From a virus: 43,470 bases of DNA. The stretch's first letter is position 1; each line of letters opens with the position of its first letter. The stretch is from the IMG/VR virus record IMGVR_UViG_3300035180_000278, positions 1 through 43,470 of that record, one strand, 5' to 3'. Both the position numbers and the translations under genes were made by a program. Of the stretch, positions 1 to 43,470 are shown piece after piece. The notes beneath the pieces were generated by a model. That model did not search any database and had not been told where the DNA came from. It worked only from the letters and a program-made list of their open reading frames with translations.

Positions 1-92
1 AATAAACATTGCCACTAGCCATGTTCCATTGATTCTCATCTTGCTAGAACCCAAAGGAAGGAACATATCTAAAAGACTATGCTCATTCTTTG
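1..92. repeat. Terminal direct repeat, left copy (circular join)
   Basis: Bases 1-92 are identical to bases 43379-43470; the base before each copy cannot be compared because the window ends. A coding frame continues across the join, so this is a circular or circularly permuted molecule cut open by assembly. A real 92-bp terminal repeat is less likely because it would split a lysis gene. Confidence 0.95.
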
Positions 93-216
93 GCGATGTC
101 ACCGCATGAACAAACCCGATAATTGCAGTAGCAATTACAAGAACAGCCATTACATTGCCAACATTTTCCCAAGTAAAGAGATTGAGCCACATATTTACTT
201 GGTTAATTTCACTCAT
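1..216 (-). CDS. Holin-like membrane protein, N-terminal part (continues at the other end)
   Basis: This is the first 72 codons of a 114-residue protein whose remainder lies at 43250-43378. The ATG at 214-216 overlaps the lysozyme stop as ATGA. The joined protein starts MSEINQVNMW, has a hydrophobic segment at residues 22-38 (NVMAVLVIATAIIGFVH), a polar stretch with a second start-like MFLPLGSS, then further hydrophobic segments at about 64-78 and 82-95, and ends in a charged tail (DRVFGRKDGKKPQAEAKE). Small size, multiple membrane segments, charged C-terminus and position between lysozyme and Rz genes fit a holin that would release the signal-less lysozyme. No holin family is named; an antiholin is also possible. 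The split is an artefact of where the circle was opened. Confidence 0.75.
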   Translation of the reverse strand, partial: MSEINQVNMWLNLFTWENVGNVMAVLVIATAIIGFVHAVTSPKNEHSLLDMFLPLGSSKMRINGTWLVAMFI

Positions 217-626
217 GCAACCCCCAGTTGTTTGATGATACGCTCGGCTCTTTTCCCTACTTGTCTAAACCACAACGACTGAGCTGCACTTTCCTGAGCT
301 TCTGCCCATCTGCCCTCATTAATATGGCCTACAGTTGTAGTAAAGTTGGTGAACTTTTTAATGCCGAGGTTGAACATCATATTTGCTAACGCATCTTGCC
401 GATCTTGGCTAAATGTATCGTAAGCAGGGAATAGCTTTTTACAATCACGCCGTGCTGATGCAATATCATTATCTAGCATTAAGTTTATTTCATCGTCTCG
501 CAAGAATCCACCCATGCTTGCATCTATCAACCTACCTACCCCAATAGTCCAATACCCAAGACTATCTTTATACGCCGATGTTCTTTTACCTTCGTCGGCA
601 ATAAGCTGTTCCCGTAAAGTTGCCAT
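213..626 (-). CDS. Endolysin, T4-type lysozyme (GH24)
   Basis: The 137-residue product is a muramidase that cleaves the glycan strands of peptidoglycan. The N-terminal part shows the T4 lysozyme catalytic arrangement: Glu12 in ADEGKR, Asp21 in YKDSLGYWTIGVG and Thr27, matching the Glu-Asp-Thr triad. The C-terminal helical part includes the family-like ALANMMFNLG and GRWAEAQ segments. There is no signal peptide, so it should need a holin to reach the periplasm. The start ATG follows the TAG of the upstream gene directly, and its own TGA overlaps the holin ATG (ATGA). Length is slightly below T4 lysozyme (164 residues) and typical of compact phage lysozymes. Confidence 0.95.
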   Translation of the reverse strand: MATLREQLIADEGKRTSAYKDSLGYWTIGVGRLIDASMGGFLRDDEINLMLDNDIASARRDCKKLFPAYDTFSQDRQDALANMMFNLGIKKFTNFTTTVGHINEGRWAEAQESAAQSLWFRQVGKRAERIIKQLGVA

Positions 627-935
627 CTAAACCCCCATCGCTTTCTCGCACTTCACTTGTAAAACTGACACATGATTTTCTGTTACTCGGATGCGATCAT
701 ATATCTCGCTAAGCCCTCTGATCTGCTCAGTATGTGTTAATTGAGCAGCCTTGATAGTGATAATCTCACCAGTTAAATCTTTGTCGATCTTGAGCATCGT
801 GGAATTCAAGTCAAGAACAGTGGCATTAAGTTTATCGAACTGTTGCAAAATTCTATAAAGAAAGAACGCGACCAGTGAAAACAATGCAGGCACTAACCAT
901 CCAGCAGTTGCAGCTTCGAGAGTAGTTAAGATCAT
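627..935 (-). CDS. Membrane-anchored coiled-coil protein of the lysis cassette
   Basis: This 102-residue protein begins at the ATG overlapping the preceding stop (ATGA at 932-935); an ATG four codons earlier is possible but less well placed. It has one hydrophobic segment at residues 12-28 (AGWLVPALFSLVAFFLY) followed by a long heptad-like helical region with regular Leu/Ile (FDKLNATVLDLNSTMLKID onward). N-terminal membrane anchor plus coiled coil upstream of a lysozyme is common in phage lysis cassettes, where such proteins may act as accessory holins or regulators. No family was recognised and the function is not assigned. Confidence 0.7.
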   Translation of the reverse strand: MILTTLEAATAGWLVPALFSLVAFFLYRILQQFDKLNATVLDLNSTMLKIDKDLTGEIITIKAAQLTHTEQIRGLSEIYDRIRVTENHVSVLQVKCEKAMGV

Positions 936-1456
936 AATTTCACCCATGGTCTAATATCAATACACAATCTACGAACGTCACCTTTAGGTGCAGTCGTACA
1001 TCCGTTTAAACTCCAGCCAAACTGAAACATGTATCCATAGCTTGTTGTCCAGCTACCGCATTTTTTATAGTCAAAGTATTTCCACCAGCCGTTCTTACAG
1101 CTACGATAAACTGAACCAAGTTTAGGGATGCTGTCACCAATATCTACCTCACTACCTGACTCCTGATAGTCAACGATATTCTTAACTTTGAATCCCATGC
1201 ACCCCATCATGCCCCAGCCAGCATTCCTCCAGCCCCACATCAGACACCGGTAGTAATTTGAGGGGTGATCTTTCATCTCATTGTTCCAGAAGTTCTCATC
1301 ACCTGTAGCCAGTGTGTCGTAAGGTTGAAATACTTTTAAGAACCAAGGCATATTCCCGTCCGACTTAACGAACAGAGCTATTACAGGTTGAAAGATTGTC
1401 TGTACGATCATCGTAAGGATGACTAGGATTGCACCGATTATGTAACGTAAAATCAT
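932..1456 (-). CDS. Membrane-anchored Trp/Cys-rich protein near lysis genes
   Basis: The product has 174 residues when started at the ATG that overlaps the stop of the small gene upstream (ATGA at 1453-1456); another ATG lies three codons earlier. Residues 1-30 form a hydrophobic anchor (MILRYIIGAILVILTMIV). The rest is soluble and unusually rich in Trp, Tyr, Gly and Cys, with segments such as LMWGWRNAGWGMMG and SCKNGWWKYF. It resembles a phage protein family often seen between tail fibre and lysis genes (possibly the DUF7338 group, recalled from pattern only). It could be a membrane-attached virion or lysis-timing protein; nothing in the sequence decides this. Confidence 0.7.
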   Translation of the reverse strand: MILRYIIGAILVILTMIVQTIFQPVIALFVKSDGNMPWFLKVFQPYDTLATGDENFWNNEMKDHPSNYYRCLMWGWRNAGWGMMGCMGFKVKNIVDYQESGSEVDIGDSIPKLGSVYRSCKNGWWKYFDYKKCGSWTTSYGYMFQFGWSLNGCTTAPKGDVRRLCIDIRPWVKL

Positions 1457-1569
1457 ACAGGCCATCCCATAGTAGGTAATTCAGATGATGGTCGTTGAGG
1501 TACATCAATATCCCCACTCTGTTTATCACCTTCATAGTAACTTCCGTCTTTGCTTGATATATATGACAT
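1453..1569 (-). CDS. Small 38-residue protein between tail fibre and lysis genes
   Basis: The ATG at 1567-1569 shares its A with the tail fibre stop (TAATG), and the TGA overlaps the next ATG (ATGA). This double coupling argues that it is translated despite its length. The peptide is acidic and polar, with YYEGD near residue 11 and DIDVPQRP near residue 20. Similar tiny proteins with a YYEGD...VPQRP pattern occur beside phage tail fibre genes, but I know no function. It was found by reading the strand, being shorter than usual ORF cut-offs. Confidence 0.7.
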   Translation of the reverse strand: MSYISSKDGSYYEGDKQSGDIDVPQRPSSELPTMGWPV

Positions 1570-3182
1570 TAGAATGATCTCTCCATGAATGTTCCAACTT
1601 TCCAGTTTGCTGGGGTAGCTGCAACAGAACCGCCAGTACGTATGGGTATAAAAATATTGCCTGTTGTTGTAATTCTTAACACACCTTTATCATAAGAGAA
1701 GTTTGTCCCGTACCAAGCAGTGCTTGTTCCTGCGTTACCATCTCCCACAACTTTAATCCGTTCTCCTGCTGTATAACCACCTTCTGCTGTTATACATTCA
1801 TAATAATTTACACATCTAATGTGTTTATTCCCAATGTTATGATTAAATGTGTAGGTTGTATTTAGTGCAGGAGCGCCTTGTTCAACAGCATACATCCCCA
1901 TCAACGCATACCAAGTAATAGCAGTCACCACAGCGCCAGCTACAGTCACTTCGCCAACAAATACTCTATAAGTTTGAGCGGCAGTTGCACCGTTGCCTAC
2001 CTTACCAGTCATTTCTTGGATGTTGAATGTGAACTGACCAGAGGTAACTGAGTAAGTACCACCGAATTGATATACAGGCGCTAAGGTAGTTGAACCAGTA
2101 GTACAAGTACCATCAGCAGCAATATCTAAGTAAGCGTACATCGTGCCGTTAGTAGATAAGCTAGTCCAAGAAGGATTGGTAATTGAACCTCTACGGTTTA
2201 CCATGCCATTAGCAGCATTTAGATATAGTGTAGTCGCAGTCGTTACAGTTGTTGAGCCAGTTGACCCACCGAAAGCAGGGAATCCACTAGAATCAACTGT
2301 TCCTAATTCAACAGTTTGCCTAGTAGTTATTGGGGTAGTTGTTAGACCGTACTGGTTAAATAATATGGCACTTACACCCGCAACTTGTAGCTCACCTGAT
2401 GCACCTAGAAAGTTAATCTTACTTCCTGATCCAATAATAATCCCATCAGTCCATGTTTTAATACCGGCTATTGTTTGCACACCCGTGGTTAAAACAGCAT
2501 TTGCAGTAGTAGCAATCGCATTCCATGCAGATGAATACCAAGTTTCTAAAGCAGGTAAAGTTGAGTTAAAGCGGGTGTACCCGTCAGCAGGTGACGCATC
2601 TCTCTGCGCTGTTGTTCCAGCAGGAAGGATTGCCGAGCCTGTAGTGGAGGTTTTATTTACTAGGACGGTTGATGCGTTAATTCCAGCAAGTGAATCAGCG
2701 GCACTCGCTGCATCGGCACTGGTCTGTGCGGCACTTGCTATAACGCTCGCAATTAGCGCATCGGGCACCACTGCGCTGGTTATTGGAACCGTTACAGCAC
2801 GACTTAGCTTTTCGCTCAATTGCTGGGCGAGGATAGTCAGCTTGTCTAATGCGGAATTAATAACAGAAGGATAAAAACCACCCGCGTTTTGCAGGTCCGT
2901 AGACTGCAGCAGTGCAACGGCACTGCTTATCACCATCGTGTAGGTAGACGGCAATGCGACGAGCAGTGTGATAGTGCCGCCAGGTGTTGCGTTTTGGTCA
3001 GCGTTTAACTGAACGGTGTAGTCAGTAGTCAGCGCAATTACCGACTCCACACCTGTACTTGTCAATGCCGTAGTGACAAGCATATCGCTTGTCGAAAACA
3101 CTTTAAAAGCAAACGCGAAAATCGTTGTCGAGCCATTACCTGTGAAGGGTCCAGCCTTGCGAACTTGTGAACTTATTGTCAT
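1569..3182 (-). CDS. Tail fibre protein
   Basis: This 537-residue virion protein probably binds the host surface. The N-terminal 140 residues (GPFTGNGSTTIFAFAFKV, then TTDYTV, then a helical AQQLSEKLSRAV) resemble the virion-attachment region of T7 gp17-type fibres. The remainder is rich in Ser, Thr, Gly and Ala with beta-type repeats, as in trimeric fibre shafts and tips. It lies between the ejection proteins and lysis genes, the expected place. The SD GGAG (3191-3194) sits inside one arm of a perfect 10-bp stem just before the ATG, and a late-promoter element lies upstream. There is no C-type lectin/Mtd-like tail of the BPP-1 kind and no reverse transcriptase nearby. Confidence 0.85.
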   Translation of the reverse strand: MTISSQVRKAGPFTGNGSTTIFAFAFKVFSTSDMLVTTALTSTGVESVIALTTDYTVQLNADQNATPGGTITLLVALPSTYTMVISSAVALLQSTDLQNAGGFYPSVINSALDKLTILAQQLSEKLSRAVTVPITSAVVPDALIASVIASAAQTSADAASAADSLAGINASTVLVNKTSTTGSAILPAGTTAQRDASPADGYTRFNSTLPALETWYSSAWNAIATTANAVLTTGVQTIAGIKTWTDGIIIGSGSKINFLGASGELQVAGVSAILFNQYGLTTTPITTRQTVELGTVDSSGFPAFGGSTGSTTVTTATTLYLNAANGMVNRRGSITNPSWTSLSTNGTMYAYLDIAADGTCTTGSTTLAPVYQFGGTYSVTSGQFTFNIQEMTGKVGNGATAAQTYRVFVGEVTVAGAVVTAITWYALMGMYAVEQGAPALNTTYTFNHNIGNKHIRCVNYYECITAEGGYTAGERIKVVGDGNAGTSTAWYGTNFSYDKGVLRITTTGNIFIPIRTGGSVAATPANWKVGTFMERSF

Positions 3183-3184
3183 AG

Positions 3185-3212
3185 GGATAGCTCCAATTAT
3201 ATGGAGCTATCC
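3185..3212 (-). promoter_or_regulatory. Hairpin occluding the tail fibre ribosome-binding site
   Basis: A perfect inverted repeat of 10 bases (GGATAGCTCC / GGAGCTATCC) surrounds an 8-base AT loop. The 3' arm on the transcript contains the GGAG that is the only good SD for the tail fibre ATG eight bases on. There is no U-run, so it is not a standard terminator. Read-through RNA would fold and hide the SD. Confidence 0.75.
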
Positions 3213-3243
3213 TACACACTCAATTCAGAGATACGCATACCTA
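3209..3243 (-). promoter_or_regulatory. Candidate late promoter, copy 5 (tail fibre and lysis genes)
   Basis: On the minus strand TAGGTATGCGTATCTCT is followed by 12 bases and TAGGAT. The initial TAG is the stop codon of the 2525-residue gene. A start about 7 bases after the hexamer would fall near 3202, inside the hairpin loop. Confidence 0.65.
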
Positions 3244-6200
3244 ACGCTTGAAGCCGAAGGCCAACGCCGCTGGGTTTCCTGTCTCACCATCGGCCAGCGC
3301 ATTGGCACCTGTTATGGTTCGATTAACCTGGGCACTAGGTAGACCTGTCACATCGCCCATCAGGTTAATAGCTGTCTTACGGAAGGCGTCATCAAACTCA
3401 CCCTGATGCACTTGCTTTGCAAACTTCCCAGCGTCACTAATCAAACGCAAACCAGCAGGTCCTGCATAGTCACGCGCTTTGTCATCGGTGCCCGTTACCA
3501 TTTTTGCAGCTTCACCAAATTCACGCACTACCACCATCAAACCCATGAGGTAGTCCAGTTGTGCGTTGATGAGCTTTTGTGCCAGGTTTTCATCATCGTC
3601 ACCGTCGCCACTCGGCACCAGTGCTTGCTTCAGCATCATGCCCAATACCGCTGGCACGGTGTACAGCATGAGGTACTTCGCGGCCAGTTTACCCTTGCTT
3701 TTCTCGGTCATGGTGGCCGTGACCCCCAAGTTGAATGCCGTATTCATGAAAGAATAAAACACGGTGAACAGTTTTTGTGCAGGGCCGCCGCGCTCGATGG
3801 CCGACTGATCCTTTAATTCACCGCCACCTTGGCTATCAATCACGGCCTGGTCGGCCAATGCAATCGCACGCTCGTCGTTATCTTCCTGAGCCAGGGCCTT
3901 GTTGTAGGCACCCAGCCAGGTGGGCACGTCGACCACGCTTTGCATTTGCATCATCAGGAAATAGGTAGATCCCTTAACCGCGCCCATGGCCGCACTTTCG
4001 TCCTGCACTTTGTTGCGCAGCTCGTTCAATTCACGGAAGCGAGTGCGCGCACGGTTCTCCATAAACTCAGACATCTCACTCACCTTGCGCTTGGCAGCCA
4101 TCGGGTTAGCCGTGTACTCGGCAATGCCCTGCCCTATCCACTTAGGACCCACATGCACGATAGATTGGTTAAACCCAGTGATCTGCATCGCTGCCGACAC
4201 CACGTTGAAGCCCAGACCTGATGCGCTGATACCTTGGCGCAATCTACCCAGTGCCTTGTCAACACCCTGTGCCGTACCGCCGTCGCCTTCGGCAATTGCC
4301 TCAGACCATGTTTTAAGTTGGCGCTTAAAATCAGGACCATACTGGCTACGGATGGCCGTGTCGATACTCTGTGATTTTAGTAACCGATTAGAATCAATCA
4401 ACCACTCATGCCATGCCAGGTCGTGAATAACCTCGTTCACACCTGAGTACAAACCTGACAGGGTGTAAAGCAATGGTCTACCATTCACCTCTTCCACGCG
4501 ACCCTTGGTAAAACTGCGACGGGTGGTGGCCGTGGTGTAGGCACCCTGTAGCTGGCGCTTTGCCGCTTCGGCGTCGTTGTGTTCTTCGGCACGTTGGCTT
4601 GCCATTGGGTCAAACTTAACCGGGTAGTAGCCACCGCGCATTGACACCATGGTGCCGTCGGCAGCCTTGATGTCGAATGGTTTGTGCTCAATCCACTCGG
4701 GTTCTTTGCCGTAGACATTGCGCTCTTTCTTGGCGATCAATGGGCGATAGCTTTCGAAGTGATCCCATACCTGTTGCACCGCATTCCACTCGGCAGGGGT
4801 CAGTGTTTCCAACACCGGCATAATTTGCTCAATGGTCCAGCCTTCGCCACCGAGTAAGCGCTGCATATTGCTTTCGTTACCCACGTTCAGTGCCATGGCA
4901 ATGCGCGCTTCGCGGTTCAGACTGCGATCGATTGATGCAAAGTATTGGCCCTTACCACCCATCTTGCCCTGCTTGAACACCGGCGCCATGATCTTGGTCA
5001 GTGCAATTGTTGCCTCTGCACGCTTTGTTGTTTCCCATGACGAGCGCTCATTGGCAGGTTGCAGCAGATACTTCCACACGGTGCCGCCATCTTTGCCGCC
5101 ATCCAACACCCTGATAATTGTCGAGGCTTTAATGTGCGCAGCAAAGAAAGTCTTTAACCCTTGAATCGCTCTGCCGGTGTTGGTTGTTGGGGTGCGCATG
5201 TCCGCTGTACGGCCATCAGCATGTTCATTAATGCTGGCCACCATTTCATCACGCACGGCCTCATACGCACGTTGATCTTTAGCGGTGAGTAGTCGGTTCT
5301 TTAAACGGCCCAGGTGTTCGATCTGTTTGACAGAATCAACCAGACCTCTGAATTCCTCGACCGTCATTTCCTTATACGATTGACGGTTGGCTTCATTCTG
5401 CAATGCTTCAGGAATATCAGGCGCCAAGCCTTCCAGTTCTTTCGCAGCCAACCATGCTGCCAGTGACTTGCGCTTGTCGATAGTCTTGAGTGAGGTTGAC
5501 TTACGCAGGTCGAAGCGATCCAGAAGTGCATCGATCTGGTCAGTATAGTCAGGGTCTATGCTCTTGCGCGAGCTGTCCTTGTCAAACTTCTTGAAGTAAT
5601 CGATACCCTTCTCAACTTCTTCTTTTGCATCATAGGCGGCACGCGCCATCATGGTATTCAATACCTGGTTGCGCTTTTCAGCTAAAGCCGCAGCGATGTC
5701 GCCTTTACGGTGAGCCTCAGCCGACGCCTTGGCCGCACGCACTTCGGCGCCAGTGTAGAGTGATGGCTTGATGTTGCGGATCTTGAGCCGTGCGATGCTT
5801 GCCTCGGCAAACATCTTGGCAGCCTTGGCCAGAATGGGTTGCTTACCTAAGCCCTTGGCCATAGTATTGGCTTCGGTCAGCAGCACCTTTTCACGCGCAC
5901 GGTTGTGAATAACCTGATCAGCAGCACGACTGATTGCTTCCGGTGATGACAGATCACCGTGCCCCTCGAGCATACGTGCATCGGTCAGGTTCTCGATAAC
6001 ATCAGTGGGTGCATCGGCAGCGGCAACGGCACGCACCAACGCGTCACCCGATGTGAAGCCTGGGATAATTTCAGATAGCACATCGGGGTTGATACCGTTG
6101 GGCGACACCATCCGGTTCGTATTCAGCTTTTCAATAACCTCAGCCGGTAGATCCATGGCCTTCAGATCACCCAGGTCAAGACGCCCGGCGTGTACTGAGG

Positions 6201-9200
6201 ACAAATCCACCTGGTCACCATTGCGCACATCCTGATCGCGGGTGTAGTCATAGGCAGTGGAACGCTGCACATCACCAGATAGCTCGGCCTTGAATTTATC
6301 CTCGAACTCGTGCAGATCCACCTTGCCGTTTTCGTCGCGCTCAAGGTAACCATATTGACCCAGTGCCTCGGCTATATCATCCAGCGAACGACCCGACTTG
6401 CGCCATACAGACTTGCCGAATATACCACTGGCAGGTTTGTCGGCAGGGTCAGTACCCCAGGTTGAAATAACTTGCTCTTTACTCAGGCCACCCAGCTTGG
6501 CAATGGCTGCAAACAGACCATCGATGGTTTCATCCACATGCTCGGGTGATGACTTTGGTGGCACATACGCACCCACCTTGTCGGTGTTCTTACCGGTAAG
6601 CCATGACCATGCACGGTACACCGGTTGACTCATTACCTCGGTGCGCACCTGGGATCTAATCTCACGACGCAATGCTTCAGACTTTTGCTTGAGTTTGTTG
6701 ACTTCTTTTGTATGCGCATTGTGCAACCACTCCATATCGCGCAGGCCGCGTGCCTGTAGATACTGAATTGCATCGAGCGTGCCCTGCATACCCTCGTGGT
6801 GATACTTCTCAAATTCCTCACGCGACATACCGGCCTCTTGTGCCGATGCAAATAGCGGTTGCATACTACGCGCATGTTCAGCCATCTTGATCTCATCGGT
6901 GGTAGCCAACATACGATCAAATACACCACGCACGGTGTCATCCAGCTTACCGGCTTCGGGATGGCCTTCAAGGAATTGCTTGAGTGATTTATAGACGTTG
7001 AGCAGCCACGCACGGAAGGTCTGGAATACGCGCTGCAATTCTATGCTCGGCGCTTCACCCTTGAACAAGTAAGCCTCGAATGCTTCAGCAGTGCGCTCAT
7101 GGTGGGTGCGTTTCTCTTCAAAATCCATGGTGGCCCACTGGCGCAGTTGGTCAGTGAGGTCGCCTTGAATACCGTGCCACTTGAGTAGCGCGTGTGTGTC
7201 ATCGAGGATCTGTTGCTCACCAGGTTGAACCCCTGGTTTGTTCAGTAGCTCCCCGGCGAGTGCGATGTCATTCTCAAAAAAGAAGTGACCGGCTTCGTGC
7301 AGGAAGGTAGACAGATCTGCATTTTTCAGCAGACTGATGAGGTTGGTTTCAGGGTTGAATGAGCCGCGTGCGGGTTGGTTAAATTCGCCGTTACTTTCGC
7401 CGCGCAACTCAATAGGCTCACCGGCCGTCATGCGCTTTGGCTGGCCCTTTTCCTTTTCAACCTGGGCGTCGAGTTTGTCTATATATTCAGACGCATCAGT
7501 GTCAGCATTAACCAATTGGTCAACACCAAAGTAAATACCTGAGCCATTCTTCTCAGCAACACCCACGTGCTTAGGATGTGGTAAGTCTTGAATACCTACG
7601 GCGATGATGTAGCTCTGGATTGCTTGCTGGGCAGAACGAAGTGCGTCGTTAAGTTGTTCGACTGTTGCACCAGGTGCAATGAATAAGAACTCATCACCAC
7701 CATTGCGGAACGGGATCAGATCCGCACCGGGTATTTTCTGAACCTCTTCAGCAGCAATGTGAGCAATGTTTTTGAAAACGATGTCAGCCGTTTTAAGGCC
7801 GAGCGCTTCGGTCAGGCCGCTAAGGTTGGACACATCAAGGCCCGCGACGGGTATTGCTTTGTCTGACTTTTTAACCTGTTCTAATGCGCGAGCCAATGAC
7901 TTGCGTACATCGTTGGCAGTGTAGAAACCTGTCAGCTCGTCGCGGTCAGTATAGGGTTTGGTGCCGTCTTGTTGTTGCTGGGTGAGCCCAGCTTGTTTGG
8001 ATTTACTACTGTGCGAGTCTAATGCAAAATTGTCGGGCGCAATTAAGCTGGTTGTTGCGCTGACGCCCGGGCTTCCCTTTCTTTCAAGCGTGCGTCCATA
8101 TCCCTCTTCGCCTGTTCGTGCTTTTCCTTGTTCTTGTTGATTACCTTGTCCAATGCTTCGGCTAACTCTTGCGGCTTGTCCTGTAGATGCAGCAAGCCAA
8201 GTCTGCCCAGCCTCATTTCTGTTGACATTTTGTTCTCCTTTCGGCATTTGCTCGCGCGTGTCATTTTGTACGCGAGTGATTATTTCGTCGATGCTACCTT
8301 CTAGTTTAGTCTGTGCACCGTAGAGTGCGATCCCTTTGGCGCCGGGTACTTTCGGTGCCGCAATTTGATCAAGACCATTCTCTTTGGCAATAGCTTGAGC
8401 TTTCTGTGCGGCCATGTCAATGGCGGCCTCGCTGGCGAATCCGTCTTTAACCAATACTGCAAAGCGGCCACCGCCGCGGCGTGCTGCAATCTGGCCCTCG
8501 AAACTTTCAGCAACCGCAGAGCCGAGTTGTTTCAATACGGCATCGGTGCGTGCGTTGGCACCCATAGCCTTGTTGGCACCACCCAAGTTGAACAGGTCAA
8601 ATTCAACATAGTGATACCCACCCACCTTTTTGGCGCGCACCATAGCCTGACGCAATTCAGTGTCCGAGTATAACCCGGTCATATCATCGCGCATGGTTTC
8701 AGGCATAACGGCCTCAGCCTGTTGTTGCGTGAGGCCATGCTCTGCCGAGCGCTTCGCATGGTCATCGAACATGGCCAGCTCAGGGTCAACCTGATCAGAT
8801 ACCAGATCGTAACGCTGATTAAACGAATCACCCATGACAGACTCACCACGCACACCGAGCGTTTGCTTTTCAAACATGGCTTCGGGTGTGATGTTGAGTT
8901 GTGCAGCACGCACTGCGTTGTGCGATGCAATCAGGGTAGCGTACATTTCATTAGCCGCTGGACTAAAGCGCCCTACCGTGTTCATTTGATCGAGTATCTT
9001 TTGCTTGACGACATCGTGACTCGCCATAAATTCATCGCGGCCACTGTCGTGCTCAATTAGTTGCTCCATTTCAGCGTGCAATTTCTCGGCATGGTTATCC
9101 ATAAAACCCTTGGCCTCGGCACCACTCATACCATCGGGGTCGGTCTTGAGGTGTTGCAGTAAGCCCTGGCTGTATTCGGTACCCGCAATCTTGCTGGCAT

Positions 9201-10818
9201 ACTCTTCAATCGGTATGCGCATGTCGGTGCCAGTGGTCAGTGATTGCTCATACTGCGCAGCGATTGATGGTGATAGCTCATAGATCTTGTCAGCCACGCC
9301 CGACTGCGCAAATTCTTTGGCTGAGATATATAGCTCTTGCACAGGGCCATCTTCAGCAGCAGACTTTACGAAATCAGAGAATGTGTTGGTGTCGCGCTGG
9401 TTTACCTTGGAGGCCGCAGCGAGCTGGTTGAGTTGTTCAATGACTTTGGTTTGTTGTTCAGTTTGTTGGGCCGTTTTAATTTTTGAATCATGCCCCGCCG
9501 CCCCAGCAAATGCGCCACCCGTTAAGCCGCCTACAAACAAACCGGCTACCATTTGCTCACCAACTCCTTCTGTTAGTGATTGATTAGGATCAATATTATG
9601 AGCTGTCGCCATGTTAGCGGATAACTGTTCACCACCACCTTGGATAGTTTCGACAGCGGCTTCGTTGGCAAAACCCTTACCGAAGCGTGGTAAAAATGCG
9701 CCCCCTTCACCAATGATCTTGCCAAAGAACTTGCCACCCACCAGATTGGTTGCAGCATCCACTGCACCTGCACCAATACCTGACATTTCGCCAGTTTGAG
9801 ACGCGGTGTAAATACGTGCAGCACTTGGGTTGAATCCCTGCTTAATGAGCGCTTGATAGGTTGGTGATTTTTCAATCTTGTCCTGAGACAGCTTTTCCAC
9901 ATTACTCTGAGAGCCTAGCGCGCCCTGCGCATAACCGACAGCCCCCTCAGATCCAGCACCAAATTTACTGGCCATATTAACAGCCGCGTCCACCCCGGCT
10001 TTCTTTGCAGCCTCGGCAGACATCCCCTCGATCAGTGCTTGCTTTTCCACCTGCATCGAGGCGCCACGAGTGAGGTACGCAGTTAATGCGAGGGCCGCCG
10101 TTGTGGGTAGCGATCGTATTGCGTCGCTCACCATCTTGACAGGTGACAGGTAGGCCGCCTCTCCCGTGTCGGTCGTGGCATATTTTAATGGATCAAATTC
10201 TGCCTTTGTCTTCGCTGACCGATCATCCATAATTAAATCAGCGGCGGTCGTCTGGTTACGCGCAAACCGCGATAGCCCCATCGTCACACTATTATCGCGC
10301 AGGTTTTTTAATTTAGCGTCATCGTTTTTATAAAGAACCGCCGCGTCGGTATCACTCAAGGTGAACGGGTTGACGGTATCTATTAACTTGGCACCCGCCC
10401 CCATCAGATCGACAATACCTGCAGTACCCGAGTGGCCTAACTGCGACAGTGTTGTTTCAACACTCGACATTACCCCGGCGTCGTCATGCACCAGCTTTGC
10501 AAACTCAGGGTCGAGCGTGATTTTTTCGCGCAGCTTGGGGGCATCCTTTGTTTCTTCGTTCAATACCTGAGAATCTGCAATGCGATGATATTCATCGGGT
10601 TGAGCTTTGACTGCGGCAGCAGTTGTCCCTAATAGATCTGCCACACGCTTGGCACGTGCATATTCATCAGGGTTAGTTTGCACGGCCACGGCGGCCGATG
10701 ACTTGAAGGCATCCGACTTACCATTTTCCTCGGCCATCATTTGATCTAGGTAAGGGTTAGACTTAGCTGCCGGTGTGGAAGCCTCTTTGTCCTGCATCAT
10801 TTTTAAGTAGTCGGTCAT
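3241..10818 (-). CDS. Giant internal/ejection virion protein with two GGDEF-like domains and a metallopeptidase-like motif
   Basis: The 2525-residue protein is coded by 17% of the genome and lies where T7-like phages keep their internal core/ejection proteins, so it is probably ejected with DNA. Seen in order: Ala/Gly-rich helical N-terminus (1-690); a degenerate GGDEF-like domain (about 690-830, starting DDMTGLYS, with RGGGRF at 781-786 in place of GGDEF); a polar linker (864-925); a second GGDEF-like domain (about 950-1110, starting DELTGFYT, with GGDEF at 1040-1044, no RxxD inhibitory site at the expected spacing); HEAGH at 1174-1178 followed by a helical region, as in metallopeptidase domains of phage polyvalent proteins; a long helical middle; and LFTVFYSFMNTAFNLG near 2350, a motif I associate with large polyvalent-protein C-termini. 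ATG overlaps the upstream stop (TAATG). Enzyme activity is inferred only. Confidence 0.85.
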   Translation of the reverse strand: MTDYLKMMQDKEASTPAAKSNPYLDQMMAEENGKSDAFKSSAAVAVQTNPDEYARAKRVADLLGTTAAAVKAQPDEYHRIADSQVLNEETKDAPKLREKITLDPEFAKLVHDDAGVMSSVETTLSQLGHSGTAGIVDLMGAGAKLIDTVNPFTLSDTDAAVLYKNDDAKLKNLRDNSVTMGLSRFARNQTTAADLIMDDRSAKTKAEFDPLKYATTDTGEAAYLSPVKMVSDAIRSLPTTAALALTAYLTRGASMQVEKQALIEGMSAEAAKKAGVDAAVNMASKFGAGSEGAVGYAQGALGSQSNVEKLSQDKIEKSPTYQALIKQGFNPSAARIYTASQTGEMSGIGAGAVDAATNLVGGKFFGKIIGEGGAFLPRFGKGFANEAAVETIQGGGEQLSANMATAHNIDPNQSLTEGVGEQMVAGLFVGGLTGGAFAGAAGHDSKIKTAQQTEQQTKVIEQLNQLAAASKVNQRDTNTFSDFVKSAAEDGPVQELYISAKEFAQSGVADKIYELSPSIAAQYEQSLTTGTDMRIPIEEYASKIAGTEYSQGLLQHLKTDPDGMSGAEAKGFMDNHAEKLHAEMEQLIEHDSGRDEFMASHDVVKQKILDQMNTVGRFSPAANEMYATLIASHNAVRAAQLNITPEAMFEKQTLGVRGESVMGDSFNQRYDLVSDQVDPELAMFDDHAKRSAEHGLTQQQAEAVMPETMRDDMTGLYSDTELRQAMVRAKKVGGYHYVEFDLFNLGGANKAMGANARTDAVLKQLGSAVAESFEGQIAARRGGGRFAVLVKDGFASEAAIDMAAQKAQAIAKENGLDQIAAPKVPGAKGIALYGAQTKLEGSIDEIITRVQNDTREQMPKGEQNVNRNEAGQTWLAASTGQAARVSRSIGQGNQQEQGKARTGEEGYGRTLERKGSPGVSATTSLIAPDNFALDSHSSKSKQAGLTQQQQDGTKPYTDRDELTGFYTANDVRKSLARALEQVKKSDKAIPVAGLDVSNLSGLTEALGLKTADIVFKNIAHIAAEEVQKIPGADLIPFRNGGDEFLFIAPGATVEQLNDALRSAQQAIQSYIIAVGIQDLPHPKHVGVAEKNGSGIYFGVDQLVNADTDASEYIDKLDAQVEKEKGQPKRMTAGEPIELRGESNGEFNQPARGSFNPETNLISLLKNADLSTFLHEAGHFFFENDIALAGELLNKPGVQPGEQQILDDTHALLKWHGIQGDLTDQLRQWATMDFEEKRTHHERTAEAFEAYLFKGEAPSIELQRVFQTFRAWLLNVYKSLKQFLEGHPEAGKLDDTVRGVFDRMLATTDEIKMAEHARSMQPLFASAQEAGMSREEFEKYHHEGMQGTLDAIQYLQARGLRDMEWLHNAHTKEVNKLKQKSEALRREIRSQVRTEVMSQPVYRAWSWLTGKNTDKVGAYVPPKSSPEHVDETIDGLFAAIAKLGGLSKEQVISTWGTDPADKPASGIFGKSVWRKSGRSLDDIAEALGQYGYLERDENGKVDLHEFEDKFKAELSGDVQRSTAYDYTRDQDVRNGDQVDLSSVHAGRLDLGDLKAMDLPAEVIEKLNTNRMVSPNGINPDVLSEIIPGFTSGDALVRAVAAADAPTDVIENLTDARMLEGHGDLSSPEAISRAADQVIHNRAREKVLLTEANTMAKGLGKQPILAKAAKMFAEASIARLKIRNIKPSLYTGAEVRAAKASAEAHRKGDIAAALAEKRNQVLNTMMARAAYDAKEEVEKGIDYFKKFDKDSSRKSIDPDYTDQIDALLDRFDLRKSTSLKTIDKRKSLAAWLAAKELEGLAPDIPEALQNEANRQSYKEMTVEEFRGLVDSVKQIEHLGRLKNRLLTAKDQRAYEAVRDEMVASINEHADGRTADMRTPTTNTGRAIQGLKTFFAAHIKASTIIRVLDGGKDGGTVWKYLLQPANERSSWETTKRAEATIALTKIMAPVFKQGKMGGKGQYFASIDRSLNREARIAMALNVGNESNMQRLLGGEGWTIEQIMPVLETLTPAEWNAVQQVWDHFESYRPLIAKKERNVYGKEPEWIEHKPFDIKAADGTMVSMRGGYYPVKFDPMASQRAEEHNDAEAAKRQLQGAYTTATTRRSFTKGRVEEVNGRPLLYTLSGLYSGVNEVIHDLAWHEWLIDSNRLLKSQSIDTAIRSQYGPDFKRQLKTWSEAIAEGDGGTAQGVDKALGRLRQGISASGLGFNVVSAAMQITGFNQSIVHVGPKWIGQGIAEYTANPMAAKRKVSEMSEFMENRARTRFRELNELRNKVQDESAAMGAVKGSTYFLMMQMQSVVDVPTWLGAYNKALAQEDNDERAIALADQAVIDSQGGGELKDQSAIERGGPAQKLFTVFYSFMNTAFNLGVTATMTEKSKGKLAAKYLMLYTVPAVLGMMLKQALVPSGDGDDDENLAQKLINAQLDYLMGLMVVVREFGEAAKMVTGTDDKARDYAGPAGLRLISDAGKFAKQVHQGEFDDAFRKTAINLMGDVTGLPSAQVNRTITGANALADGETGNPAALAFGFKR
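8043..8228 (-). CDS. Possible nested gene inside the giant virion gene
   Basis: An ORF of 61 residues runs in the +1 frame within the linker-coding part (residues 864-925) of the 2525-residue gene. Its ATG at 8226-8228 is preceded by AAAGGAG with six bases between, a stronger SD than most genes here. The product starts MSTEMRLGRLGLLHLQDKPQ and continues as a charged helix rich in Lys/Glu/Ala (NKEKHEQAKRDMDARLKERE), protein-like composition quite unlike the random shadow frames around it. The host-frame linker at this point is Gly/Gln/Arg-rich and could tolerate overprinting. Function unknown. Confidence 0.55.
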   Translation of the reverse strand: MSTEMRLGRLGLLHLQDKPQELAEALDKVINKNKEKHEQAKRDMDARLKEREARASAQQPA

Positions 10819-12590
10819 TATTTAGTCGTCAATGATTTTCGGAATTGGGCAATCATATTTTCTTCGTTTGCCATGTACTCTGGTTTGTTTGGGAATTGCT
10901 TGTGCATTTCCTGCATCGCTGAAAATAGACTCGCCCTTTGTTCAGCACTAGGCTTGCTATGCGCAATGTCATCAGCACCCATTTGTATGGGTGACTTTTC
11001 AACATTACGGCTAAACATGCCAGGGTCGACTGTCACTTTAGGTTTGGATAGTTCAGACTCCATCAGCGCATCCTTCTCGGTGCGACTGAGTTGACGCTTG
11101 AGCCTTTGTTGTTCAATCTCGATCTTGTTCTCGACGTTGACCTTGAGCATACCTAGCTCACGCTTTTTGGCTTCGCTAAGGTGTGTGTCATAAGGCTTTA
11201 AACCAAAACGGTCGGCAAGACTATTAAATGAATCCTGGTCGTATTGCGCATCACGAATGGCACCAGGCTTTTGTAGCTCGTCCCATTTATCGGCCAGCCT
11301 CAGCGTTGCATCTTTGCCAAACATCGGGCGCATGGCCTCGATCTGCGCGCGACTCTTAAACTGAGTAAGTGCAAGCGGGTCGTTTATGGTTATGTACTTG
11401 TCTTCGTTACCGTAGAGGTTGAGTTGTTCAGTGTCTCTGACAATTGATAGTTGATGGCCAAGTTTTGCATCCTTGTGGGCAAGCCACTCGTCCATTATCT
11501 TGGTTCTAACATCAGACGGCAGAGCCATAAACTCACGCGTCTTGGATACCATAGCAATAGACATACCATCTTCGAGGTGGCCATACAGGCCATTAACATT
11601 ACCGGCATTCACCTCTTTCTGTTGGGAGTTGAACATTGAAGCCTTCTCCCTAAGTTGCAGCTTGGCGTGCGCGGCCCCATCGCGGTCGCCCTTGAAATCA
11701 TTATCAATTTGAGCATCCATATCAAACACACGAACTGGTGCATTCAAATCCGTAGGTCCCATCTCTTGCCATATCTTGTTGAAGCCCACTGCGGCACGCT
11801 CATAAACAATCGCCGGTTGTACCAGGTTATTGATAGACTCGCGTATGCCCAATGTCATATTGTCAGCATTGTCACTGGCATACTTGGCGGCACCCATGGC
11901 GTTACCCGATTGGATCATGGTGCGCACCGTGGCGGCATAAACGGGAGACATAGCCGCCTTTGTTTCATGGTCCAGCATCTTGGCATCCCACCCCTTACGG
12001 GCACCGCGCTCTTGCAGTATGTCGATACCGACTTTCATTTCAGCCTTTTGCCGATCAGCGTCACCCGAGAATGTGCTGGCAGAATCGACAGCGGCTTGAA
12101 TGCCAGACTTATCTGTCGCATCAAGATAGACCTCTTGTTGTCTTAATACATGGGCACCGAGTTCACCGCGTAGTGTTTCTCGCTGGGTGTTCATGTGTTC
12201 AGTAAATGCCGCTTTTTGATAGTCATTACTAAGGCCATCGCGGATCTTGCTCATACCTTTGTCGTAGAGTTCAATGTGATAATCCAGCATTGACTTGCCA
12301 TCTTCGCTTGTTGCCAGCGCATTCTTGCCTTCGAGCTGGTACATATTCAATTTCAGCTCGATGTTACCTTGGGTGCCTTCGGCTACGGCTTCGTTCAGAC
12401 GTGCCTTGTTTGCAATGTAATTCGCACGCTCAGCAATGCTCGCACCGCTTGCACCCAAGGCCATCAAGCCTTCGCCCAGGTCGGCAGTAGACTTGCCAAT
12501 AGGATTGGCAGGGCCTTGCGCCTGGTTCATTACAGGCTGCGGCGACGCCGCGTTGACTTGAGGTGCGTCGTAAACTGGAACTTTAGCCAT
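10818..12590 (-). CDS. Internal virion (ejection) protein, helical
   Basis: This 590-residue protein lies between a small pore-like internal protein and the giant protein, the same three-gene order as T7 gp14-gp15-gp16. The sequence is almost wholly helical and charged, with an N-terminal Pro/Ala segment (PVYDAPQVNAASPQPV) and no membrane segment or enzyme motif. T7 gp15 and its relatives form the tube through which DNA crosses the periplasm; that role is inferred from position, size and composition. Both ends use TAATG overlaps, coupling translation to the neighbours. Confidence 0.75.
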   Translation of the reverse strand: MAKVPVYDAPQVNAASPQPVMNQAQGPANPIGKSTADLGEGLMALGASGASIAERANYIANKARLNEAVAEGTQGNIELKLNMYQLEGKNALATSEDGKSMLDYHIELYDKGMSKIRDGLSNDYQKAAFTEHMNTQRETLRGELGAHVLRQQEVYLDATDKSGIQAAVDSASTFSGDADRQKAEMKVGIDILQERGARKGWDAKMLDHETKAAMSPVYAATVRTMIQSGNAMGAAKYASDNADNMTLGIRESINNLVQPAIVYERAAVGFNKIWQEMGPTDLNAPVRVFDMDAQIDNDFKGDRDGAAHAKLQLREKASMFNSQQKEVNAGNVNGLYGHLEDGMSIAMVSKTREFMALPSDVRTKIMDEWLAHKDAKLGHQLSIVRDTEQLNLYGNEDKYITINDPLALTQFKSRAQIEAMRPMFGKDATLRLADKWDELQKPGAIRDAQYDQDSFNSLADRFGLKPYDTHLSEAKKRELGMLKVNVENKIEIEQQRLKRQLSRTEKDALMESELSKPKVTVDPGMFSRNVEKSPIQMGADDIAHSKPSAEQRASLFSAMQEMHKQFPNKPEYMANEENMIAQFRKSLTTK

Positions 12591-13129
12591 TATGTAGTAA
12601 TTCCCGATGTACTAGATCTACCGGTGTTCATCATGTACCACTGCGCGCCCACCTTGCCAGCATTGCCTATCAGCGACCCGGCGGCAGACAACCCCGGGTT
12701 GATGTTCCCGGCGGCGGCGTTGTTCAGGGCAGAGGTTGTTTGCATGTTGGATGATTGGGTGCGATAGCCCCAGGCTTGTGCGATAGCATTGGTCTCAGTG
12801 GTGATGGCGTCTTGTTCACCCATTACGTCGGTGGTGGTGAGTACGTTGATGGCCGAATCACTGTCGAGTGCAATGCCGTTGGCGGCCAGGCCGACGCGCT
12901 GTGCGCTCTTAACTTGAGCCGTGTGCATACGCACACCCTGCACGGCACGTTCGCCTTGTACAAGTGCGGTTTGTGCAGAGCCTTCAGCGATGCGTGCGTT
13001 AATGTCAGCAATGCGCGCCTGAAATTCAAGCGATGAGCGCTGGCCAGCAGCAGAGAAGTAGGTGCCTATGGCACCACTCACTGCACCATAGGCCATGAGG
13101 CCGACTGAAGCCTTGCCGTATCCGTCCAT
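12590..13129 (-). CDS. Internal virion protein, pore-type (gp14-like)
   Basis: The product has 179 residues. It begins with a Gly/Ala-rich weakly hydrophobic stretch (ASVGLMAYGAVSGAIGTYFSAAG), then a helical region (EFQARIADINARIAEGSAQ) and another small-residue segment near the end (GLSAAGSLIGNAGKVGAQW). This layout is usual for the first internal virion protein of podoviruses, which enters the outer membrane during ejection. An SD AGGGGG precedes the ATG by 8 bases. It is the first gene after late-promoter copy 4, and its TAA overlaps the next ATG. Confidence 0.75.
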   Translation of the reverse strand: MDGYGKASVGLMAYGAVSGAIGTYFSAAGQRSSLEFQARIADINARIAEGSAQTALVQGERAVQGVRMHTAQVKSAQRVGLAANGIALDSDSAINVLTTTDVMGEQDAITTETNAIAQAWGYRTQSSNMQTTSALNNAAAGNINPGLSAAGSLIGNAGKVGAQWYMMNTGRSSTSGITT

Positions 13130-13155
13130 CCGATGACCCCCTAAAATATACCGCT

Positions 13156-13190
13156 ACGATACTGTGTTATTTAAGAGATACGCATACCTA
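13156..13190 (-). promoter_or_regulatory. Candidate late promoter, copy 4 (ejection genes)
   Basis: Minus strand TAGGTATGCGTATCTCT, 12 bases, then TATCGT. Its TAG is the stop codon of the nozzle gene. The start would fall near 13149, giving a short leader before the 179-residue gene. Confidence 0.65.
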
Positions 13191-15236
13191 GCCGCCTATT
13201 ACTACGTCCATGGTCATGGATACCAATGTCAGCGGTAGTGGGTCAGCCTGACGGATAAACACTTGACCACTATCACCCCAGCTCGGGCTTAACATAATGG
13301 CGACCTCTTCTGTTTTGAGCGCGGGTGCCGTGCCGTAAGTTTCAGAGGTGCGTTGTTTAGCTTCAACCAATTCGCTGGCATTGGGTCCTGCAAAGATACC
13401 GCTGGATCTATAGACGCGCAGCCACACTTTGTTTACGTTTTTATAGCGACCCTGTGCCATGCCGTTATCAATCTGCAAGGCCATGGGTAAGGTGTTAATG
13501 TCGGCCGTAATTGGCAGGCCTATTTGCACTGTGCTGGCCGCGTTGTCCAAAGTGATTGCACCACTCGTCACCACTCGTCTTGGATGCACCGAGCCGTCGG
13601 CCAATATGCTCACTGTCTTGCCCTCAAGGTGCGACAAGCCTGTGATGTTTGTCGCAGGCGTACCCGTGTAGGTCAGCCCACAATCAACAAAGAAAGCATC
13701 AGCCTGGTTCACAAATTGACGGGTTTGCATACGCTCGATGTAGCGCTTACTCGATCCATTTATCGTGCGACTCACCAGTGCATAGAGCACGTCCTCGTTA
13801 CCCTCGGCCACTACAGCGATGGATTCGAATACGCCATCAGTGTCGTGCTGGTGCCAGGCAACCACTTGTTGCTCGGGTATATAGGTCATGCCCAGCAGCT
13901 TGCCATTGCTCGAGACGAACCAGCATATCGGCACTGGGCTTTTGGCATAGGCCATGTCGGTGATATCCAGATTGTCGAAGAGGTGGGGTGCACGCAGAGA
14001 GAGGTCACCGGTTATGTAGCTGTTCGCCTGGAATGAATACGACAGCTCACGCACATGGCCGCCGCGTGCTGACCCGAAGATCAAGTTTGTGTTCACAATA
14101 AAGGGTTGCACGTTGCTGCAGCCGACGAACGATTGGGGCTTTACGTTGATCGATGAGGGGGTGATCGCGTCATTGGTTGACGAGGCGCGCCATTCTGTTG
14201 AGCTGGTCAGTATCATCATGGCATTCAACGGCACCAGGTGTCTGATCGTATTGGCTTCGCGTGAGGCAATCTTGAACGATATCGAGTTGTCATCGCGCGA
14301 CGGTATCGTGGAGCTCATATCTGACTCGGTGCCGGTGCGGCTCATCCATGTTGTTTGTGGCAAGTTGGTTGTGCCGGCAAAGCAGCGACGTTGTTCAAAG
14401 TAACTCACCGCTGCAGGATAGCTACCCGTAGCGTTGAATGGGTTGGTGTAAGTGGGCGGTGTGCGGCTAAGATCTGGCGCTACGTTTTCATCTTTAAATG
14501 TCACCGCAGCAGCATCAATGTCACCAATGTATCCATATACCCCTGCACTAAATTTATATATACGATAACGTGTGGCACCCGCTGCGGCTGTCCAGCTCAC
14601 TGTGTTGCTCGCACCACTCGCGTATATGTTGTTGGTCACGGTGTTGCTGGTAGCAGGTAGCGATTCGCTGATCTTGTCGGCACCGATGGCCGTCACTTGA
14701 TACGTGTAGGTGTAACCTGTACCAACGGGTGCATTGGCCACTGTGGTGGCCGCTGTGGGTGCCGTCACTTGTGGGTCAAAACTAATACCGGTGAAGGTCC
14801 AGTTGAGCGATGCAATGCGTCGCAGTTCTTTGGGTGCGTACCCTGGGTGTACCAGTGTCATCACGTCGGCAGACTGCACATAGTGAATGTCTACCAGATC
14901 CGCTTCCGCATAGGTATTACTTATCTCATAGGGTGAGCCGCCATTCATCAAGGTGCCACCTGCCGTATGAAAGCGGAAGTACCCGGCGCCCATTTCGATC
15001 ACCATGGTTTGTGTCGTGGAATAGGTGAACGGTATCAGCCTGACTTTTGCGCTGGATGTTTTAACCTCACGCACAAATTTGAACCCGGAGCGGTTGGCAC
15101 ATGGCCCATGGGGTAGTGCAATAAAGTTGCGCATGGTAGCCACGCCTGCCAGATACTTGGGGTCATCGATACGCCCAAAGAACTCGGGTGTTACTTCACC
15201 ACCGTTGAAGGCTTTACTGAATGTGCGAATGGTCAT
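13188..15236 (-). CDS. Tail nozzle protein (T7 gp12-like)
   Basis: The preferred ATG at 15234-15236 overlaps the stop of the adaptor gene as ATGA, giving 682 residues starting MTIRTFSKAFNGGE; an ATG five codons earlier is less well coupled. The N-terminal motif (FNGGEVTPEFFGR, then LPHGPCANRSGFKFV) is characteristic of podoviral nozzle/tail tubular B proteins. Residues about 155-255 look like an inserted fibronectin-III-type domain (TGYTYTYQVTAIGADKISES ... RYRIYKFSAG). It should form the distal tail tube below the adaptor. Length fits the family (T7 gp12 is near 790). Confidence 0.9.
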   Translation of the reverse strand: MTIRTFSKAFNGGEVTPEFFGRIDDPKYLAGVATMRNFIALPHGPCANRSGFKFVREVKTSSAKVRLIPFTYSTTQTMVIEMGAGYFRFHTAGGTLMNGGSPYEISNTYAEADLVDIHYVQSADVMTLVHPGYAPKELRRIASLNWTFTGISFDPQVTAPTAATTVANAPVGTGYTYTYQVTAIGADKISESLPATSNTVTNNIYASGASNTVSWTAAAGATRYRIYKFSAGVYGYIGDIDAAAVTFKDENVAPDLSRTPPTYTNPFNATGSYPAAVSYFEQRRCFAGTTNLPQTTWMSRTGTESDMSSTIPSRDDNSISFKIASREANTIRHLVPLNAMMILTSSTEWRASSTNDAITPSSINVKPQSFVGCSNVQPFIVNTNLIFGSARGGHVRELSYSFQANSYITGDLSLRAPHLFDNLDITDMAYAKSPVPICWFVSSNGKLLGMTYIPEQQVVAWHQHDTDGVFESIAVVAEGNEDVLYALVSRTINGSSKRYIERMQTRQFVNQADAFFVDCGLTYTGTPATNITGLSHLEGKTVSILADGSVHPRRVVTSGAITLDNAASTVQIGLPITADINTLPMALQIDNGMAQGRYKNVNKVWLRVYRSSGIFAGPNASELVEAKQRTSETYGTAPALKTEEVAIMLSPSWGDSGQVFIRQADPLPLTLVSMTMDVVIGG

Positions 15237-15856
15237 CGTATGCTCATCCATGTCACGTTATGGGTGGGTGTTATCTTGCGTTGATTAGCATCGGACTCAC
15301 CGGCTTCACCCATCCAATGCTTAACCATTTCACTGCAGCGCTTGCTTTCAGCCGAGCCTTCAGATCCTTTGATCACCGGCCCCGCTAACATGCTGGCCAG
15401 GTGCCATGATAAGGCGGTGACGAATAGTGGCGAGAACTTGGTGGTATCGGCTTGACGAATGGTATAGCGCACAATGGCATCAACCTGGTTGGTGTAAATT
15501 ACGTCGTTACCCAACTCATCGACTTCAGCCGAGAATGGAACCGGTGTGTAGGTCCCGTTCTCACTGTAATCATCGGTCACACCTGATGGCAATACGGCCA
15601 AAATCCCAAGCACATTGTTGGGCTGCAGGTAGCAATATGCCCACTCACCCCTTGTGGTGGACAGTTGCGCCAGCGGTTGACGCACGGTAGAAAAACCCCA
15701 CGCGTGCATTTCCAGCAGACCGTCACGCGCAATCGGATAGAAGCGCGCACAATGTTCAGCCTGAGCCGACCCTTCGGGTGGGTCAAGACTTGCCACGGTT
15801 GCACTGTCGCCCAAATGAGCCAATGCCAAGTTTGAAATGTCAACTTCGGACGCCAT
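15233..15856 (-). CDS. Tail adaptor protein (T7 gp11-like)
   Basis: This 207-residue protein starts MASEVDISNLALAHLGDSAT, the recognisable start of T7 gp11-type adaptors, followed by CARFYPIARDGLLEMHAWGF and later a helical SWHLASMLAGPV. It would form the ring that joins portal to nozzle, consistent with its place directly before the nozzle gene. SD AGGGG lies six bases before the ATG, just after a terminator-like hairpin. The stop overlaps the nozzle start. Confidence 0.9.
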   Translation of the reverse strand: MASEVDISNLALAHLGDSATVASLDPPEGSAQAEHCARFYPIARDGLLEMHAWGFSTVRQPLAQLSTTRGEWAYCYLQPNNVLGILAVLPSGVTDDYSENGTYTPVPFSAEVDELGNDVIYTNQVDAIVRYTIRQADTTKFSPLFVTALSWHLASMLAGPVIKGSEGSAESKRCSEMVKHWMGEAGESDANQRKITPTHNVTWMSIR

Positions 15857-15867
15857 ACGCTACCCCT

Positions 15868-15900
15868 AAAAAATAGGGGTCAAGGTTCCCCCTGACCCCT
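15868..15900 (-). terminator. Rho-independent terminator or attenuator after the capsid genes
   Basis: On the minus strand AGGGGTCA and TGACCCCT form an 8-bp stem with a 10-base loop, followed by ATTTTTT. It lies after the capsid genes and before the adaptor. No late-promoter element lies between it and the adaptor, so partial read-through must feed the tail genes. Confidence 0.8.
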
Positions 15901-15932
15901 TAAAACTGCCTTACAGCAGGACGAGGAACAAC

Positions 15933-16100
15933 TTAAACTAGATCAGATCCAGACTTCTTGACGCCCTTTGCTTCTTGCTTGTCATCGACAAGCTCGAGAT
16001 TGGCAGACGGTTCGCCGTCGTATTCAACGATCTCGCCTTCCTCAACGATACGATTGACAATGTAAGACTTCTCGAGCACTCTGAATTTGCGCATGGCCAT
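15933..16100 (-). CDS. Small acidic head-module protein
   Basis: A 55-residue protein that starts MAMRKFRVLEKSYIVN. The ATG at 16098-16100 has AGAGG eight bases upstream. The segment EEGEIVEYDGEPSANLELVD resembles short proteins (..PGEVVEYDG..NLE..) found next to capsid genes in many phages, often thought to be head-associated. The C-terminus is Lys-rich. It sits between the cement protein and the terminator. Function unknown, but the pattern is recurrent enough to accept it as a gene. Confidence 0.75.
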   Translation of the reverse strand: MAMRKFRVLEKSYIVNRIVEEGEIVEYDGEPSANLELVDDKQEAKGVKKSGSDLV

Positions 16101-16127
16101 GATAAATACCTCTTTAATAAATAGGGA

Positions 16128-16145
16128 GGTGGGCCGTAGCCCACC
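16128..16145 (-). other. Intergenic hairpin with a UACG tetraloop
   Basis: GGTGGGC-TACG-GCCCACC on the minus strand is a perfect 7-bp stem closed by C-G around UACG, an extra-stable tetraloop. No U-run follows. It probably protects the 3' end of capsid mRNA from exonucleases. Confidence 0.6.
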
Positions 16146-16151
16146 AGGTTA

Positions 16152-16586
16152 TTACGTCACTGAAAAGCCTGAAGCGTAGAACTTCTTGCCATCTTGCAGA
16201 TCGTGCGTGATTGCCGAGCTGTAAGTGCCTGAAGTTGTTGTCGTACCTACGATCGTGTACTGCACACCAAGGTAACGCTGACCAGTTGAACCTGCGCGAG
16301 CATTCAAACGCACTATCACGTTGGTGTTAATTGGCAATGATGCGATGGCAATCGCGCCAGATGTACCAATAATGGTAGGTGTACTCAGGGCGGCAGAAGC
16401 AGAAGTAATCACCTGAAATTCAACAGATGTGGGTGTTGTTGGTGCAGCTTCCACGTTGAAGTTAAAGTACAGGTTTTCACCTTCGCCAATGTCCTTGGCT
16501 TGAGACAGGTCGATCGTATCGGTAGATACAGCCGTTACGGTCACTACCTGTGATGTAGATACTTGAAGCAATTTGTCGATAATCAT
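16152..16586 (-). CDS. Capsid cement/decoration protein (Bbp16-like)
   Basis: The 144-residue protein is Thr/Ser/Ala/Val-rich and all-beta in appearance, starting MIIDKLLQVSTSQVVTVTAV with DTIDLSQAKDIGEGENLYF and RYLGVQYTIVG. This matches the Bbp16-type cement proteins encoded directly after the major capsid gene in BPP-1-like phages, which clamp capsomers on the shell surface. SD AAGGAG is eight bases before the ATG. Position next to the capsid gene supports the call. Confidence 0.85.
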   Translation of the reverse strand: MIIDKLLQVSTSQVVTVTAVSTDTIDLSQAKDIGEGENLYFNFNVEAAPTTPTSVEFQVITSASAALSTPTIIGTSGAIAIASLPINTNVIVRLNARAGSTGQRYLGVQYTIVGTTTTSGTYSSAITHDLQDGKKFYASGFSVT

Positions 16587-16641
16587 TTTTAAATCTCCTT
16601 AAAGTTTGCAGGGGTCCAGGTTTACCCTGGGCCGCTAGTCA

Positions 16642-17667
16642 TTACGTCACTTTGGTTTCTGTGTTTAACAGTGCATCGACACGACGCAATGGAACACCGA
16701 GGAAACTCAACCATGATGTTGGTGTACCAAACTGTGTCAGGCCTTGCTCAATCTTCAACACGTACTGTGACTTGTCCATTGCAGCGATTGCCAGACCTGA
16801 GTGAACGGTGCGGTTCATGTAGAACGCAGCACGACCCATGCTCATGTTAGGAATGCGATACAACGCACGCGCCATCAGCTTGACGATGTTGGTGGAGGCA
16901 GACGCAGTTTGTGTAGTTGCTTGAGCCAACAGATCTGCAACCTTGATGTTCGCAATACGAACAACATAGCGCCAGTCTTTAACCACCAGACCATTTTTCC
17001 ACTGGTAACGAGTGGCCAATGCCTGCATACGTGTACCGTCAGGGTTGTAAACAGTTTGCTCACCCAGGTCGTCATGGATCAAGCCAGCGCTTGAGCCTTT
17101 AGGGAATGGGCAGAATACAGTTTGATCACCCCAAACAACCAACCATACGGAAGCGTTGGTCGCCGCAGCGTCACCACCAGCATCTAGGATATTCTGTGCG
17201 TTACCGGCGCCTGAGATTGCTGAGTAACGTGAAGCCAGCCCCAAGAACTGCTTAGGGTCGATGGCTGGGTTACCGTAGAACAATGTTGTAGCTTGTGTCT
17301 GGTTCATCGCTTCGATGAATGCGCTATCTTCAGACAGACGGAAGGCAGCCGTGTTGCCGTTAAGCATGGCCAGATCTTTGTCCACCTCAGAGCGTGCTTC
17401 CAAAATACCGCAAGCCTCATCAACCTGAGCAGTTGTGCTCTTTGAGTTTGGGATACCTTGGTTAAGAGCACGCCAGTAAACTGTCGGCAAACCAGTACGG
17501 ATCACAACACGGTGACCAGTTGGCAGGTTGCCTTCAGCAAATACAGCGTCATCAAGAATTTCGTTAGACTGTGATAATAGTTCTGCCACGACGGGCGCAG
17601 TACCATCAGGATCTACACGTTTAGCCCAATCGGCCAGCGTTAAGTTTGTTGCTAATAGTGTTGCCAT
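16642..17667 (-). CDS. Major capsid protein (Bbp17-like)
   Basis: This 341-residue shell protein starts MATLLATNLTLADWAKRVDP. Segments such as LPTGHRVVIRTGLPTVYWRALN, EARSEVDKDLAMLNGN and NPAIDPKQFLGLASRY are typical of the BPP-1 major capsid family, which has an HK97-like fold in a variant topology. A strong SD (AAGGAG) precedes the ATG. Scaffold lies upstream and cement protein downstream. The end (RRVDALLNTETKVT) is complete, and the length fits the family. Confidence 0.93.
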   Translation of the reverse strand: MATLLATNLTLADWAKRVDPDGTAPVVAELLSQSNEILDDAVFAEGNLPTGHRVVIRTGLPTVYWRALNQGIPNSKSTTAQVDEACGILEARSEVDKDLAMLNGNTAAFRLSEDSAFIEAMNQTQATTLFYGNPAIDPKQFLGLASRYSAISGAGNAQNILDAGGDAAATNASVWLVVWGDQTVFCPFPKGSSAGLIHDDLGEQTVYNPDGTRMQALATRYQWKNGLVVKDWRYVVRIANIKVADLLAQATTQTASASTNIVKLMARALYRIPNMSMGRAAFYMNRTVHSGLAIAAMDKSQYVLKIEQGLTQFGTPTSWLSFLGVPLRRVDALLNTETKVT

Positions 17668-17744
17668 GTCATTTACTCCTTCAGCGCCTCGCGGCGTTAG
17701 TTATTAAGGTGCCCAGCGCATCACTGCGTTAGGGCGTTGAACAT

Positions 17745-18419
17745 CTACTGCTTTGCTGGGTAGAGGGAATTCGCATAATCGTTGTTGCTTTTAGCGATAG
17801 GTTTACCGCCTTGGCCCGATTGCACAAAATTGTCCTCACTGATTGCCTTGCCCGCTCTGTACATCATCCTGATTAATTCGGGGTGATTGCCAAGACCAGA
17901 CTCGTTTAACAGCGTGCGCAGTTCGGGTGAGCCGAATTGTTCCAGGGCCTTCTTTGCTATGGCCATGTTTTCATTCAGCTTGTCACCACCAAATTCCTTA
18001 TCAGACTTTGAGGTGTCAGCCCATTCAGTACGTGCCGCCTCGAGTGCCTTGCTCTGCTTTTCAGCGAGGGCCGGGGCAATCTTGTCGATCACTTTCTGCG
18101 CAGCTTCCTGGGTCATGTTTAGTTCTTTGGCGACTTCAGAGAATTGGGCCAACACTTCAGGCGAGAATTCTTTGCCTTCAGGTGGTACAAACTCATACTT
18201 TTCAGGGGCACCCGTCGGTGCCGCTTTATCGCCTTCAGCTTTCGTACCTTCAGACTTATCGCCCTCGGTAGTTTGACCTTCGGTTGCTTGCTGGCTTGAT
18301 GCTCCCGGTGTTGTTGCCGCAGGAGTTCCACCTACGGGTGCAGCACTGGTTGCATCAGGTGATGAGGCGGTACCTTGAGTGGTATTGTCAGTTCCCGTCA
18401 TCAGTGTTTCTGTTGTCAT
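17745..18419 (-). CDS. Scaffolding protein
   Basis: The 224-residue product has a disordered N-terminal half rich in Thr, Ala, Gly and Glu (TEGQTTEGDKSEGTKAEGDK), then a helical half (LAQFSEVAKELNMTQEAAQKVIDK, then RTLLNESGLGNHPELIRMMYRAGKAI). The pattern PE(L/I)...LG..HP....M...GKAI is common at the end of phage scaffolds. It directly precedes the major capsid gene. The start has SD AAAGGAA seven bases upstream and overlaps the end of the Bbp19-like gene by 32 bases. It would guide shell assembly and then leave the head. Confidence 0.88.
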   Translation of the reverse strand: MTTETLMTGTDNTTQGTASSPDATSAAPVGGTPAATTPGASSQQATEGQTTEGDKSEGTKAEGDKAAPTGAPEKYEFVPPEGKEFSPEVLAQFSEVAKELNMTQEAAQKVIDKIAPALAEKQSKALEAARTEWADTSKSDKEFGGDKLNENMAIAKKALEQFGSPELRTLLNESGLGNHPELIRMMYRAGKAISEDNFVQSGQGGKPIAKSNNDYANSLYPAKQ

Positions 18420-18723
18420 TATTCGTTTCCTTTATCATCACTGGATACAGCTCAGGGCATAACGCGTGAACCAGCGCCAGTGTACGGAGGCCATCGTTTC
18501 TATTACCTTCCGCAAATGCCATTTGCATTGCGTTGGTATTAAACGACAGACGAAATACACCTGCCCGTTCCAGATGGCGCCAGATAATCCGACGCCCCCG
18601 TTTGCTACCCATGAGCCACTTAATATCAGCCTCTTCGGTTTCGCGGGAGACGCGCTCAGCAGTTTGTTTCTGCGCCTTTGTGCGTTCAATACCTGCTAGA
18701 TCTAGGGGGTCGTGGTTGCTCAT
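18388..18723 (-). CDS. Bbp19-like head-module protein
   Basis: A protein of 111 residues from the ATG at 18721-18723 (an ATG two codons earlier is possible). The region DIKWLMGSKRGRRIIWRHLE, then AGVFRLSF and a C-terminal ALCPELYPVMIKE, matches the small conserved proteins called Bbp19-like that precede the scaffold gene in many podoviruses. Its exact role is not known to me. It is the first gene after late-promoter copy 3; the predicted start of transcription falls at or near the ATG at 18723, and no SD is evident, so it may be read leaderless. Confidence 0.8.
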   Translation of the reverse strand: MSNHDPLDLAGIERTKAQKQTAERVSRETEEADIKWLMGSKRGRRIIWRHLERAGVFRLSFNTNAMQMAFAEGNRNDGLRTLALVHALCPELYPVMIKETNNDNRNTDDGN

Positions 18724-18729
18724 GCGCAT

Positions 18730-18764
18730 AATTTACACGATCCATTAAGAGATACGCACACCTA
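18730..18764 (-). promoter_or_regulatory. Candidate late promoter, copy 3 (head genes)
   Basis: Minus strand TAGGTGTGCGTATCTCT, 12 bases, then TAAATT. Its TAG is the stop codon of the tandem-repeat gene. The predicted start is about 18723, the first base of the preferred ATG of the Bbp19-like gene. Confidence 0.65.
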
Positions 18765-19280
18765 GGCGCGACGGCGGCGACGTATCATGGATATGGGTAG
18801 AGATATGGCTACAGATTGACCACTTTGGACTACGTTAGGCGACAGTCCGACCAGGCTTATGGATCTGTTAATTGGCAACAAATAAACATTGCTTGTTCGT
18901 GCTACCGTTGGCGCATAACCTGTAATTGCTAGTGTTCCAGCAGACGGAGTCAGTGCCTTTGGTTGAAGTATTGCAGGGGCATAGCCTATTATTGCAACTG
19001 AACCAACCGCCGGGGTTAGCGCCTTTGGTTGTAGAATACTTGGAGCATAGCCTGTTAATGCAAGGCTTCCGACTGTCGGTGTTACTGTATAAGGTTGCGC
19101 AACTACAGGTGCATATCCGGTGAGTGATAGCGTACCAACAGCGGGGTTTATAGGGGTATCAACTACACTACTGGACTGCGAGATAGTTGGAGCGTAACCC
19201 GTAAGCGCAAGACTACCGACAGCTGGATTGACTGAGGTATTAGATACACCGCTACCCGTGAGTGCGAGTAGTAAGCTCAT
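18762..19280 (-). CDS. Tandem GYAP-repeat structural protein
   Basis: This 172-residue protein is built from about five copies of a 22-27-residue unit of the form P.VGSLALTGYAP.I.Q, with GYAP at residues 28, 55, 77, 99 and 121 and a degenerate copy GLSP near 145. The C-terminus is a basic cluster (SMIRRRRRA). Beta-strand-like repeats with conserved GYAP turns suggest a fibrous or surface-decorating protein. Proteins with (V)GSLxLTGYAPT repeats occur in phage head regions, but I do not know a demonstrated function. It follows the 480-residue protein by three bases and probably shares its message. Confidence 0.75.
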   Translation of the reverse strand: MSLLLALTGSGVSNTSVNPAVGSLALTGYAPTISQSSSVVDTPINPAVGTLSLTGYAPVVAQPYTVTPTVGSLALTGYAPSILQPKALTPAVGSVAIIGYAPAILQPKALTPSAGTLAITGYAPTVARTSNVYLLPINRSISLVGLSPNVVQSGQSVAISLPISMIRRRRRA

Positions 19281-19283
19281 TTA

Positions 19284-20723
19284 TTACTCGAAGAAGTGAT
19301 CTACGCTAACAGTTATTGCTAAAGCACCAAGAGTAGTCACTGTCCCAAGGTTACGACAAGTGATAGCAAAGTATTCACCTGGGTTTACAACTAACGGTGA
19401 TAGGAATTGCATCCATATACTAGGCACACCAATACCGGCAGCAGCAGTTACCACGAAGTCGAAGTTACCAAGTGGTACTCTTCGAGGGGCTTTAGTTGTA
19501 GCCGTTACAAATGAACCTGTTTCTACTGTCGCTAAAGACAAGGCTGTATGCCCGAAGGCAGCGCCCATAACTAAAGTTAGCGGCCCACCAGTTAAAGCAG
19601 TTTGCACACTGGCAAATATACGAATACCTTGCACTACTAATGTCTTAGGTGGTTGTGTTACTGAGCCGACTGGATTTTGATAACTCAGTAGAATACCATC
19701 TGTACCAGAGGTTAGTGTTGGAAGGACAAGAACCACACCACCAAGACCGATGTTACCGGCAGCAGCAGTCGTGTTAGTTAATGCAGCAGCAGCAGCAACA
19801 GCGGCGTTAGAATACATTGCTAGTGAGCCTTGCGTATCACCGTCTTGCCCTTGATAAGCATCCCCTTGCATAGCTTTTTGAATTGACCAATCCTTAGTAG
19901 CTGCAAGATCAGTCATTGTCACATGTAACGTACCAATCTTTGTAGTGAAGCCACCTGTTACTGTACCTGAGTTACGCATCATTAAACAAACTGGCAAGTT
20001 CATACTTAGATAGGGGACTGCGTTACCGCTTGGTACTGCCATATAACCATAAAGAGTACCGTCAACCCAGTACTCCACTCTTCGCTGTGAGATAATAATT
20101 TGGAAGCTGGCTACTGATCCGACTGTAAGCGAAGCAATCAATACACCAGTGGAAGTTTCTACACCGTTGTAAGTCATAATTCCAGCTAAACCCGCCGAAC
20201 TTAATCTCCAGAAACATCCATCAGTAGGTGCAACACCCGCAGTACCTAAGAATAATCCAGCTTCAAGGAGTTGGTTGGCGGGAGGAGCTGCACTAATAAG
20301 CCCCGTAAACTCTATGTTTAAAGAACCATCACCTTGCAAAGTATGGTGTTTCCATGTTTGCATGTAAGTATAGTTACCTGAAACAGTAGATAAAGCGGGG
20401 TTGATGTTTAAGAATCCAGCAGACTGCGAACTGGTCATTGTAGCGGCTGCGTATTTCCAATCGCCCGTGTTTTGAGCTGTAGTTGTAAAGTTATACAGAC
20501 TCAGCATGGTATCGATACCCACTGAAAGCCTGCTATCCTCGCCAACATGCGGAGTTCTAACCAAAGGAGTACCTGTTATTGCCCCTGAATCCATTCTTGA
20601 TTGAATAGAAGCGAAGCCAGCCTGAGTCGTTACGACAGGTAGGTTCACATTCAGGTTATAGGTAGAGTCTACGTTTGGACTACCTGCCGTGCTTGAACCA
20701 CCTTCAATTTTAATACCTGCCAT
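19284..20723 (-). CDS. Virion structural protein, beta-rich (unassigned)
   Basis: The ATG at 20721-20723 has SD AAGGAG seven bases upstream and gives 479 residues starting MAGIKIEGGSSTAGSPNVDS; an ORF start twelve codons earlier lies inside the upstream gene and is rejected. The N-terminal segment (GSPNVDSTYNLNVNLPVVTTQAGFA) resembles phage head or neck structural proteins; the middle has a lectin/laminin-like beta domain (WKHHTLQGDGSLNIEFTG ... RRVEYWVDGTLYGY). It lies among small head-associated genes. A host-binding or capsid-decorating fibre is plausible from the composition, but no family is certain. Confidence 0.7.
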   Translation of the reverse strand: MAGIKIEGGSSTAGSPNVDSTYNLNVNLPVVTTQAGFASIQSRMDSGAITGTPLVRTPHVGEDSRLSVGIDTMLSLYNFTTTAQNTGDWKYAAATMTSSQSAGFLNINPALSTVSGNYTYMQTWKHHTLQGDGSLNIEFTGLISAAPPANQLLEAGLFLGTAGVAPTDGCFWRLSSAGLAGIMTYNGVETSTGVLIASLTVGSVASFQIIISQRRVEYWVDGTLYGYMAVPSGNAVPYLSMNLPVCLMMRNSGTVTGGFTTKIGTLHVTMTDLAATKDWSIQKAMQGDAYQGQDGDTQGSLAMYSNAAVAAAAALTNTTAAAGNIGLGGVVLVLPTLTSGTDGILLSYQNPVGSVTQPPKTLVVQGIRIFASVQTALTGGPLTLVMGAAFGHTALSLATVETGSFVTATTKAPRRVPLGNFDFVVTAAAGIGVPSIWMQFLSPLVVNPGEYFAITCRNLGTVTTLGALAITVSVDHFFE

Positions 20724-20734
20724 TTTATTACTCC

Positions 20735-21028
20735 TTAGTCTGCAAATACCCACCGACATGCAATCGTGCCAGTAAGTTGTAATGTTGAAATTGCTTCTGC
20801 ATCGAAGGCATTCGCACTTTTTGCTGTAGCGTATGCGCCAAAATTCAATGCACCTATTAAGCGATGTTCTTGTGCGTTATGTGTCGCAGTTGAATCTGTG
20901 CCATCAATGTAAATCTCAAGGTTACTTGTGGCACTTAGTCCGGTAGCTGTGACTCCGGTTAAAGTTGCACGAGTTGAACCCTTGCCAGTACCAAAATCAA
21001 ATGTGCATGTTCCTTGACCCGTTGCCAT
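20735..21028 (-). CDS. Small virion-associated protein (unassigned)
   Basis: A protein of 97 residues starting MATGQGTCTFDFGTGKGSTR. The pattern (T.TFDFG..PG...A...VTG) followed by an EIYIDGTD segment is common in short phage structural proteins placed between portal and capsid genes. Its ATG shares a base with the stop of the next upstream gene (TAATG). It has no membrane segment or enzyme motif. Function unknown. Confidence 0.7.
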   Translation of the reverse strand: MATGQGTCTFDFGTGKGSTRATLTGVTATGLSATSNLEIYIDGTDSTATHNAQEHRLIGALNFGAYATAKSANAFDAEAISTLQLTGTIACRWVFAD

Positions 21029-21501
21029 TAAGTCGCGCTCAAGATACCTGACGCGTTCATCGTGACGGTCAGCGTATTAGGTGCAGAAGTCAGTGGAACG
21101 TCAGCAGGGGTTGAATCGCCCAAGGCATAACATACCAGCGGATTAACTTTACCGTTCAGTGTGCCAAGGTAGTAGATCACCATATAACGCCATGCAGGTA
21201 TTCCCGTACCGTCAGCAGTCCATACCTGTGCGGCCGATGTAAATTTAACCACGCCACCGGTTTGATTAAGAACCACTGTGCCGAGTGTTGCGCCACCAGC
21301 AACATAAGCAGTCTGACCCGCTGTAGCGATTTCATTCGCTGAAATAGTAGCCCATACCTCGTCAGTTGTTGGGGCGGGTGTCCATGTACTCTTGACGAGT
21401 GCAAGACGATAGTTAGCTGAACCTGTTTTTAAGAGTGCAGTTGCACCCTCGAACATGTTTAACTTTGCGATTTGTGGAAACGTCCATGCGCCTGCAGCCA
21501 T
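21028..21501 (-). CDS. Structural protein, beta-rich (unassigned)
   Basis: The 157-residue product starts MAAGAWTFPQIAKLNMFEGA and contains YRLALVKSTWTPAPTTDEVWATISANEI, a pattern typical of phage structural proteins (..ALV....TP..T.D..WA.IS..E...). The rest is beta-rich with Thr and Val. SD AAGGGG precedes the ATG. Genes of this type sit between portal and capsid genes, and may encode minor head or fibre-base proteins. Role not known. Confidence 0.7.
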   Translation of the reverse strand: MAAGAWTFPQIAKLNMFEGATALLKTGSANYRLALVKSTWTPAPTTDEVWATISANEIATAGQTAYVAGGATLGTVVLNQTGGVVKFTSAAQVWTADGTGIPAWRYMVIYYLGTLNGKVNPLVCYALGDSTPADVPLTSAPNTLTVTMNASGILSAT

Positions 21502-21511
21502 GATTTACCCC

Positions 21512-21988
21512 TTATCCCAACATCTTTGCAGCTTGGGCTTTCAGCTTGTTGATTTTACCTTCCAGGTCAGCGGCTTCAGCCATGAGTGATGCAACATTGG
21601 CATTGGCCGTTGTTACCTTAGCCACTGCATCACCAATGATCTGGCTGGCTTCTTTGGTCTTTTCATCATGGATACGATTAGCCTCATCCACAATCTTGTT
21701 AGCCTCGATCACTGCGTCGTTCATCATTGCGTCGCGCATGGCGACGGACTCATCCTTGTACTTGGCGGCCAGATCCTTGGCCACTTTGACTGCAACCTTA
21801 CCCACGGCCATATCAGTCTCAACGGTTGCCAGTTCTTTACGTGCAGCTTCCAGACCCTTCGTGGCTTCCTTTTCAGCTTGCACCAGGCTACCCACTTTAG
21901 CGAAGGCGTCGGCCACGGTTTGTATCGCTGAGAAGCCTGCGAGTAATCGATTGGCATCATCGGCAGCTTTTAAATATTCATTACTCAT
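21512..21988 (-). CDS. Coiled-coil structural protein (unassigned)
   Basis: This 158-residue protein is almost all helical, rich in Ala, Lys and Glu, with long heptad-like runs (EATKGLEAARKELATVETDM and later NANVASLMAEAADLEGKINK). There is no membrane segment. SD AAGGAG is seven bases before the ATG. Its place in the head block suggests a structural or scaffold-like role, but this composition is not diagnostic. Confidence 0.65.
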   Translation of the reverse strand: MSNEYLKAADDANRLLAGFSAIQTVADAFAKVGSLVQAEKEATKGLEAARKELATVETDMAVGKVAVKVAKDLAAKYKDESVAMRDAMMNDAVIEANKIVDEANRIHDEKTKEASQIIGDAVAKVTTANANVASLMAEAADLEGKINKLKAQAAKMLG

Positions 21989-21992
21989 AGTG

Positions 21993-22340
21993 TTACTCCT
22001 TCATTAAAATTAAGCAGGTCAAGTTCGTTGTGCCGTCGCCAGCAGTCACGCGTGGGCGCACATACATGGTGGCCTCTGAAACCATTTCGATCTTGGCCGC
22101 AGTGATGGCCAGGTTATTGCCCTGTGGATCTGTGAGCACTGACCAGTTAATGCCGTCGTTGCTACCTTCAACGGCCAGACTGCCACCCACACCAAACACA
22201 CCAAACACTTGCACCGATTTATCGGTGTACTGTGCGCAGGCAATGGGTGCACCATCGTCCCCGTTACCTATGCCGTCCCACTCACGTATGAAGGCCACTG
22301 TCGTGCCTGTTGATTGGTTGATACCTGCTACTGTTGCCAT
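21993..22340 (-). CDS. Small beta-sandwich-like head protein (unassigned)
   Basis: The product has 115 residues starting MATVAGINQSTGTTVAFIRE. The core (QVFGVFGVGGSLAVEGSNDGINW, then YVRPRVTAGDGTTNLTCLI) resembles the small beta proteins with a (V.G..GGS..V.GSNDG..W..L) pattern found in many phage head modules. SD AAGGAG precedes the ATG. It could decorate the capsid. No named family is certain. Confidence 0.7.
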   Translation of the reverse strand: MATVAGINQSTGTTVAFIREWDGIGNGDDGAPIACAQYTDKSVQVFGVFGVGGSLAVEGSNDGINWSVLTDPQGNNLAITAAKIEMVSEATMYVRPRVTAGDGTTNLTCLILMKE

Positions 22341-22342
22341 GA

Positions 22343-22657
22343 TCAGTCTCCTTTTCCGTATAACATATTTGCTGCATTGTTCATTACGCCAGCAATACTC
22401 ACTGACATATCCGTAATCTGTAACTGCAATCGCACATCATTACCTGCATCGTCGCCGTCTTTTTCAAGAGATTCGGTGGCACTGGTAACCACGGCTATTG
22501 CGCTGATGCTTACCTTGCTACCTGCGGCCATGGTTTTTAAAATACCCAGCGCTTCACACTGGTCTTCATCGATGTAGAGCATCAAACCACCCGGGTAGTT
22601 GTTACCAGGTATGTTGCCCTCATCACAGTCGCATTTCATGTTGATTAGTTGTGCCAT
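22343..22657 (-). CDS. Capsid staple-type protein
   Basis: A protein of 104 residues. The layout is an N-terminal polar region, then YPGGLMLYIDEDQCEALGI, GSKVSISAIAVVTSATE, an acidic stretch, and VRLQLQITDMSVS. The pattern (YP.GL.L.L....L..LGI ... V...A.A.V......... L.LQITDM) matches the small proteins annotated as capsid staple proteins next to phage portals. The ATG shares its A with the portal stop (TAATG). Binding across capsomers is inferred from the family. Confidence 0.7.
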   Translation of the reverse strand: MAQLINMKCDCDEGNIPGNNYPGGLMLYIDEDQCEALGILKTMAAGSKVSISAIAVVTSATESLEKDGDDAGNDVRLQLQITDMSVSIAGVMNNAANMLYGKGD

Positions 22658-24324
22658 TATGTGTACCCGCTGAATGCTTTAGTTACGTCGGTTAGTGCTG
22701 TCTGACCCCCGGTTGGTGCGGTGGCCAGGTTCTTTACTGCTTGTGATTTTTGCAAGGCTTGATCTGTCTGTGCCTGTTGTTGTGCTTGATCGCTGCGTTG
22801 CTTGCGTATGAGTGCAACCTGATCACCCGGCACCACCAGTTGCGGATCAACACCCAGCATGTCGGCATAGGCATCAGCCCATTCATCACTGTTAAACTTG
22901 TCGAGCACATCAGGCTTGAATTGGGCCACGGCACCCAAGCTATTGACATAGCGATCGATGGAATTAGTACCTACTGCGCGCTGTGCCTGGGCCAACATGG
23001 AAACGAATTCAACATTGAGGTCATGGCCTTGCAGCTCTTTGGGCGGTGGTGGCAATACACCCGCTTCGACCATGCGTGAGAAGGTCATGTTGATCAGCGG
23101 ATCCAGCAGCTCATTGTGCAAGCGCTCGAGCACTGGCCCCAACATCAGCAGCTTTTCTTCGTGACGCTCGGCCACTTCGGTGGCAGTCATGCGCGCGTCA
23201 GTCTGGTTGGCCAGCATTAGAAACAGGTCAGCGTAGAATGATCCTTTGATACGCTCGCGCACGTCCTGGATATCTTGCAGCAAGTGGTTAAGATCCAGGT
23301 TAACGTCGAACGCAGTCTTAATACCACCGGTGCCGGCTGTATCCACAAAACTAATACCACCCGGCAAGCGCTCGATGTCGCGACCCTTCATGCTGAGTGG
23401 CACCTGCAATGGCGGATTAGTCTTGTAATCGATACCCTGCGCCTTGCGTAGTTGTTCATGTTGCAGTTGTTTGATGTCGCCCAGCGCTTCCATGCCTGGC
23501 GAGTTGCCATAGACGTCACCACCAGATACAGCCCATCGTGGTACTACCGCAGGGAATTCTTTAAAGCCTGACTCACGCAGATACTTGCCACGCTCACCAC
23601 CTTGCTCAAAGTAAACTGATGACCATGCCATGTTTTTGGCGTCTTTCATCTTGTGGTCACGATCGGCACGCGGTTCAATTGCATGGATGATGGTTATCCA
23701 CTGTTCCAGGCTGCCGCGTGTGTAGAGACTCTGCACGGTCGTGGAGCAATTCTCATAGCCAAACTCACCCACCAGCTCATGCACTGTCTTTTGGAACTCG
23801 CGATATAGGGTTGATACCTGGCCACGGTGGTCAGTGGTGATGGCATATTCACCCGTGGTGAGAGGGTAGTGACGAATTACATCTTGATAGTCAGGCAGCA
23901 CGATGGATGCACCGGTGCCGAATGCACCCAGTTCTTCGTACATAGAATGCAGAGATCGATAGGTATTCGACTTGTTGAATATGCTACTCATCAAATGTGT
24001 AACATCCGTTAGCCATAGCTTAACGGGTTGGAACTTGTTTAAATCAGGGTCATTGGTGGCCAGACGAAACCATGGGCGCGCAGGGCTTGTCATGCCACTC
24101 ATCATACCGGCAGCGAGCACACGTAGAGCGCGAGTGCCAGTAGAATCATATATATTGTTGTGTCGTTTTTGTCCACGGTCACGGTCCTGTACGAAGAAGC
24201 GACCAGACCGGGGGAGCAGGTGCATTGATATCTCTTTCCAATGCGGCACCCAGGTGGCGCGCTCGGATTTAAGAGCACCCCAACGGGTAACTAGCTTCTC
24301 GCGTGGTGTGGTTTGATCACTCAT
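22657..24324 (-). CDS. Portal (head-tail connector) protein
   Basis: The 555-residue product starts MSDQTTPREKLVTRWGALKS and contains WKEISMHLLPRSGRF, GTRALRVLAAGMMSGMTSPARPWF and ARMTATEVAERHEEKLLMLG, the signatures of T7-like portals. It forms the dodecameric ring at the packaging vertex, the site for terminase docking and DNA passage. The C-terminal tail is Gln/Ala-rich. Length is typical (T7 gp8 is 536). The start lies three bases after the stop of the small upstream gene, and its stop overlaps the staple gene. Confidence 0.93.
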   Translation of the reverse strand: MSDQTTPREKLVTRWGALKSERATWVPHWKEISMHLLPRSGRFFVQDRDRGQKRHNNIYDSTGTRALRVLAAGMMSGMTSPARPWFRLATNDPDLNKFQPVKLWLTDVTHLMSSIFNKSNTYRSLHSMYEELGAFGTGASIVLPDYQDVIRHYPLTTGEYAITTDHRGQVSTLYREFQKTVHELVGEFGYENCSTTVQSLYTRGSLEQWITIIHAIEPRADRDHKMKDAKNMAWSSVYFEQGGERGKYLRESGFKEFPAVVPRWAVSGGDVYGNSPGMEALGDIKQLQHEQLRKAQGIDYKTNPPLQVPLSMKGRDIERLPGGISFVDTAGTGGIKTAFDVNLDLNHLLQDIQDVRERIKGSFYADLFLMLANQTDARMTATEVAERHEEKLLMLGPVLERLHNELLDPLINMTFSRMVEAGVLPPPPKELQGHDLNVEFVSMLAQAQRAVGTNSIDRYVNSLGAVAQFKPDVLDKFNSDEWADAYADMLGVDPQLVVPGDQVALIRKQRSDQAQQQAQTDQALQKSQAVKNLATAPTGGQTALTDVTKAFSGYT

Positions 24325-24327
24325 TGA

Positions 24328-24627
24328 TTAGCTTCCGAGTAGAGTTGTTTTGCCAATGGGTGCTGGATCAGTGACACCATTTGCACCTGTTAACATCGTG
24401 CCGCCTACCATGGCCGCACGCCTGTTGCTGTCATAGGCAGCAGTGATGTCAGGGCGCTTTTGGTTCTGCTTACCCATGGCAATGTCGGCATTCTTTGCAT
24501 TCAAGTTGGCACGCGCCTCAGCATCCGTGTGTATACGCTCTTGCAGGTCGAGAGCCTTGCGACCCTCAGAAACCTGATATAAAGTGCTCCCTGCAAACAC
24601 ACTAACTCCAATAATCGCCATACTCAT
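24328..24627 (-). CDS. Small virion-type protein with C-terminal GKTTLLG motif
   Basis: A 99-residue protein whose ATG overlaps the previous stop (ATGA at 24624-24627). A small hydrophobic N-terminus (SMAIIGVSVFAGSTLYQV) is followed by a helical charged part and GGTMLTGANGVTDPAPIGKTTLLGS. Proteins of this shape (..GGT.LTG..GV....LGK.TLLG) are common between terminase and portal or tail genes in phages, and are usually virion-associated. The C-terminal P-I-G-K-x-x-L-L-G resembles the end of the 146-residue protein two genes upstream. Confidence 0.7.
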   Translation of the reverse strand: MSMAIIGVSVFAGSTLYQVSEGRKALDLQERIHTDAEARANLNAKNADIAMGKQNQKRPDITAAYDSNRRAAMVGGTMLTGANGVTDPAPIGKTTLLGS

Positions 24628-25049
24628 ACCACACCCCCAATATTCAATATGCGACGACTCGCCAGCTTTTCGCTCTCGCTACTCATTTCGTCCTCAATCT
24701 CTGTCACGTCCGTCTTGCTTGTTGGCCATATCATCGACCACCATGTATCTGCATACGCCAGGCCCACACGCTTGATACCCGCATTGGCCGGTATCACGTT
24801 GAAGCCTGTTAAGCGCTTTGACCCGTCATCCGTGGTCACCACAATGTCACCCTGCACCACGCAGATATTGTCTATGTTCGTTAATGCACCCGTCAGCAAT
24901 GTGCCAGCCGGTATAAAGATGGTTCGTGCACACATGCCGCCGTGTATTACATTCTCAGTTACCAGGTCCACCTGCGGCATGGCCAGCAGTTGATCCTCAA
25001 GATTAGACACCACCATGCTCATGCGCTGGATGTCAGGCAGTGTGAGCAT
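24624..25049 (-). CDS. Unassigned head-module protein, possible cupin-like fold
   Basis: The 141-residue protein has an N-terminal helix (MLTLPDIQRMSMVVSNLEDQ), then a beta-type region (ARTIFIPAGTLLTGALTNIDNICVVQGDIVVTTDDGSKRLTGF) that has the spacing of a cupin barrel, then YADTWWSMIWPTSKTDVTEIEDE. The classic metal-binding histidines of cupins are not clear, so a catalytic role is doubtful. It lies between two small proteins in the terminase-portal interval. Similar phage proteins exist as hypotheticals. Confidence 0.65.
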   Translation of the reverse strand: MLTLPDIQRMSMVVSNLEDQLLAMPQVDLVTENVIHGGMCARTIFIPAGTLLTGALTNIDNICVVQGDIVVTTDDGSKRLTGFNVIPANAGIKRVGLAYADTWWSMIWPTSKTDVTEIEDEMSSESEKLASRRILNIGGVV

Positions 25050-25050
25050 G

Positions 25051-25491
25051 TCAGTTACCCAATATCATATTGCGACCCAATGGGGCCTTGCTACCCAGGC
25101 TTGCATCCGTACCCACGGTCGCATTACCAGCCAATGGGTTTTTGGCAATAGACGTGCTCGATTCAGCAAATGCTCTGAGCTGACCATCATTCGTACCCGA
25201 TGACGTATCAGCCACCTCCTTGTCGGTGCCACGCTGGGCAACTTGGTATTCTGTTACTGGACCAGGGGGGCGCTTGGGTGTTTGGCCTGTCAGATCAAGC
25301 ACCAGGCCAAACACATCTCTACGAAAACCAGACCACGTATTCCCAAGTGAATACTGCGCACCCCTCCATGCTTTATTGAATTCAGGTACGACGGAATCAG
25401 TCACACCAGTGACCGACCCCGCCCCATCCCTCACAGCCTGTTTGGCTGATCCTCTGGCGTTCTTAACAAACTCCGCTATTCCCCAACCCAT
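25051..25491 (-). CDS. Unassigned virion-type protein with C-terminal PLGRNMILG motif
   Basis: A protein of 146 residues starting MGWGIAEFVKNARGSAKQAV, with a mixed polar middle (FRRDVFGLVLDLTGQTPKRPP) and a Gly/Ala-rich tail ending SKAPLGRNMILGN. It is the first gene after late-promoter copy 2, with GGGGGTGG just upstream of the ATG. The end resembles that of the 99-residue protein two genes on, suggesting a shared docking peptide. No domain was recognised. Confidence 0.65.
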   Translation of the reverse strand: MGWGIAEFVKNARGSAKQAVRDGAGSVTGVTDSVVPEFNKAWRGAQYSLGNTWSGFRRDVFGLVLDLTGQTPKRPPGPVTEYQVAQRGTDKEVADTSSGTNDGQLRAFAESSTSIAKNPLAGNATVGTDASLGSKAPLGRNMILGN

Positions 25492-25514
25492 ACCACCCCC
25501 AATTCAATACGTGC

Positions 25515-25549
25515 AATCTACACGTTGAATTCAGAGATACGCATACCTA
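25515..25549 (-). promoter_or_regulatory. Candidate late promoter, copy 2 (portal group)
   Basis: Minus strand TAGGTATGCGTATCTCT, 12 bases, then TAGATT. Its TAG is the terminase stop codon. The predicted start near 25508 gives a short leader containing the SD of the 146-residue gene. Confidence 0.65.
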
Positions 25550-27046
25550 CGCATAAGGGTCATACTCCTTGACCTGTTGCCTTGTGATAGCACGCACATC
25601 GGCAAGCGACGGTGTGTCCATGAGACCGAGCACATAAGCCGAGGCCCAGTCGGGTGATCGACCAATGCGTTTCTCAATGGCGTCGCGCCCTTCGACCTTG
25701 ACCACTGTGCCCTGTAGCTCCCAGGTGGGTGCACACAGGTCGGCACGCAGTCGATTGTCCGGTGGGAGTTGCAGGCCTATGTTGTTGGCTGGGTCCAATG
25801 CCTCCCTGAACTTCCACCATAGCTCACTGCGCTGGTTCAAAAACTTGAGGCGGCCTGACTTGTCACTCGAGGTGGCCTTCTCAGCCACGTTGACACCCAG
25901 CACATGCTGGCCAGCACTCATCAGAAAGTCGTAAGGTGATGAACCCACACCAATTACGTCGAGGTGTATCGGTGCACCATTGCGCATACTGGCAATGACA
26001 AGGCCAGCGACAGTTGGGCCATCAGGTGTTTGTGTACCTGGATAGGCCAGGGCCTCATCGAACCAATTACCATGGCGTCGTGCAATGATCGTGTTATCAC
26101 GCCCACCTCGGGCCACGTCCACACCCATTGATGACATCTTGGGCTTCGGCAGCAGAGGCTTCCAACGGGCCATAGCAGCCTCGACCCACGCAGTTGGTAT
26201 CACTTGCCATGGGTCATCCTCGATACCCGCTTGGAAGTCGCCATAGAGCATTTGTGAGCGTAGTGGTTCAGGTAGTGATTGCAAGGTGGCCATGTATCCG
26301 GTTCCCATTAGGTAAGGGTTATCGCTGACGCGTGAAGGTATGAAGGTGCGAGACATAGGCTTGACCATCTCACCCTTGTGCTCGAAGGGGTCAGGGCCAT
26401 CAGCCTCAACGTCTTTGCCATCGATACTGGCAAACCAGCGCAACTCGCCAGGTTCAGCAGGTACGGGATGCTTGGGATCTAGCCATGGTCCGAAGAAGTC
26501 TATGATCCATCGACCTTCAGCATTGGTGGGTGGGTTGAAGGTGAGTAGAGCCTGGCATCGCTGTCCAATGGTTGTGGTACGCAGCCAGCCGAGTAGGAAG
26601 CGCAGTTGATGCTCCATGAAGTTGGCTGCTTCGTCGAATACCAGCAGATCATGCGGCCGTCCCTGATACTTTGTCTCATCGCCAGGGTTAGGCACCGAGC
26701 CGAACTCAATCTGTACACCGCGATCAGGCAGTCGCCAGATCCTTTCTTGCCCGTTAAAGCCATCACGCCCACCTAATAGCTCAGTAAAACGATCGATAAT
26801 ACCGGTGAGCTGTGTTGCCTCACGTCGCAGTATCATCACACGCTCGTGTTGTGTTAGTGCCTTACCACAGGCCAGATCCGACTTACCACCACCCGCCGCA
26901 CCGCCATAGCCGATGATGTCGGCCTTGGAGTTATAAGCAATTGATTGCGGACCCGGTAGCGGTGACCATGGGTTGCGTCGCTTTAGTTCACGCGCAATGA
27001 GTAATGCCCTGGCTAACTGATCCTTAGACGAGATCTGAGCCGTCAT
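25547..27046 (-). CDS. Terminase large subunit (packaging ATPase-nuclease)
   Basis: The preferred ATG at 27044-27046, with AAGG just upstream, gives 499 residues and overlaps the small subunit by 23 bases; a longer reading frame starts inside that gene without support. Walker A is GYGGAAGGGKSDLACG near residue 47 and Walker B is LLVFDEAAN. The C-terminal RNase H-like nuclease begins at MGVDVARGGRDNTIIARR with its first acidic residue. It cuts and pumps DNA into the procapsid through the portal. Whether packaging is headful or cos-type cannot be read from the sequence. Confidence 0.94.
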   Translation of the reverse strand: MTAQISSKDQLARALLIARELKRRNPWSPLPGPQSIAYNSKADIIGYGGAAGGGKSDLACGKALTQHERVMILRREATQLTGIIDRFTELLGGRDGFNGQERIWRLPDRGVQIEFGSVPNPGDETKYQGRPHDLLVFDEAANFMEHQLRFLLGWLRTTTIGQRCQALLTFNPPTNAEGRWIIDFFGPWLDPKHPVPAEPGELRWFASIDGKDVEADGPDPFEHKGEMVKPMSRTFIPSRVSDNPYLMGTGYMATLQSLPEPLRSQMLYGDFQAGIEDDPWQVIPTAWVEAAMARWKPLLPKPKMSSMGVDVARGGRDNTIIARRHGNWFDEALAYPGTQTPDGPTVAGLVIASMRNGAPIHLDVIGVGSSPYDFLMSAGQHVLGVNVAEKATSSDKSGRLKFLNQRSELWWKFREALDPANNIGLQLPPDNRLRADLCAPTWELQGTVVKVEGRDAIEKRIGRSPDWASAYVLGLMDTPSLADVRAITRQQVKEYDPYA

Positions 27047-27479
27047 CAACCTTGCCCAATACGCCAGCGGCAGTGAGCAGTGCCAACTCGGCACGCATAT
27101 CCGCCTCACTCATATCGCTCAGATCTAACTTGCCCGAGATCTTGAGGTGAGAATTCTCACGATACTTCTCAGGCGCATGAGCCTTGAGTAAGAAGATTGA
27201 CAGCGTATCGCTGTACTTGGTGATGGAGCCACAGGGTGCACCCTGGTGGAATACTGGTTCGTCACTGCCTTCAAACGCACGCCGGTGTGCCTCGTCCTCG
27301 AGTGCTGTGACCCCAACGACCAGGGCCTTATCCCAAGCGGCAGCAAACACTTCGTCAGCAGCTCGCCAGTTGTAGGCCGTCATCCGGGTGATATCAATGG
27401 CCTTGCACGCTTTACCAACGTTGCAAGTCTCTGATAGTACAGCAGTAAATGCCGTTAGTTTTTCAGGTGTCAATTTCAT
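27024..27479 (-). CDS. Terminase small subunit
   Basis: A protein of 151 residues. The N-terminal part has a helix-turn-helix-like segment (CNVGKACKAIDITRMTAYNWR), followed by AHRRAFEGSDEPV, YSDTLSIFLLKAHAPEKYR, which is the typical small terminase signature, and an acidic helical C-terminus. It should recognise the packaging site and recruit the large subunit encoded next. It follows late-promoter copy 1, whose hexamer lies just upstream of the ATG, so the leader would be very short. Confidence 0.9.
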   Translation of the reverse strand: MKLTPEKLTAFTAVLSETCNVGKACKAIDITRMTAYNWRAADEVFAAAWDKALVVGVTALEDEAHRRAFEGSDEPVFHQGAPCGSITKYSDTLSIFLLKAHAPEKYRENSHLKISGKLDLSDMSEADMRAELALLTAAGVLGKVDDGSDLV

Positions 27480-27485
27480 AAGGCC

Positions 27486-27520
27486 ATGCTACTACGTGTT
27501 TTCAGAGTTACGCACACTAA
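27486..27520 (-). promoter_or_regulatory. Candidate late promoter, copy 1 (terminase)
   Basis: Minus strand TTAGTGTGCGTAACTCT, 12 bases, then TAGCAT. This is the least conserved copy and lies within the last codons of the HTH gene rather than starting at its stop. The predicted start near 27479 coincides with the small terminase ATG. Confidence 0.55.
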
Positions 27521-27737
27521 TGGCAATGCGCATTATGCTGTGCCGCCTGCGACCCTTGCATATATCGGCAATGCACGAACGACTCACCTCAAACCATTTG
27601 GCCAGGTTAGCGTAGGTATCACCCTCATCGCGCATTTTCAACATCAGGTCCACATCGTGATCAGATAATTTTGCGTTGTGATGACACTCACCAATTCGAT
27701 AACCTCGGTCGTTCACAAAAATATACTTTTTAACCAT
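27492..27737 (-). CDS. Small HTH DNA-binding protein, candidate late regulator
   Basis: The ATG at 27735-27737 has GAGGGGAT six bases upstream and gives 81 residues starting MVKKYIFVNDRGYRIGECHH. The segment LSDHDVDLMLKMRDEGDTYANLAKWFEVSRSCIADICKGRRR is a clear helix-turn-helix of the type seen in small phage proteins (L.D.EV..I..L...G.SY..LA..F.VS...V..IC.GRRR). It lies between the iteron cluster and the first late promoter, so it may bind either one; activation of the late promoters is a testable guess. The C-terminal codons contain copy 1 of the late element. Confidence 0.8.
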   Translation of the reverse strand: MVKKYIFVNDRGYRIGECHHNAKLSDHDVDLMLKMRDEGDTYANLAKWFEVSRSCIADICKGRRRHSIMRIAISVRNSENT

Positions 27738-27777
27738 TTTTATCCCCTCACAATTCGCCGGTTGTTGCATGTATAAA

Positions 27778-27972
27778 CTAGTACACCTAGTACACCTAGT
27801 GCACCTAGCGCACTAACTTTCTATATATCCCTCTAGCTACTAATATAGTCAGCTCTACAATCCCATATATAAATAGGTGTACTAGGTGTACTAGGTGTGC
27901 TGTCGCCCTGTAAACATTGGGCTAAGATCTAGTACACCAAAATTAAAAAGGTGTACTAAGGTGTACTAGATC
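27778..27972. repeat. Iteron cluster with AT-rich core, candidate replication origin
   Basis: Four tandem 9-mers CTAGTACAC (two perfect, then CTAGTGCAC and CTAGCGCAC) fill 27778-27813. The reverse form GTGTACTAG occurs twice perfectly and once degenerately at 27877-27903. One more forward copy is at 27929 and two reverse copies at 27951 and 27961. GATCTAGTACACC (27926) and GGTGTACTAGATC (27960) pair as an inverted repeat. The 63 bases between the first two blocks are AT-rich with TATATA runs. The cluster fills the gap after the primase-helicase gene; it could instead be an operator or packaging site. Confidence 0.75.
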
Positions 27973-27976
27973 ACCC

Positions 27977-30127
27977 CTAAAACGGTAAAGTTTTGTCAAC
28001 TGACCAAACATTCCGCTGTTTTTTGTCAATACACATTCTGACCTTGCGATAACCGAGCGAGGACAGAATTTTGACAACGCGCATCTCAACACCCTTATTT
28101 ATGCTCTTTTGATCGAAGCCTAAACACCCCAAAAGGATCTCAGAAACACTCACCCACCCCTTCGCTTTTGGAACAATATCGGTAATATGAGTCGGGTTAT
28201 CCAACCAAACATCGATCTCAGGTAACCACGGATCTTGAATAACATGCGTGTTGTGTACATCAGTGGCCAATAATTCCGCACTGCGGTATGCCACACCCGA
28301 CTTCTTGAACATCACAGCGCCCTCAGCCCATAGCTGCAGCATGTCACGCTTGATTGCATCCACATCAACCTTGTGGGTCAACACCGGTAACCAGCGACGG
28401 TTACCTGTCTCATCAGCTAAAAACTCGGTCTGATTAGTGGTGCCCATAAAGATCAGGCGACGCTGGAAAGTAGTGCCGAACTCCTTATATTTAGGTATCC
28501 ACTGATCCTGGGTGCGCGTGATAAATGCCTTAATACCTTCCAGCTCCTTCGTGTGTAGACCGCGCAACTCCCCGATCTCAGCCACCAGGCGGCCACGCAT
28601 CTTGCGCGCCAGATCGTCATCCTTCTCAGCGAAGGACACCTCGGTAAACAGATCCATGCTCGGCACCATGGCCGACACACCGGTAGACTTACCCACGCCC
28701 TGAGCACCCACCAAGATAGGCACCATGTCCGCCTTGCACCCAGGTGATAACACGCGGCCAGCCATGGCAGACCATATATATTCAGAAACAGAATCAACAT
28801 AAGCATTGGCGTCGACGCCAAAATAAGTGAAGAGGAAACTCTTAACACGCGGCACGCCATCCCATTGCAGCTTGTTCAGCCAGATCTGCGCAGAATCAAA
28901 CCGGTTACGCCTGGCAATCACCAACACCACATCTCGGATCAGATCCCGACCGATAGGCTTGAACGATTGACGCTCGAACGCAATGCGCAGCTCGGTAAAA
29001 TCCTCATCAGAAAAGCCTTGCCACTGTTCATCACCCCGGTGAAACATCAGTTCATCACGGAAGAGGTCATGGCCAATGTATGCCTGGCACATCGGGAAGA
29101 ACTGCAGCGCTTTCTGCAAATTGTCTACCGTGGCTTCAATGCTGCCATTCTTGTCGCGCTTGAACGATGGCCTGACCACCTCACCCTTGGGCGCCTCAAT
29201 CACGGCAAAGTCAGTGGAGGTATCCTCGACATAGCCTATCGCCTCAAAAAAGTCCGCATCGCTACGACCGGCACAGTGGCCATGCAAACACTTGAAATGA
29301 CCCTTCTCATAGCCATTGGACCCAGCACGAAACCAAACCGTCGAGCCATCACCGTCAGATCCCGTCGAGTGATCAGCCTTCCAAGGACAATCAATAATCA
29401 GCGCACCATCACGATCAACACCGTGTGCGGCCAGCTCGATAAGATCAGCCACCGGGTCAGGCAGCTCTATGTGAGCCTCACGCTTGCGCGCACCGCCACT
29501 CGCTCCAGACGAAACACCACCGGCAAACTTATCAGCCATGGCTTGCCACATCTTGTCAAATTCGATTAGGCCGCCATTAGGTATAGACGCCGGTAAACCT
29601 TGCGCCCATTGATAGCGCGTACCGCTGGGGTGCGTACCAATAGCCACAAATTGCTTGCCATCACTCAGCAACTCAACCACACCGCCGTCGACAACGATCT
29701 TGCGATAAGGCAGCTCACCCTCAATCTGGATGGCCAGCAGACACTTACCGGTATCCACGCGATAACGCATTGGCAATTCGTAGCCCAAGGTATGCTCAAT
29801 AAATTGACTGATGGCAAAAGCCTGGGCAGGGTCAGCCACGTCGATATCAATACCGCGCACCTTGCGTGTCTGAATGCAAATGCCATAGTCAGGCTGCACA
29901 GACCAGGCTTTAAACTCCTTGCCGTTGGCCTTTAGCTCTGTCCACCCTGGCAGACCTACCACCTTACCCGCCTTGTTGTACACGCTGGGGGTCTTACCCA
30001 GGCCGCGCATCTTGCTATCAGGTGAAATGGTGGCCGTCGGGTTGCTCACCACCGGCAAAAGATCCACACCCAGCCCCAGAATTAAATCGAAATGGTCCCA
30101 CTCTTCGCGTGTCGCGCCGTATTGCAT
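27977..30127 (-). CDS. Primase-polymerase / VirE-type helicase
   Basis: The 716-residue protein has two regions. Residues 1-220 look like a bifunctional primase-polymerase (KTPSVYNKAGKVVGLPGWTE, GIDIDVADP with a catalytic-type DxD, then DGKQFVAIGTHPSGTRY). Residues 370-716 form a VirE/VapE-type SF3-like ATPase with Walker A VGAQGVGKST near 475 and GNRRWLPV downstream (an arginine-finger-like motif). Between them a Cys/His patch (CLHGHCAGR) may bind zinc. It would open and prime the origin. It follows the Cro-like gene by 24 bases and has SD GAGGAA, so it is expressed leftward once repression ends. Confidence 0.88.
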   Translation of the reverse strand: MQYGATREEWDHFDLILGLGVDLLPVVSNPTATISPDSKMRGLGKTPSVYNKAGKVVGLPGWTELKANGKEFKAWSVQPDYGICIQTRKVRGIDIDVADPAQAFAISQFIEHTLGYELPMRYRVDTGKCLLAIQIEGELPYRKIVVDGGVVELLSDGKQFVAIGTHPSGTRYQWAQGLPASIPNGGLIEFDKMWQAMADKFAGGVSSGASGGARKREAHIELPDPVADLIELAAHGVDRDGALIIDCPWKADHSTGSDGDGSTVWFRAGSNGYEKGHFKCLHGHCAGRSDADFFEAIGYVEDTSTDFAVIEAPKGEVVRPSFKRDKNGSIEATVDNLQKALQFFPMCQAYIGHDLFRDELMFHRGDEQWQGFSDEDFTELRIAFERQSFKPIGRDLIRDVVLVIARRNRFDSAQIWLNKLQWDGVPRVKSFLFTYFGVDANAYVDSVSEYIWSAMAGRVLSPGCKADMVPILVGAQGVGKSTGVSAMVPSMDLFTEVSFAEKDDDLARKMRGRLVAEIGELRGLHTKELEGIKAFITRTQDQWIPKYKEFGTTFQRRLIFMGTTNQTEFLADETGNRRWLPVLTHKVDVDAIKRDMLQLWAEGAVMFKKSGVAYRSAELLATDVHNTHVIQDPWLPEIDVWLDNPTHITDIVPKAKGWVSVSEILLGCLGFDQKSINKGVEMRVVKILSSLGYRKVRMCIDKKQRNVWSVDKTLPF

Positions 30128-30151
30128 AAGGTATTCCTCGTTGTTTTATTT

Positions 30152-30382
30152 TTATAAATCCATCATCGACGCAATACGCGGATTGATCAGCAACCCACGC
30201 GGTATGTCGTAGAGAATAGATATTTCCTGCACGCGATCCAGTGGCACCCAGCCGCGTTTCTCCCACAGGGATATGGCTTGTTGCGTTACGCCGAGCACAT
30301 CGGCAAGTTTGTTTTGAGAACCCGCAGCCAGAACGGCACGGGTGACTGCATTGGCTTTATTTACTTTTCGTCGAATAATCAT
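30152..30382 (-). CDS. Cro-like helix-turn-helix regulator
   Basis: A protein of 76 residues. The segment GSQNKLADVLGVTQQAISLWEKRGWVP is a clear HTH of the Cro/YdaS type, followed by LDRVQEISILYDIPRGLLNP-like residues (actual: RGLLINPRIA). It is transcribed leftward from a promoter embedded in the inverted repeat of the control region and precedes the primase-helicase. The organisation matches a lytic-switch repressor opposing the divergent larger HTH protein. No SD is evident before the ATG. Confidence 0.85.
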   Translation of the reverse strand: MIIRRKVNKANAVTRAVLAAGSQNKLADVLGVTQQAISLWEKRGWVPLDRVQEISILYDIPRGLLINPRIASMMDL

Positions 30383-30387
30383 TTGGC

Positions 30388-30452
30388 TTAATTGTTAGTT
30401 GTAACAACTTCAATATAGCATACGACTATTAAGTTGTACAACTAACAATTAA
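30388..30452. promoter_or_regulatory. Divergent operator with embedded leftward promoter
   Basis: Arms 30388-30410 and 30431-30452 are inverted copies of each other (22 bases, one inserted base); each contains the smaller palindrome-like AGTTGTA(A)CAACT. Between and across them is a minus-strand promoter: TTGTAC (30436-30441), 18 bases, TATATT (30412-30417) with an upstream TG. Binding to the arms would cover both -35 and start. Confidence 0.8.
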
Positions 30453-30466
30453 ATACAATTATTTTA

Positions 30467-30495
30467 TTGACAACTGCAATAAAAAGCGTTATGGT
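30467..30495 (+). promoter_or_regulatory. Rightward promoter of the repressor gene
   Basis: TTGACA (30467-30472), 17 bases, TATGGT (30490-30495) on the plus strand. The predicted start near 30502 leaves a leader of about 39 bases with GGATGAGAG as SD before the ATG at 30541. Confidence 0.7.
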
Positions 30496-30540
30496 CAAAG
30501 ACCAATACAACGAAAAGATTGTATAAATAAGGATGAGAGA

Positions 30541-31386
30541 ATGAAAACACTTGCAGAATCAATAATTTCAGACAGGCAGCACCGTGGCTTGTCTCAGGCT
30601 GACCTAGCCACCCGACTAGGGATTAGTCAGCAGTCGGTGAGTAAGTGGGAATCAGCCAACGTGAATGAGGCTGTCATCCCACGCACCCGCTACCGCAAGC
30701 GCTTGATCGAGATCCTCGGAGCTGGGAGCAACACCGATGTATGGATGCGCACCTACCTCACACGACCACCCACCCCCATGGCGTCAGAAGCCTATAAGGA
30801 AGCCTTCACACGCTTGAGCACGCCTGAGCAAATATTGCACCGCGAGCAGGTATTCGCGTCAGGCAATGAGGATGCAATCAGGCAATTAAAAGACGACCCA
30901 GACGAGAAGCGTATCTCAAACGAAGCCTTTGTCAGCATGATGGGCAGCCAGCCGGGTAACGCAATCGATGAAGATAAGCTGCTACCCAGCGAGACTATTG
31001 CCTATGAACAGCACAAGTTTTATAAAGAGTTCTCGGCCACCCTACCCGCTGAACTTAGACAAAATTGTAATAAATCAGCAGGTTATGGTTCAATAGATAT
31101 AGAAGTCGACTATTTAAGTGACAAGCTGGCCGTTGAGCTTAAACACTTCCACAACACCCATGGCTATGAAGAGTTTGTGCACCGCGCTATTTTTCACCTG
31201 ATGGTGGTAGAGCGCTTAACACCAGCCAAGCGCAAGCTGGCCGTAATCATTGTAGGTTTAGACTCGTTCCTGCTAGATATTCAAAGGCTACAGGCTGACG
31301 CCCAGGTACTCGGCGTGCAGATCATCACCCTGACCCATATCGAGCAGGCTGCAAAGTTAATCGCAACATGGGAAGCCCAGCCATGA
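30541..31386 (+). CDS. Probable phage repressor with nuclease-like C-terminal domain
   Basis: The 281-residue protein has an N-terminal HTH (residues 4-40, GLSQADLATRLGISQQSVSKWE). Instead of the S24 autoprotease usual in CI proteins, the C-terminal part (about 165-281) carries GSIDIEVDYLSDKLAVELKHF with a D...ExK pattern like PD-(D/E)xK nuclease folds, then a helix and a KRKLAVIIVGLD strand. It lacks the Ser-Lys dyad and cleavage site of LexA/CI. It is divergent from the Cro-like gene, followed by its own membrane-protein partner and a terminator, so it is the best CI candidate. An antiphage role is an alternative. Confidence 0.75.
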   Translation: MKTLAESIISDRQHRGLSQADLATRLGISQQSVSKWESANVNEAVIPRTRYRKRLIEILGAGSNTDVWMRTYLTRPPTPMASEAYKEAFTRLSTPEQILHREQVFASGNEDAIRQLKDDPDEKRISNEAFVSMMGSQPGNAIDEDKLLPSETIAYEQHKFYKEFSATLPAELRQNCNKSAGYGSIDIEVDYLSDKLAVELKHFHNTHGYEEFVHRAIFHLMVVERLTPAKRKLAVIIVGLDSFLLDIQRLQADAQVLGVQIITLTHIEQAAKLIATWEAQP

Positions 31387-31589
31387 CAGTCTGGTATGGC
31401 ATTGCGTATGTGGCCATCGGTATCACCATTGGTATATTGGTGTTGCCATACCGCCGTCGACTTTCCAAAACCGGCACAATGGAATTTGTAATAATGTTTT
31501 TAATGGCATGGCCATATTTGATCATCTACGGGTGCCTACACCTCATCAAGCAATATTATTGGGCGTGGATTGATTACCTAAACAAATAA
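31383..31589 (+). CDS. Small two-segment membrane protein cotranscribed with the repressor
   Basis: The ATG at 31383 overlaps the repressor stop (ATGA), giving 68 residues. Two hydrophobic segments are clear: VWYGIAYVAIGITIGILVL (residues 3-21) and FVIMFLMAWPYLIIYGCL (about 37-54), separated by a basic loop (PYRRRLSK). A terminator follows 15 bases after the stop. Being coupled to the probable repressor, it should be made in lysogens, and may be a superinfection-exclusion or immunity protein; this is inference from position. Confidence 0.7.
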   Translation: MTVWYGIAYVAIGITIGILVLPYRRRLSKTGTMEFVIMFLMAWPYLIIYGCLHLIKQYYWAWIDYLNK

Positions 31590-31604
31590 TAAATTCAACA
31601 ACTT

Positions 31605-31627
31605 ACCACCTTCGGGTGGTTTTTTTA
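31605..31627 (+). terminator. Terminator after the repressor operon
   Basis: ACCACC-TTCG-GGTGGT forms a stem with a UUCG tetraloop, followed directly by seven T. It separates lysogenic genes from the early operon. Confidence 0.9.
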
Positions 31628-31638
31628 CGCCTTTTTAC

Positions 31639-31688
31639 ACAACTTTGTACAATTAACGCTTGCGCTCACAATTCCAAAGTTGTAATAT
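31639..31688 (+). promoter_or_regulatory. Early rightward promoter with flanking operator
   Basis: TTGCGC (31660-31665), 17 bases, TAATAT (31683-31688). The inverted repeat ACAACTTTG (31639) / CAAAGTTGT (31675) brackets the -35 and touches the -10. The AGTTGT core resembles the divergent operator at 30388-30452, so the same repressor probably shuts both. Confidence 0.7.
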
Positions 31689-31730
31689 GCTCACAACTTA
31701 ACACATAACAACAACTAAACGAGGAACGTA

Positions 31731-31907
31731 ATGACAGTAAAACCAATCGTCGCAGGGAAGTCGTATCACGTACAGGGATTAATTTGTGGCTTTGAATTGG
31801 ATGTAGCAATTGCAGCAAGCAACCCGATCGAAGCCATCAGCAACGCAGCAGACTATTTAATTGAACAGACAAAGGAGCAAGACCATGAGTTTAGAACTAG
31901 CCATTAA
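31731..31907 (+). CDS. Small early protein (unassigned)
   Basis: A protein of 58 residues, the first gene after the early promoter. The ATG has GAGGA seven bases upstream. It starts MTVKPIVAGKSYHVQGLICG, with an Ala-rich helix (AIAASNPIEAISNAADYL) and a polar end. The last 23 bases overlap the next gene, whose SD lies inside it. No family was recognised. First early genes of temperate phages are often small regulators. Confidence 0.65.
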   Translation: MTVKPIVAGKSYHVQGLICGFELDVAIAASNPIEAISNAADYLIEQTKEQDHEFRTSH

Positions 31908-32223
31908 CGAAAATACCCAGGCTATCCGCGACATGATCGCCGCCATTATGGCCAACGGTGTATCAGCACCCGTCGCTAAAGCAAAGCCAGCAGCTAAAAG
32001 CGAGCCAACACCGGCGCCCGTTGCACCAGTGGCCGAAGCAACAGCCGGTACACCTTCTTACCAGGACGCAGCGCAGGCCGTTACCAAGTTGTCGCGTATT
32101 AAAGGCCGCGATGCAGCAGTTGCCTTGCTCGCACAGTTCGGCGCAGGCAAGTTGCCTGAAGTAAAGCCTGAGCAGTTTGCTGAAGTGATCACCGCTGCAA
32201 ATATAGCAATAGGTGCCGCATGA
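31885..32223 (+). CDS. Small early protein preceding DUF2800
   Basis: The ATG at 31885 with AAAGGAG upstream gives 112 residues; a longer ORF start lacks an SD. The N-terminal helix (MSLELAINENTQAIRDMIAA) is followed by a Pro/Ala linker and a helical C-terminal domain (YQDAAQAVTKLSRIKGRDAAVALLAQFGAGKLPEVKPEQF). This two-part form (coil, disordered linker, then (K.GR.AA...L..FG....L..L.PE.) ) recurs in phages next to DUF2800/DUF2815 genes, perhaps as a recombination helper. Its stop overlaps the next ATG. Confidence 0.75.
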   Translation: MSLELAINENTQAIRDMIAAIMANGVSAPVAKAKPAAKSEPTPAPVAPVAEATAGTPSYQDAAQAVTKLSRIKGRDAAVALLAQFGAGKLPEVKPEQFAEVITAANIAIGAA

Positions 32224-33446
32224 GTGCGCACGCCCTCTTCTCAGCATCAGCTTCACACCGCTGGATGAGCTGCCCAGGTAGCTTGGCCCTCGAAGCCGAC
32301 TGCCCAAACACCTCGAGCAAGTTCAGCGATGAAGGCACGGCAGCACATGAGCTGGCCGCAATGTGTCTGGTATCTGGTAACTATGCCGCAACACACGTTG
32401 GTGAGCGCATTGATCTTGGCACCCGCACCTTCGAGGTGACCCGCGACATGGCCGATCATGTGCAGACCTACATCGATGCAATCCACACCTATGTACAGGG
32501 CGGTGAGCTGATGGTTGAGCAGCGTGTCGACTACAGCGAAGCCATTGGCCAGCCTGATAGCTTTGGCACCAGCGACGTGATCATCTTGAGTAAAGACGGT
32601 AGTGAGATCCAGGTCCACGACTTGAAGTTTGGCATGGGGGTCAAGGTTGATGCCGATGAGAATGAGCAGTTGATGTTGTACGCAATCGGCGCTCTGAATG
32701 AGTATGGTCTGGTCGGTGATTTTAAAACAATCTGCATGGTAATCCACCAGCCTCGGCTTAATCACTTGAGCGAGTGGAGTATTTCGCTTGATGAGTTGAT
32801 GGCTTTCAAAGACCGCGCAAAGAAAGCAGCCGAAGTCGCCGCGATGAATATCAGCGTGTTCGAAGCCAACGGCAAGCCCAAGCAATTGAACCTCGAGCCG
32901 GGTGATGCGCAGTGCCGTTTCTGCAAAGCAAAAGCAATGTGCCCCGCACTACTCAAGCGGGTGATGGATACCGTGGCCGATGACTTTGTGGATCTGGACA
33001 AGCCTATTGTGCAACAACTTGCCTCAGCCGAAGAACGTATCCGTTTATCGGACAATGCGCACCTGGCCGAGTGTCTAGGCACGGTCGACATGATTGAAAG
33101 TTGGTGCAAGGCCGTGCGCGCAAAGGTTGAGGCCGAGCTATTTGCTGGCCACCCGGTGCCAGGTTACAAACTGGTCGAAGGTCGACGCGGTTCGCGCAAG
33201 TGGATCGATGAGGCCAGTGTCGAGCAGGCATTGAGGTTGATGCGTATCGATGAGAAGTTGATGTATGACTTCAGCCTGATCAGCCCAACCACAGCCGACA
33301 AGGTGTTGAAAAAAGCGCACCCCGAAATTTGGGAAACCGTAAAGACTCAGATCACACAGGCAGAAGGCAAGCCCTCAGTAGCACCGGAAAGCGACAAGCG
33401 ACCCGCAATCAGTACCGCAGACGATTTTCAATTAATAGAAGCATAA
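32220..33446 (+). CDS. DUF2800-type nuclease (PD-(D/E)xK superfamily)
   Basis: This 408-residue protein starts MSAHALFSASASHRWMSCPG, with SDEGTAAHELAAMCL, a core GQPDSFGTSDVIILSKDG ... IQVHDLKFGMGVKVDADENEQLMLYA (G-x-x-D ... D-x-K-x-G motif with Q/Y), and C-terminal cysteines (CRFCKAKAMCPAL). This is the DUF2800 arrangement: a RecB/Cas4-like exonuclease fold probably acting in phage DNA recombination or repair, with cysteines for a metal or Fe-S cluster. It is coupled to the gene before it and followed by an ssDNA-binding DUF2815 gene, a common pairing. Confidence 0.9.
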   Translation: MSAHALFSASASHRWMSCPGSLALEADCPNTSSKFSDEGTAAHELAAMCLVSGNYAATHVGERIDLGTRTFEVTRDMADHVQTYIDAIHTYVQGGELMVEQRVDYSEAIGQPDSFGTSDVIILSKDGSEIQVHDLKFGMGVKVDADENEQLMLYAIGALNEYGLVGDFKTICMVIHQPRLNHLSEWSISLDELMAFKDRAKKAAEVAAMNISVFEANGKPKQLNLEPGDAQCRFCKAKAMCPALLKRVMDTVADDFVDLDKPIVQQLASAEERIRLSDNAHLAECLGTVDMIESWCKAVRAKVEAELFAGHPVPGYKLVEGRRGSRKWIDEASVEQALRLMRIDEKLMYDFSLISPTTADKVLKKAHPEIWETVKTQITQAEGKPSVAPESDKRPAISTADDFQLIEA

Positions 33447-33463
33447 CGACAAGGAGAACCACC

Positions 33464-34000
33464 ATGAAAGTATTACTCAGCAACACACGTATCGCATTCC
33501 CTCAAATCTTCGAGGCCAAAACAGTCAACGGTGAAGGTGAGCCAGCATTTAGCGCTTCCTTCCTACTTGAAGAAAGCAACCCCAGCGTGGCCACACTGCG
33601 CGCAGCCATCGAAGAAGTGGGCAAAGCAAAGTGGGGTGCGAAGTGGGCCGCAGTAAAGAAAGAGATCGAAGCCAAGGACCGCACCGCACTGCACGACGGC
33701 GACACCAAGAGTGACTACGCTGGCTTTCCTGGCAATCTGTTTGTAACCGCACGCAACAAAGTACGCCCGGGTGTGTATGACCGTGACAAGACACCACTGG
33801 TCGCCCAAGACGGCAAGCCTTATGCAGGTTGCTATGTGAATGCGTCAGTTGAGTTGTGGGCGCAGGACAACAACTACGGCAAGCGTATCAATGCCAGCTT
33901 GCGCAGCGTGCAGTTTGTTAAAGACGGTGAAGCATTCAGCGGTGGTGGTGCGGGTAGTGCAGACGACTTCGAAGAAATTGTAGAAGAAGCACTCGTATAA
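33464..34000 (+). CDS. DUF2815-type single-stranded DNA-binding protein
   Basis: The ATG at 33464 has AAGGAG upstream; an upstream extension of 45 residues is rejected because it lies in the DUF2800 gene. The 178-residue protein begins MKVLLSNTRIAFPQIFEAK and contains GEPAFSASFLLEE, GFPGNLFVTARNKVRPGVYD, YAGCYVNASVELWAQDN and an acidic tail (GSADDFEEIVEEALV). This is the DUF2815/T7 gp2.5-like ssDNA-binding family; the acidic tail would contact polymerase or helicase. It precedes the DNA polymerase. Confidence 0.9.
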   Translation: MKVLLSNTRIAFPQIFEAKTVNGEGEPAFSASFLLEESNPSVATLRAAIEEVGKAKWGAKWAAVKKEIEAKDRTALHDGDTKSDYAGFPGNLFVTARNKVRPGVYDRDKTPLVAQDGKPYAGCYVNASVELWAQDNNYGKRINASLRSVQFVKDGEAFSGGGAGSADDFEEIVEEALV

Positions 34001-34009
34001 CCAGTGATG

Positions 34010-34039
34010 TTTAGATAGGGCGAAGGGGTCCTATCTAAA
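34010..34039 (+). promoter_or_regulatory. Hairpin before the DNA polymerase gene
   Basis: TTTAGATAGG and CCTATCTAAA form a perfect 10-bp stem with loop GCGAAGGGGT. No T-run follows, so it is not a standard terminator. It ends 16 bases before the polymerase ATG, and its loop carries an SD-like GAAGGGG. A translational operator is possible. Confidence 0.65.
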
Positions 34040-34055
34040 ACTTAAAGGTAACCAA

Positions 34056-35834
34056 ATGAAACAAACGCTTATATTCGACATTGAAGTGTATTCAAATTAC
34101 TTCTTGATCGCATTTAAAAATGTAGACACCGGTAACGTGCGCAACTTTGAAATGTTCAACGACGCGCAGCCGCTACAGCTCGACACGATCAAGAAGATCC
34201 TGGCCACGTATCGTTTGATCAGCTTTAATGGCAATCACTTTGACATGCCATTGCTGGCTATTGCACTCAATGGTGGATCAAACCGCAACCTCAAGGCCGC
34301 GTGCGACGCCATCATTAACAAGGGCCTGAAGTCGTGGCAATTCGAGAAGCAATTCCGCGTCAAGCTACCCGCAGCAGACCACATCGACCTGATCGAAGTC
34401 GCCGCAGGTGTGGCCAGCCTCAAGATTTATGGCGGACGTATGCACTGCAAAACCATGCAGGATCTACCCATTGAACCCGACGCCACCATACTGGAAGAAC
34501 AGCGCGAGCTGATGCGCGAGTATTGCGCCAATGACTTGCAGGTAACACTGGATCTATATAAGAAGTTGCTACCGCAAATCGAGTTGCGCGAGCGCATGGG
34601 TGTAGAGTACGACGCCGACCTGCGCAGCAAGAGCGATGCACAAATAGCTGAGACAGTGCTGGCGCACGCGGTATCACTATCCATGGGTAAGAAGGTGGTG
34701 CGTGATGACATCGCCACCGGCACCCAGGTGCGCTATACCCTGCCCCAATTTGTTCAATTCAATACTGAGCAGTTGCGCACCGTGTTGGCAACGGTATTGG
34801 CCACCCCTTTTGTGGTGACCGACACCGGCAAGATGATGTTGCCCAAGGCACTGGATCAAGCCATCACCATCGGGACAACCATCTACACCATGGGCATTGG
34901 TGGCCTGCACTCTACCGAGCAGAGCACCGCGCACTTTGCCGATGACAACACCATCCTGGTTGATCGTGACGTGGCCAGTTATTACCCGCGCATTATTCTG
35001 AACTCAGGCCTGGCCCCCGGCGAAATGGGTCAGCACTTCCTGAGTGCCTACCGTTCAATCGTTGAGCAACGCCTGGCCGCCAAGAAGTCTGGTGACAAGG
35101 TAACCGACGACGCGCTGAAGATTACGATCAACGGATCATTCGGCAAATTTGGCAGCAAGTACAGCGTGCTCTATGCACCCAGGCTATTGATACAAACCAC
35201 CCTCACCGGTCAGCTTTCCCTGTTGATGTTGATCGAGCAGCTTGAAGGCGCGGGTATCAGCATCGTATCGGCCAACACCGACGGCATTGTGATCAAGTGC
35301 CCCCCACACCTCGAGCTGGACATGGACAACATCATCGGCGCCTGGGAAATGATCACCGGCTTCGACACTGAGGCCACCTATTACAAAGCGATTTATTCCA
35401 AAGACGTGAACAACTACATCGCAGTGAAGCACGGATCAGTAAAACTAAAAGGCGTGTATGCCATGAGTGGGTTATCTAAAAACCCAACTAGCACAATCTG
35501 TATCGATGCCGTCATTGCCAAACTCACCAAAGGTGTGGACCTGCGCGAAACAATCGAAGCCTGTACCGACGTGCGCAAATTCATATCGATTAGATCTGTC
35601 AAAGGTGGTGCCGTGAAAGAAGGTTACACCCTGGGCAAAGCGATACGCTGGTACTACGCCACCGGTGTTGAAGGTCAGATCACTTACAAAATTAATGGGT
35701 ATGCCGTGGCACGCACAGAAGGTGCCAAGCCACTGATGACCCTGCCAGAAACATTGCCAGACGACATCGATTACGACTGGTATGTGCGCGAGTGTGAATC
35801 AATTATTAACGACATAGGGGCAGGAAATGAGTGA
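34056..35834 (+). CDS. Family B DNA polymerase with 3'-5' exonuclease
   Basis: The 592-residue enzyme replicates the phage genome. Exonuclease motif I is FDIEVY (Asp8, Glu10), motif II is SFNGNHFDMP, and motif III is YCANDLQVT. Polymerase motif A is DVASYYPRII (Asp305), motif B is KITINGSFGKFG (Lys355) and motif C is ANTDG (407-410) in place of DTDS; the second, catalytic Asp (Asp409) is kept while the first is Asn. It is short for family B. SD AAAGGTAA precedes the ATG. It is followed by a TraR-like gene overlapping by 8 bases. Protein priming is not indicated. Confidence 0.9.
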   Translation: MKQTLIFDIEVYSNYFLIAFKNVDTGNVRNFEMFNDAQPLQLDTIKKILATYRLISFNGNHFDMPLLAIALNGGSNRNLKAACDAIINKGLKSWQFEKQFRVKLPAADHIDLIEVAAGVASLKIYGGRMHCKTMQDLPIEPDATILEEQRELMREYCANDLQVTLDLYKKLLPQIELRERMGVEYDADLRSKSDAQIAETVLAHAVSLSMGKKVVRDDIATGTQVRYTLPQFVQFNTEQLRTVLATVLATPFVVTDTGKMMLPKALDQAITIGTTIYTMGIGGLHSTEQSTAHFADDNTILVDRDVASYYPRIILNSGLAPGEMGQHFLSAYRSIVEQRLAAKKSGDKVTDDALKITINGSFGKFGSKYSVLYAPRLLIQTTLTGQLSLLMLIEQLEGAGISIVSANTDGIVIKCPPHLELDMDNIIGAWEMITGFDTEATYYKAIYSKDVNNYIAVKHGSVKLKGVYAMSGLSKNPTSTICIDAVIAKLTKGVDLRETIEACTDVRKFISIRSVKGGAVKEGYTLGKAIRWYYATGVEGQITYKINGYAVARTEGAKPLMTLPETLPDDIDYDWYVRECESIINDIGAGNE

Positions 35835-36039
35835 CGACGCAGACATCACCGAGGAACGCATGGGGATAGAACTTGAAAGACTAATCAGTGCAGCGCGGCG
35901 GTCGGTTCCACCAGGCCATGCGGGTGAGTGCGACCGGTGTGGTGAATTTACAAAAAGACTAATCGATAATAACTGTGCCCCATGCCGCGATAAGATCGAG
36001 CGTATGCAAGCACGTGGACATTACAAGGTGCAACCATGA
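35827..36039 (+). CDS. TraR/DksA-like zinc finger protein
   Basis: A protein of 70 residues. The N-terminal DDADITEERM resembles the acidic tip motif (DxxDxA) of TraR/DksA proteins that enter the RNA polymerase secondary channel. The C-terminus has CDRCGE and, 13 residues later, CAPC, a four-cysteine zinc finger. TraR-type proteins alter host promoter choice without needing ppGpp; this is family knowledge. The start overlaps the polymerase gene and has SD GGGGCAGGA. Confidence 0.82.
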   Translation: MSDDADITEERMGIELERLISAARRSVPPGHAGECDRCGEFTKRLIDNNCAPCRDKIERMQARGHYKVQP

Positions 36040-36176
36040 TCAATTACAGACGAATTATATTTGCGAGGAATAAAAAGCCGTGGTCATTAACCATGTTCAT
36101 GCAAGATTATCTGTATCTGCGAAGCCGTGGATATTGCGTATCGCAAGCATTTAAACATGCAAAAGATCAGTATTAA
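36036..36176 (+). CDS. Small basic protein (unassigned)
   Basis: A 46-residue ORF whose ATG overlaps the TraR-like stop (ATGA). It starts MINYRRIIFARNKKPWSLTM and continues FMQDYLYLRSRGYCVSQAFK. It is basic and helical with no known motif. Pattern (RG.S...AF..A....) resembles tiny phage proteins near replication genes. Accepted because of the overlap, but the evidence is modest. Confidence 0.55.
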   Translation: MINYRRIIFARNKKPWSLTMFMQDYLYLRSRGYCVSQAFKHAKDQY

Positions 36177-36354
36177 ATATGTTTGGATGTTCTGGCTCGT
36201 AGCAATGAACCCATTAGGTTCTGCTGAGATACCGGCCTACCACCATATCGGTGAGCCTAAAGAAACGGTGGCTTGCAGGTATAACGTAGAGAATAACAAT
36301 TGCAGTCCAGTTGTTTTAAGTAAAGCGAGAATTATTAAGAGGAAATATAAATGA
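36157..36354 (+). CDS. Small secreted protein with signal peptide (unassigned)
   Basis: From the ATG at 36157 the product has 65 residues (a start ten codons earlier is possible). MQKISIKYVWMFWLVAMNPL with GSA before EIP is a convincing signal peptide with a cleavage site. The mature part has two cysteines (VACRYNVENNNCSP) that could form a disulphide, and a basic end. The stop overlaps the next ATG (ATGA). A periplasmic phage peptide in an early operon could act against host functions; nothing shows which. Confidence 0.6.
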   Translation: MQKISIKYVWMFWLVAMNPLGSAEIPAYHHIGEPKETVACRYNVENNNCSPVVLSKARIIKRKYK

Positions 36355-36725
36355 AAACAGCAAAGCAAGAATTCCTAGCTTCAATCCTGAAAAAAGGTGA
36401 GCGCTATGCCGGAATTATCCTCGGCAAGGACGGCGAGCCCGATTACCATTTGATCTTATTAGCTCCCAAAGAAGTATACGCGAACTGGGAAACTGCCAAG
36501 GAATTCACTATAAAGGTAGGCGGAGAGCTACCAACTCGCAGCGAACAATATCTACTAATTGCTAATCTCAGGGAAGAATTTCAGGGGAAATATTACTGGT
36601 CTGGTGATCTGCGCGCCTTTAGCTCTGATTTTGCTTGGTGTCATAATTTCTACGGCGGCGGAGAGAGTAACTACAGTAAGCACATCGTACTTAGCGCGCG
36701 TGCCGTCCGTAGAGTTGTCATTTAA
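36351..36725 (+). CDS. DUF1566-like protein (possible C-type lectin fold)
   Basis: The 124-residue protein has YAGIILGKDGEPDYHLILLA, then WETAKEF, LPTRSEQYLLIANLRE, YYWSGD, FAWCHNFYGGGESNYSK and ARAVRRVVI at the end. The pattern (W..A......G...LP.R.E...L.......YWS......A......G........ RAVR) is that of DUF1566/Lcl-type domains, related in shape to C-type lectin folds. No signal peptide is visible, so it acts inside the cell or in the virion. It sits in a patch bordered by AACGTAG repeats. Confidence 0.75.
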   Translation: MKTAKQEFLASILKKGERYAGIILGKDGEPDYHLILLAPKEVYANWETAKEFTIKVGGELPTRSEQYLLIANLREEFQGKYYWSGDLRAFSSDFAWCHNFYGGGESNYSKHIVLSARAVRRVVI

Positions 36726-36775
36726 CTTTAGTGAGTCCGATTTGAACGTAGGGTTATACGGTTTTTGAGGTGAAT

Positions 36776-37483
36776 ATGAGCATAGAACTTTTGAACATGG
36801 ACTGCATGGAATACATGGCCGGATTACCGAATAAGGCTTTTGATTTGGCTATTGTTGATCCTCCATACGGTCGCGGAGAGGACGGCGGAACAAACCGCTG
36901 TCATGGCGTCAAGCAGAAAAATGGAGTGGTTCTGCAATGCCTTGACGGTGGATACGTAAAGAAGTCTTGGGATAAAGAACCTCCGCCGCCTGAGTATTTT
37001 GCAGAATTGCGTAGAGTGGCAAAGCATCAAATTATTTGGGGCGCAAACTATATGCCTGAAAATCTGCAGGGCGGCGCGATTGTTTGGGATAAGGTTAATG
37101 ACGGCACAGACCAGAGCGGCGCGGAAATAGCCTACTGCAGCCTGAATGAGCGTGTGGATGTGGTGCGCTATATGTGGCGCGGGATGATGCAGGGTGACAG
37201 CGTAGGAAGCATGCGCCAGCAGGGTAACAAGGCGCTGAACGAGCACCGGATTCACCCAACACAGAAGCCAGTGAAGTTGTACGAATGGCTTTTAATGAAC
37301 TACGCCAAGCATGGACAGCGCATCCTTGATACTCACCTCGGAAGTGGTAGCAGTGCAATAGCTGCGCACTATTACGGGGTTGATTTTGTAGGCTGCGAGC
37401 TTGATACGGACTATTACAATGCAGCAAAGAAACGCTTTAAACAGGCTACCGCGCAACTGGCGATGTTTGGTAATGAGGCATAA
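36776..37483 (+). CDS. DNA methyltransferase, DPPY type (beta-class order)
   Basis: The ATG at 36776 with GAGGTG just upstream gives 235 residues. The catalytic motif IV is DPPYG (Asp28) and the AdoMet-binding motif I is HLGSGSSAIAA near the C-terminus, followed by YGVDFVGCELD; IHPTQKPVKLYEWLL comes between. Motif IV before motif I is the beta-class order, giving N6-adenine or N4-cytosine methylation. No cognate restriction enzyme is adjacent, so it is an orphan enzyme that may protect phage DNA from host restriction. It lies between AACGTAG repeats, suggesting exchange as a unit. Confidence 0.9.
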   Translation: MSIELLNMDCMEYMAGLPNKAFDLAIVDPPYGRGEDGGTNRCHGVKQKNGVVLQCLDGGYVKKSWDKEPPPPEYFAELRRVAKHQIIWGANYMPENLQGGAIVWDKVNDGTDQSGAEIAYCSLNERVDVVRYMWRGMMQGDSVGSMRQQGNKALNEHRIHPTQKPVKLYEWLLMNYAKHGQRILDTHLGSGSSAIAAHYYGVDFVGCELDTDYYNAAKKRFKQATAQLAMFGNEA

Positions 37484-37503
37484 CGTAGAGTTAAGGGGTA
37501 AGC

Positions 37504-37710
37504 ATGTACATACACGAATAAATACAGCGAGCAGTTTTACCACTCCTTGAAAAGTACGATCTTGAACTGATCGACCTGATCGGGGAATTGAATAAGGCAG
37601 CATGGGAGCTATCAGTTTTGAGCAAGACAGGACTTGATAGATTGATGGTGGAATTAGAGGTGCCAAACGTAGAGTTAACTTTAATCGAAGAGGTGAATGA
37701 TGGACATTAA
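37504..37710 (+). pseudogene. ORF interrupted by an in-frame ochre codon
   Basis: An ATG at 37504 with SD AAGGGG five bases upstream reads five codons (MYIHE) to TAA at 37519-37521. The same frame then continues open for 62 codons with protein-like composition (YDLELIDLIGELNKAAWELS and later LDRLMVELEVPNVELTLIEE) and ends at 37710, overlapping the next gene. No ATG restarts it near the break. It may be decayed, a sequencing error or a read-through case. It is bounded by exact AACGTAGAGTTAA repeats. Function unknown. Confidence 0.5.
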
Positions 37711-37858
37711 ACAGATAGCAATTGAATCAGGATTGATAAGCGGCAATGACCTTGAGGCTACTTATTTAGATTGGGAGAAAGAATTAAACCTCTTCGCCCA
37801 AAAGATACGGGAGGCTAGGGATGCTGAGTGGGTGTCACAGTACAACAAATGGAAATGA
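37700..37858 (+). CDS. Small helical protein (unassigned)
   Basis: A protein of 52 residues starting MDIKQIAIESGLISGNDLEA, then a helix YLDWEKELNLFAQKIREARD. SD AGAGGTGA lies upstream of the ATG at 37700 (an ATG three bases earlier is in the same frame). Small phage proteins of the form M...I..IA.E.GL......... F...I were seen elsewhere next to DNA metabolism genes, but no function is known. Confidence 0.6.
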   Translation: MDIKQIAIESGLISGNDLEATYLDWEKELNLFAQKIREARDAEWVSQYNKWK

Positions 37859-37859
37859 A

Positions 37860-38129
37860 ATGAGCGGTGACCAAGAAAGAGATGCACCAAGGCAACATCC
37901 AAACTGTGTAGATTTTACAAAACAAGAACTCGAAGAACTAAAACAAAAAATAAACGAAGTATGGATGCTTGCTTATCCCGAATCAATGGTAGAGCTGGGC
38001 AAGGAAAAGCTGAGGGTGTTCAATTTATATCAAGACCTCAGGGATACGCGCTGGAACTACAGAGTCTTGCATAAAGCCTATAACGAAATGGATAAGGAAA
38101 GAAATGAAAGAAGAAAAGAAACAACGTGA
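37860..38129 (+). CDS. Charged helical protein (unassigned)
   Basis: The ATG at 37860, two bases after the previous stop, gives 89 residues; an upstream start would lie in the previous gene. It is highly charged and helical (FTKQELEELKQKINEVWMLA, then RVLHKAYNEMDKERNERRKE). SD is weak. The end overlaps the next gene by 26 bases. No domain recognised. Confidence 0.6.
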   Translation: MSGDQERDAPRQHPNCVDFTKQELEELKQKINEVWMLAYPESMVELGKEKLRVFNLYQDLRDTRWNYRVLHKAYNEMDKERNERRKETT

Positions 38130-38271
38130 GGTAGCTAAACTCGTAGACTGCCGCACCTGCCAGTACTACCAAACGATGCGGGGTCGTTGTCACAGCACAG
38201 CGACCTGTGTACTAGCTGATCAGTATAAGGGTAAAGATTTTATTCAATTATGGAGCGTACCTAAATTATGA
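38104..38271 (+). CDS. Small cysteine-rich protein, probable zinc-binding
   Basis: A protein of 55 residues. Four cysteines are arranged CRTC (residues 16-19), then Cys29 and Cys35, consistent with a small zinc-binding knuckle. A basic N-terminus (MKEEKKQREVAKLV) precedes it. The stop overlaps the next ATG (ATGA at 38268-38271). Function unknown. Confidence 0.6.
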   Translation: MKEEKKQREVAKLVDCRTCQYYQTMRGRCHSTATCVLADQYKGKDFIQLWSVPKL

Positions 38272-38564
38272 GCTGCAAATTAGACAACATCGAAGGGTAC
38301 ACACACCGCAAGCATCCGTATTATGCGAAGGCGGTGCAGCTAACCGAGCACAATAAAGACCACGTTATTGAGTTACTGAAAAGCACAGGCGGCTATGCTA
38401 CACGATACGGTGATCAGCTAATGGTGCGCTTCGATAATCCACCACCAACGCAGCGCGCAATAGACATGATGAGCATAGGTGGCTGGATTGTTGAAGGTGA
38501 AAACGGTACATCAAAAGTGTACACCGACGAAGCATTCAAAGTTAAATATGAGGCACTGGAATGA
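38268..38564 (+). CDS. Small conserved-type phage protein (unassigned)
   Basis: A protein of 98 residues. It shows YAKAVQLTEHNKDHVIELLK and later GGWIVEGENGTSKVYTDEAF followed by KYEALE. The end resembles a frequent phage pattern (PGDWIV.G..G....Y....F...YE). I know no established function. Coupled to both neighbours by ATGA overlaps. Confidence 0.75.
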   Translation: MSCKLDNIEGYTHRKHPYYAKAVQLTEHNKDHVIELLKSTGGYATRYGDQLMVRFDNPPPTQRAIDMMSIGGWIVEGENGTSKVYTDEAFKVKYEALE

Positions 38565-38866
38565 AAGAATCACATATCGAAGCATACCTGGTCAGCCGAG
38601 TTAAAGAGCTGGGTGGTGAAGTACGCAAGGTGCAATGGATTGGTCGCCGGGGTGCGCCTGACCGGTTGGTGATGTTGCCGCGTGTAACTGAAATTCGTGA
38701 TGGATATTTCAGAACACAAGGATCACCGGCTATATTTGTCGAACTCAAAGCCCCAGGTGAGAAAGCAAAGCCGCACCAGGTCCGTGAGCATGAGCGTATG
38801 CGCGCCATGGGTCAGCGTGTCGAGGTGTGCGACAGCCTAGAGCGAGTTGATGAGGTGTTGGGATGA
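38561..38866 (+). CDS. VRR-NUC nuclease
   Basis: The 101-residue protein matches the stand-alone phage VRR-NUC domain: an N-terminal helix (MKESHIEAYLVSRVKELGG), WIGRRGAPDRLVML (catalytic Asp), then IFVELKAPGEKAKPHQVREHERM with the ExK. This PD-(D/E)xK nuclease is thought to resolve branched DNA. It is coupled by ATGA to the helicase gene that follows, a common phage pair, suggesting joint work in recombination or packaging-linked repair. Confidence 0.93.
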   Translation: MKESHIEAYLVSRVKELGGEVRKVQWIGRRGAPDRLVMLPRVTEIRDGYFRTQGSPAIFVELKAPGEKAKPHQVREHERMRAMGQRVEVCDSLERVDEVLG

Positions 38867-40242
38867 TTGACTTCACCCCCCGCGCATATCAGCACAACAT
38901 CATCGATCACCAGGTTGATGTAGCGCGCTGCGGTATATGGGCCGGTATGGGTATGGGTAAAACGTGCGCAACACTCACCGCGCTAACACACCTGGACCTG
39001 GTCGAGCAGACCTATCCGGTGTTGGTCATCGCACCCTTGCGCGTAGCAAGATCCACATGGCCAGACGAAGCGCGTAAGTGGTCGCACCTTCATGCCATGC
39101 GTGTCTCGGCAATCATCGGAACCGTGGATGAGCGACGCGCTGCACTTCGCACCAAGGCTGAGGTCTACACAATCAATTATGAAAACTTACCCTGGCTATT
39201 TGAAGAGTGCGGCAAGAAGTGGCCCTTCAAAGTAGTGGTGTCGGACGAGAGCACAAAGCTGAAAGGTTTCCGCTTGCGTCAGGGATCTGTGCGCGCCAAG
39301 GCATTGGCCAAAGTTGCGCACGCCACGCCGCGTTTTACAGAGCTAACGGGTACGCCTAGCCCTAATGGACTGCAAGACCTATGGGGTCAGCTTTGGTTTC
39401 TGGATCGCGGGGCCAGATTAGGCACCAGCTATCAGTCGTATATCGACCGGTACTTCCAGACCATTCAGGTCGGCGCTGATCGTCATGCCGTGCAGATCAA
39501 ACCACTACCCTATGCACAAGTGCAGATCGAGGACAAGCTGCGCGATATATGTATCAGCCTGGATGCACGCGACTACTTTGATATTGATGAGCCTATTGTC
39601 AACACGATTCGTGTCGAGCTACCGGCTAAAGCCAGGCAGCAGTACAAGGAAATGGAGAAGGAAATGTTTCTGGCGCTTGAGTGTGGATCTGAGGTCGAAG
39701 CGCTCAATGCTGCAAGCAAGACAGTGAAGTGCTTACAGTTGGCCAATGGTGCCATCTATACCGATGAAAAATGTATTAACTACACGGAGATCCATGATGC
39801 AAAACTTCAGGCCCTTGAATCAATTATCGAAGAAGCTGCAGGTATGCCGGTACTGGTTGCCTACCATTTCAAGTCTGACCTGGGAAGGTTGCAGAAGTGT
39901 TTCCCTCAAGGCAGGCCACTAGACGCTGACCCCGAAACGATCCGAGCATGGAACCGGGGCGACATACCTGTTCTATTTGCGCACCCAGCCTCAGCCGGTC
40001 ATGGATTAAACCTACAGGATGGCGGCAACATCATTGCCTTCTTCGGGCACTGGTGGAACCTTGAAGAGTACCAACAGATCATCGAGCGTATTGGCCCCAC
40101 CCGTCAGATCCAGGCTGGCCACAACAGACCGGTGTTCATCCACCACATTGTTGCAGCCGACACGGTTGACGAGATTGTGATGGCCAGACGCGACAGCAAA
40201 AGAGAAGTGCAGGACTTACTTATGGAGGCAATGAAGCGATGA
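38863..40242 (+). CDS. SF2 (SNF2-type) DNA helicase
   Basis: The 459-residue enzyme begins with a Q-motif-like FTPRAYQHNIIDH, Walker A GMGMGKT (Lys33), motif Ia VLVIAPLRVARSTW, motif II VVSDESTKLKGF (a DEAH variant), motif III ELTGTPSPNG, and C-terminal motifs V-VI (AHPASAGHGLNLQDGG, then IERIGPTRQ). This is the usual phage SNF2-like helicase paired with VRR-NUC. It should translocate on duplex or branched DNA using ATP. ATGA overlaps at both ends. Confidence 0.93.
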   Translation: MIDFTPRAYQHNIIDHQVDVARCGIWAGMGMGKTCATLTALTHLDLVEQTYPVLVIAPLRVARSTWPDEARKWSHLHAMRVSAIIGTVDERRAALRTKAEVYTINYENLPWLFEECGKKWPFKVVVSDESTKLKGFRLRQGSVRAKALAKVAHATPRFTELTGTPSPNGLQDLWGQLWFLDRGARLGTSYQSYIDRYFQTIQVGADRHAVQIKPLPYAQVQIEDKLRDICISLDARDYFDIDEPIVNTIRVELPAKARQQYKEMEKEMFLALECGSEVEALNAASKTVKCLQLANGAIYTDEKCINYTEIHDAKLQALESIIEEAAGMPVLVAYHFKSDLGRLQKCFPQGRPLDADPETIRAWNRGDIPVLFAHPASAGHGLNLQDGGNIIAFFGHWWNLEEYQQIIERIGPTRQIQAGHNRPVFIHHIVAADTVDEIVMARRDSKREVQDLLMEAMKR

Positions 40243-41021
40243 GTGTACAGACACCTGAAGAAAAACGTGAACAAAACCGGTTGTCTGCAGCCAAACGGAG
40301 AGCCGCTAACCCTGAAAAAATACGTGAACAAAACCAGTTGTCTGCAGCCAAACGGAGAGCCGCTAACCCTGAAAAAGTAAAGGAACAAAAACGGTTGAGC
40401 TACGCCAAACGGAGAGCCGCTAACCCTGAAAAAGTAAAGGAACAAAACCGGTTGAGCAACGCCAAACGGACAGCAGCTAACCCTGAAAAAGTAAAGGAAC
40501 AAACCCGGTTGTCTGCAGCCAAACAGAGAGCAGCTAACCCTGAAAAAGTAAAGGAACAAAACCGGTTGTCTGCAGCCAAACAGAAAGCAGCTAACCCTGA
40601 AAAAGTAAATGAAAAATTACGAGTAAGTGGAGCCAAACGGAGAGCAGCAAAACTACAACGTACACCCGCGTGGTGCAACCATGAACTGATTAAACTTATT
40701 TATGCACATGCAACTCATATCGAAGAACTGGGTATTAAATGCCACGTCGATCACATTGTGCCGTTGCAGGGTAAAAAAGTATGTGGCCTGCACGTACACA
40801 ATAACTTGAGCGTGGTGACGGATTTAGAGAATTTAAAGAAAAACAACAGACACGGCAGTGATGCGCATGACGAACCGTGCGAGTTGGACATGCCAGGATT
40901 TATTGAATTTATGAAAAGGAAAACACTATGCTTGAAAAGAGCGACGGCAGCACAGCCAAGTATTACGAACTACCAGCCAATGCCACACAACTACAACACC
41001 TCATCAGCCATCGCAATATGA
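40239..41021 (+). CDS. HNH endonuclease with N-terminal 19-residue repeats
   Basis: The 260-residue product has seven tandem units of the form RLSAAKRRAANPEKVKEQN (residues 14-140), strongly basic, then an HNH nuclease core: CHVDHIVPLQGKKVCGLHVH with NLSVVTDLENLKKNN (His-Asp-His ... Asn). The repeats are nearly identical at DNA level (57-bp units). The last 31 codons overlap the next gene and are probably extra. HNH proteins act in phage packaging or as homing enzymes; which applies is not shown. ATGA couples it to the helicase. Confidence 0.85.
   Translation: MSVQTPEEKREQNRLSAAKRRAANPEKIREQNQLSAAKRRAANPEKVKEQKRLSYAKRRAANPEKVKEQNRLSNAKRTAANPEKVKEQTRLSAAKQRAANPEKVKEQNRLSAAKQKAANPEKVNEKLRVSGAKRRAAKLQRTPAWCNHELIKLIYAHATHIEELGIKCHVDHIVPLQGKKVCGLHVHNNLSVVTDLENLKKNNRHGSDAHDEPCELDMPGFIEFMKRKTLCLKRATAAQPSITNYQPMPHNYNTSSAIAI
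40278..40653 (+). repeat. 57-bp tandem repeats within the HNH gene
   Basis: Six near-identical 57-bp units and a decayed seventh run head to tail, each containing GCTAACCCTGAAAAA. Most differences are single bases. Length changes by unit loss or gain keep the frame, since 57 is a multiple of three. Confidence 0.9.
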
Positions 41022-41194
41022 ATGCACAAGTCGGTGAGATCTTCCGGGCGTGCTATCGCTATGGCCGAGTTGCACACAGTGACCAGATGCGCGATATGAA
41101 AAAGATAATGTTTTACGCTCAGGCTGAGATTGATAGATTGAAATTGAACACGGCTGAGATTGATAAACTTTTGGAAGGATTGCCAAATGACTGA
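40928..41194 (+). CDS. Conserved small phage protein (unassigned)
   Basis: A protein of 88 residues that starts MLEKSDGSTAKYYELPANAT and includes LQHLISHRNMNAQVGEIFRACYRYGRVAHSDQMRDMKKIMFYAQAEIDRL. This is a familiar phage pattern (YYELP..A..LQDLI..R.MN...GEIFKA.YR.G......  RD..KI..Y...EI.RL). I know of no proven function. It has SD AAAAGGAAA and overlaps the end of the HNH gene by 94 bases. Confidence 0.8.
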   Translation: MLEKSDGSTAKYYELPANATQLQHLISHRNMNAQVGEIFRACYRYGRVAHSDQMRDMKKIMFYAQAEIDRLKLNTAEIDKLLEGLPND

Positions 41195-41393
41195 ACTAAT
41201 GAAACAAACTGAAGCTGCACGATTAATATCAGACCACATGCGCTATTCACATCGGCATGTATATGATAGGTTCTTCCACTTGCCGACTTTCCCCACCCCG
41301 GTGTTGCTCCCATCGATCACTGGCAAGAAGCCGACAAAGCGCTGGAATAAAGAGGACGTGCTGGATTGGATCAGAGTACAGACGGGTGTGTGA
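41187..41393 (+). CDS. Excisionase-like (AlpA/MerR-type HTH) protein
   Basis: The ATG at 41187 gives 68 residues overlapping the previous gene by 8 bases. The sequence KQTEAARLISDHMRYSHRHVYDR ... LPSITGKKPTKRWNKEDVLDWI has the winged-helix pattern of AlpA/Xis proteins (HTH, wing, W...DV..WI). It is the last gene of the early block next to attP and integrase, so excision helper is the likely role. It would be made with the lytic genes, as expected. Confidence 0.75.
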   Translation: MTELMKQTEAARLISDHMRYSHRHVYDRFFHLPTFPTPVLLPSITGKKPTKRWNKEDVLDWIRVQTGV

Positions 41394-41621
41394 TTATTCA
41401 ACACACCTATACGCAGCCCCACAATGCCCTGACTCGCCATTGGCAACCGCATGTCTGTTGTATTTCTGGCAGTGTTCCTCGGCCAATGTCAGCGCCCCGT
41501 CTAAGTACGACCAACCGTCGCGTATTCCACACTGTACAACGACAGCCCTAGGTGTAGCCTCAGTTACAACCATGGGTGATGCACAACCTGTAAGCAATAT
41601 CAGCGATATAAGTAATCTCAT
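41394..41621 (-). CDS. Small lipoprotein (probable lysogenic-conversion moron)
   Basis: The ATG at 41619-41621 has GAGGTG six bases upstream and gives 75 residues; a GTG three codons earlier is less well placed. MRLLISLILLTGCAS is a lipoprotein signal with lipobox LTGC (Cys13). The mature part has four cysteines (VVQCGIRDG, EEHCQKY, GHCGAAYRCVE). It opposes the surrounding genes, sits between excisionase and attP, and has its own promoter with perfect TTGACA, the usual form of a moron. A role in superinfection exclusion or host surface change is inferred. Confidence 0.75.
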   Translation of the reverse strand: MRLLISLILLTGCASPMVVTEATPRAVVVQCGIRDGWSYLDGALTLAEEHCQKYNRHAVANGESGHCGAAYRCVE

Positions 41622-41657
41622 TTTTAACACCTCATCACACGTTAATCACACATACAG

Positions 41658-41685
41658 TATGTAACTCATTGATTATACTTGTCAA
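41658..41685 (-). promoter_or_regulatory. Promoter of the lipoprotein gene
   Basis: On the minus strand TTGACA (41680-41685) is followed after 16 bases by TACATA (41658-41663), or after 18 by CATACT. It ends two bases from the tRNA-like core of attP. Confidence 0.6.
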
Positions 41686-41686
41686 G

Positions 41687-41707
41687 CGAGTCCTCTTCCG
41701 GGCACCA
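41687..41707 (+). other. Candidate attP core: tRNA 3'-end fragment
   Basis: CGAGTCCTCTTCCGGGCACCA fits positions 56-76 of a tRNA: C56, A58, pyrimidine 60, C61, a T-stem half, the acceptor strand TCCGGGC, A73 and CCA. No other part of a tRNA is present. The 5' acceptor strand would be GCCCGGA, as in many bacterial tRNA-Phe and tRNA-Leu genes. It lies 143 bases before the integrase start. Confidence 0.7.
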
Positions 41708-41721
41708 CTTAAACATGATAG

Positions 41722-41756
41722 AAGCCCCGTAAACATTGAGTTTCGGGGCTTTTTTC
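41722..41756 (+). terminator. Terminator between attP and integrase
   Basis: AAGCCCCG and CGGGGCTT form an 8-bp stem with a 14-base loop, followed by a T-run on the plus strand. It would insulate the integrase gene from early transcripts; it may also replace the host tRNA terminator after integration. Confidence 0.85.
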
Positions 41757-41849
41757 TTGTCCAGAATCACTCACTATCACACGCCTATTTACACACGTTC
41801 CCACATTAGTACACAATGTATCACTCATATTTCACACACCAAATCACAC

Positions 41850-42818
41850 ATGGCCAGCATCAAAAATATCGACGGCAAGTATCGTGTATTCATTTTCAAA
41901 ATGGGTGTCCGAAAGTCTAAAGTGTTCGACGTGAAAGCCAAGGCGGTTGCCTGGGCTACTCAAACCGAGGCCGACATTCTAGCAGGTAAAACCGGTGCTG
42001 TACCAGACAAGACTTTTGGCGACCTGCTTGACGAATATGCCAGTCGGGTATCACCCACAAAGCGGGGGGAGCGGTGGGAAAAGGTGCGTATCAACCTGGT
42101 AAAGCGCGACCCTATAGCTGCGGTAAAGTTGTCACAACTCGCCGCACCAGACTTTGCAAACTGGCGCGACAGGCGGCTTTTAAGCGTATCAGCGGCCAGC
42201 GTCAGGCGTGAGTGGAACTTACTGAGCAGTGCAATAAATATTGCAGTTAAAGAGTGGCACTGGCTTCCCATTAACTCAATGAAGGATGTTAAGCGGCCAG
42301 CCGCGCCAGATTCGCGGGATAGACTAATAAGTGAGGATGAACTTGTAAGGCTTGCTTACGTGTTCGGGGATGATGTTACAACGGCCACCGGGAGAGTGTG
42401 GCAGGCTTTCCAGTTTGCAATTGAAACAGGCATGAGAGCCGGGGAAATTGTGGGTCTGACTTGGGACCGGGTATTTTTAGACAAATGCTACTGTTCAACC
42501 TTTGGCAAAACTCAGGCTGCCCGGCGCGATGTTGCGCTATCCCAAAGAGCGATAGAGATTATCCGGGGAATAGGCACCGAGGCCGGGCTTGTATTTAATC
42601 TGAACTCAGCGCAAATTGATTCGTTATTCAGGAAGGCAAAGAGCAAGGCGGGAATTGAAGATTTGCATTTTCACGACTCGCGCCATGAAGCCATCACACG
42701 ACTGGCTAAAAAATTAGATGTTTTGGATTTAGCCCGTATGGTCGGGCATCGTGATTTAAGGATGTTGTCGATTTACTATAATGCCACGGCTGAATCAATG
42801 GCTAACAAACTCAATTAG
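41850..42818 (+). CDS. int: Tyrosine integrase
   Basis: The ATG at 41850 gives 322 residues starting MASIKNIDGKYRVFIFKMGV, a compact arm-binding domain; longer reading frames start inside the terminator. A core-binding domain follows (TFGDLLDEYASRV onward). The catalytic set is complete: Arg196 in TGMRAGEIVGL, a lysine in GKTQAARR, HDSR (His275, Arg278), His300 in GHRD and Tyr309 in SIYY. It should recombine the tRNA-like core at attP with a host tRNA gene. No SD is evident. It is the evidence that the phage is temperate. Its end overlaps the spanin gene tail to tail by 24 bases. Confidence 0.95.
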   Translation: MASIKNIDGKYRVFIFKMGVRKSKVFDVKAKAVAWATQTEADILAGKTGAVPDKTFGDLLDEYASRVSPTKRGERWEKVRINLVKRDPIAAVKLSQLAAPDFANWRDRRLLSVSAASVRREWNLLSSAINIAVKEWHWLPINSMKDVKRPAAPDSRDRLISEDELVRLAYVFGDDVTTATGRVWQAFQFAIETGMRAGEIVGLTWDRVFLDKCYCSTFGKTQAARRDVALSQRAIEIIRGIGTEAGLVFNLNSAQIDSLFRKAKSKAGIEDLHFHDSRHEAITRLAKKLDVLDLARMVGHRDLRMLSIYYNATAESMANKLN

Positions 42819-43253
42819 TGCCTTACATTGCAGTGTGGTTTCTAGTGAGTCTGCGTAGAAAGAACTTTCGCAAGCTCCCTCTCTAGTGGCAAGGGCTGTA
42901 ACAGTGATGCTGGTATCTTCTGCTTTTCTGGGCAAACTACCGGCGCTACTTCCTGCCACTCGCACACCTGCTTCCCGTGACACAGCTCCAGACTTTTGCA
43001 ACCCGTTAAGGATATGACTAAGCCTGCTAATATCAGCAGCGTAATCGGCAGCCCCTCGATCATACTTAGCTTTTTGTTCTGCTTCAATTCTGGCTTTGTC
43101 AATCTTAGCTTTTGATAATTGGTCATTGATAGAATCCTTGTAGGTTTTGTACTCTGTTTCAACGGAATGCAACTGCCATCCAAATATGCCTGTAATTGTC
43201 AGCAAACAGATAATAATTGTAGCGCAAGAGTAAGCCTGAATTTGAGCTATCAT
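42795..43253 (-). CDS. Rz-like inner-membrane spanin
   Basis: A protein of 152 residues with an N-terminal signal-anchor (SCATIIICLLTITGIFGW, about residues 9-26) and a long periplasmic helix (KDSINDQLSKAKIDKARIEA, EQKAKYDRGAADYAADISRL). This is the i-spanin layout, and an Rz1-like lipoprotein lies within it in another frame. The ATG overlaps the holin stop (ATGA at 43250-43253). The pair should fuse inner and outer membranes at the end of lysis. Confidence 0.9.
   Translation of the reverse strand: MIAQIQAYSCATIIICLLTITGIFGWQLHSVETEYKTYKDSINDQLSKAKIDKARIEAEQKAKYDRGAADYAADISRLSHILNGLQKSGAVSREAGVRVAGSSAGSLPRKAEDTSITVTALATREGACESSFYADSLETTLQCKALIEFVSH
42842..43063 (-). CDS. Rz1-like outer-membrane spanin lipoprotein nested in Rz
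   Basis: Read in another frame inside the Rz-like gene. From the ATG at 43061-43063 it has 73 residues: MIEGLPITLLILAGLVISLT then GC, a lipoprotein signal with lipobox SLTGC. The mature part has cysteines and many prolines (APVVCPEKQKIPASLLQPLP), as in Rz1 proteins. The first residues are not basic in this version; a TTG at 43085-43087 would add MKQNKKLS and give a better signal, and an ATG at 43124-43126 is a third option. The start is undecided. Confidence 0.8.
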   Translation of the reverse strand: MIEGLPITLLILAGLVISLTGCKSLELCHGKQVCEWQEVAPVVCPEKQKIPASLLQPLPLERELAKVLSTQTH

Positions 43254-43470
43254 TCCTTTGCCTCCGCTTGGGGCTTTTTTCCATCTTTCCTACCAAATAC
43301 ACGGTCAGTTACGAAAGCAGCAAGTACCAACCCTATGACACTCTCAGTAATTGTGTTTCCTATTGTTTGGTAAATAAGAATAAACATTGCCACTAGCCAT
43401 GTTCCATTGATTCTCATCTTGCTAGAACCCAAAGGAAGGAACATATCTAAAAGACTATGCTCATTCTTTG
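43250..43470 (-). CDS. Holin-like membrane protein, C-terminal part (continues at window start)
   Basis: This is the 3' part of the 114-residue membrane protein whose start is at 214-216. Codons upstream of 43378 repeat those at 1-92 because the window overlaps itself. The part here includes the hydrophobic segments (TWLVAMFILIYQTI and SVIGLVLAAFV) and the charged C-terminus. Read alone, an ATG at 43442-43444 gives an artificial 64-residue protein. The TGA overlaps the Rz-like ATG. Confidence 0.75.
   Translation of the reverse strand, partial: KNEHSLLDMFLPLGSSKMRINGTWLVAMFILIYQTIGNTITESVIGLVLAAFVTDRVFGRKDGKKPQAEAKE
43379..43470. repeat. Terminal direct repeat, right copy (circular join)
   Basis: Identical to bases 1-92 through all 92 positions. 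Removing one copy leaves a 43,378-bp circle with an intact lysis cassette across the join. Confidence 0.95.

Follow-up and report, generated by a model that had tools for sequence, protein, structure and literature searches.

A late promoter nested in a hairpin over the tail-fibre Shine-Dalgarno sequence: a probable translational gate in phages related to BPP-1

In phage T4, the genes e, soc, 49 and I-TevI have stems that hide the ribosome-binding site (RBS); for e and I-TevI, local late promoters have been described as well (PMC3014915, PMC2988022). The structure at gene e cuts lysozyme synthesis about 100-fold, and the stem is missing in some relatives of the T4 hairpin-gated genes (PMC3014915, PMC2988022). 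The same logic of a hairpin with a nested late promoter is found in mobE of phage Aeh1 and in segB, I-TevII and I-TevIII of T4, which are selfish endonuclease genes of T-even-like phages (PMC2988022) and have no sequence relation to the locus described here.

The locus lies in a 43,470-bp virus record (IMG/VR IMGVR_UViG_3300035180_000278; the whole stretch is referred to as the window), which is related to Bordetella phage BPP-1. The phage is presumably temperate, since the window contains an integrase and a helix-turn-helix repressor-like gene. As in T4 e, soc, 49 and I-TevI, the Shine-Dalgarno (SD) sequence and/or the AUG is in a stable stem of longer transcripts, the stem is absent in some relatives, and a local late promoter would give RNA without the 5' arm, from a start that is predicted here. 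Unlike in these T4 systems, the target is a tail-fibre gene, and unlike the T4 late promoter (TATAAATA, read with gp55) the promoter consists of two parts, one of them a different, -35-like box, and belongs to a temperate podovirus. The initial annotation had likened the locus to e and soc, with their early and late transcripts; the likeness holds for the design, but the RNA reading through here is probably late RNA of the same operon and not early or middle RNA. The gate is apparently convergent with that of T4, differing in promoter and target gene, and would have arisen, apparently independently, in an unrelated and widespread podovirus group that includes the model phage BPP-1. In the open-access literature, neither this promoter nor this gate was found to have been described for BPP-1-like phages, and no published work on BPP-1 late promoters was found.

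Late promoter and predicted transcription start

The features of the locus, in the direction of transcription, are as follows.

3241 to 10818, minus strand: upstream gene for a 2,525-aa virion protein (BPP-1 bbp10 homologue), proposed source of the read-through RNA
3224 to 3240, minus strand: -35-like upstream box GTATGCGTATCTCTGAA, beginning directly behind the upstream stop codon
3209 to 3214, minus strand: -10-like hexamer TAGGAT, 15 nt past the 11-nt box, as in relatives
3202 to 3212, minus strand: hairpin 5' arm GGATAGCTCCA, upstream of or at +1
3202, minus strand: putative transcription start A, predicted by the family rule that +1 is hexamer+7
3196 to 3201, minus strand: hairpin loop TATAAT
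3185 to 3195, minus strand: hairpin 3' arm TGGAGCTATCC with the SD GGAG, based on folding and on arm coevolution in relatives
1569 to 3182, minus strand: tail-fibre gene, proposed to be controlled by the element, assigned by PHROG tail-fibre/tail-protein matches to its N-terminal part

The upstream gene, which had been put at about 7.6 kb, measures 7,578 bp, and the gap of 58 nt between it and the tail-fibre ATG reads, on the minus strand, GTATGCGTATC TCTGAATTGAGTGTG TAGGAT AGCTCC A TATAAT TGGAGCTATCC CT, then ATG. The tail-fibre late promoter is GTATGCGTATC-N15-TAGGAT (3240-3209, minus strand). Five copies of the 17-nt box GTRTGCGTAWCTCTKAA are present in the window and none in 100 shuffles; the 11-nt core followed by N15 and the hexamer gives five sites, all on the minus strand, where 0.06 are expected. 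Four of these late promoters are in gaps between ORFs; the remaining one (27486-27517) has an overlap with a short ORF upstream of it. In four of the five (3240, 13187, 18761 and 25546) the box starts at the base right after the upstream stop codon.

The element also follows the stop codon of the bbp10 homologue in relatives and is present at the tail-fibre gene of most of them, with the family consensus GTGCRCGTRnC-N15-TAnnnT and with A2 and T6 of the hexamer at about 97% in the family matrix. The strict pattern matched in 17 of the 30 records searched, all matches within a phage lying on one strand and numbering no more than four; the reversed-pattern control gave a single match across all phage records. 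We call the promoter 'late' because the genes it appears to serve encode terminase, virion proteins and the tail fibre. The T4 late form, TATAAATA at -10 without a -35 element, is not found here, where TAGGAT is accompanied by a conserved -35-like box. The conserved element also differs from a sigma70 promoter (TTGACA and TATAAT, 16-18 spacing). A phage RNA polymerase was considered as the reader of the promoter and rejected: the PHROG virion RNA polymerase match of the 2,525-aa protein covers only the N-terminal part of the profile, and the window proteins scanned, which represent part of the ORFs, included no polymerase or sigma factor.

The working promoter might instead be a sigma70-like TTGAGT-16-TATAAT with its -10 in the hairpin loop and a start near 3189. 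No sigma70-type match in the first 20 kb exceeds its 10 of 12 positions, a score it shares, and TATAAT occurs only four times in the window; however, chance alone would give as many matches of this kind in the region, the site is absent at this position in relatives while the box-N15-hexamer is conserved, and RNA begun at 3189 would lack the SD, making this reading very improbable.

The rule that the late promoter starts transcription at hexamer+7 is derived from the coincidence, at that position, of the ATG of a leaderless late gene with a preference for A in tail-fibre leaders. In relatives of gene 18388-18729 the promoter was present at 77 of 80 loci; hexamer+7 is the first base of the ATG in 68, and in another eight the ATG is shifted one base downstream. 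The mRNAs are predicted to be leaderless because the ATG begins at hexamer+7. Hexamer+7 is A in 38 of 51 tail-fibre leaders of relatives, where the ATG is about 20 nt beyond the predicted +1. For the window, this agrees with the start near 3202 that had been predicted from the hexamer at 3209-3214; A3202 is the last base of the 5' arm and adjoins the loop. The local transcript would thus begin past the 5' arm, save for this one base.

Other late promoters in the window have related arrangements. Leaderless late mRNAs are predicted for the bbp19 homologue (18723-18761, minus strand) in nearly all of 80 relatives (loci L189-L268), and for the small terminase gene (27479-27517, minus strand), where the ATG is at the predicted start, hexamer+7. 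At 25484-25546 (minus strand) a hairpin is predicted (z -3.1) that carries the -10 of a second late promoter in its loop and extends into the GGGGG of the SD, and RNA from the predicted start at 25508 is unstructured; a search for relatives of the gene at 25051-25491 found none.

Hairpin over the tail-fibre ribosome-binding site

On the minus strand the hairpin reads 5'-GGATAGCTCCA TATAAT TGGAGCTATCC CT ATG and forms a perfect 11-bp stem with a 6-nt loop. The perfect 10-bp stem (3185-3212) of the initial annotation is therefore real and holds the tail-fibre SD, its length having been understated by the closing A-U pair. The SD GGAG is entirely within the 3' arm, 8 nt upstream of the ATG (3182). 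The inverted repeat is the strongest perfect short-loop repeat of the window, in which about 0.05 with arms of at least 11 are expected. By folding, the 32-nt hairpin has a stability of -20.3 kcal/mol (z -6.4 against shuffles), with a z of -6.9 when the flanks are included. The RBS of the longer transcript is predicted to be sequestered: opening it from SD to AUG would cost 21-23 kcal/mol when the RNA reads through, but 4-8 kcal/mol when it begins at 3202, although the SD of this shorter RNA still partly pairs with early codons. A search of the window with Rfam covariance models gave no match. The exact hairpin pattern had no match in viral contigs, because the arm sequences are not conserved.

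Such a hairpin could mainly terminate the upstream operon, the promoter being nested in the loop and the loss of the 5' arm letting the new transcript escape. Stems followed by T-runs are found in BPP-1 (L007; a 13-bp GC-rich stem, then TTTTT) and in L013 and L029. In the window, however, the stem is followed by CTATGACA, which has no T-run, most relatives with strong stems also lack one, and in most of these the SD is within the 3' arm. We regard termination as unlikely to be the main role, although in a few phages the stem comes right up against the SD or runs into a stretch of T, and part of the family may use it in this way.

A close counterpart is the leader of BPP-1 bbp9 (NC_005357, hexamer 6158-6153), which shares with the window a homologous junction, the promoter box and its spacing, and has its SD (AGGGG) in the 3' arm. 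Unlike that of the window, the bbp9 stem is in another register, with the 5' arm in the promoter spacer, and is followed by TTTTT. The leader element carries no annotation in the NC_005357 record. The BPP-1 stem (CCCCTGGGGAAG/CTTCCCCAGGGG, then TTTTT; L140, 6120-6180, minus strand) resembles a terminator hairpin, and its loop contains the promoter hexamer.

A strong site resembling an intrinsic terminator (11-bp stem, ATTTTTT) is present inside the late gene cluster at 15900-15875 (minus strand). Two further strong intergenic inverted repeats, at 27930-27958 (TAGTACACC..GGTGTACTA) and 34010-34039 (TTTAGATAGG..CCTATCTAAA), are possible operators or terminators.

Coevolution of the hairpin arms in relatives

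Arm pairing was compared in 51 non-redundant tail-fibre leaders, with 10 more fetched later for replication (61 in all). Among the 51, pairing of the stretch upstream of +1 with the downstream stretch of its own leader had a mean of -14.5 kcal/mol, against -11.6 kcal/mol with those swapped in from other phages (z -7, 0 of 10,000 permutations), and strict contiguous stems were found in 22 leaders, against 4.65 by swapping. The own-arm effect was found again in the 10 new leaders (35 of 10,000), and overall 25 of the 61 passed the strict stem test. An alignment of 15 sequences had 17 double-sided changes, against 7.4 by shuffling, with all slid registers lower. On the upstream-protein tree, phages with a stem group together (11 changes against about 17 shuffled). 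The arms thus coevolve, as expected of a stem kept by selection, but only in part of the family, since in more than half of the relatives the stem is absent or weak; the check proposed in the initial annotation, covariation of the stem in related phages, comes out in its favour to that extent.

The register of the stem differs between lineages, its 5' arm running from the hexamer to the +1 in the window and lying in the promoter spacer in the BPP-1 clade, which suggests that the same logic has been rebuilt repeatedly. Some relatives (L018, L053 and L080) have no stem although promoter and SD are kept. The stem of L301 and L334 stops just before the GGAG, like the stable hairpin of seg43(25) of Aeromonas phage 25, which ends just upstream of the RBS; unlike that hairpin, the window stem covers the SD (PMC2988022). 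The position of the 5' arm upstream of +1 is matched at a nearly equal fraction by swapped controls, the leaders being only about 20 nt long, and was discarded as a statistic.

At the leaderless late gene, which has the same promoter, arm coevolution was not significant (z -0.7, 25 leaders). An internal virion gene was tried as a second gated gene and rejected (z -1.35, not significant), although with 16 leaders a weaker effect is possible. The dyad does not, therefore, appear to be simply part of the promoter.

These comparisons bear on whether the palindrome acts as DNA, as an operator, or as a structure for a protein that regulates the late promoter. It overlaps the -10 and the +1, the sense and antisense strands fold with equal stability, and the excess of G-U (12) over A-C (6) in stems is weak, giving no clear preference for RNA. 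Nevertheless, the arm sequences vary between close relatives, leaving no fixed site, the centre of the dyad shifts from about -18 to +4 relative to +1, and the same promoter at the leaderless gene is without dyad coevolution; a role as DNA is thus decidedly unlikely. RNA is favoured as the selected molecule, short of proof, mainly because the arm contains the SD, no sequence is fixed and the centre of the dyad moves; the G-U and A-C counts add little.

That the stem regulates nothing in this phage, or acts only through translational coupling to the upstream gene, is the least probable reading and can nearly be dismissed. Many relatives have no stem and no more than 58 nt separate the upstream stop codon from the ATG, but the stability of the window hairpin with its flanks and the excess of pairing, both across the family and in the new leaders, argue for a role, and a ribosome stopping at 3243-3241 should fall short of the stem, which is 29 nt further on.

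Proposed translational gate

The likely function of the hairpin, in our judgement, is a translational gate that makes tail-fibre synthesis dependent on the gene's own late promoter. Polymerase from upstream late promoters would copy both arms, and the read-through RNA would fold and bury the SD and start region. RNA begun at A3202 would retain one base of the 5' arm, form no stem and leave the SD far more accessible. The difference in predicted opening cost suggests that little tail fibre would be made from read-through messages and that local ones would be used for the most part. This division between blocked and translated RNA was proposed in the initial annotation and is supported by the promoter, +1 and coevolution comparisons. 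Across the BPP-1-related phage family, probably only messages begun at the local promoter, and not those read in, are translated well. The promoter, the +1 rule, the stem and the coevolution of its arms at the tail-fibre gene are established at the level of sequence; in cells, read-through RNA would have to be made and the stem to block ribosomes.

Read-through is likely to come from the late promoters upstream on the same strand (13156-13187 and beyond), in which case the distinction made by the gate is probably one among late messages and not between early and late ones. Its purpose may be to set the dosage and timing of the tail fibre apart from the long message for virion proteins. How late genes are controlled in BPP-1 becomes testable, with a bearing on how tail-fibre supply is set, and a test for arms that coevolve on either side of a promoter start offers a way of finding gates of this kind.

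A more general rule, that in BPP-1-like phages a late gene with its own promoter is translated only from RNA begun there, is a tentative extension that we hold to be doubtful. If it were true, some genes would follow it by leaderless mRNAs, the ATG being the +1 and no SD being present inside the longer message, and others by hiding the SD in a stem with its 5' arm upstream of +1, so that the long read-through RNA would serve only genes without a promoter of their own.

The giant 2,525-aa virion protein itself contains a GGDEF (diguanylate cyclase) domain at residues 958-1079 (window 7579-7947, minus strand), in which the GGDEF motif is intact (RNGGDEFLF).

Follow-up and report, generated by a model that had tools for sequence, protein, structure and literature searches.

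Phage-encoded activators of late promoters are known. In phages Mu (Mor/C) and P2 (Ogr), a single early phage protein activates several late promoters, as we propose here, but these proteins belong to families separate from the one described below and use other types of site. Lambda Q-type antitermination, in which one late promoter is followed by downstream readthrough, differs from the arrangement reported here, with its five elements at five borders. In Caulobacter, the σ70 co-activator GcrA reads methylated GANTC. T4 middle promoters come closest in layout: there, the place of the −35 element is taken by a MotA box with its centre at −30 (PMC2988021). In a 43,470-base virus record (IMGVR_UViG_3300035180_000278; this whole stretch is hereafter 'the window'), we describe elements with a T4-type layout, that is, with a candidate protein site at −38 to −28, a TAnnnT hexamer at −12 to −7 and no −35 box. 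As with MotA/AsiA, a phage site stands in place of the −35 element, the σ70 −10 is kept and a small phage protein is the predicted binder; however, the site sequences are unlike, the genes served here belong to the late set, and a single helix-turn-helix (HTH) with an arm makes up the protein. We found no match to MotA in the HTH family or in the early ORFs scanned, and none to MotA or AsiA among the window proteins scanned, where a small unrelated co-activator would lie beyond sequence recognition.

We class the window as a temperate, BPP-1-like podophage. Its portal protein shares 69% identity with the portal of Bordetella phage BPP-1, 74% with that of phage zth2-2 and 55% with that of Caulobacter phage Jess A. 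The minus strand carries the genes for head, portal, terminase, ejection and tail fibre; those for recombination, polymerase, helicase and integrase are plus-strand genes. No T7-type RNA polymerase gene was found among the main window proteins scanned, with one 491-aa protein (19284–20759) left without match. Five minus-strand elements of the form GTRTGCGTAWCTCTKAA-N9-TAnnnT stand at five late-operon borders; they are given here with three genes discussed below.

3209–3243, minus strand: late element 1, with site TAGGTATGCGTATCTCT at 3227–3243 and −10 hexamer TAGGAT at 3209–3214; predicted +1 at 3202, giving a 20-nt leader to the tail-fibre start at 3182; tail fibre and lysis genes follow.
13156–13190, minus strand: late element 2, with site at 13174–13190 and −10 hexamer TATCGT at 13156–13161; predicted +1 at 13149, giving a 20-nt leader with AGGGGG to the start at 13129; internal virion/ejection genes follow.
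18730–18764, minus strand: late element 3, with site at 18748–18764 and −10 hexamer TAAATT at 18730–18735; predicted +1 at 18723, the A of the bbp19-homologue ATGAGC (leaderless); head genes follow.
25515–25549, minus strand: late element 4, with site at 25533–25549 and −10 hexamer TAGATT at 25515–25520; predicted +1 at 25508, giving a 17-nt leader with GGGGG to the start at 25491; the portal group follows.
27486–27520, minus strand: late element 5, within the 3′ end of the HTH gene, with site at 27504–27520 and −10 hexamer TAGCAT at 27486–27491; predicted +1 at 27479, the A of the terminase small subunit ATG (leaderless).
27492–27737 including the stop codon (coding 27495–27737), minus strand: 81-residue HTH protein of the bbp27 family, predicted late activator; recognition helix at residues 53–60, specificity residue D58, N-terminal arm GYRIG at residues 12–16.
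18388–18723, minus strand: bbp19 homologue, first gene of the head operon, with a predicted leaderless start ATGAGC at 18723.
27024–27479, minus strand: terminase small subunit, predicted leaderless.

A first-pass annotation of the window had described five copies or close forms of a 17-mer, TAGGTATGCGTATCTCT, each followed after exactly 12 bases by a TAnnnT hexamer and each preceding a late gene group. This description was accurate. Exact copies lie at 3227–3243, 13174–13190 and 25533–25549 and a copy with one mismatch at 18748–18764, all on the minus strand, where dinucleotide shuffles give an expectation of 0.07 matches; the fifth copy (27504–27520) reads TTAGTGTGCGTAACTCT, with four mismatches to the 17-mer and the core kept. 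The gap to the hexamer is exactly 12 bases in five of five copies (TAGGAT, TATCGT, TAAATT, TAGATT and TAGCAT), and the genes downstream agree with the tail fibre/lysis, ejection, head, portal and terminase assignments. Searching the window with the full pattern, GT[AG]TGCGTA[AT]CTCT[GT]AA-N9-TAnnnT, returns these five minus-strand copies and nothing else; 200 Markov simulations gave no match. As the annotation had it, the leading TAG doubles as the stop codon of the upstream gene in four copies (ORF ends 3241, 13188, 18762 and 25547); the fifth element falls within the final codons of the HTH gene. The TGCGTA found where a −35 box would be is indeed unlike TTGACA, matching at two of six positions. 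A σ70 consensus scan of 12800–31000, which called divergent promoters in the cro-like/cI-like intergenic region (30412–30547), called no σ70-type −35 box at the four elements within that range, the 3227 site lying outside it. Two loose-pattern matches on the late strand, near 40799 and 16544, were taken as chance because simulations yield up to two per strand. A possible sixth copy at 38038–38049 was rejected: it reads GCGTATCCCT without GTR upstream, though with TATAAATT downstream.

The annotation had also proposed searching relatives for the motif. With up to three mismatches allowed, the literal 17-mer was found in no relative outside the window, and a search with the five copies would return nothing, the literal motif being private to the window genome. 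What relatives do hold, at the matching borders, is a diverged equivalent, GTRnnCRTR-N17-TAnnnT, which we saw in BPP-1, in Limnohabitans DC33 and in dozens of environmental relatives. In the full set of loci retrieved up to that analysis, this pattern occurred 208 times on the late strand versus 10 times on the other. The distance from GTRnnCRTR to TAnnnT was 17 bases in 208 cases, 16 in 8 and 18 in 2, and most other gaps gave 0–12 matches. Larger off-gap counts were seen at gap 22 (44 matches, 24 of them also with a hexamer at 17) and at gap 9 (21, without explanation).

BPP-1 carries its elements (GGGTGCCCGTGCCYC) at homologous borders with the spacing of the window: bbp9 and bbp19 are preceded by GGGTGCCCGTGCCTC and bbp24 by GGGTGCCCGTGCCCC, TAnnnT follows at the window's distance in all three, and no element was found upstream of BPP-1 terS. 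The first-pass annotation did not recognise the element from described phages; it is present in one of them, BPP-1, apparently undescribed there. In Jess A, read by eye, GTGCGCATG occurs at three borders, where the −10 hexamers are weaker (TAAATA, GATACA and TAAAAA) and their distance is unchanged. An unsupervised pair search, for 14-mers at a fixed distance from TAnnnT with up to two mismatches inside one genome, recovered late-strand element families in about 20 relatives; in these G+C-rich genomes, coding composition drowned out a plain search for repeated k-mers. Element letters are similar inside one genome and different from genome to genome. Together, the fixed −10 spacing, the restriction to the late strand and the conservation at matching borders support the annotated reading of these elements as putative late promoters.

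When all window ORFs were compared with BPP-1, DC33, zth2-2 and Jess A, the HTH protein was the sole recognised non-structural protein common to all of them. Its direct homologue in BPP-1, bbp27 (48% over 63 residues), occupies the corresponding position in a genome whose three diverged elements stand at homologous borders; RefSeq annotates it as 'endonuclease'. Searched against 50,697 phage records, the zth2-2 HTH protein gave 13 matches, which were the same records as those with portals 55–74% identical; the BPP-1 query added weak partial matches in five unrelated phages. Pseudomonas phage C171 (Autographiviridae), which has a partial HTH match only, was rejected as a group member. The HTH gene is the last of the early leftward operon, directly before terminase, and adjoins terS on the same strand in 90 of the 90 loci with both genes. 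At least one element was found in 41 of 42 loci with the HTH gene and adequate coverage, and no element in three of four adequately covered loci without it. The exceptions are L033, whose stretch holds a single element but no HTH gene, and L093, whose HTH gene is accompanied by a variant site only. Epsilon15, Vibrio 1.021, BcepC6B, Carin1 and CP2, which are distant and without the HTH gene, have no late-strand element. BcepC6B gp01, although also located before terS, was rejected as an equivalent, being a different protein in a phage without such elements.

We measured covariation in 54 representatives with HTH proteins under 90% identical, using the columns of HTH, TerL, portal, TerS and bbp19. 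HTH residue 58 and element position 5 gave a mutual information of 1.18 of 1.55 bits, the top of 929 columns. The top column for element position 3 was HTH residue 57, and for positions 10 and 11 it was HTH arm residue 12 (L12 in BPP-1, Y13 in the window); at positions 4, 7 and 9, where there is little variation, the top columns came from other proteins. C at position 5 accompanies K at residue 58 in 16 of 17 cases and G accompanies D, S, G or C in 22 of 22, while A occurs with mixed residues (R, K, M, A, N, Y and G). BPP-1 and the window differ both in element letters (GTGCCCGTGCC versus GTATGCGTATC) and at residue 58 (K58 versus D58), and the window, with G at position 5 and D58, fits the rule.

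Because these phages are related, we tested independent pairs on a TerL plus portal tree, which leaves out the HTH gene and on which position 5 changes 13 times. For G versus A/C at position 5, 8–9 of 9 supported independent pairs went in the same direction and none in the opposite one (p = 0.004–0.008); for C versus A/G with K, the count was 6 of 6 in most pairings (median p = 0.03). Position 3 agreed with residue 57 in about five of seven independent pairs, none being opposite, and for the arm residue the pairs were too few for significance. The letters track the phage protein even between the sister taxa L121/L169 and L002/L007. Fixed ahead of fetching new loci, the residue-58 rule was correct in four of the five that had a strict-pattern element, the miss (L203) having H, a residue outside the rule. 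The strict-pattern element is absent from many loci of this prospective set; the bbp19 borders of L195 and L200, read by eye, agree with the rule. An apparent 6-bp direct repeat (GTATGC GTATCT) pointed to two HTH copies lying side by side; we rejected this as our main model, since residue 58 goes with position 5 whereas position 11 goes with the arm residue. The annotation had offered the 81-residue HTH protein as a candidate, and it is with exactly this protein that the element letters covary; of the activator or altered polymerase that it took to be implied, a predicted activator is strongly backed by the comparison and by the base–residue covariation.

As related viruses retain both site and protein, and the two have changed in step, it is probable that the assembly genes of the virus are all switched on by this one small protein. 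We consider it likely, from these comparisons of sequence, that the elements are host-σ70 late promoters in which the −35 box has been replaced by a site for the HTH protein, and that this protein activates all late operons. The HTH protein (27492–27737) would bind GTRTGCGTAWC at about −38 to −28, with recognition-helix residues 57–58 reading the first half (GTRnnC) in the major groove and the N-terminal arm GYRIG reading the second half. It would touch RNA polymerase, probably at σ region 4 or the β flap, while σ region 2 would melt the TAnnnT −10 at its fixed place 17 bp downstream. Once made, the protein would switch on the five presumptively late operons together, the first of them starting at the 3′ end of its own gene. 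Head and terminase transcription would start on the A of the start codon, yielding leaderless mRNAs, and the other leaders would be 17–20 nt long. What the sequences show is the elements, their constant spacing and conservation at borders, their co-occurrence and covariation with the HTH protein, and start codons at +1; binding, which they support well, is inferred, as are activation rather than repression, the polymerase contact, the start sites and the late timing.

The same covariation and co-occurrence would arise if the HTH protein were a repressor of late promoters that are otherwise weak or driven by another factor, with the element as an operator over the −35 position, and small phage HTH proteins are often repressors. 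However, an operator needs no fixed spacing, and the 17-bp spacing is fixed (208 cases, versus 8 at 16 and 2 at 18); there is no −35 box left for polymerase; and the gene ends the early operon just ahead of the late genes, the usual seat of activators and antiterminators. Invariant spacing, the missing −35 box and the place of the gene therefore favour activation, and we regard repression as unlikely. A host alternative σ factor, or σ70 alone acting on weak −10 promoters, would account for the −10-like hexamer at every site, and an HTH protein covarying for another reason, such as packaging or DNA bending there, would suit a gene that adjoins the terminase genes. We judge this distinctly improbable, as the letters vary in step with the phage protein down to the two pairs of sister taxa and the elements precede genes of one direction only. 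Finally, the repeats might be recombination or module-boundary sequences kept by cassette exchange rather than promoters, in keeping with their place at module borders and with the stop codon in which many of them begin. Yet they are alike within a genome and unlike between genomes, and this idea gives no role to a −10 at a constant distance or to start codons that coincide with +1, which makes this reading very improbable indeed.

Leaderless mRNAs are predicted at the head border throughout the group and at the terminase border in the window, where the predicted +1 coincides with the start codon. At bbp19 borders with a strict element, the start codon lies 5–7 nt past the hexamer in 49 of 51 distinct loci, and exactly 6 nt past it in 41; with the hexamer at −12 to −7, 6 nt more puts the start codon at +1. 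One of the remaining two loci has a distance of 10, and the other is the window, at 0 by an upstream ATG and at 6 by ATGAGC. This first ATG of the bbp19-homologue ORF, at 18729, would fall upstream of the predicted +1. To avoid circularity, 54 bbp19 upstream regions (under 80% identical) were aligned on the start codon alone; with no motif imposed, GGTnCnCGTA appeared at −39 to −30 and TA.ATT at −12 to −7. Among 152 distinct elements, ATG occurs at offset 6 in 54 and at offset 7 in 18, and a second cluster at offsets 25–27 (25 counts) corresponds to leaders of about 20 nt. Predicted leaders for window elements 1–5 are 20, 20, 0, 17 and 0 nt, with GGAG or GGGGG in the three that have a leader.

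An AlphaFold2 model of the HTH protein (confidence 85–89 in the HTH, 71 overall) has an arm strand at residues 3–8 and helices at 26–37, 42–49 and 53–60, placing residues 57–58 inside the predicted recognition helix. Its best fold matches were the DNA-binding domains of GcrA, Hin, IstA and Tc3, all tied and modest (Z under 7), and its Foldseek matches had E above 0.1. Pfam matches of the family are weak and generic (HTH_38, HTH_7 of resolvases and Sleeping Beauty HTH); H19 is its only invariant residue, and it has no conserved cysteine cluster. GcrA, likewise with a small HTH domain, ranks first (Z 6.8, rmsd 2.8, 46 residues), but by so little that it is tied with Hin, Tc3 and IstA, and the match is not distinctive. 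The GcrA Pfam family matched one HTH-family member weakly, and GANTC does not occur in the window elements. Hin and the resolvases resemble the model in fold (Z 6.0–6.7, rmsd 1.8–2.6 over 44–46 residues). Because the arm residue (13 in the window, L12 in BPP-1) covaries with positions 10–11, a Hin-like layout is suggested, with a helix in the major groove and the N-terminal arm on the neighbouring half; unlike these recombinases, the HTH protein has no recombinase catalytic domain and is placed at promoters. The Mor domain (PF08765) is absent from the 25 Pfam families matched by 46 HTH-family members, one weak match (E 0.07) being seen in Jess A only, and the HTH family has no Pfam match to the Ogr zinc-finger domain.

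The founding BPP-1 genome paper aside, we found no description in the open literature of late promoters or a late activator of BPP-1-like phages. Against the known phage-encoded activators, the present one would be a new family, marked by a small protein of unusual type, a specificity rule that can be read and transcripts predicted to be leaderless. More tentatively, the one-domain HTH protein may be a replaceable stand-in for σ region 4, a monomer that takes over the −35 contact at every late promoter across the whole phage group, with a specificity that drifts by a simple code (residue 58 reading position 5) together with all its sites, and with leaderless head and terminase mRNAs.

BPP-1 is the model phage for diversity-generating retroelements, and we found no description of how its late genes are switched on. 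These genes would include those for tropism, as mtd lies downstream of the element at the bbp9 border. For BPP-1, the comparison names a candidate regulator (bbp27), three sites and a testable residue-to-base rule. The group as a whole would supply a natural series of small activator/promoter pairs, each with its own specificity, of use for studying regulator–site coevolution and as orthogonal parts, and the leaderless head-operon mRNAs predicted group-wide would be unusual for structural genes.

At the border upstream of bbp19, the first head-operon gene, a few relatives (L021 and L028) have the predicted binding site of the HTH protein changed by mutation to GTTGCTAGTT, with the position of the -10 hexamer and the GTG/TTG start unmoved; their regulator gene lay outside the stretch compared. 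In BPP-1, the RefSeq entry for the regulator homologue bbp27 (26337-26573) is labelled 'endonuclease'. The HTH of bbp27 is similar to positions 178-226 of phrog_6156, in the C-terminal portion of the HNH endonucleases, a likeness from which the label perhaps arose; bbp27 had no match to a nuclease motif.

Four further features lie in the window or in BPP-1:

Window 27774-27970, both orientations: iteron array between the primase-helicase and HTH genes.
Window 18762-20759: two genes, coding for 172 and 491 aa, that separate the head border from the portal-side genes.
Window 15875-15900: strong terminator-like hairpin, AGGGGTCAGG...CCTTGACCCCT ATTTTTT, in the head operon directly before the bbp14/bbp13 homologues.
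BPP-1 6130-6180: intrinsic-terminator-like hairpin, CCCCTGGGGAAG ... CTTCCCCAGGGG TTTTT, enclosing the predicted bbp9 promoter.

The array, probably a replication origin, holds at least eight copies of AGGTGTACTAG / CTAGTACACC, spaced 9-10 bases apart inside clusters, and two 28-nt arms within it are 93% complementary. The same gap in BPP-1 carries iterons of another sequence, TTGCCTCGT. The 172- and 491-aa genes, which matched no PHROGs family, no Pfam family convincingly and nothing in the four relatives compared, are likely inserted cargo.

The gap before bbp14/bbp13 in BPP-1 also contains a hairpin. In the bbp9 hairpin, the -10 hexamer of the predicted promoter falls within the loop, adjoining the 5' arm, so that the terminator of the upstream unit would overlap the promoter of the next.

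Follow-up and report, generated by a model that had tools for sequence, protein, structure and literature searches.

An iteron array around an AT-rich core beside the primase-helicase of a BPP-1-like temperate phage: a probable replication origin whose repeats vary together with the helicase wing

Among the described replicons with which the locus studied here can be compared, PICIs carry a rep-ori that drives plasmid replication; it is located immediately 3' of rep and has an AT-rich region with one set of iterons on either side, and the same source states that no other known bacterial replicon has this iteron/AT-rich/iteron layout (PMC6092414). In SaPIs, according to PMC7581432, the iterons are recognised by the C-terminus of Rep, apparently as two hexamers. 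The same paper describes SCCmec Cch2, a self-loading helicase whose C-terminal domain binds direct repeats situated 3' of the helicase gene; this resembles what is proposed for the present locus, but the putative Cch2 origin differs in its 5-nt iterons within a 23-bp direct repeat, in a separately encoded primase and in the helicase family. For pRN1, PMC4234260 reports a Prim-Pol, an SF3 helicase and a winged helix with an origin 3' of the gene, an arrangement like that proposed for the window, and a requirement for a 100-nt stem-loop at that place; the same was proposed for Bordetella phage BIP-1, where other repeats were reported and rejected as the origin. In P4, the crr lies directly 3' of alpha; among its type 1 repeats (TGTTCACC) there are opposed copies, and two are spaced by 9 bp. 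Among the open-licence PMC papers searched, none was found that connects VapE phages with iterons, nor one that reports a binding or replication assay on this phage or its relatives.

The window, as the whole stretch of 43,470 b analysed here is called, is the virus record IMGVR_UViG_3300035180_000278, and its genes follow the order of Bordetella phage BPP-1 (Table 1). Left of the array are found the terminase, a portal-type connector and more structural genes, in the BPP-1 structural order. Past the small HTH gene come the primase-helicase and cro- and cI-like regulators, and the right side of the window holds exonuclease, polymerase, SNF2-type helicase and integrase genes. The BPP-1-like (Rauchvirus) order, that is primase - small HTH gene - TerS - TerL - portal, with cI/cro and exonuclease-polymerase-helicase-integrase on the opposite side, is therefore present, and by this gene order the window represents a BPP-1-like temperate phage; the helicase of BPP-1 itself is of the D5_N type. 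A 2,525-aa ORF (3241-10818) occupies the place of bbp10, the giant structural gene of BPP-1.

Table 1. Features of the array and of its surroundings, in window coordinates
Feature	Position	Strand	Remarks
Terminase small subunit	27024..27479	-	context
Small HTH gene	27492..27770	-	92 aa; first gene past the array; relatives in BPP-1 (bbp27) and JessA, not beside the array elsewhere
Block A	27778..27813	+	four head-to-tail iterons, unit CTAGTACAC, spacing 9 bp, 0/0/1/2 mismatches
AT-rich core	27814..27876	.	63 b, 69.8% AT; proposed melting site
Block B	27875..27901	-	three reverse iterons, spacing 9 bp, the third with one mismatch in frame AGGTGTACT
Block C	27926..27972	.	one forward and two reverse iterons (27929-27969), adjoining the primase stop codon
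Primase-helicase	27977..30127	-	716 aa; proposed initiator; Prim-Pol-like N-terminus, VapE/SF3-type helicase, C-terminal winged helix
C-terminal winged-helix domain	27998..28171	-	residues 653-710; predicted structure, coordinates computed from the gene start
Beta-hairpin wing	27998..28051	-	residues 693-710, covarying with the unit; R697, Q704, R705, N706 and W708 in the window
Phage's own polymerase	34056-35834		

The array takes up the 206 b between the primase stop codon (27977-27979) and the HTH gene, as had been described in an earlier note made from the letters of this DNA, and its closest iteron ends at 27969. Of the roughly ten copies counted in that note, nine were recovered with no more than one mismatch to the frame AGTACACCT (gene sense), five in one direction and four in the other; the tenth, a decayed copy (CTAGCGCAC), is reached only with two mismatches to CTAGTACAC. 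The forward block of four, the reverse block of three and the third, mixed block were all located, and the AT-rich spacer of 63 bases was likewise confirmed; its AT content falls at the 99.2 percentile among all stretches of this length in the window (50% AT). Block C also contains a perfect 13-nt inverted repeat (27926-27938 and 27960-27972), with 21 nt separating the arms. The densest 195 b hold eight sites with at most one mismatch; among 300 letter-shuffled 9-mers, 299 gave three or fewer and one gave seven. Moreover, all six occurrences of GGTGTACTAG in the 43,470 b fall inside the array, and none is found when it is read backwards. The whole-window total of 13 matches with at most one mismatch is not unusual, as 13 was reached in 7 of 100 shuffles; what is significant is the clustering of the repeats and not their total number. 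An exact lone copy of CTAGTACAC at 38207-38215, between two ORFs of the rightward early region and 10 kb from the array, may be a chance occurrence or a regulatory site.

The product of the gene adjoining the array has a VapE match in Pfam (3.5e-59), plus a Prim-Pol match. In its predicted structure (mean pLDDT 87.9, pTM 0.53), a C-terminal winged helix ends in a beta-hairpin (693-700/703-710). The closest solved structure to this model is 7pds, PriRep1 with dsDNA, which aligns over 391 residues (model 316-713, winged helix included; Z 31.1) and is listed under the molecule name 'Similar to D. nodosus vapE'; the N-terminus resembles the pRN1 prim-pol (Z 12.8). When the C-terminal domain (mean pLDDT 75.9) was searched by itself, the fold matches were all weak (best Z 6.9), many of them being winged helices. 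By homology and prediction, the primase is an initiator-type AAA+/SF3-type helicase with a C-terminal DNA-binding domain, and the strand register of the modelled hairpin should bring 697, 699, 704, 706 and 708 onto one face. No Pfam match to an initiator of the Rep_3 family (winged-helix, non-helicase) was obtained for the ten window proteins scanned, which include the neighbours of the array.

Like the window, SaPIbov1, SaPI1 and EcCICFT073 have two iteron sets around an AT-rich region, immediately 3' of the gene for an initiator-helicase; PriRep1, which we take to come from a staphylococcal island, adds a likeness in structure on the SaPI/PICI side. Three features of a PICI-type rep-ori are found in the window, namely the two iteron sets with the AT-rich region, the position 3' of the initiator gene and, by homology and prediction, the type of helicase. 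A difference from PICIs is that the array here belongs to a complete phage, which carries terminase, head and tail genes of its own and in which Prim-Pol is fused to the helicase; the terminase, the head-tail connector and the further genes in BPP-1 order speak against a helper-dependent satellite, and the element is not itself a PICI. With respect to P4, the unit AGTACACC differs from TGTTCACC at two of eight positions. However, the P4 crr consists of two 120-bp repeats and the ori annotated in P4 lies apart from it, at more than 4 kb, whereas a single cluster and no second one was found within the 43,470-b window, and alpha has Toprim and D5 domains without a VapE match, whereas the window primase combines Prim-Pol and VapE; with neither a second, distant cluster nor a Toprim/D5-type initiator, an origin of the P4 type was rejected. 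The complete-phage setting, taken together with the PICI and P4 likenesses, thus suggests an element that would work like a PICI/SaPI and P4-type replicon, yet is not a PICI.

Single-sequence scans of viral and genome contigs with the window primase returned no relatives, and alignment-based searches were needed. Primase loci were gathered by conserved helicase motifs, that is independently of the array: 207 loci were collected, of which 198 are usable and 130 distinct, and when the C-terminal 400 residues are grouped at 90% identity they fall into 53 clades. Among 5,426 E. coli genomes, 101 carry a gene closely related to the helicase; in one order, a close relative was present in only 4 of 394 genomes. 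A 7-mer present at least four times within the 300 b after the stop codon was found in 104/113 loci, and in 0/108 for the upstream stretch. As the unit finder was seeded with units seen in the data, a seed-free repeat score served as an unbiased control; it reaches at least 7 after the stop codon in 40/53 clades, against 0/159 in shuffles, 2/53 in the gene interior, 2/45 upstream and 1/49 at 700 b further on. A unit with at least four sites is present in 116 of the 130 loci and 40 of the 53 clades; the 13 clades in which no such unit was found include some with broken or truncated genes. The layout of tandem block, core and opposed copies recurs in 57 of 60 clade-unit combinations, the core has a median of 64 b, and its AT content exceeds that of its own locus in 56/57.

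Layout and position are conserved while the sequence of the repeat is not. The number of different units is 42 before re-framing and 37 after it, the latter among the 112 loci used for trees, and the four E. coli prophages L422, L425, L426 and L427, all of one family, carry at least three iteron types (TGTTACCAC, TGTACCAAC, TGGAACCAC). In YeP4, APSE-1 and ACF1, opposed blocks of 9-bp repeats are likewise found directly 3' of the primase; the unit is different in each of these phages and also in JessA, where the array is weaker. In BPP-1, opposed pairs of 9-bp repeats are found just upstream of bbp27 (locus L008, about 26606-26712), with bbp28 placed between the repeats and the primase like an insertion. 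Given the D5_N-type helicase of BPP-1, the layout is not confined to one helicase family. Across the relatives, the primase-helicase is the constant neighbour of the array.

A long stem that could form from the opposed blocks had also been pointed out in the earlier note, and the opposed arrangement of the repeats explains its existence: as ssDNA, blocks A and B of the window give a 20-pair stem in a fold of -41.5 kcal/mol (z -8.1). An origin of the stem-loop (cruciform) kind, as proposed for pRN1 and BIP-1, in which the hairpin and not the repeat would be recognised, is nevertheless very improbable, as the stem is not preserved in the relatives. Indeed, when a mirrored iteron copy deviates, pairing is kept by its partner at only 5 of 87 positions. 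The gene-side block B is spaced at 9 bp in 83/88 cases, whereas block A, on the far side, is looser (7-23 bp), an even spacing of 9 bp being seen in only 11 of 53 combinations; a continuous stem is therefore not conserved, and no stem kept across relatives despite sequence change, as expected for the pRN1 type, was found. BPP-1, a close relative of BIP-1, has its opposed repeat pairs, and in this family the iterons are conserved and not the stem. As judged from these comparisons, the conserved element is the repeats.

The other two roles left open at the outset, operator and packaging site, were weighed on the genes that surround the array. As an operator, the array would be bound by the HTH protein or another regulator and would control the HTH-terminase-late operon. 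In favour of such a role, the array is placed just upstream of the HTH gene, for which a weak match to a resolvase-type HTH was obtained, and BPP-1 retains both the repeats and the HTH gene despite a helicase of another type. The array, however, remains beside the primase where the following gene is unrelated: it is followed by a homologue of the HTH protein (P0002) in BPP-1 and JessA, but by none in YeP4, APSE-1 and ACF1, and in five of the six E. coli prophages fetched the gene after the primase is that of antiterminator Q. No sigma-70-like promoter was found at 27480-28100, and the iteron unit tracks the primase wing (see below). Control of the late operon as the function of the array is accordingly quite improbable; the HTH gene does not explain the array, and of the two binders suggested earlier the helicase fits, by the tracking of its wing with the unit, while the HTH protein does not. 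The array could regulate the late operon as well. The small HTH gene heads the late operon, at the place where the E. coli prophages of the family have Q, and it might be a late regulator. A packaging role, in which the array would be a pac or cos site and the small terminase subunit, whose gene starts about 300 b away, would bind it, is extremely improbable: in APSE-1 the array is beside the primase and the annotated packaging gene about 5 kb away, and in five of the six E. coli prophages fetched Q and lysis genes follow, not terminase.

The variation of the unit follows that of the C-terminal wing of the primase. In the largest clade (55 loci, 8 units), the protein columns that share most mutual information with the unit are 705 and 704. 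In a matched between-clade control, where the same-unit loci of two clades were compared with the other-unit members of those two clades (31 comparisons), the top nine of 719 columns in excess identity are 697, 704, 705, 709, 708, 706, 696, 699 and 707. These two analyses used the first frame of the units; for the tree-based tests that follow, units were re-framed to bring AGACAACCT into register with the TGT-type units, and three rare units were placed by eye. A tree of 112 tips, built solely from helicase residues 330-640, requires a minimum of 72 unit changes, compared with 79-87 in 20 shuffles. In independent pairs, A or C at unit position 7 matches F,Y or W at 708 in 9.4 of 11 pairs on average, and the reverse is never seen; with five further unit-residue associations, p values of 0.002-0.016 were obtained in six of seven tests, and the seventh, TA with L704, failed (p 0.22). 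Of the five-residue wing codes seen at least twice, 15/17 pair with one unit when register is allowed for, in a tally that used the units before re-framing and is not phylogenetically independent; the exceptions are LVCRW, with two units one base apart, and VLFKF, also with two.

The exact unit can be predicted across clades from residues 697, 704, 705, 706 and 708 with a mean probability of 0.61 (leave-one-clade-out; 28 combinations, 80 of 112 loci, those whose unit occurs in at least two clades). Five random variable columns give 0.11 (maximum 0.19 in 40 draws), as do all 278 variable columns outside 690-716, and the recognition helix (678-690) gives 0.20. Among the loci whose units have AG at positions 3-4, the window included, R697 and Q704 are present in 15/15, and W708 of the window pairs with C at position 7, as the rule expects; the APSE clade is an exception, in that W708 is kept where F/Y is expected. 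The rules of association were chosen after seeing the data and were written down before most of the held-out loci were fetched. In these 21 loci, scored by hand, the 704/705 rules were right in 8 of 9 applicable cases (L404 wrong) and the 708 rule in 16 of 18 (L377 and L381 wrong, L420 counted as right with a weak unit), while L372, L383 and L384 are truncated or have no usable unit or wing. For seven of the 21 the C-terminus was already present among the training loci, and all seven belong to the nine of the 704/705 test, so that the held-out result lends weak support. L033 and L089 encode proteins 99.9% identical over residues 1-680, yet they differ in wing and iteron. Taken together, the comparisons favour the view that the wing reads the iteron as a transferable, swappable recognition code, and it is probable that about five residues of the C-terminal beta-hairpin would read the 9-bp iteron, with F/Y versus W at 708, for instance, corresponding to A versus C at position 7. 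If this is so, F708W in a protein of the TGTACCAAC type should shift its preference to TGTACCCAC.

Wing codons and iterons are close together on the DNA, and it could be argued that they covary solely through physical linkage, moving as one recombining cassette, without any reading of the iteron by the wing. The choice of synonymous codons towards the end of the gene weakly follows the unit as well (three codons only), and same-unit pairs from different clades are somewhat more alike in their cores (0.63 versus 0.55) and in their end codons (0.52 versus 0.42). Against this, columns 680-689, which are almost equally linked, predict the unit at 0.16 versus 0.55 for 700-709 and 0.61 for the five wing residues, and cross-clade same-unit pairs have only about half of their codons in common at shared residues. 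Of the 1,169 different-unit pairs within the large clade, 392 show at least 90% identity between their AT cores, so that the iterons to the left and right have changed while the core stayed fixed. The loci L066 and L072 offer an example, as a single base separates their units and this base is altered in copies to either side of a nearly identical core (0-190 b after the stop), a pattern indicative of concerted evolution of the iterons. Likewise L044 and L073, VapE-phage contigs that their IMG/VR names assign to a single source genome (IMG 2837389702), have a near-identical AT core with different iterons and wings; a counter-example is given by the APSE-type contigs L130 and L131 of another single genome, whose origins are identical. 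Linkage contributes to the coupling of wing and iteron but does not suffice, and as its sole cause it seems unlikely.

The array is very probably the replication origin of the phage, bound by the adjoining primase-helicase; the candidate origin of the earlier note is supported by the comparison, in which the layout 3' of the primase is found in most relatives and the unit tracks the wing. By analogy with SaPI/PICI Rep and P4 alpha, the best reading of the binding is that it occurs through the primase's own C-terminal winged helix, whose beta-hairpin would read the sequence of the 9-bp iterons. On each of the two opposed blocks, copies of the protein would form a helicase ring, the two rings facing in opposite directions; the AT-rich core in the middle would melt, and the same primase-helicase would unwind and prime both forks, giving bidirectional replication, in which the polymerase of the phage may extend the primed forks.

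In such an arrangement the iteron/AT-core/iteron origin, described as exclusive to PICIs, would now be found in a large group of complete temperate phages, and satellites and phages would therefore be linked by their replicon. The wing and all the iteron copies appear to switch in concert around a nearly fixed AT core, which has probably produced many replication-specificity groups among closely related prophages; this raises the question of how six to nine iterons flanking a fixed core change together. The family may thus be regarded as a natural experiment on the recognition of an origin by its initiator, and with pairs such as L033 and L089 the proposed code can be tested by a few point mutations. 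Such specificity groups perhaps keep co-resident prophages or satellites from firing or titrating each other's origins, and they could matter for the co-residence of prophages and for orthogonal replicons.
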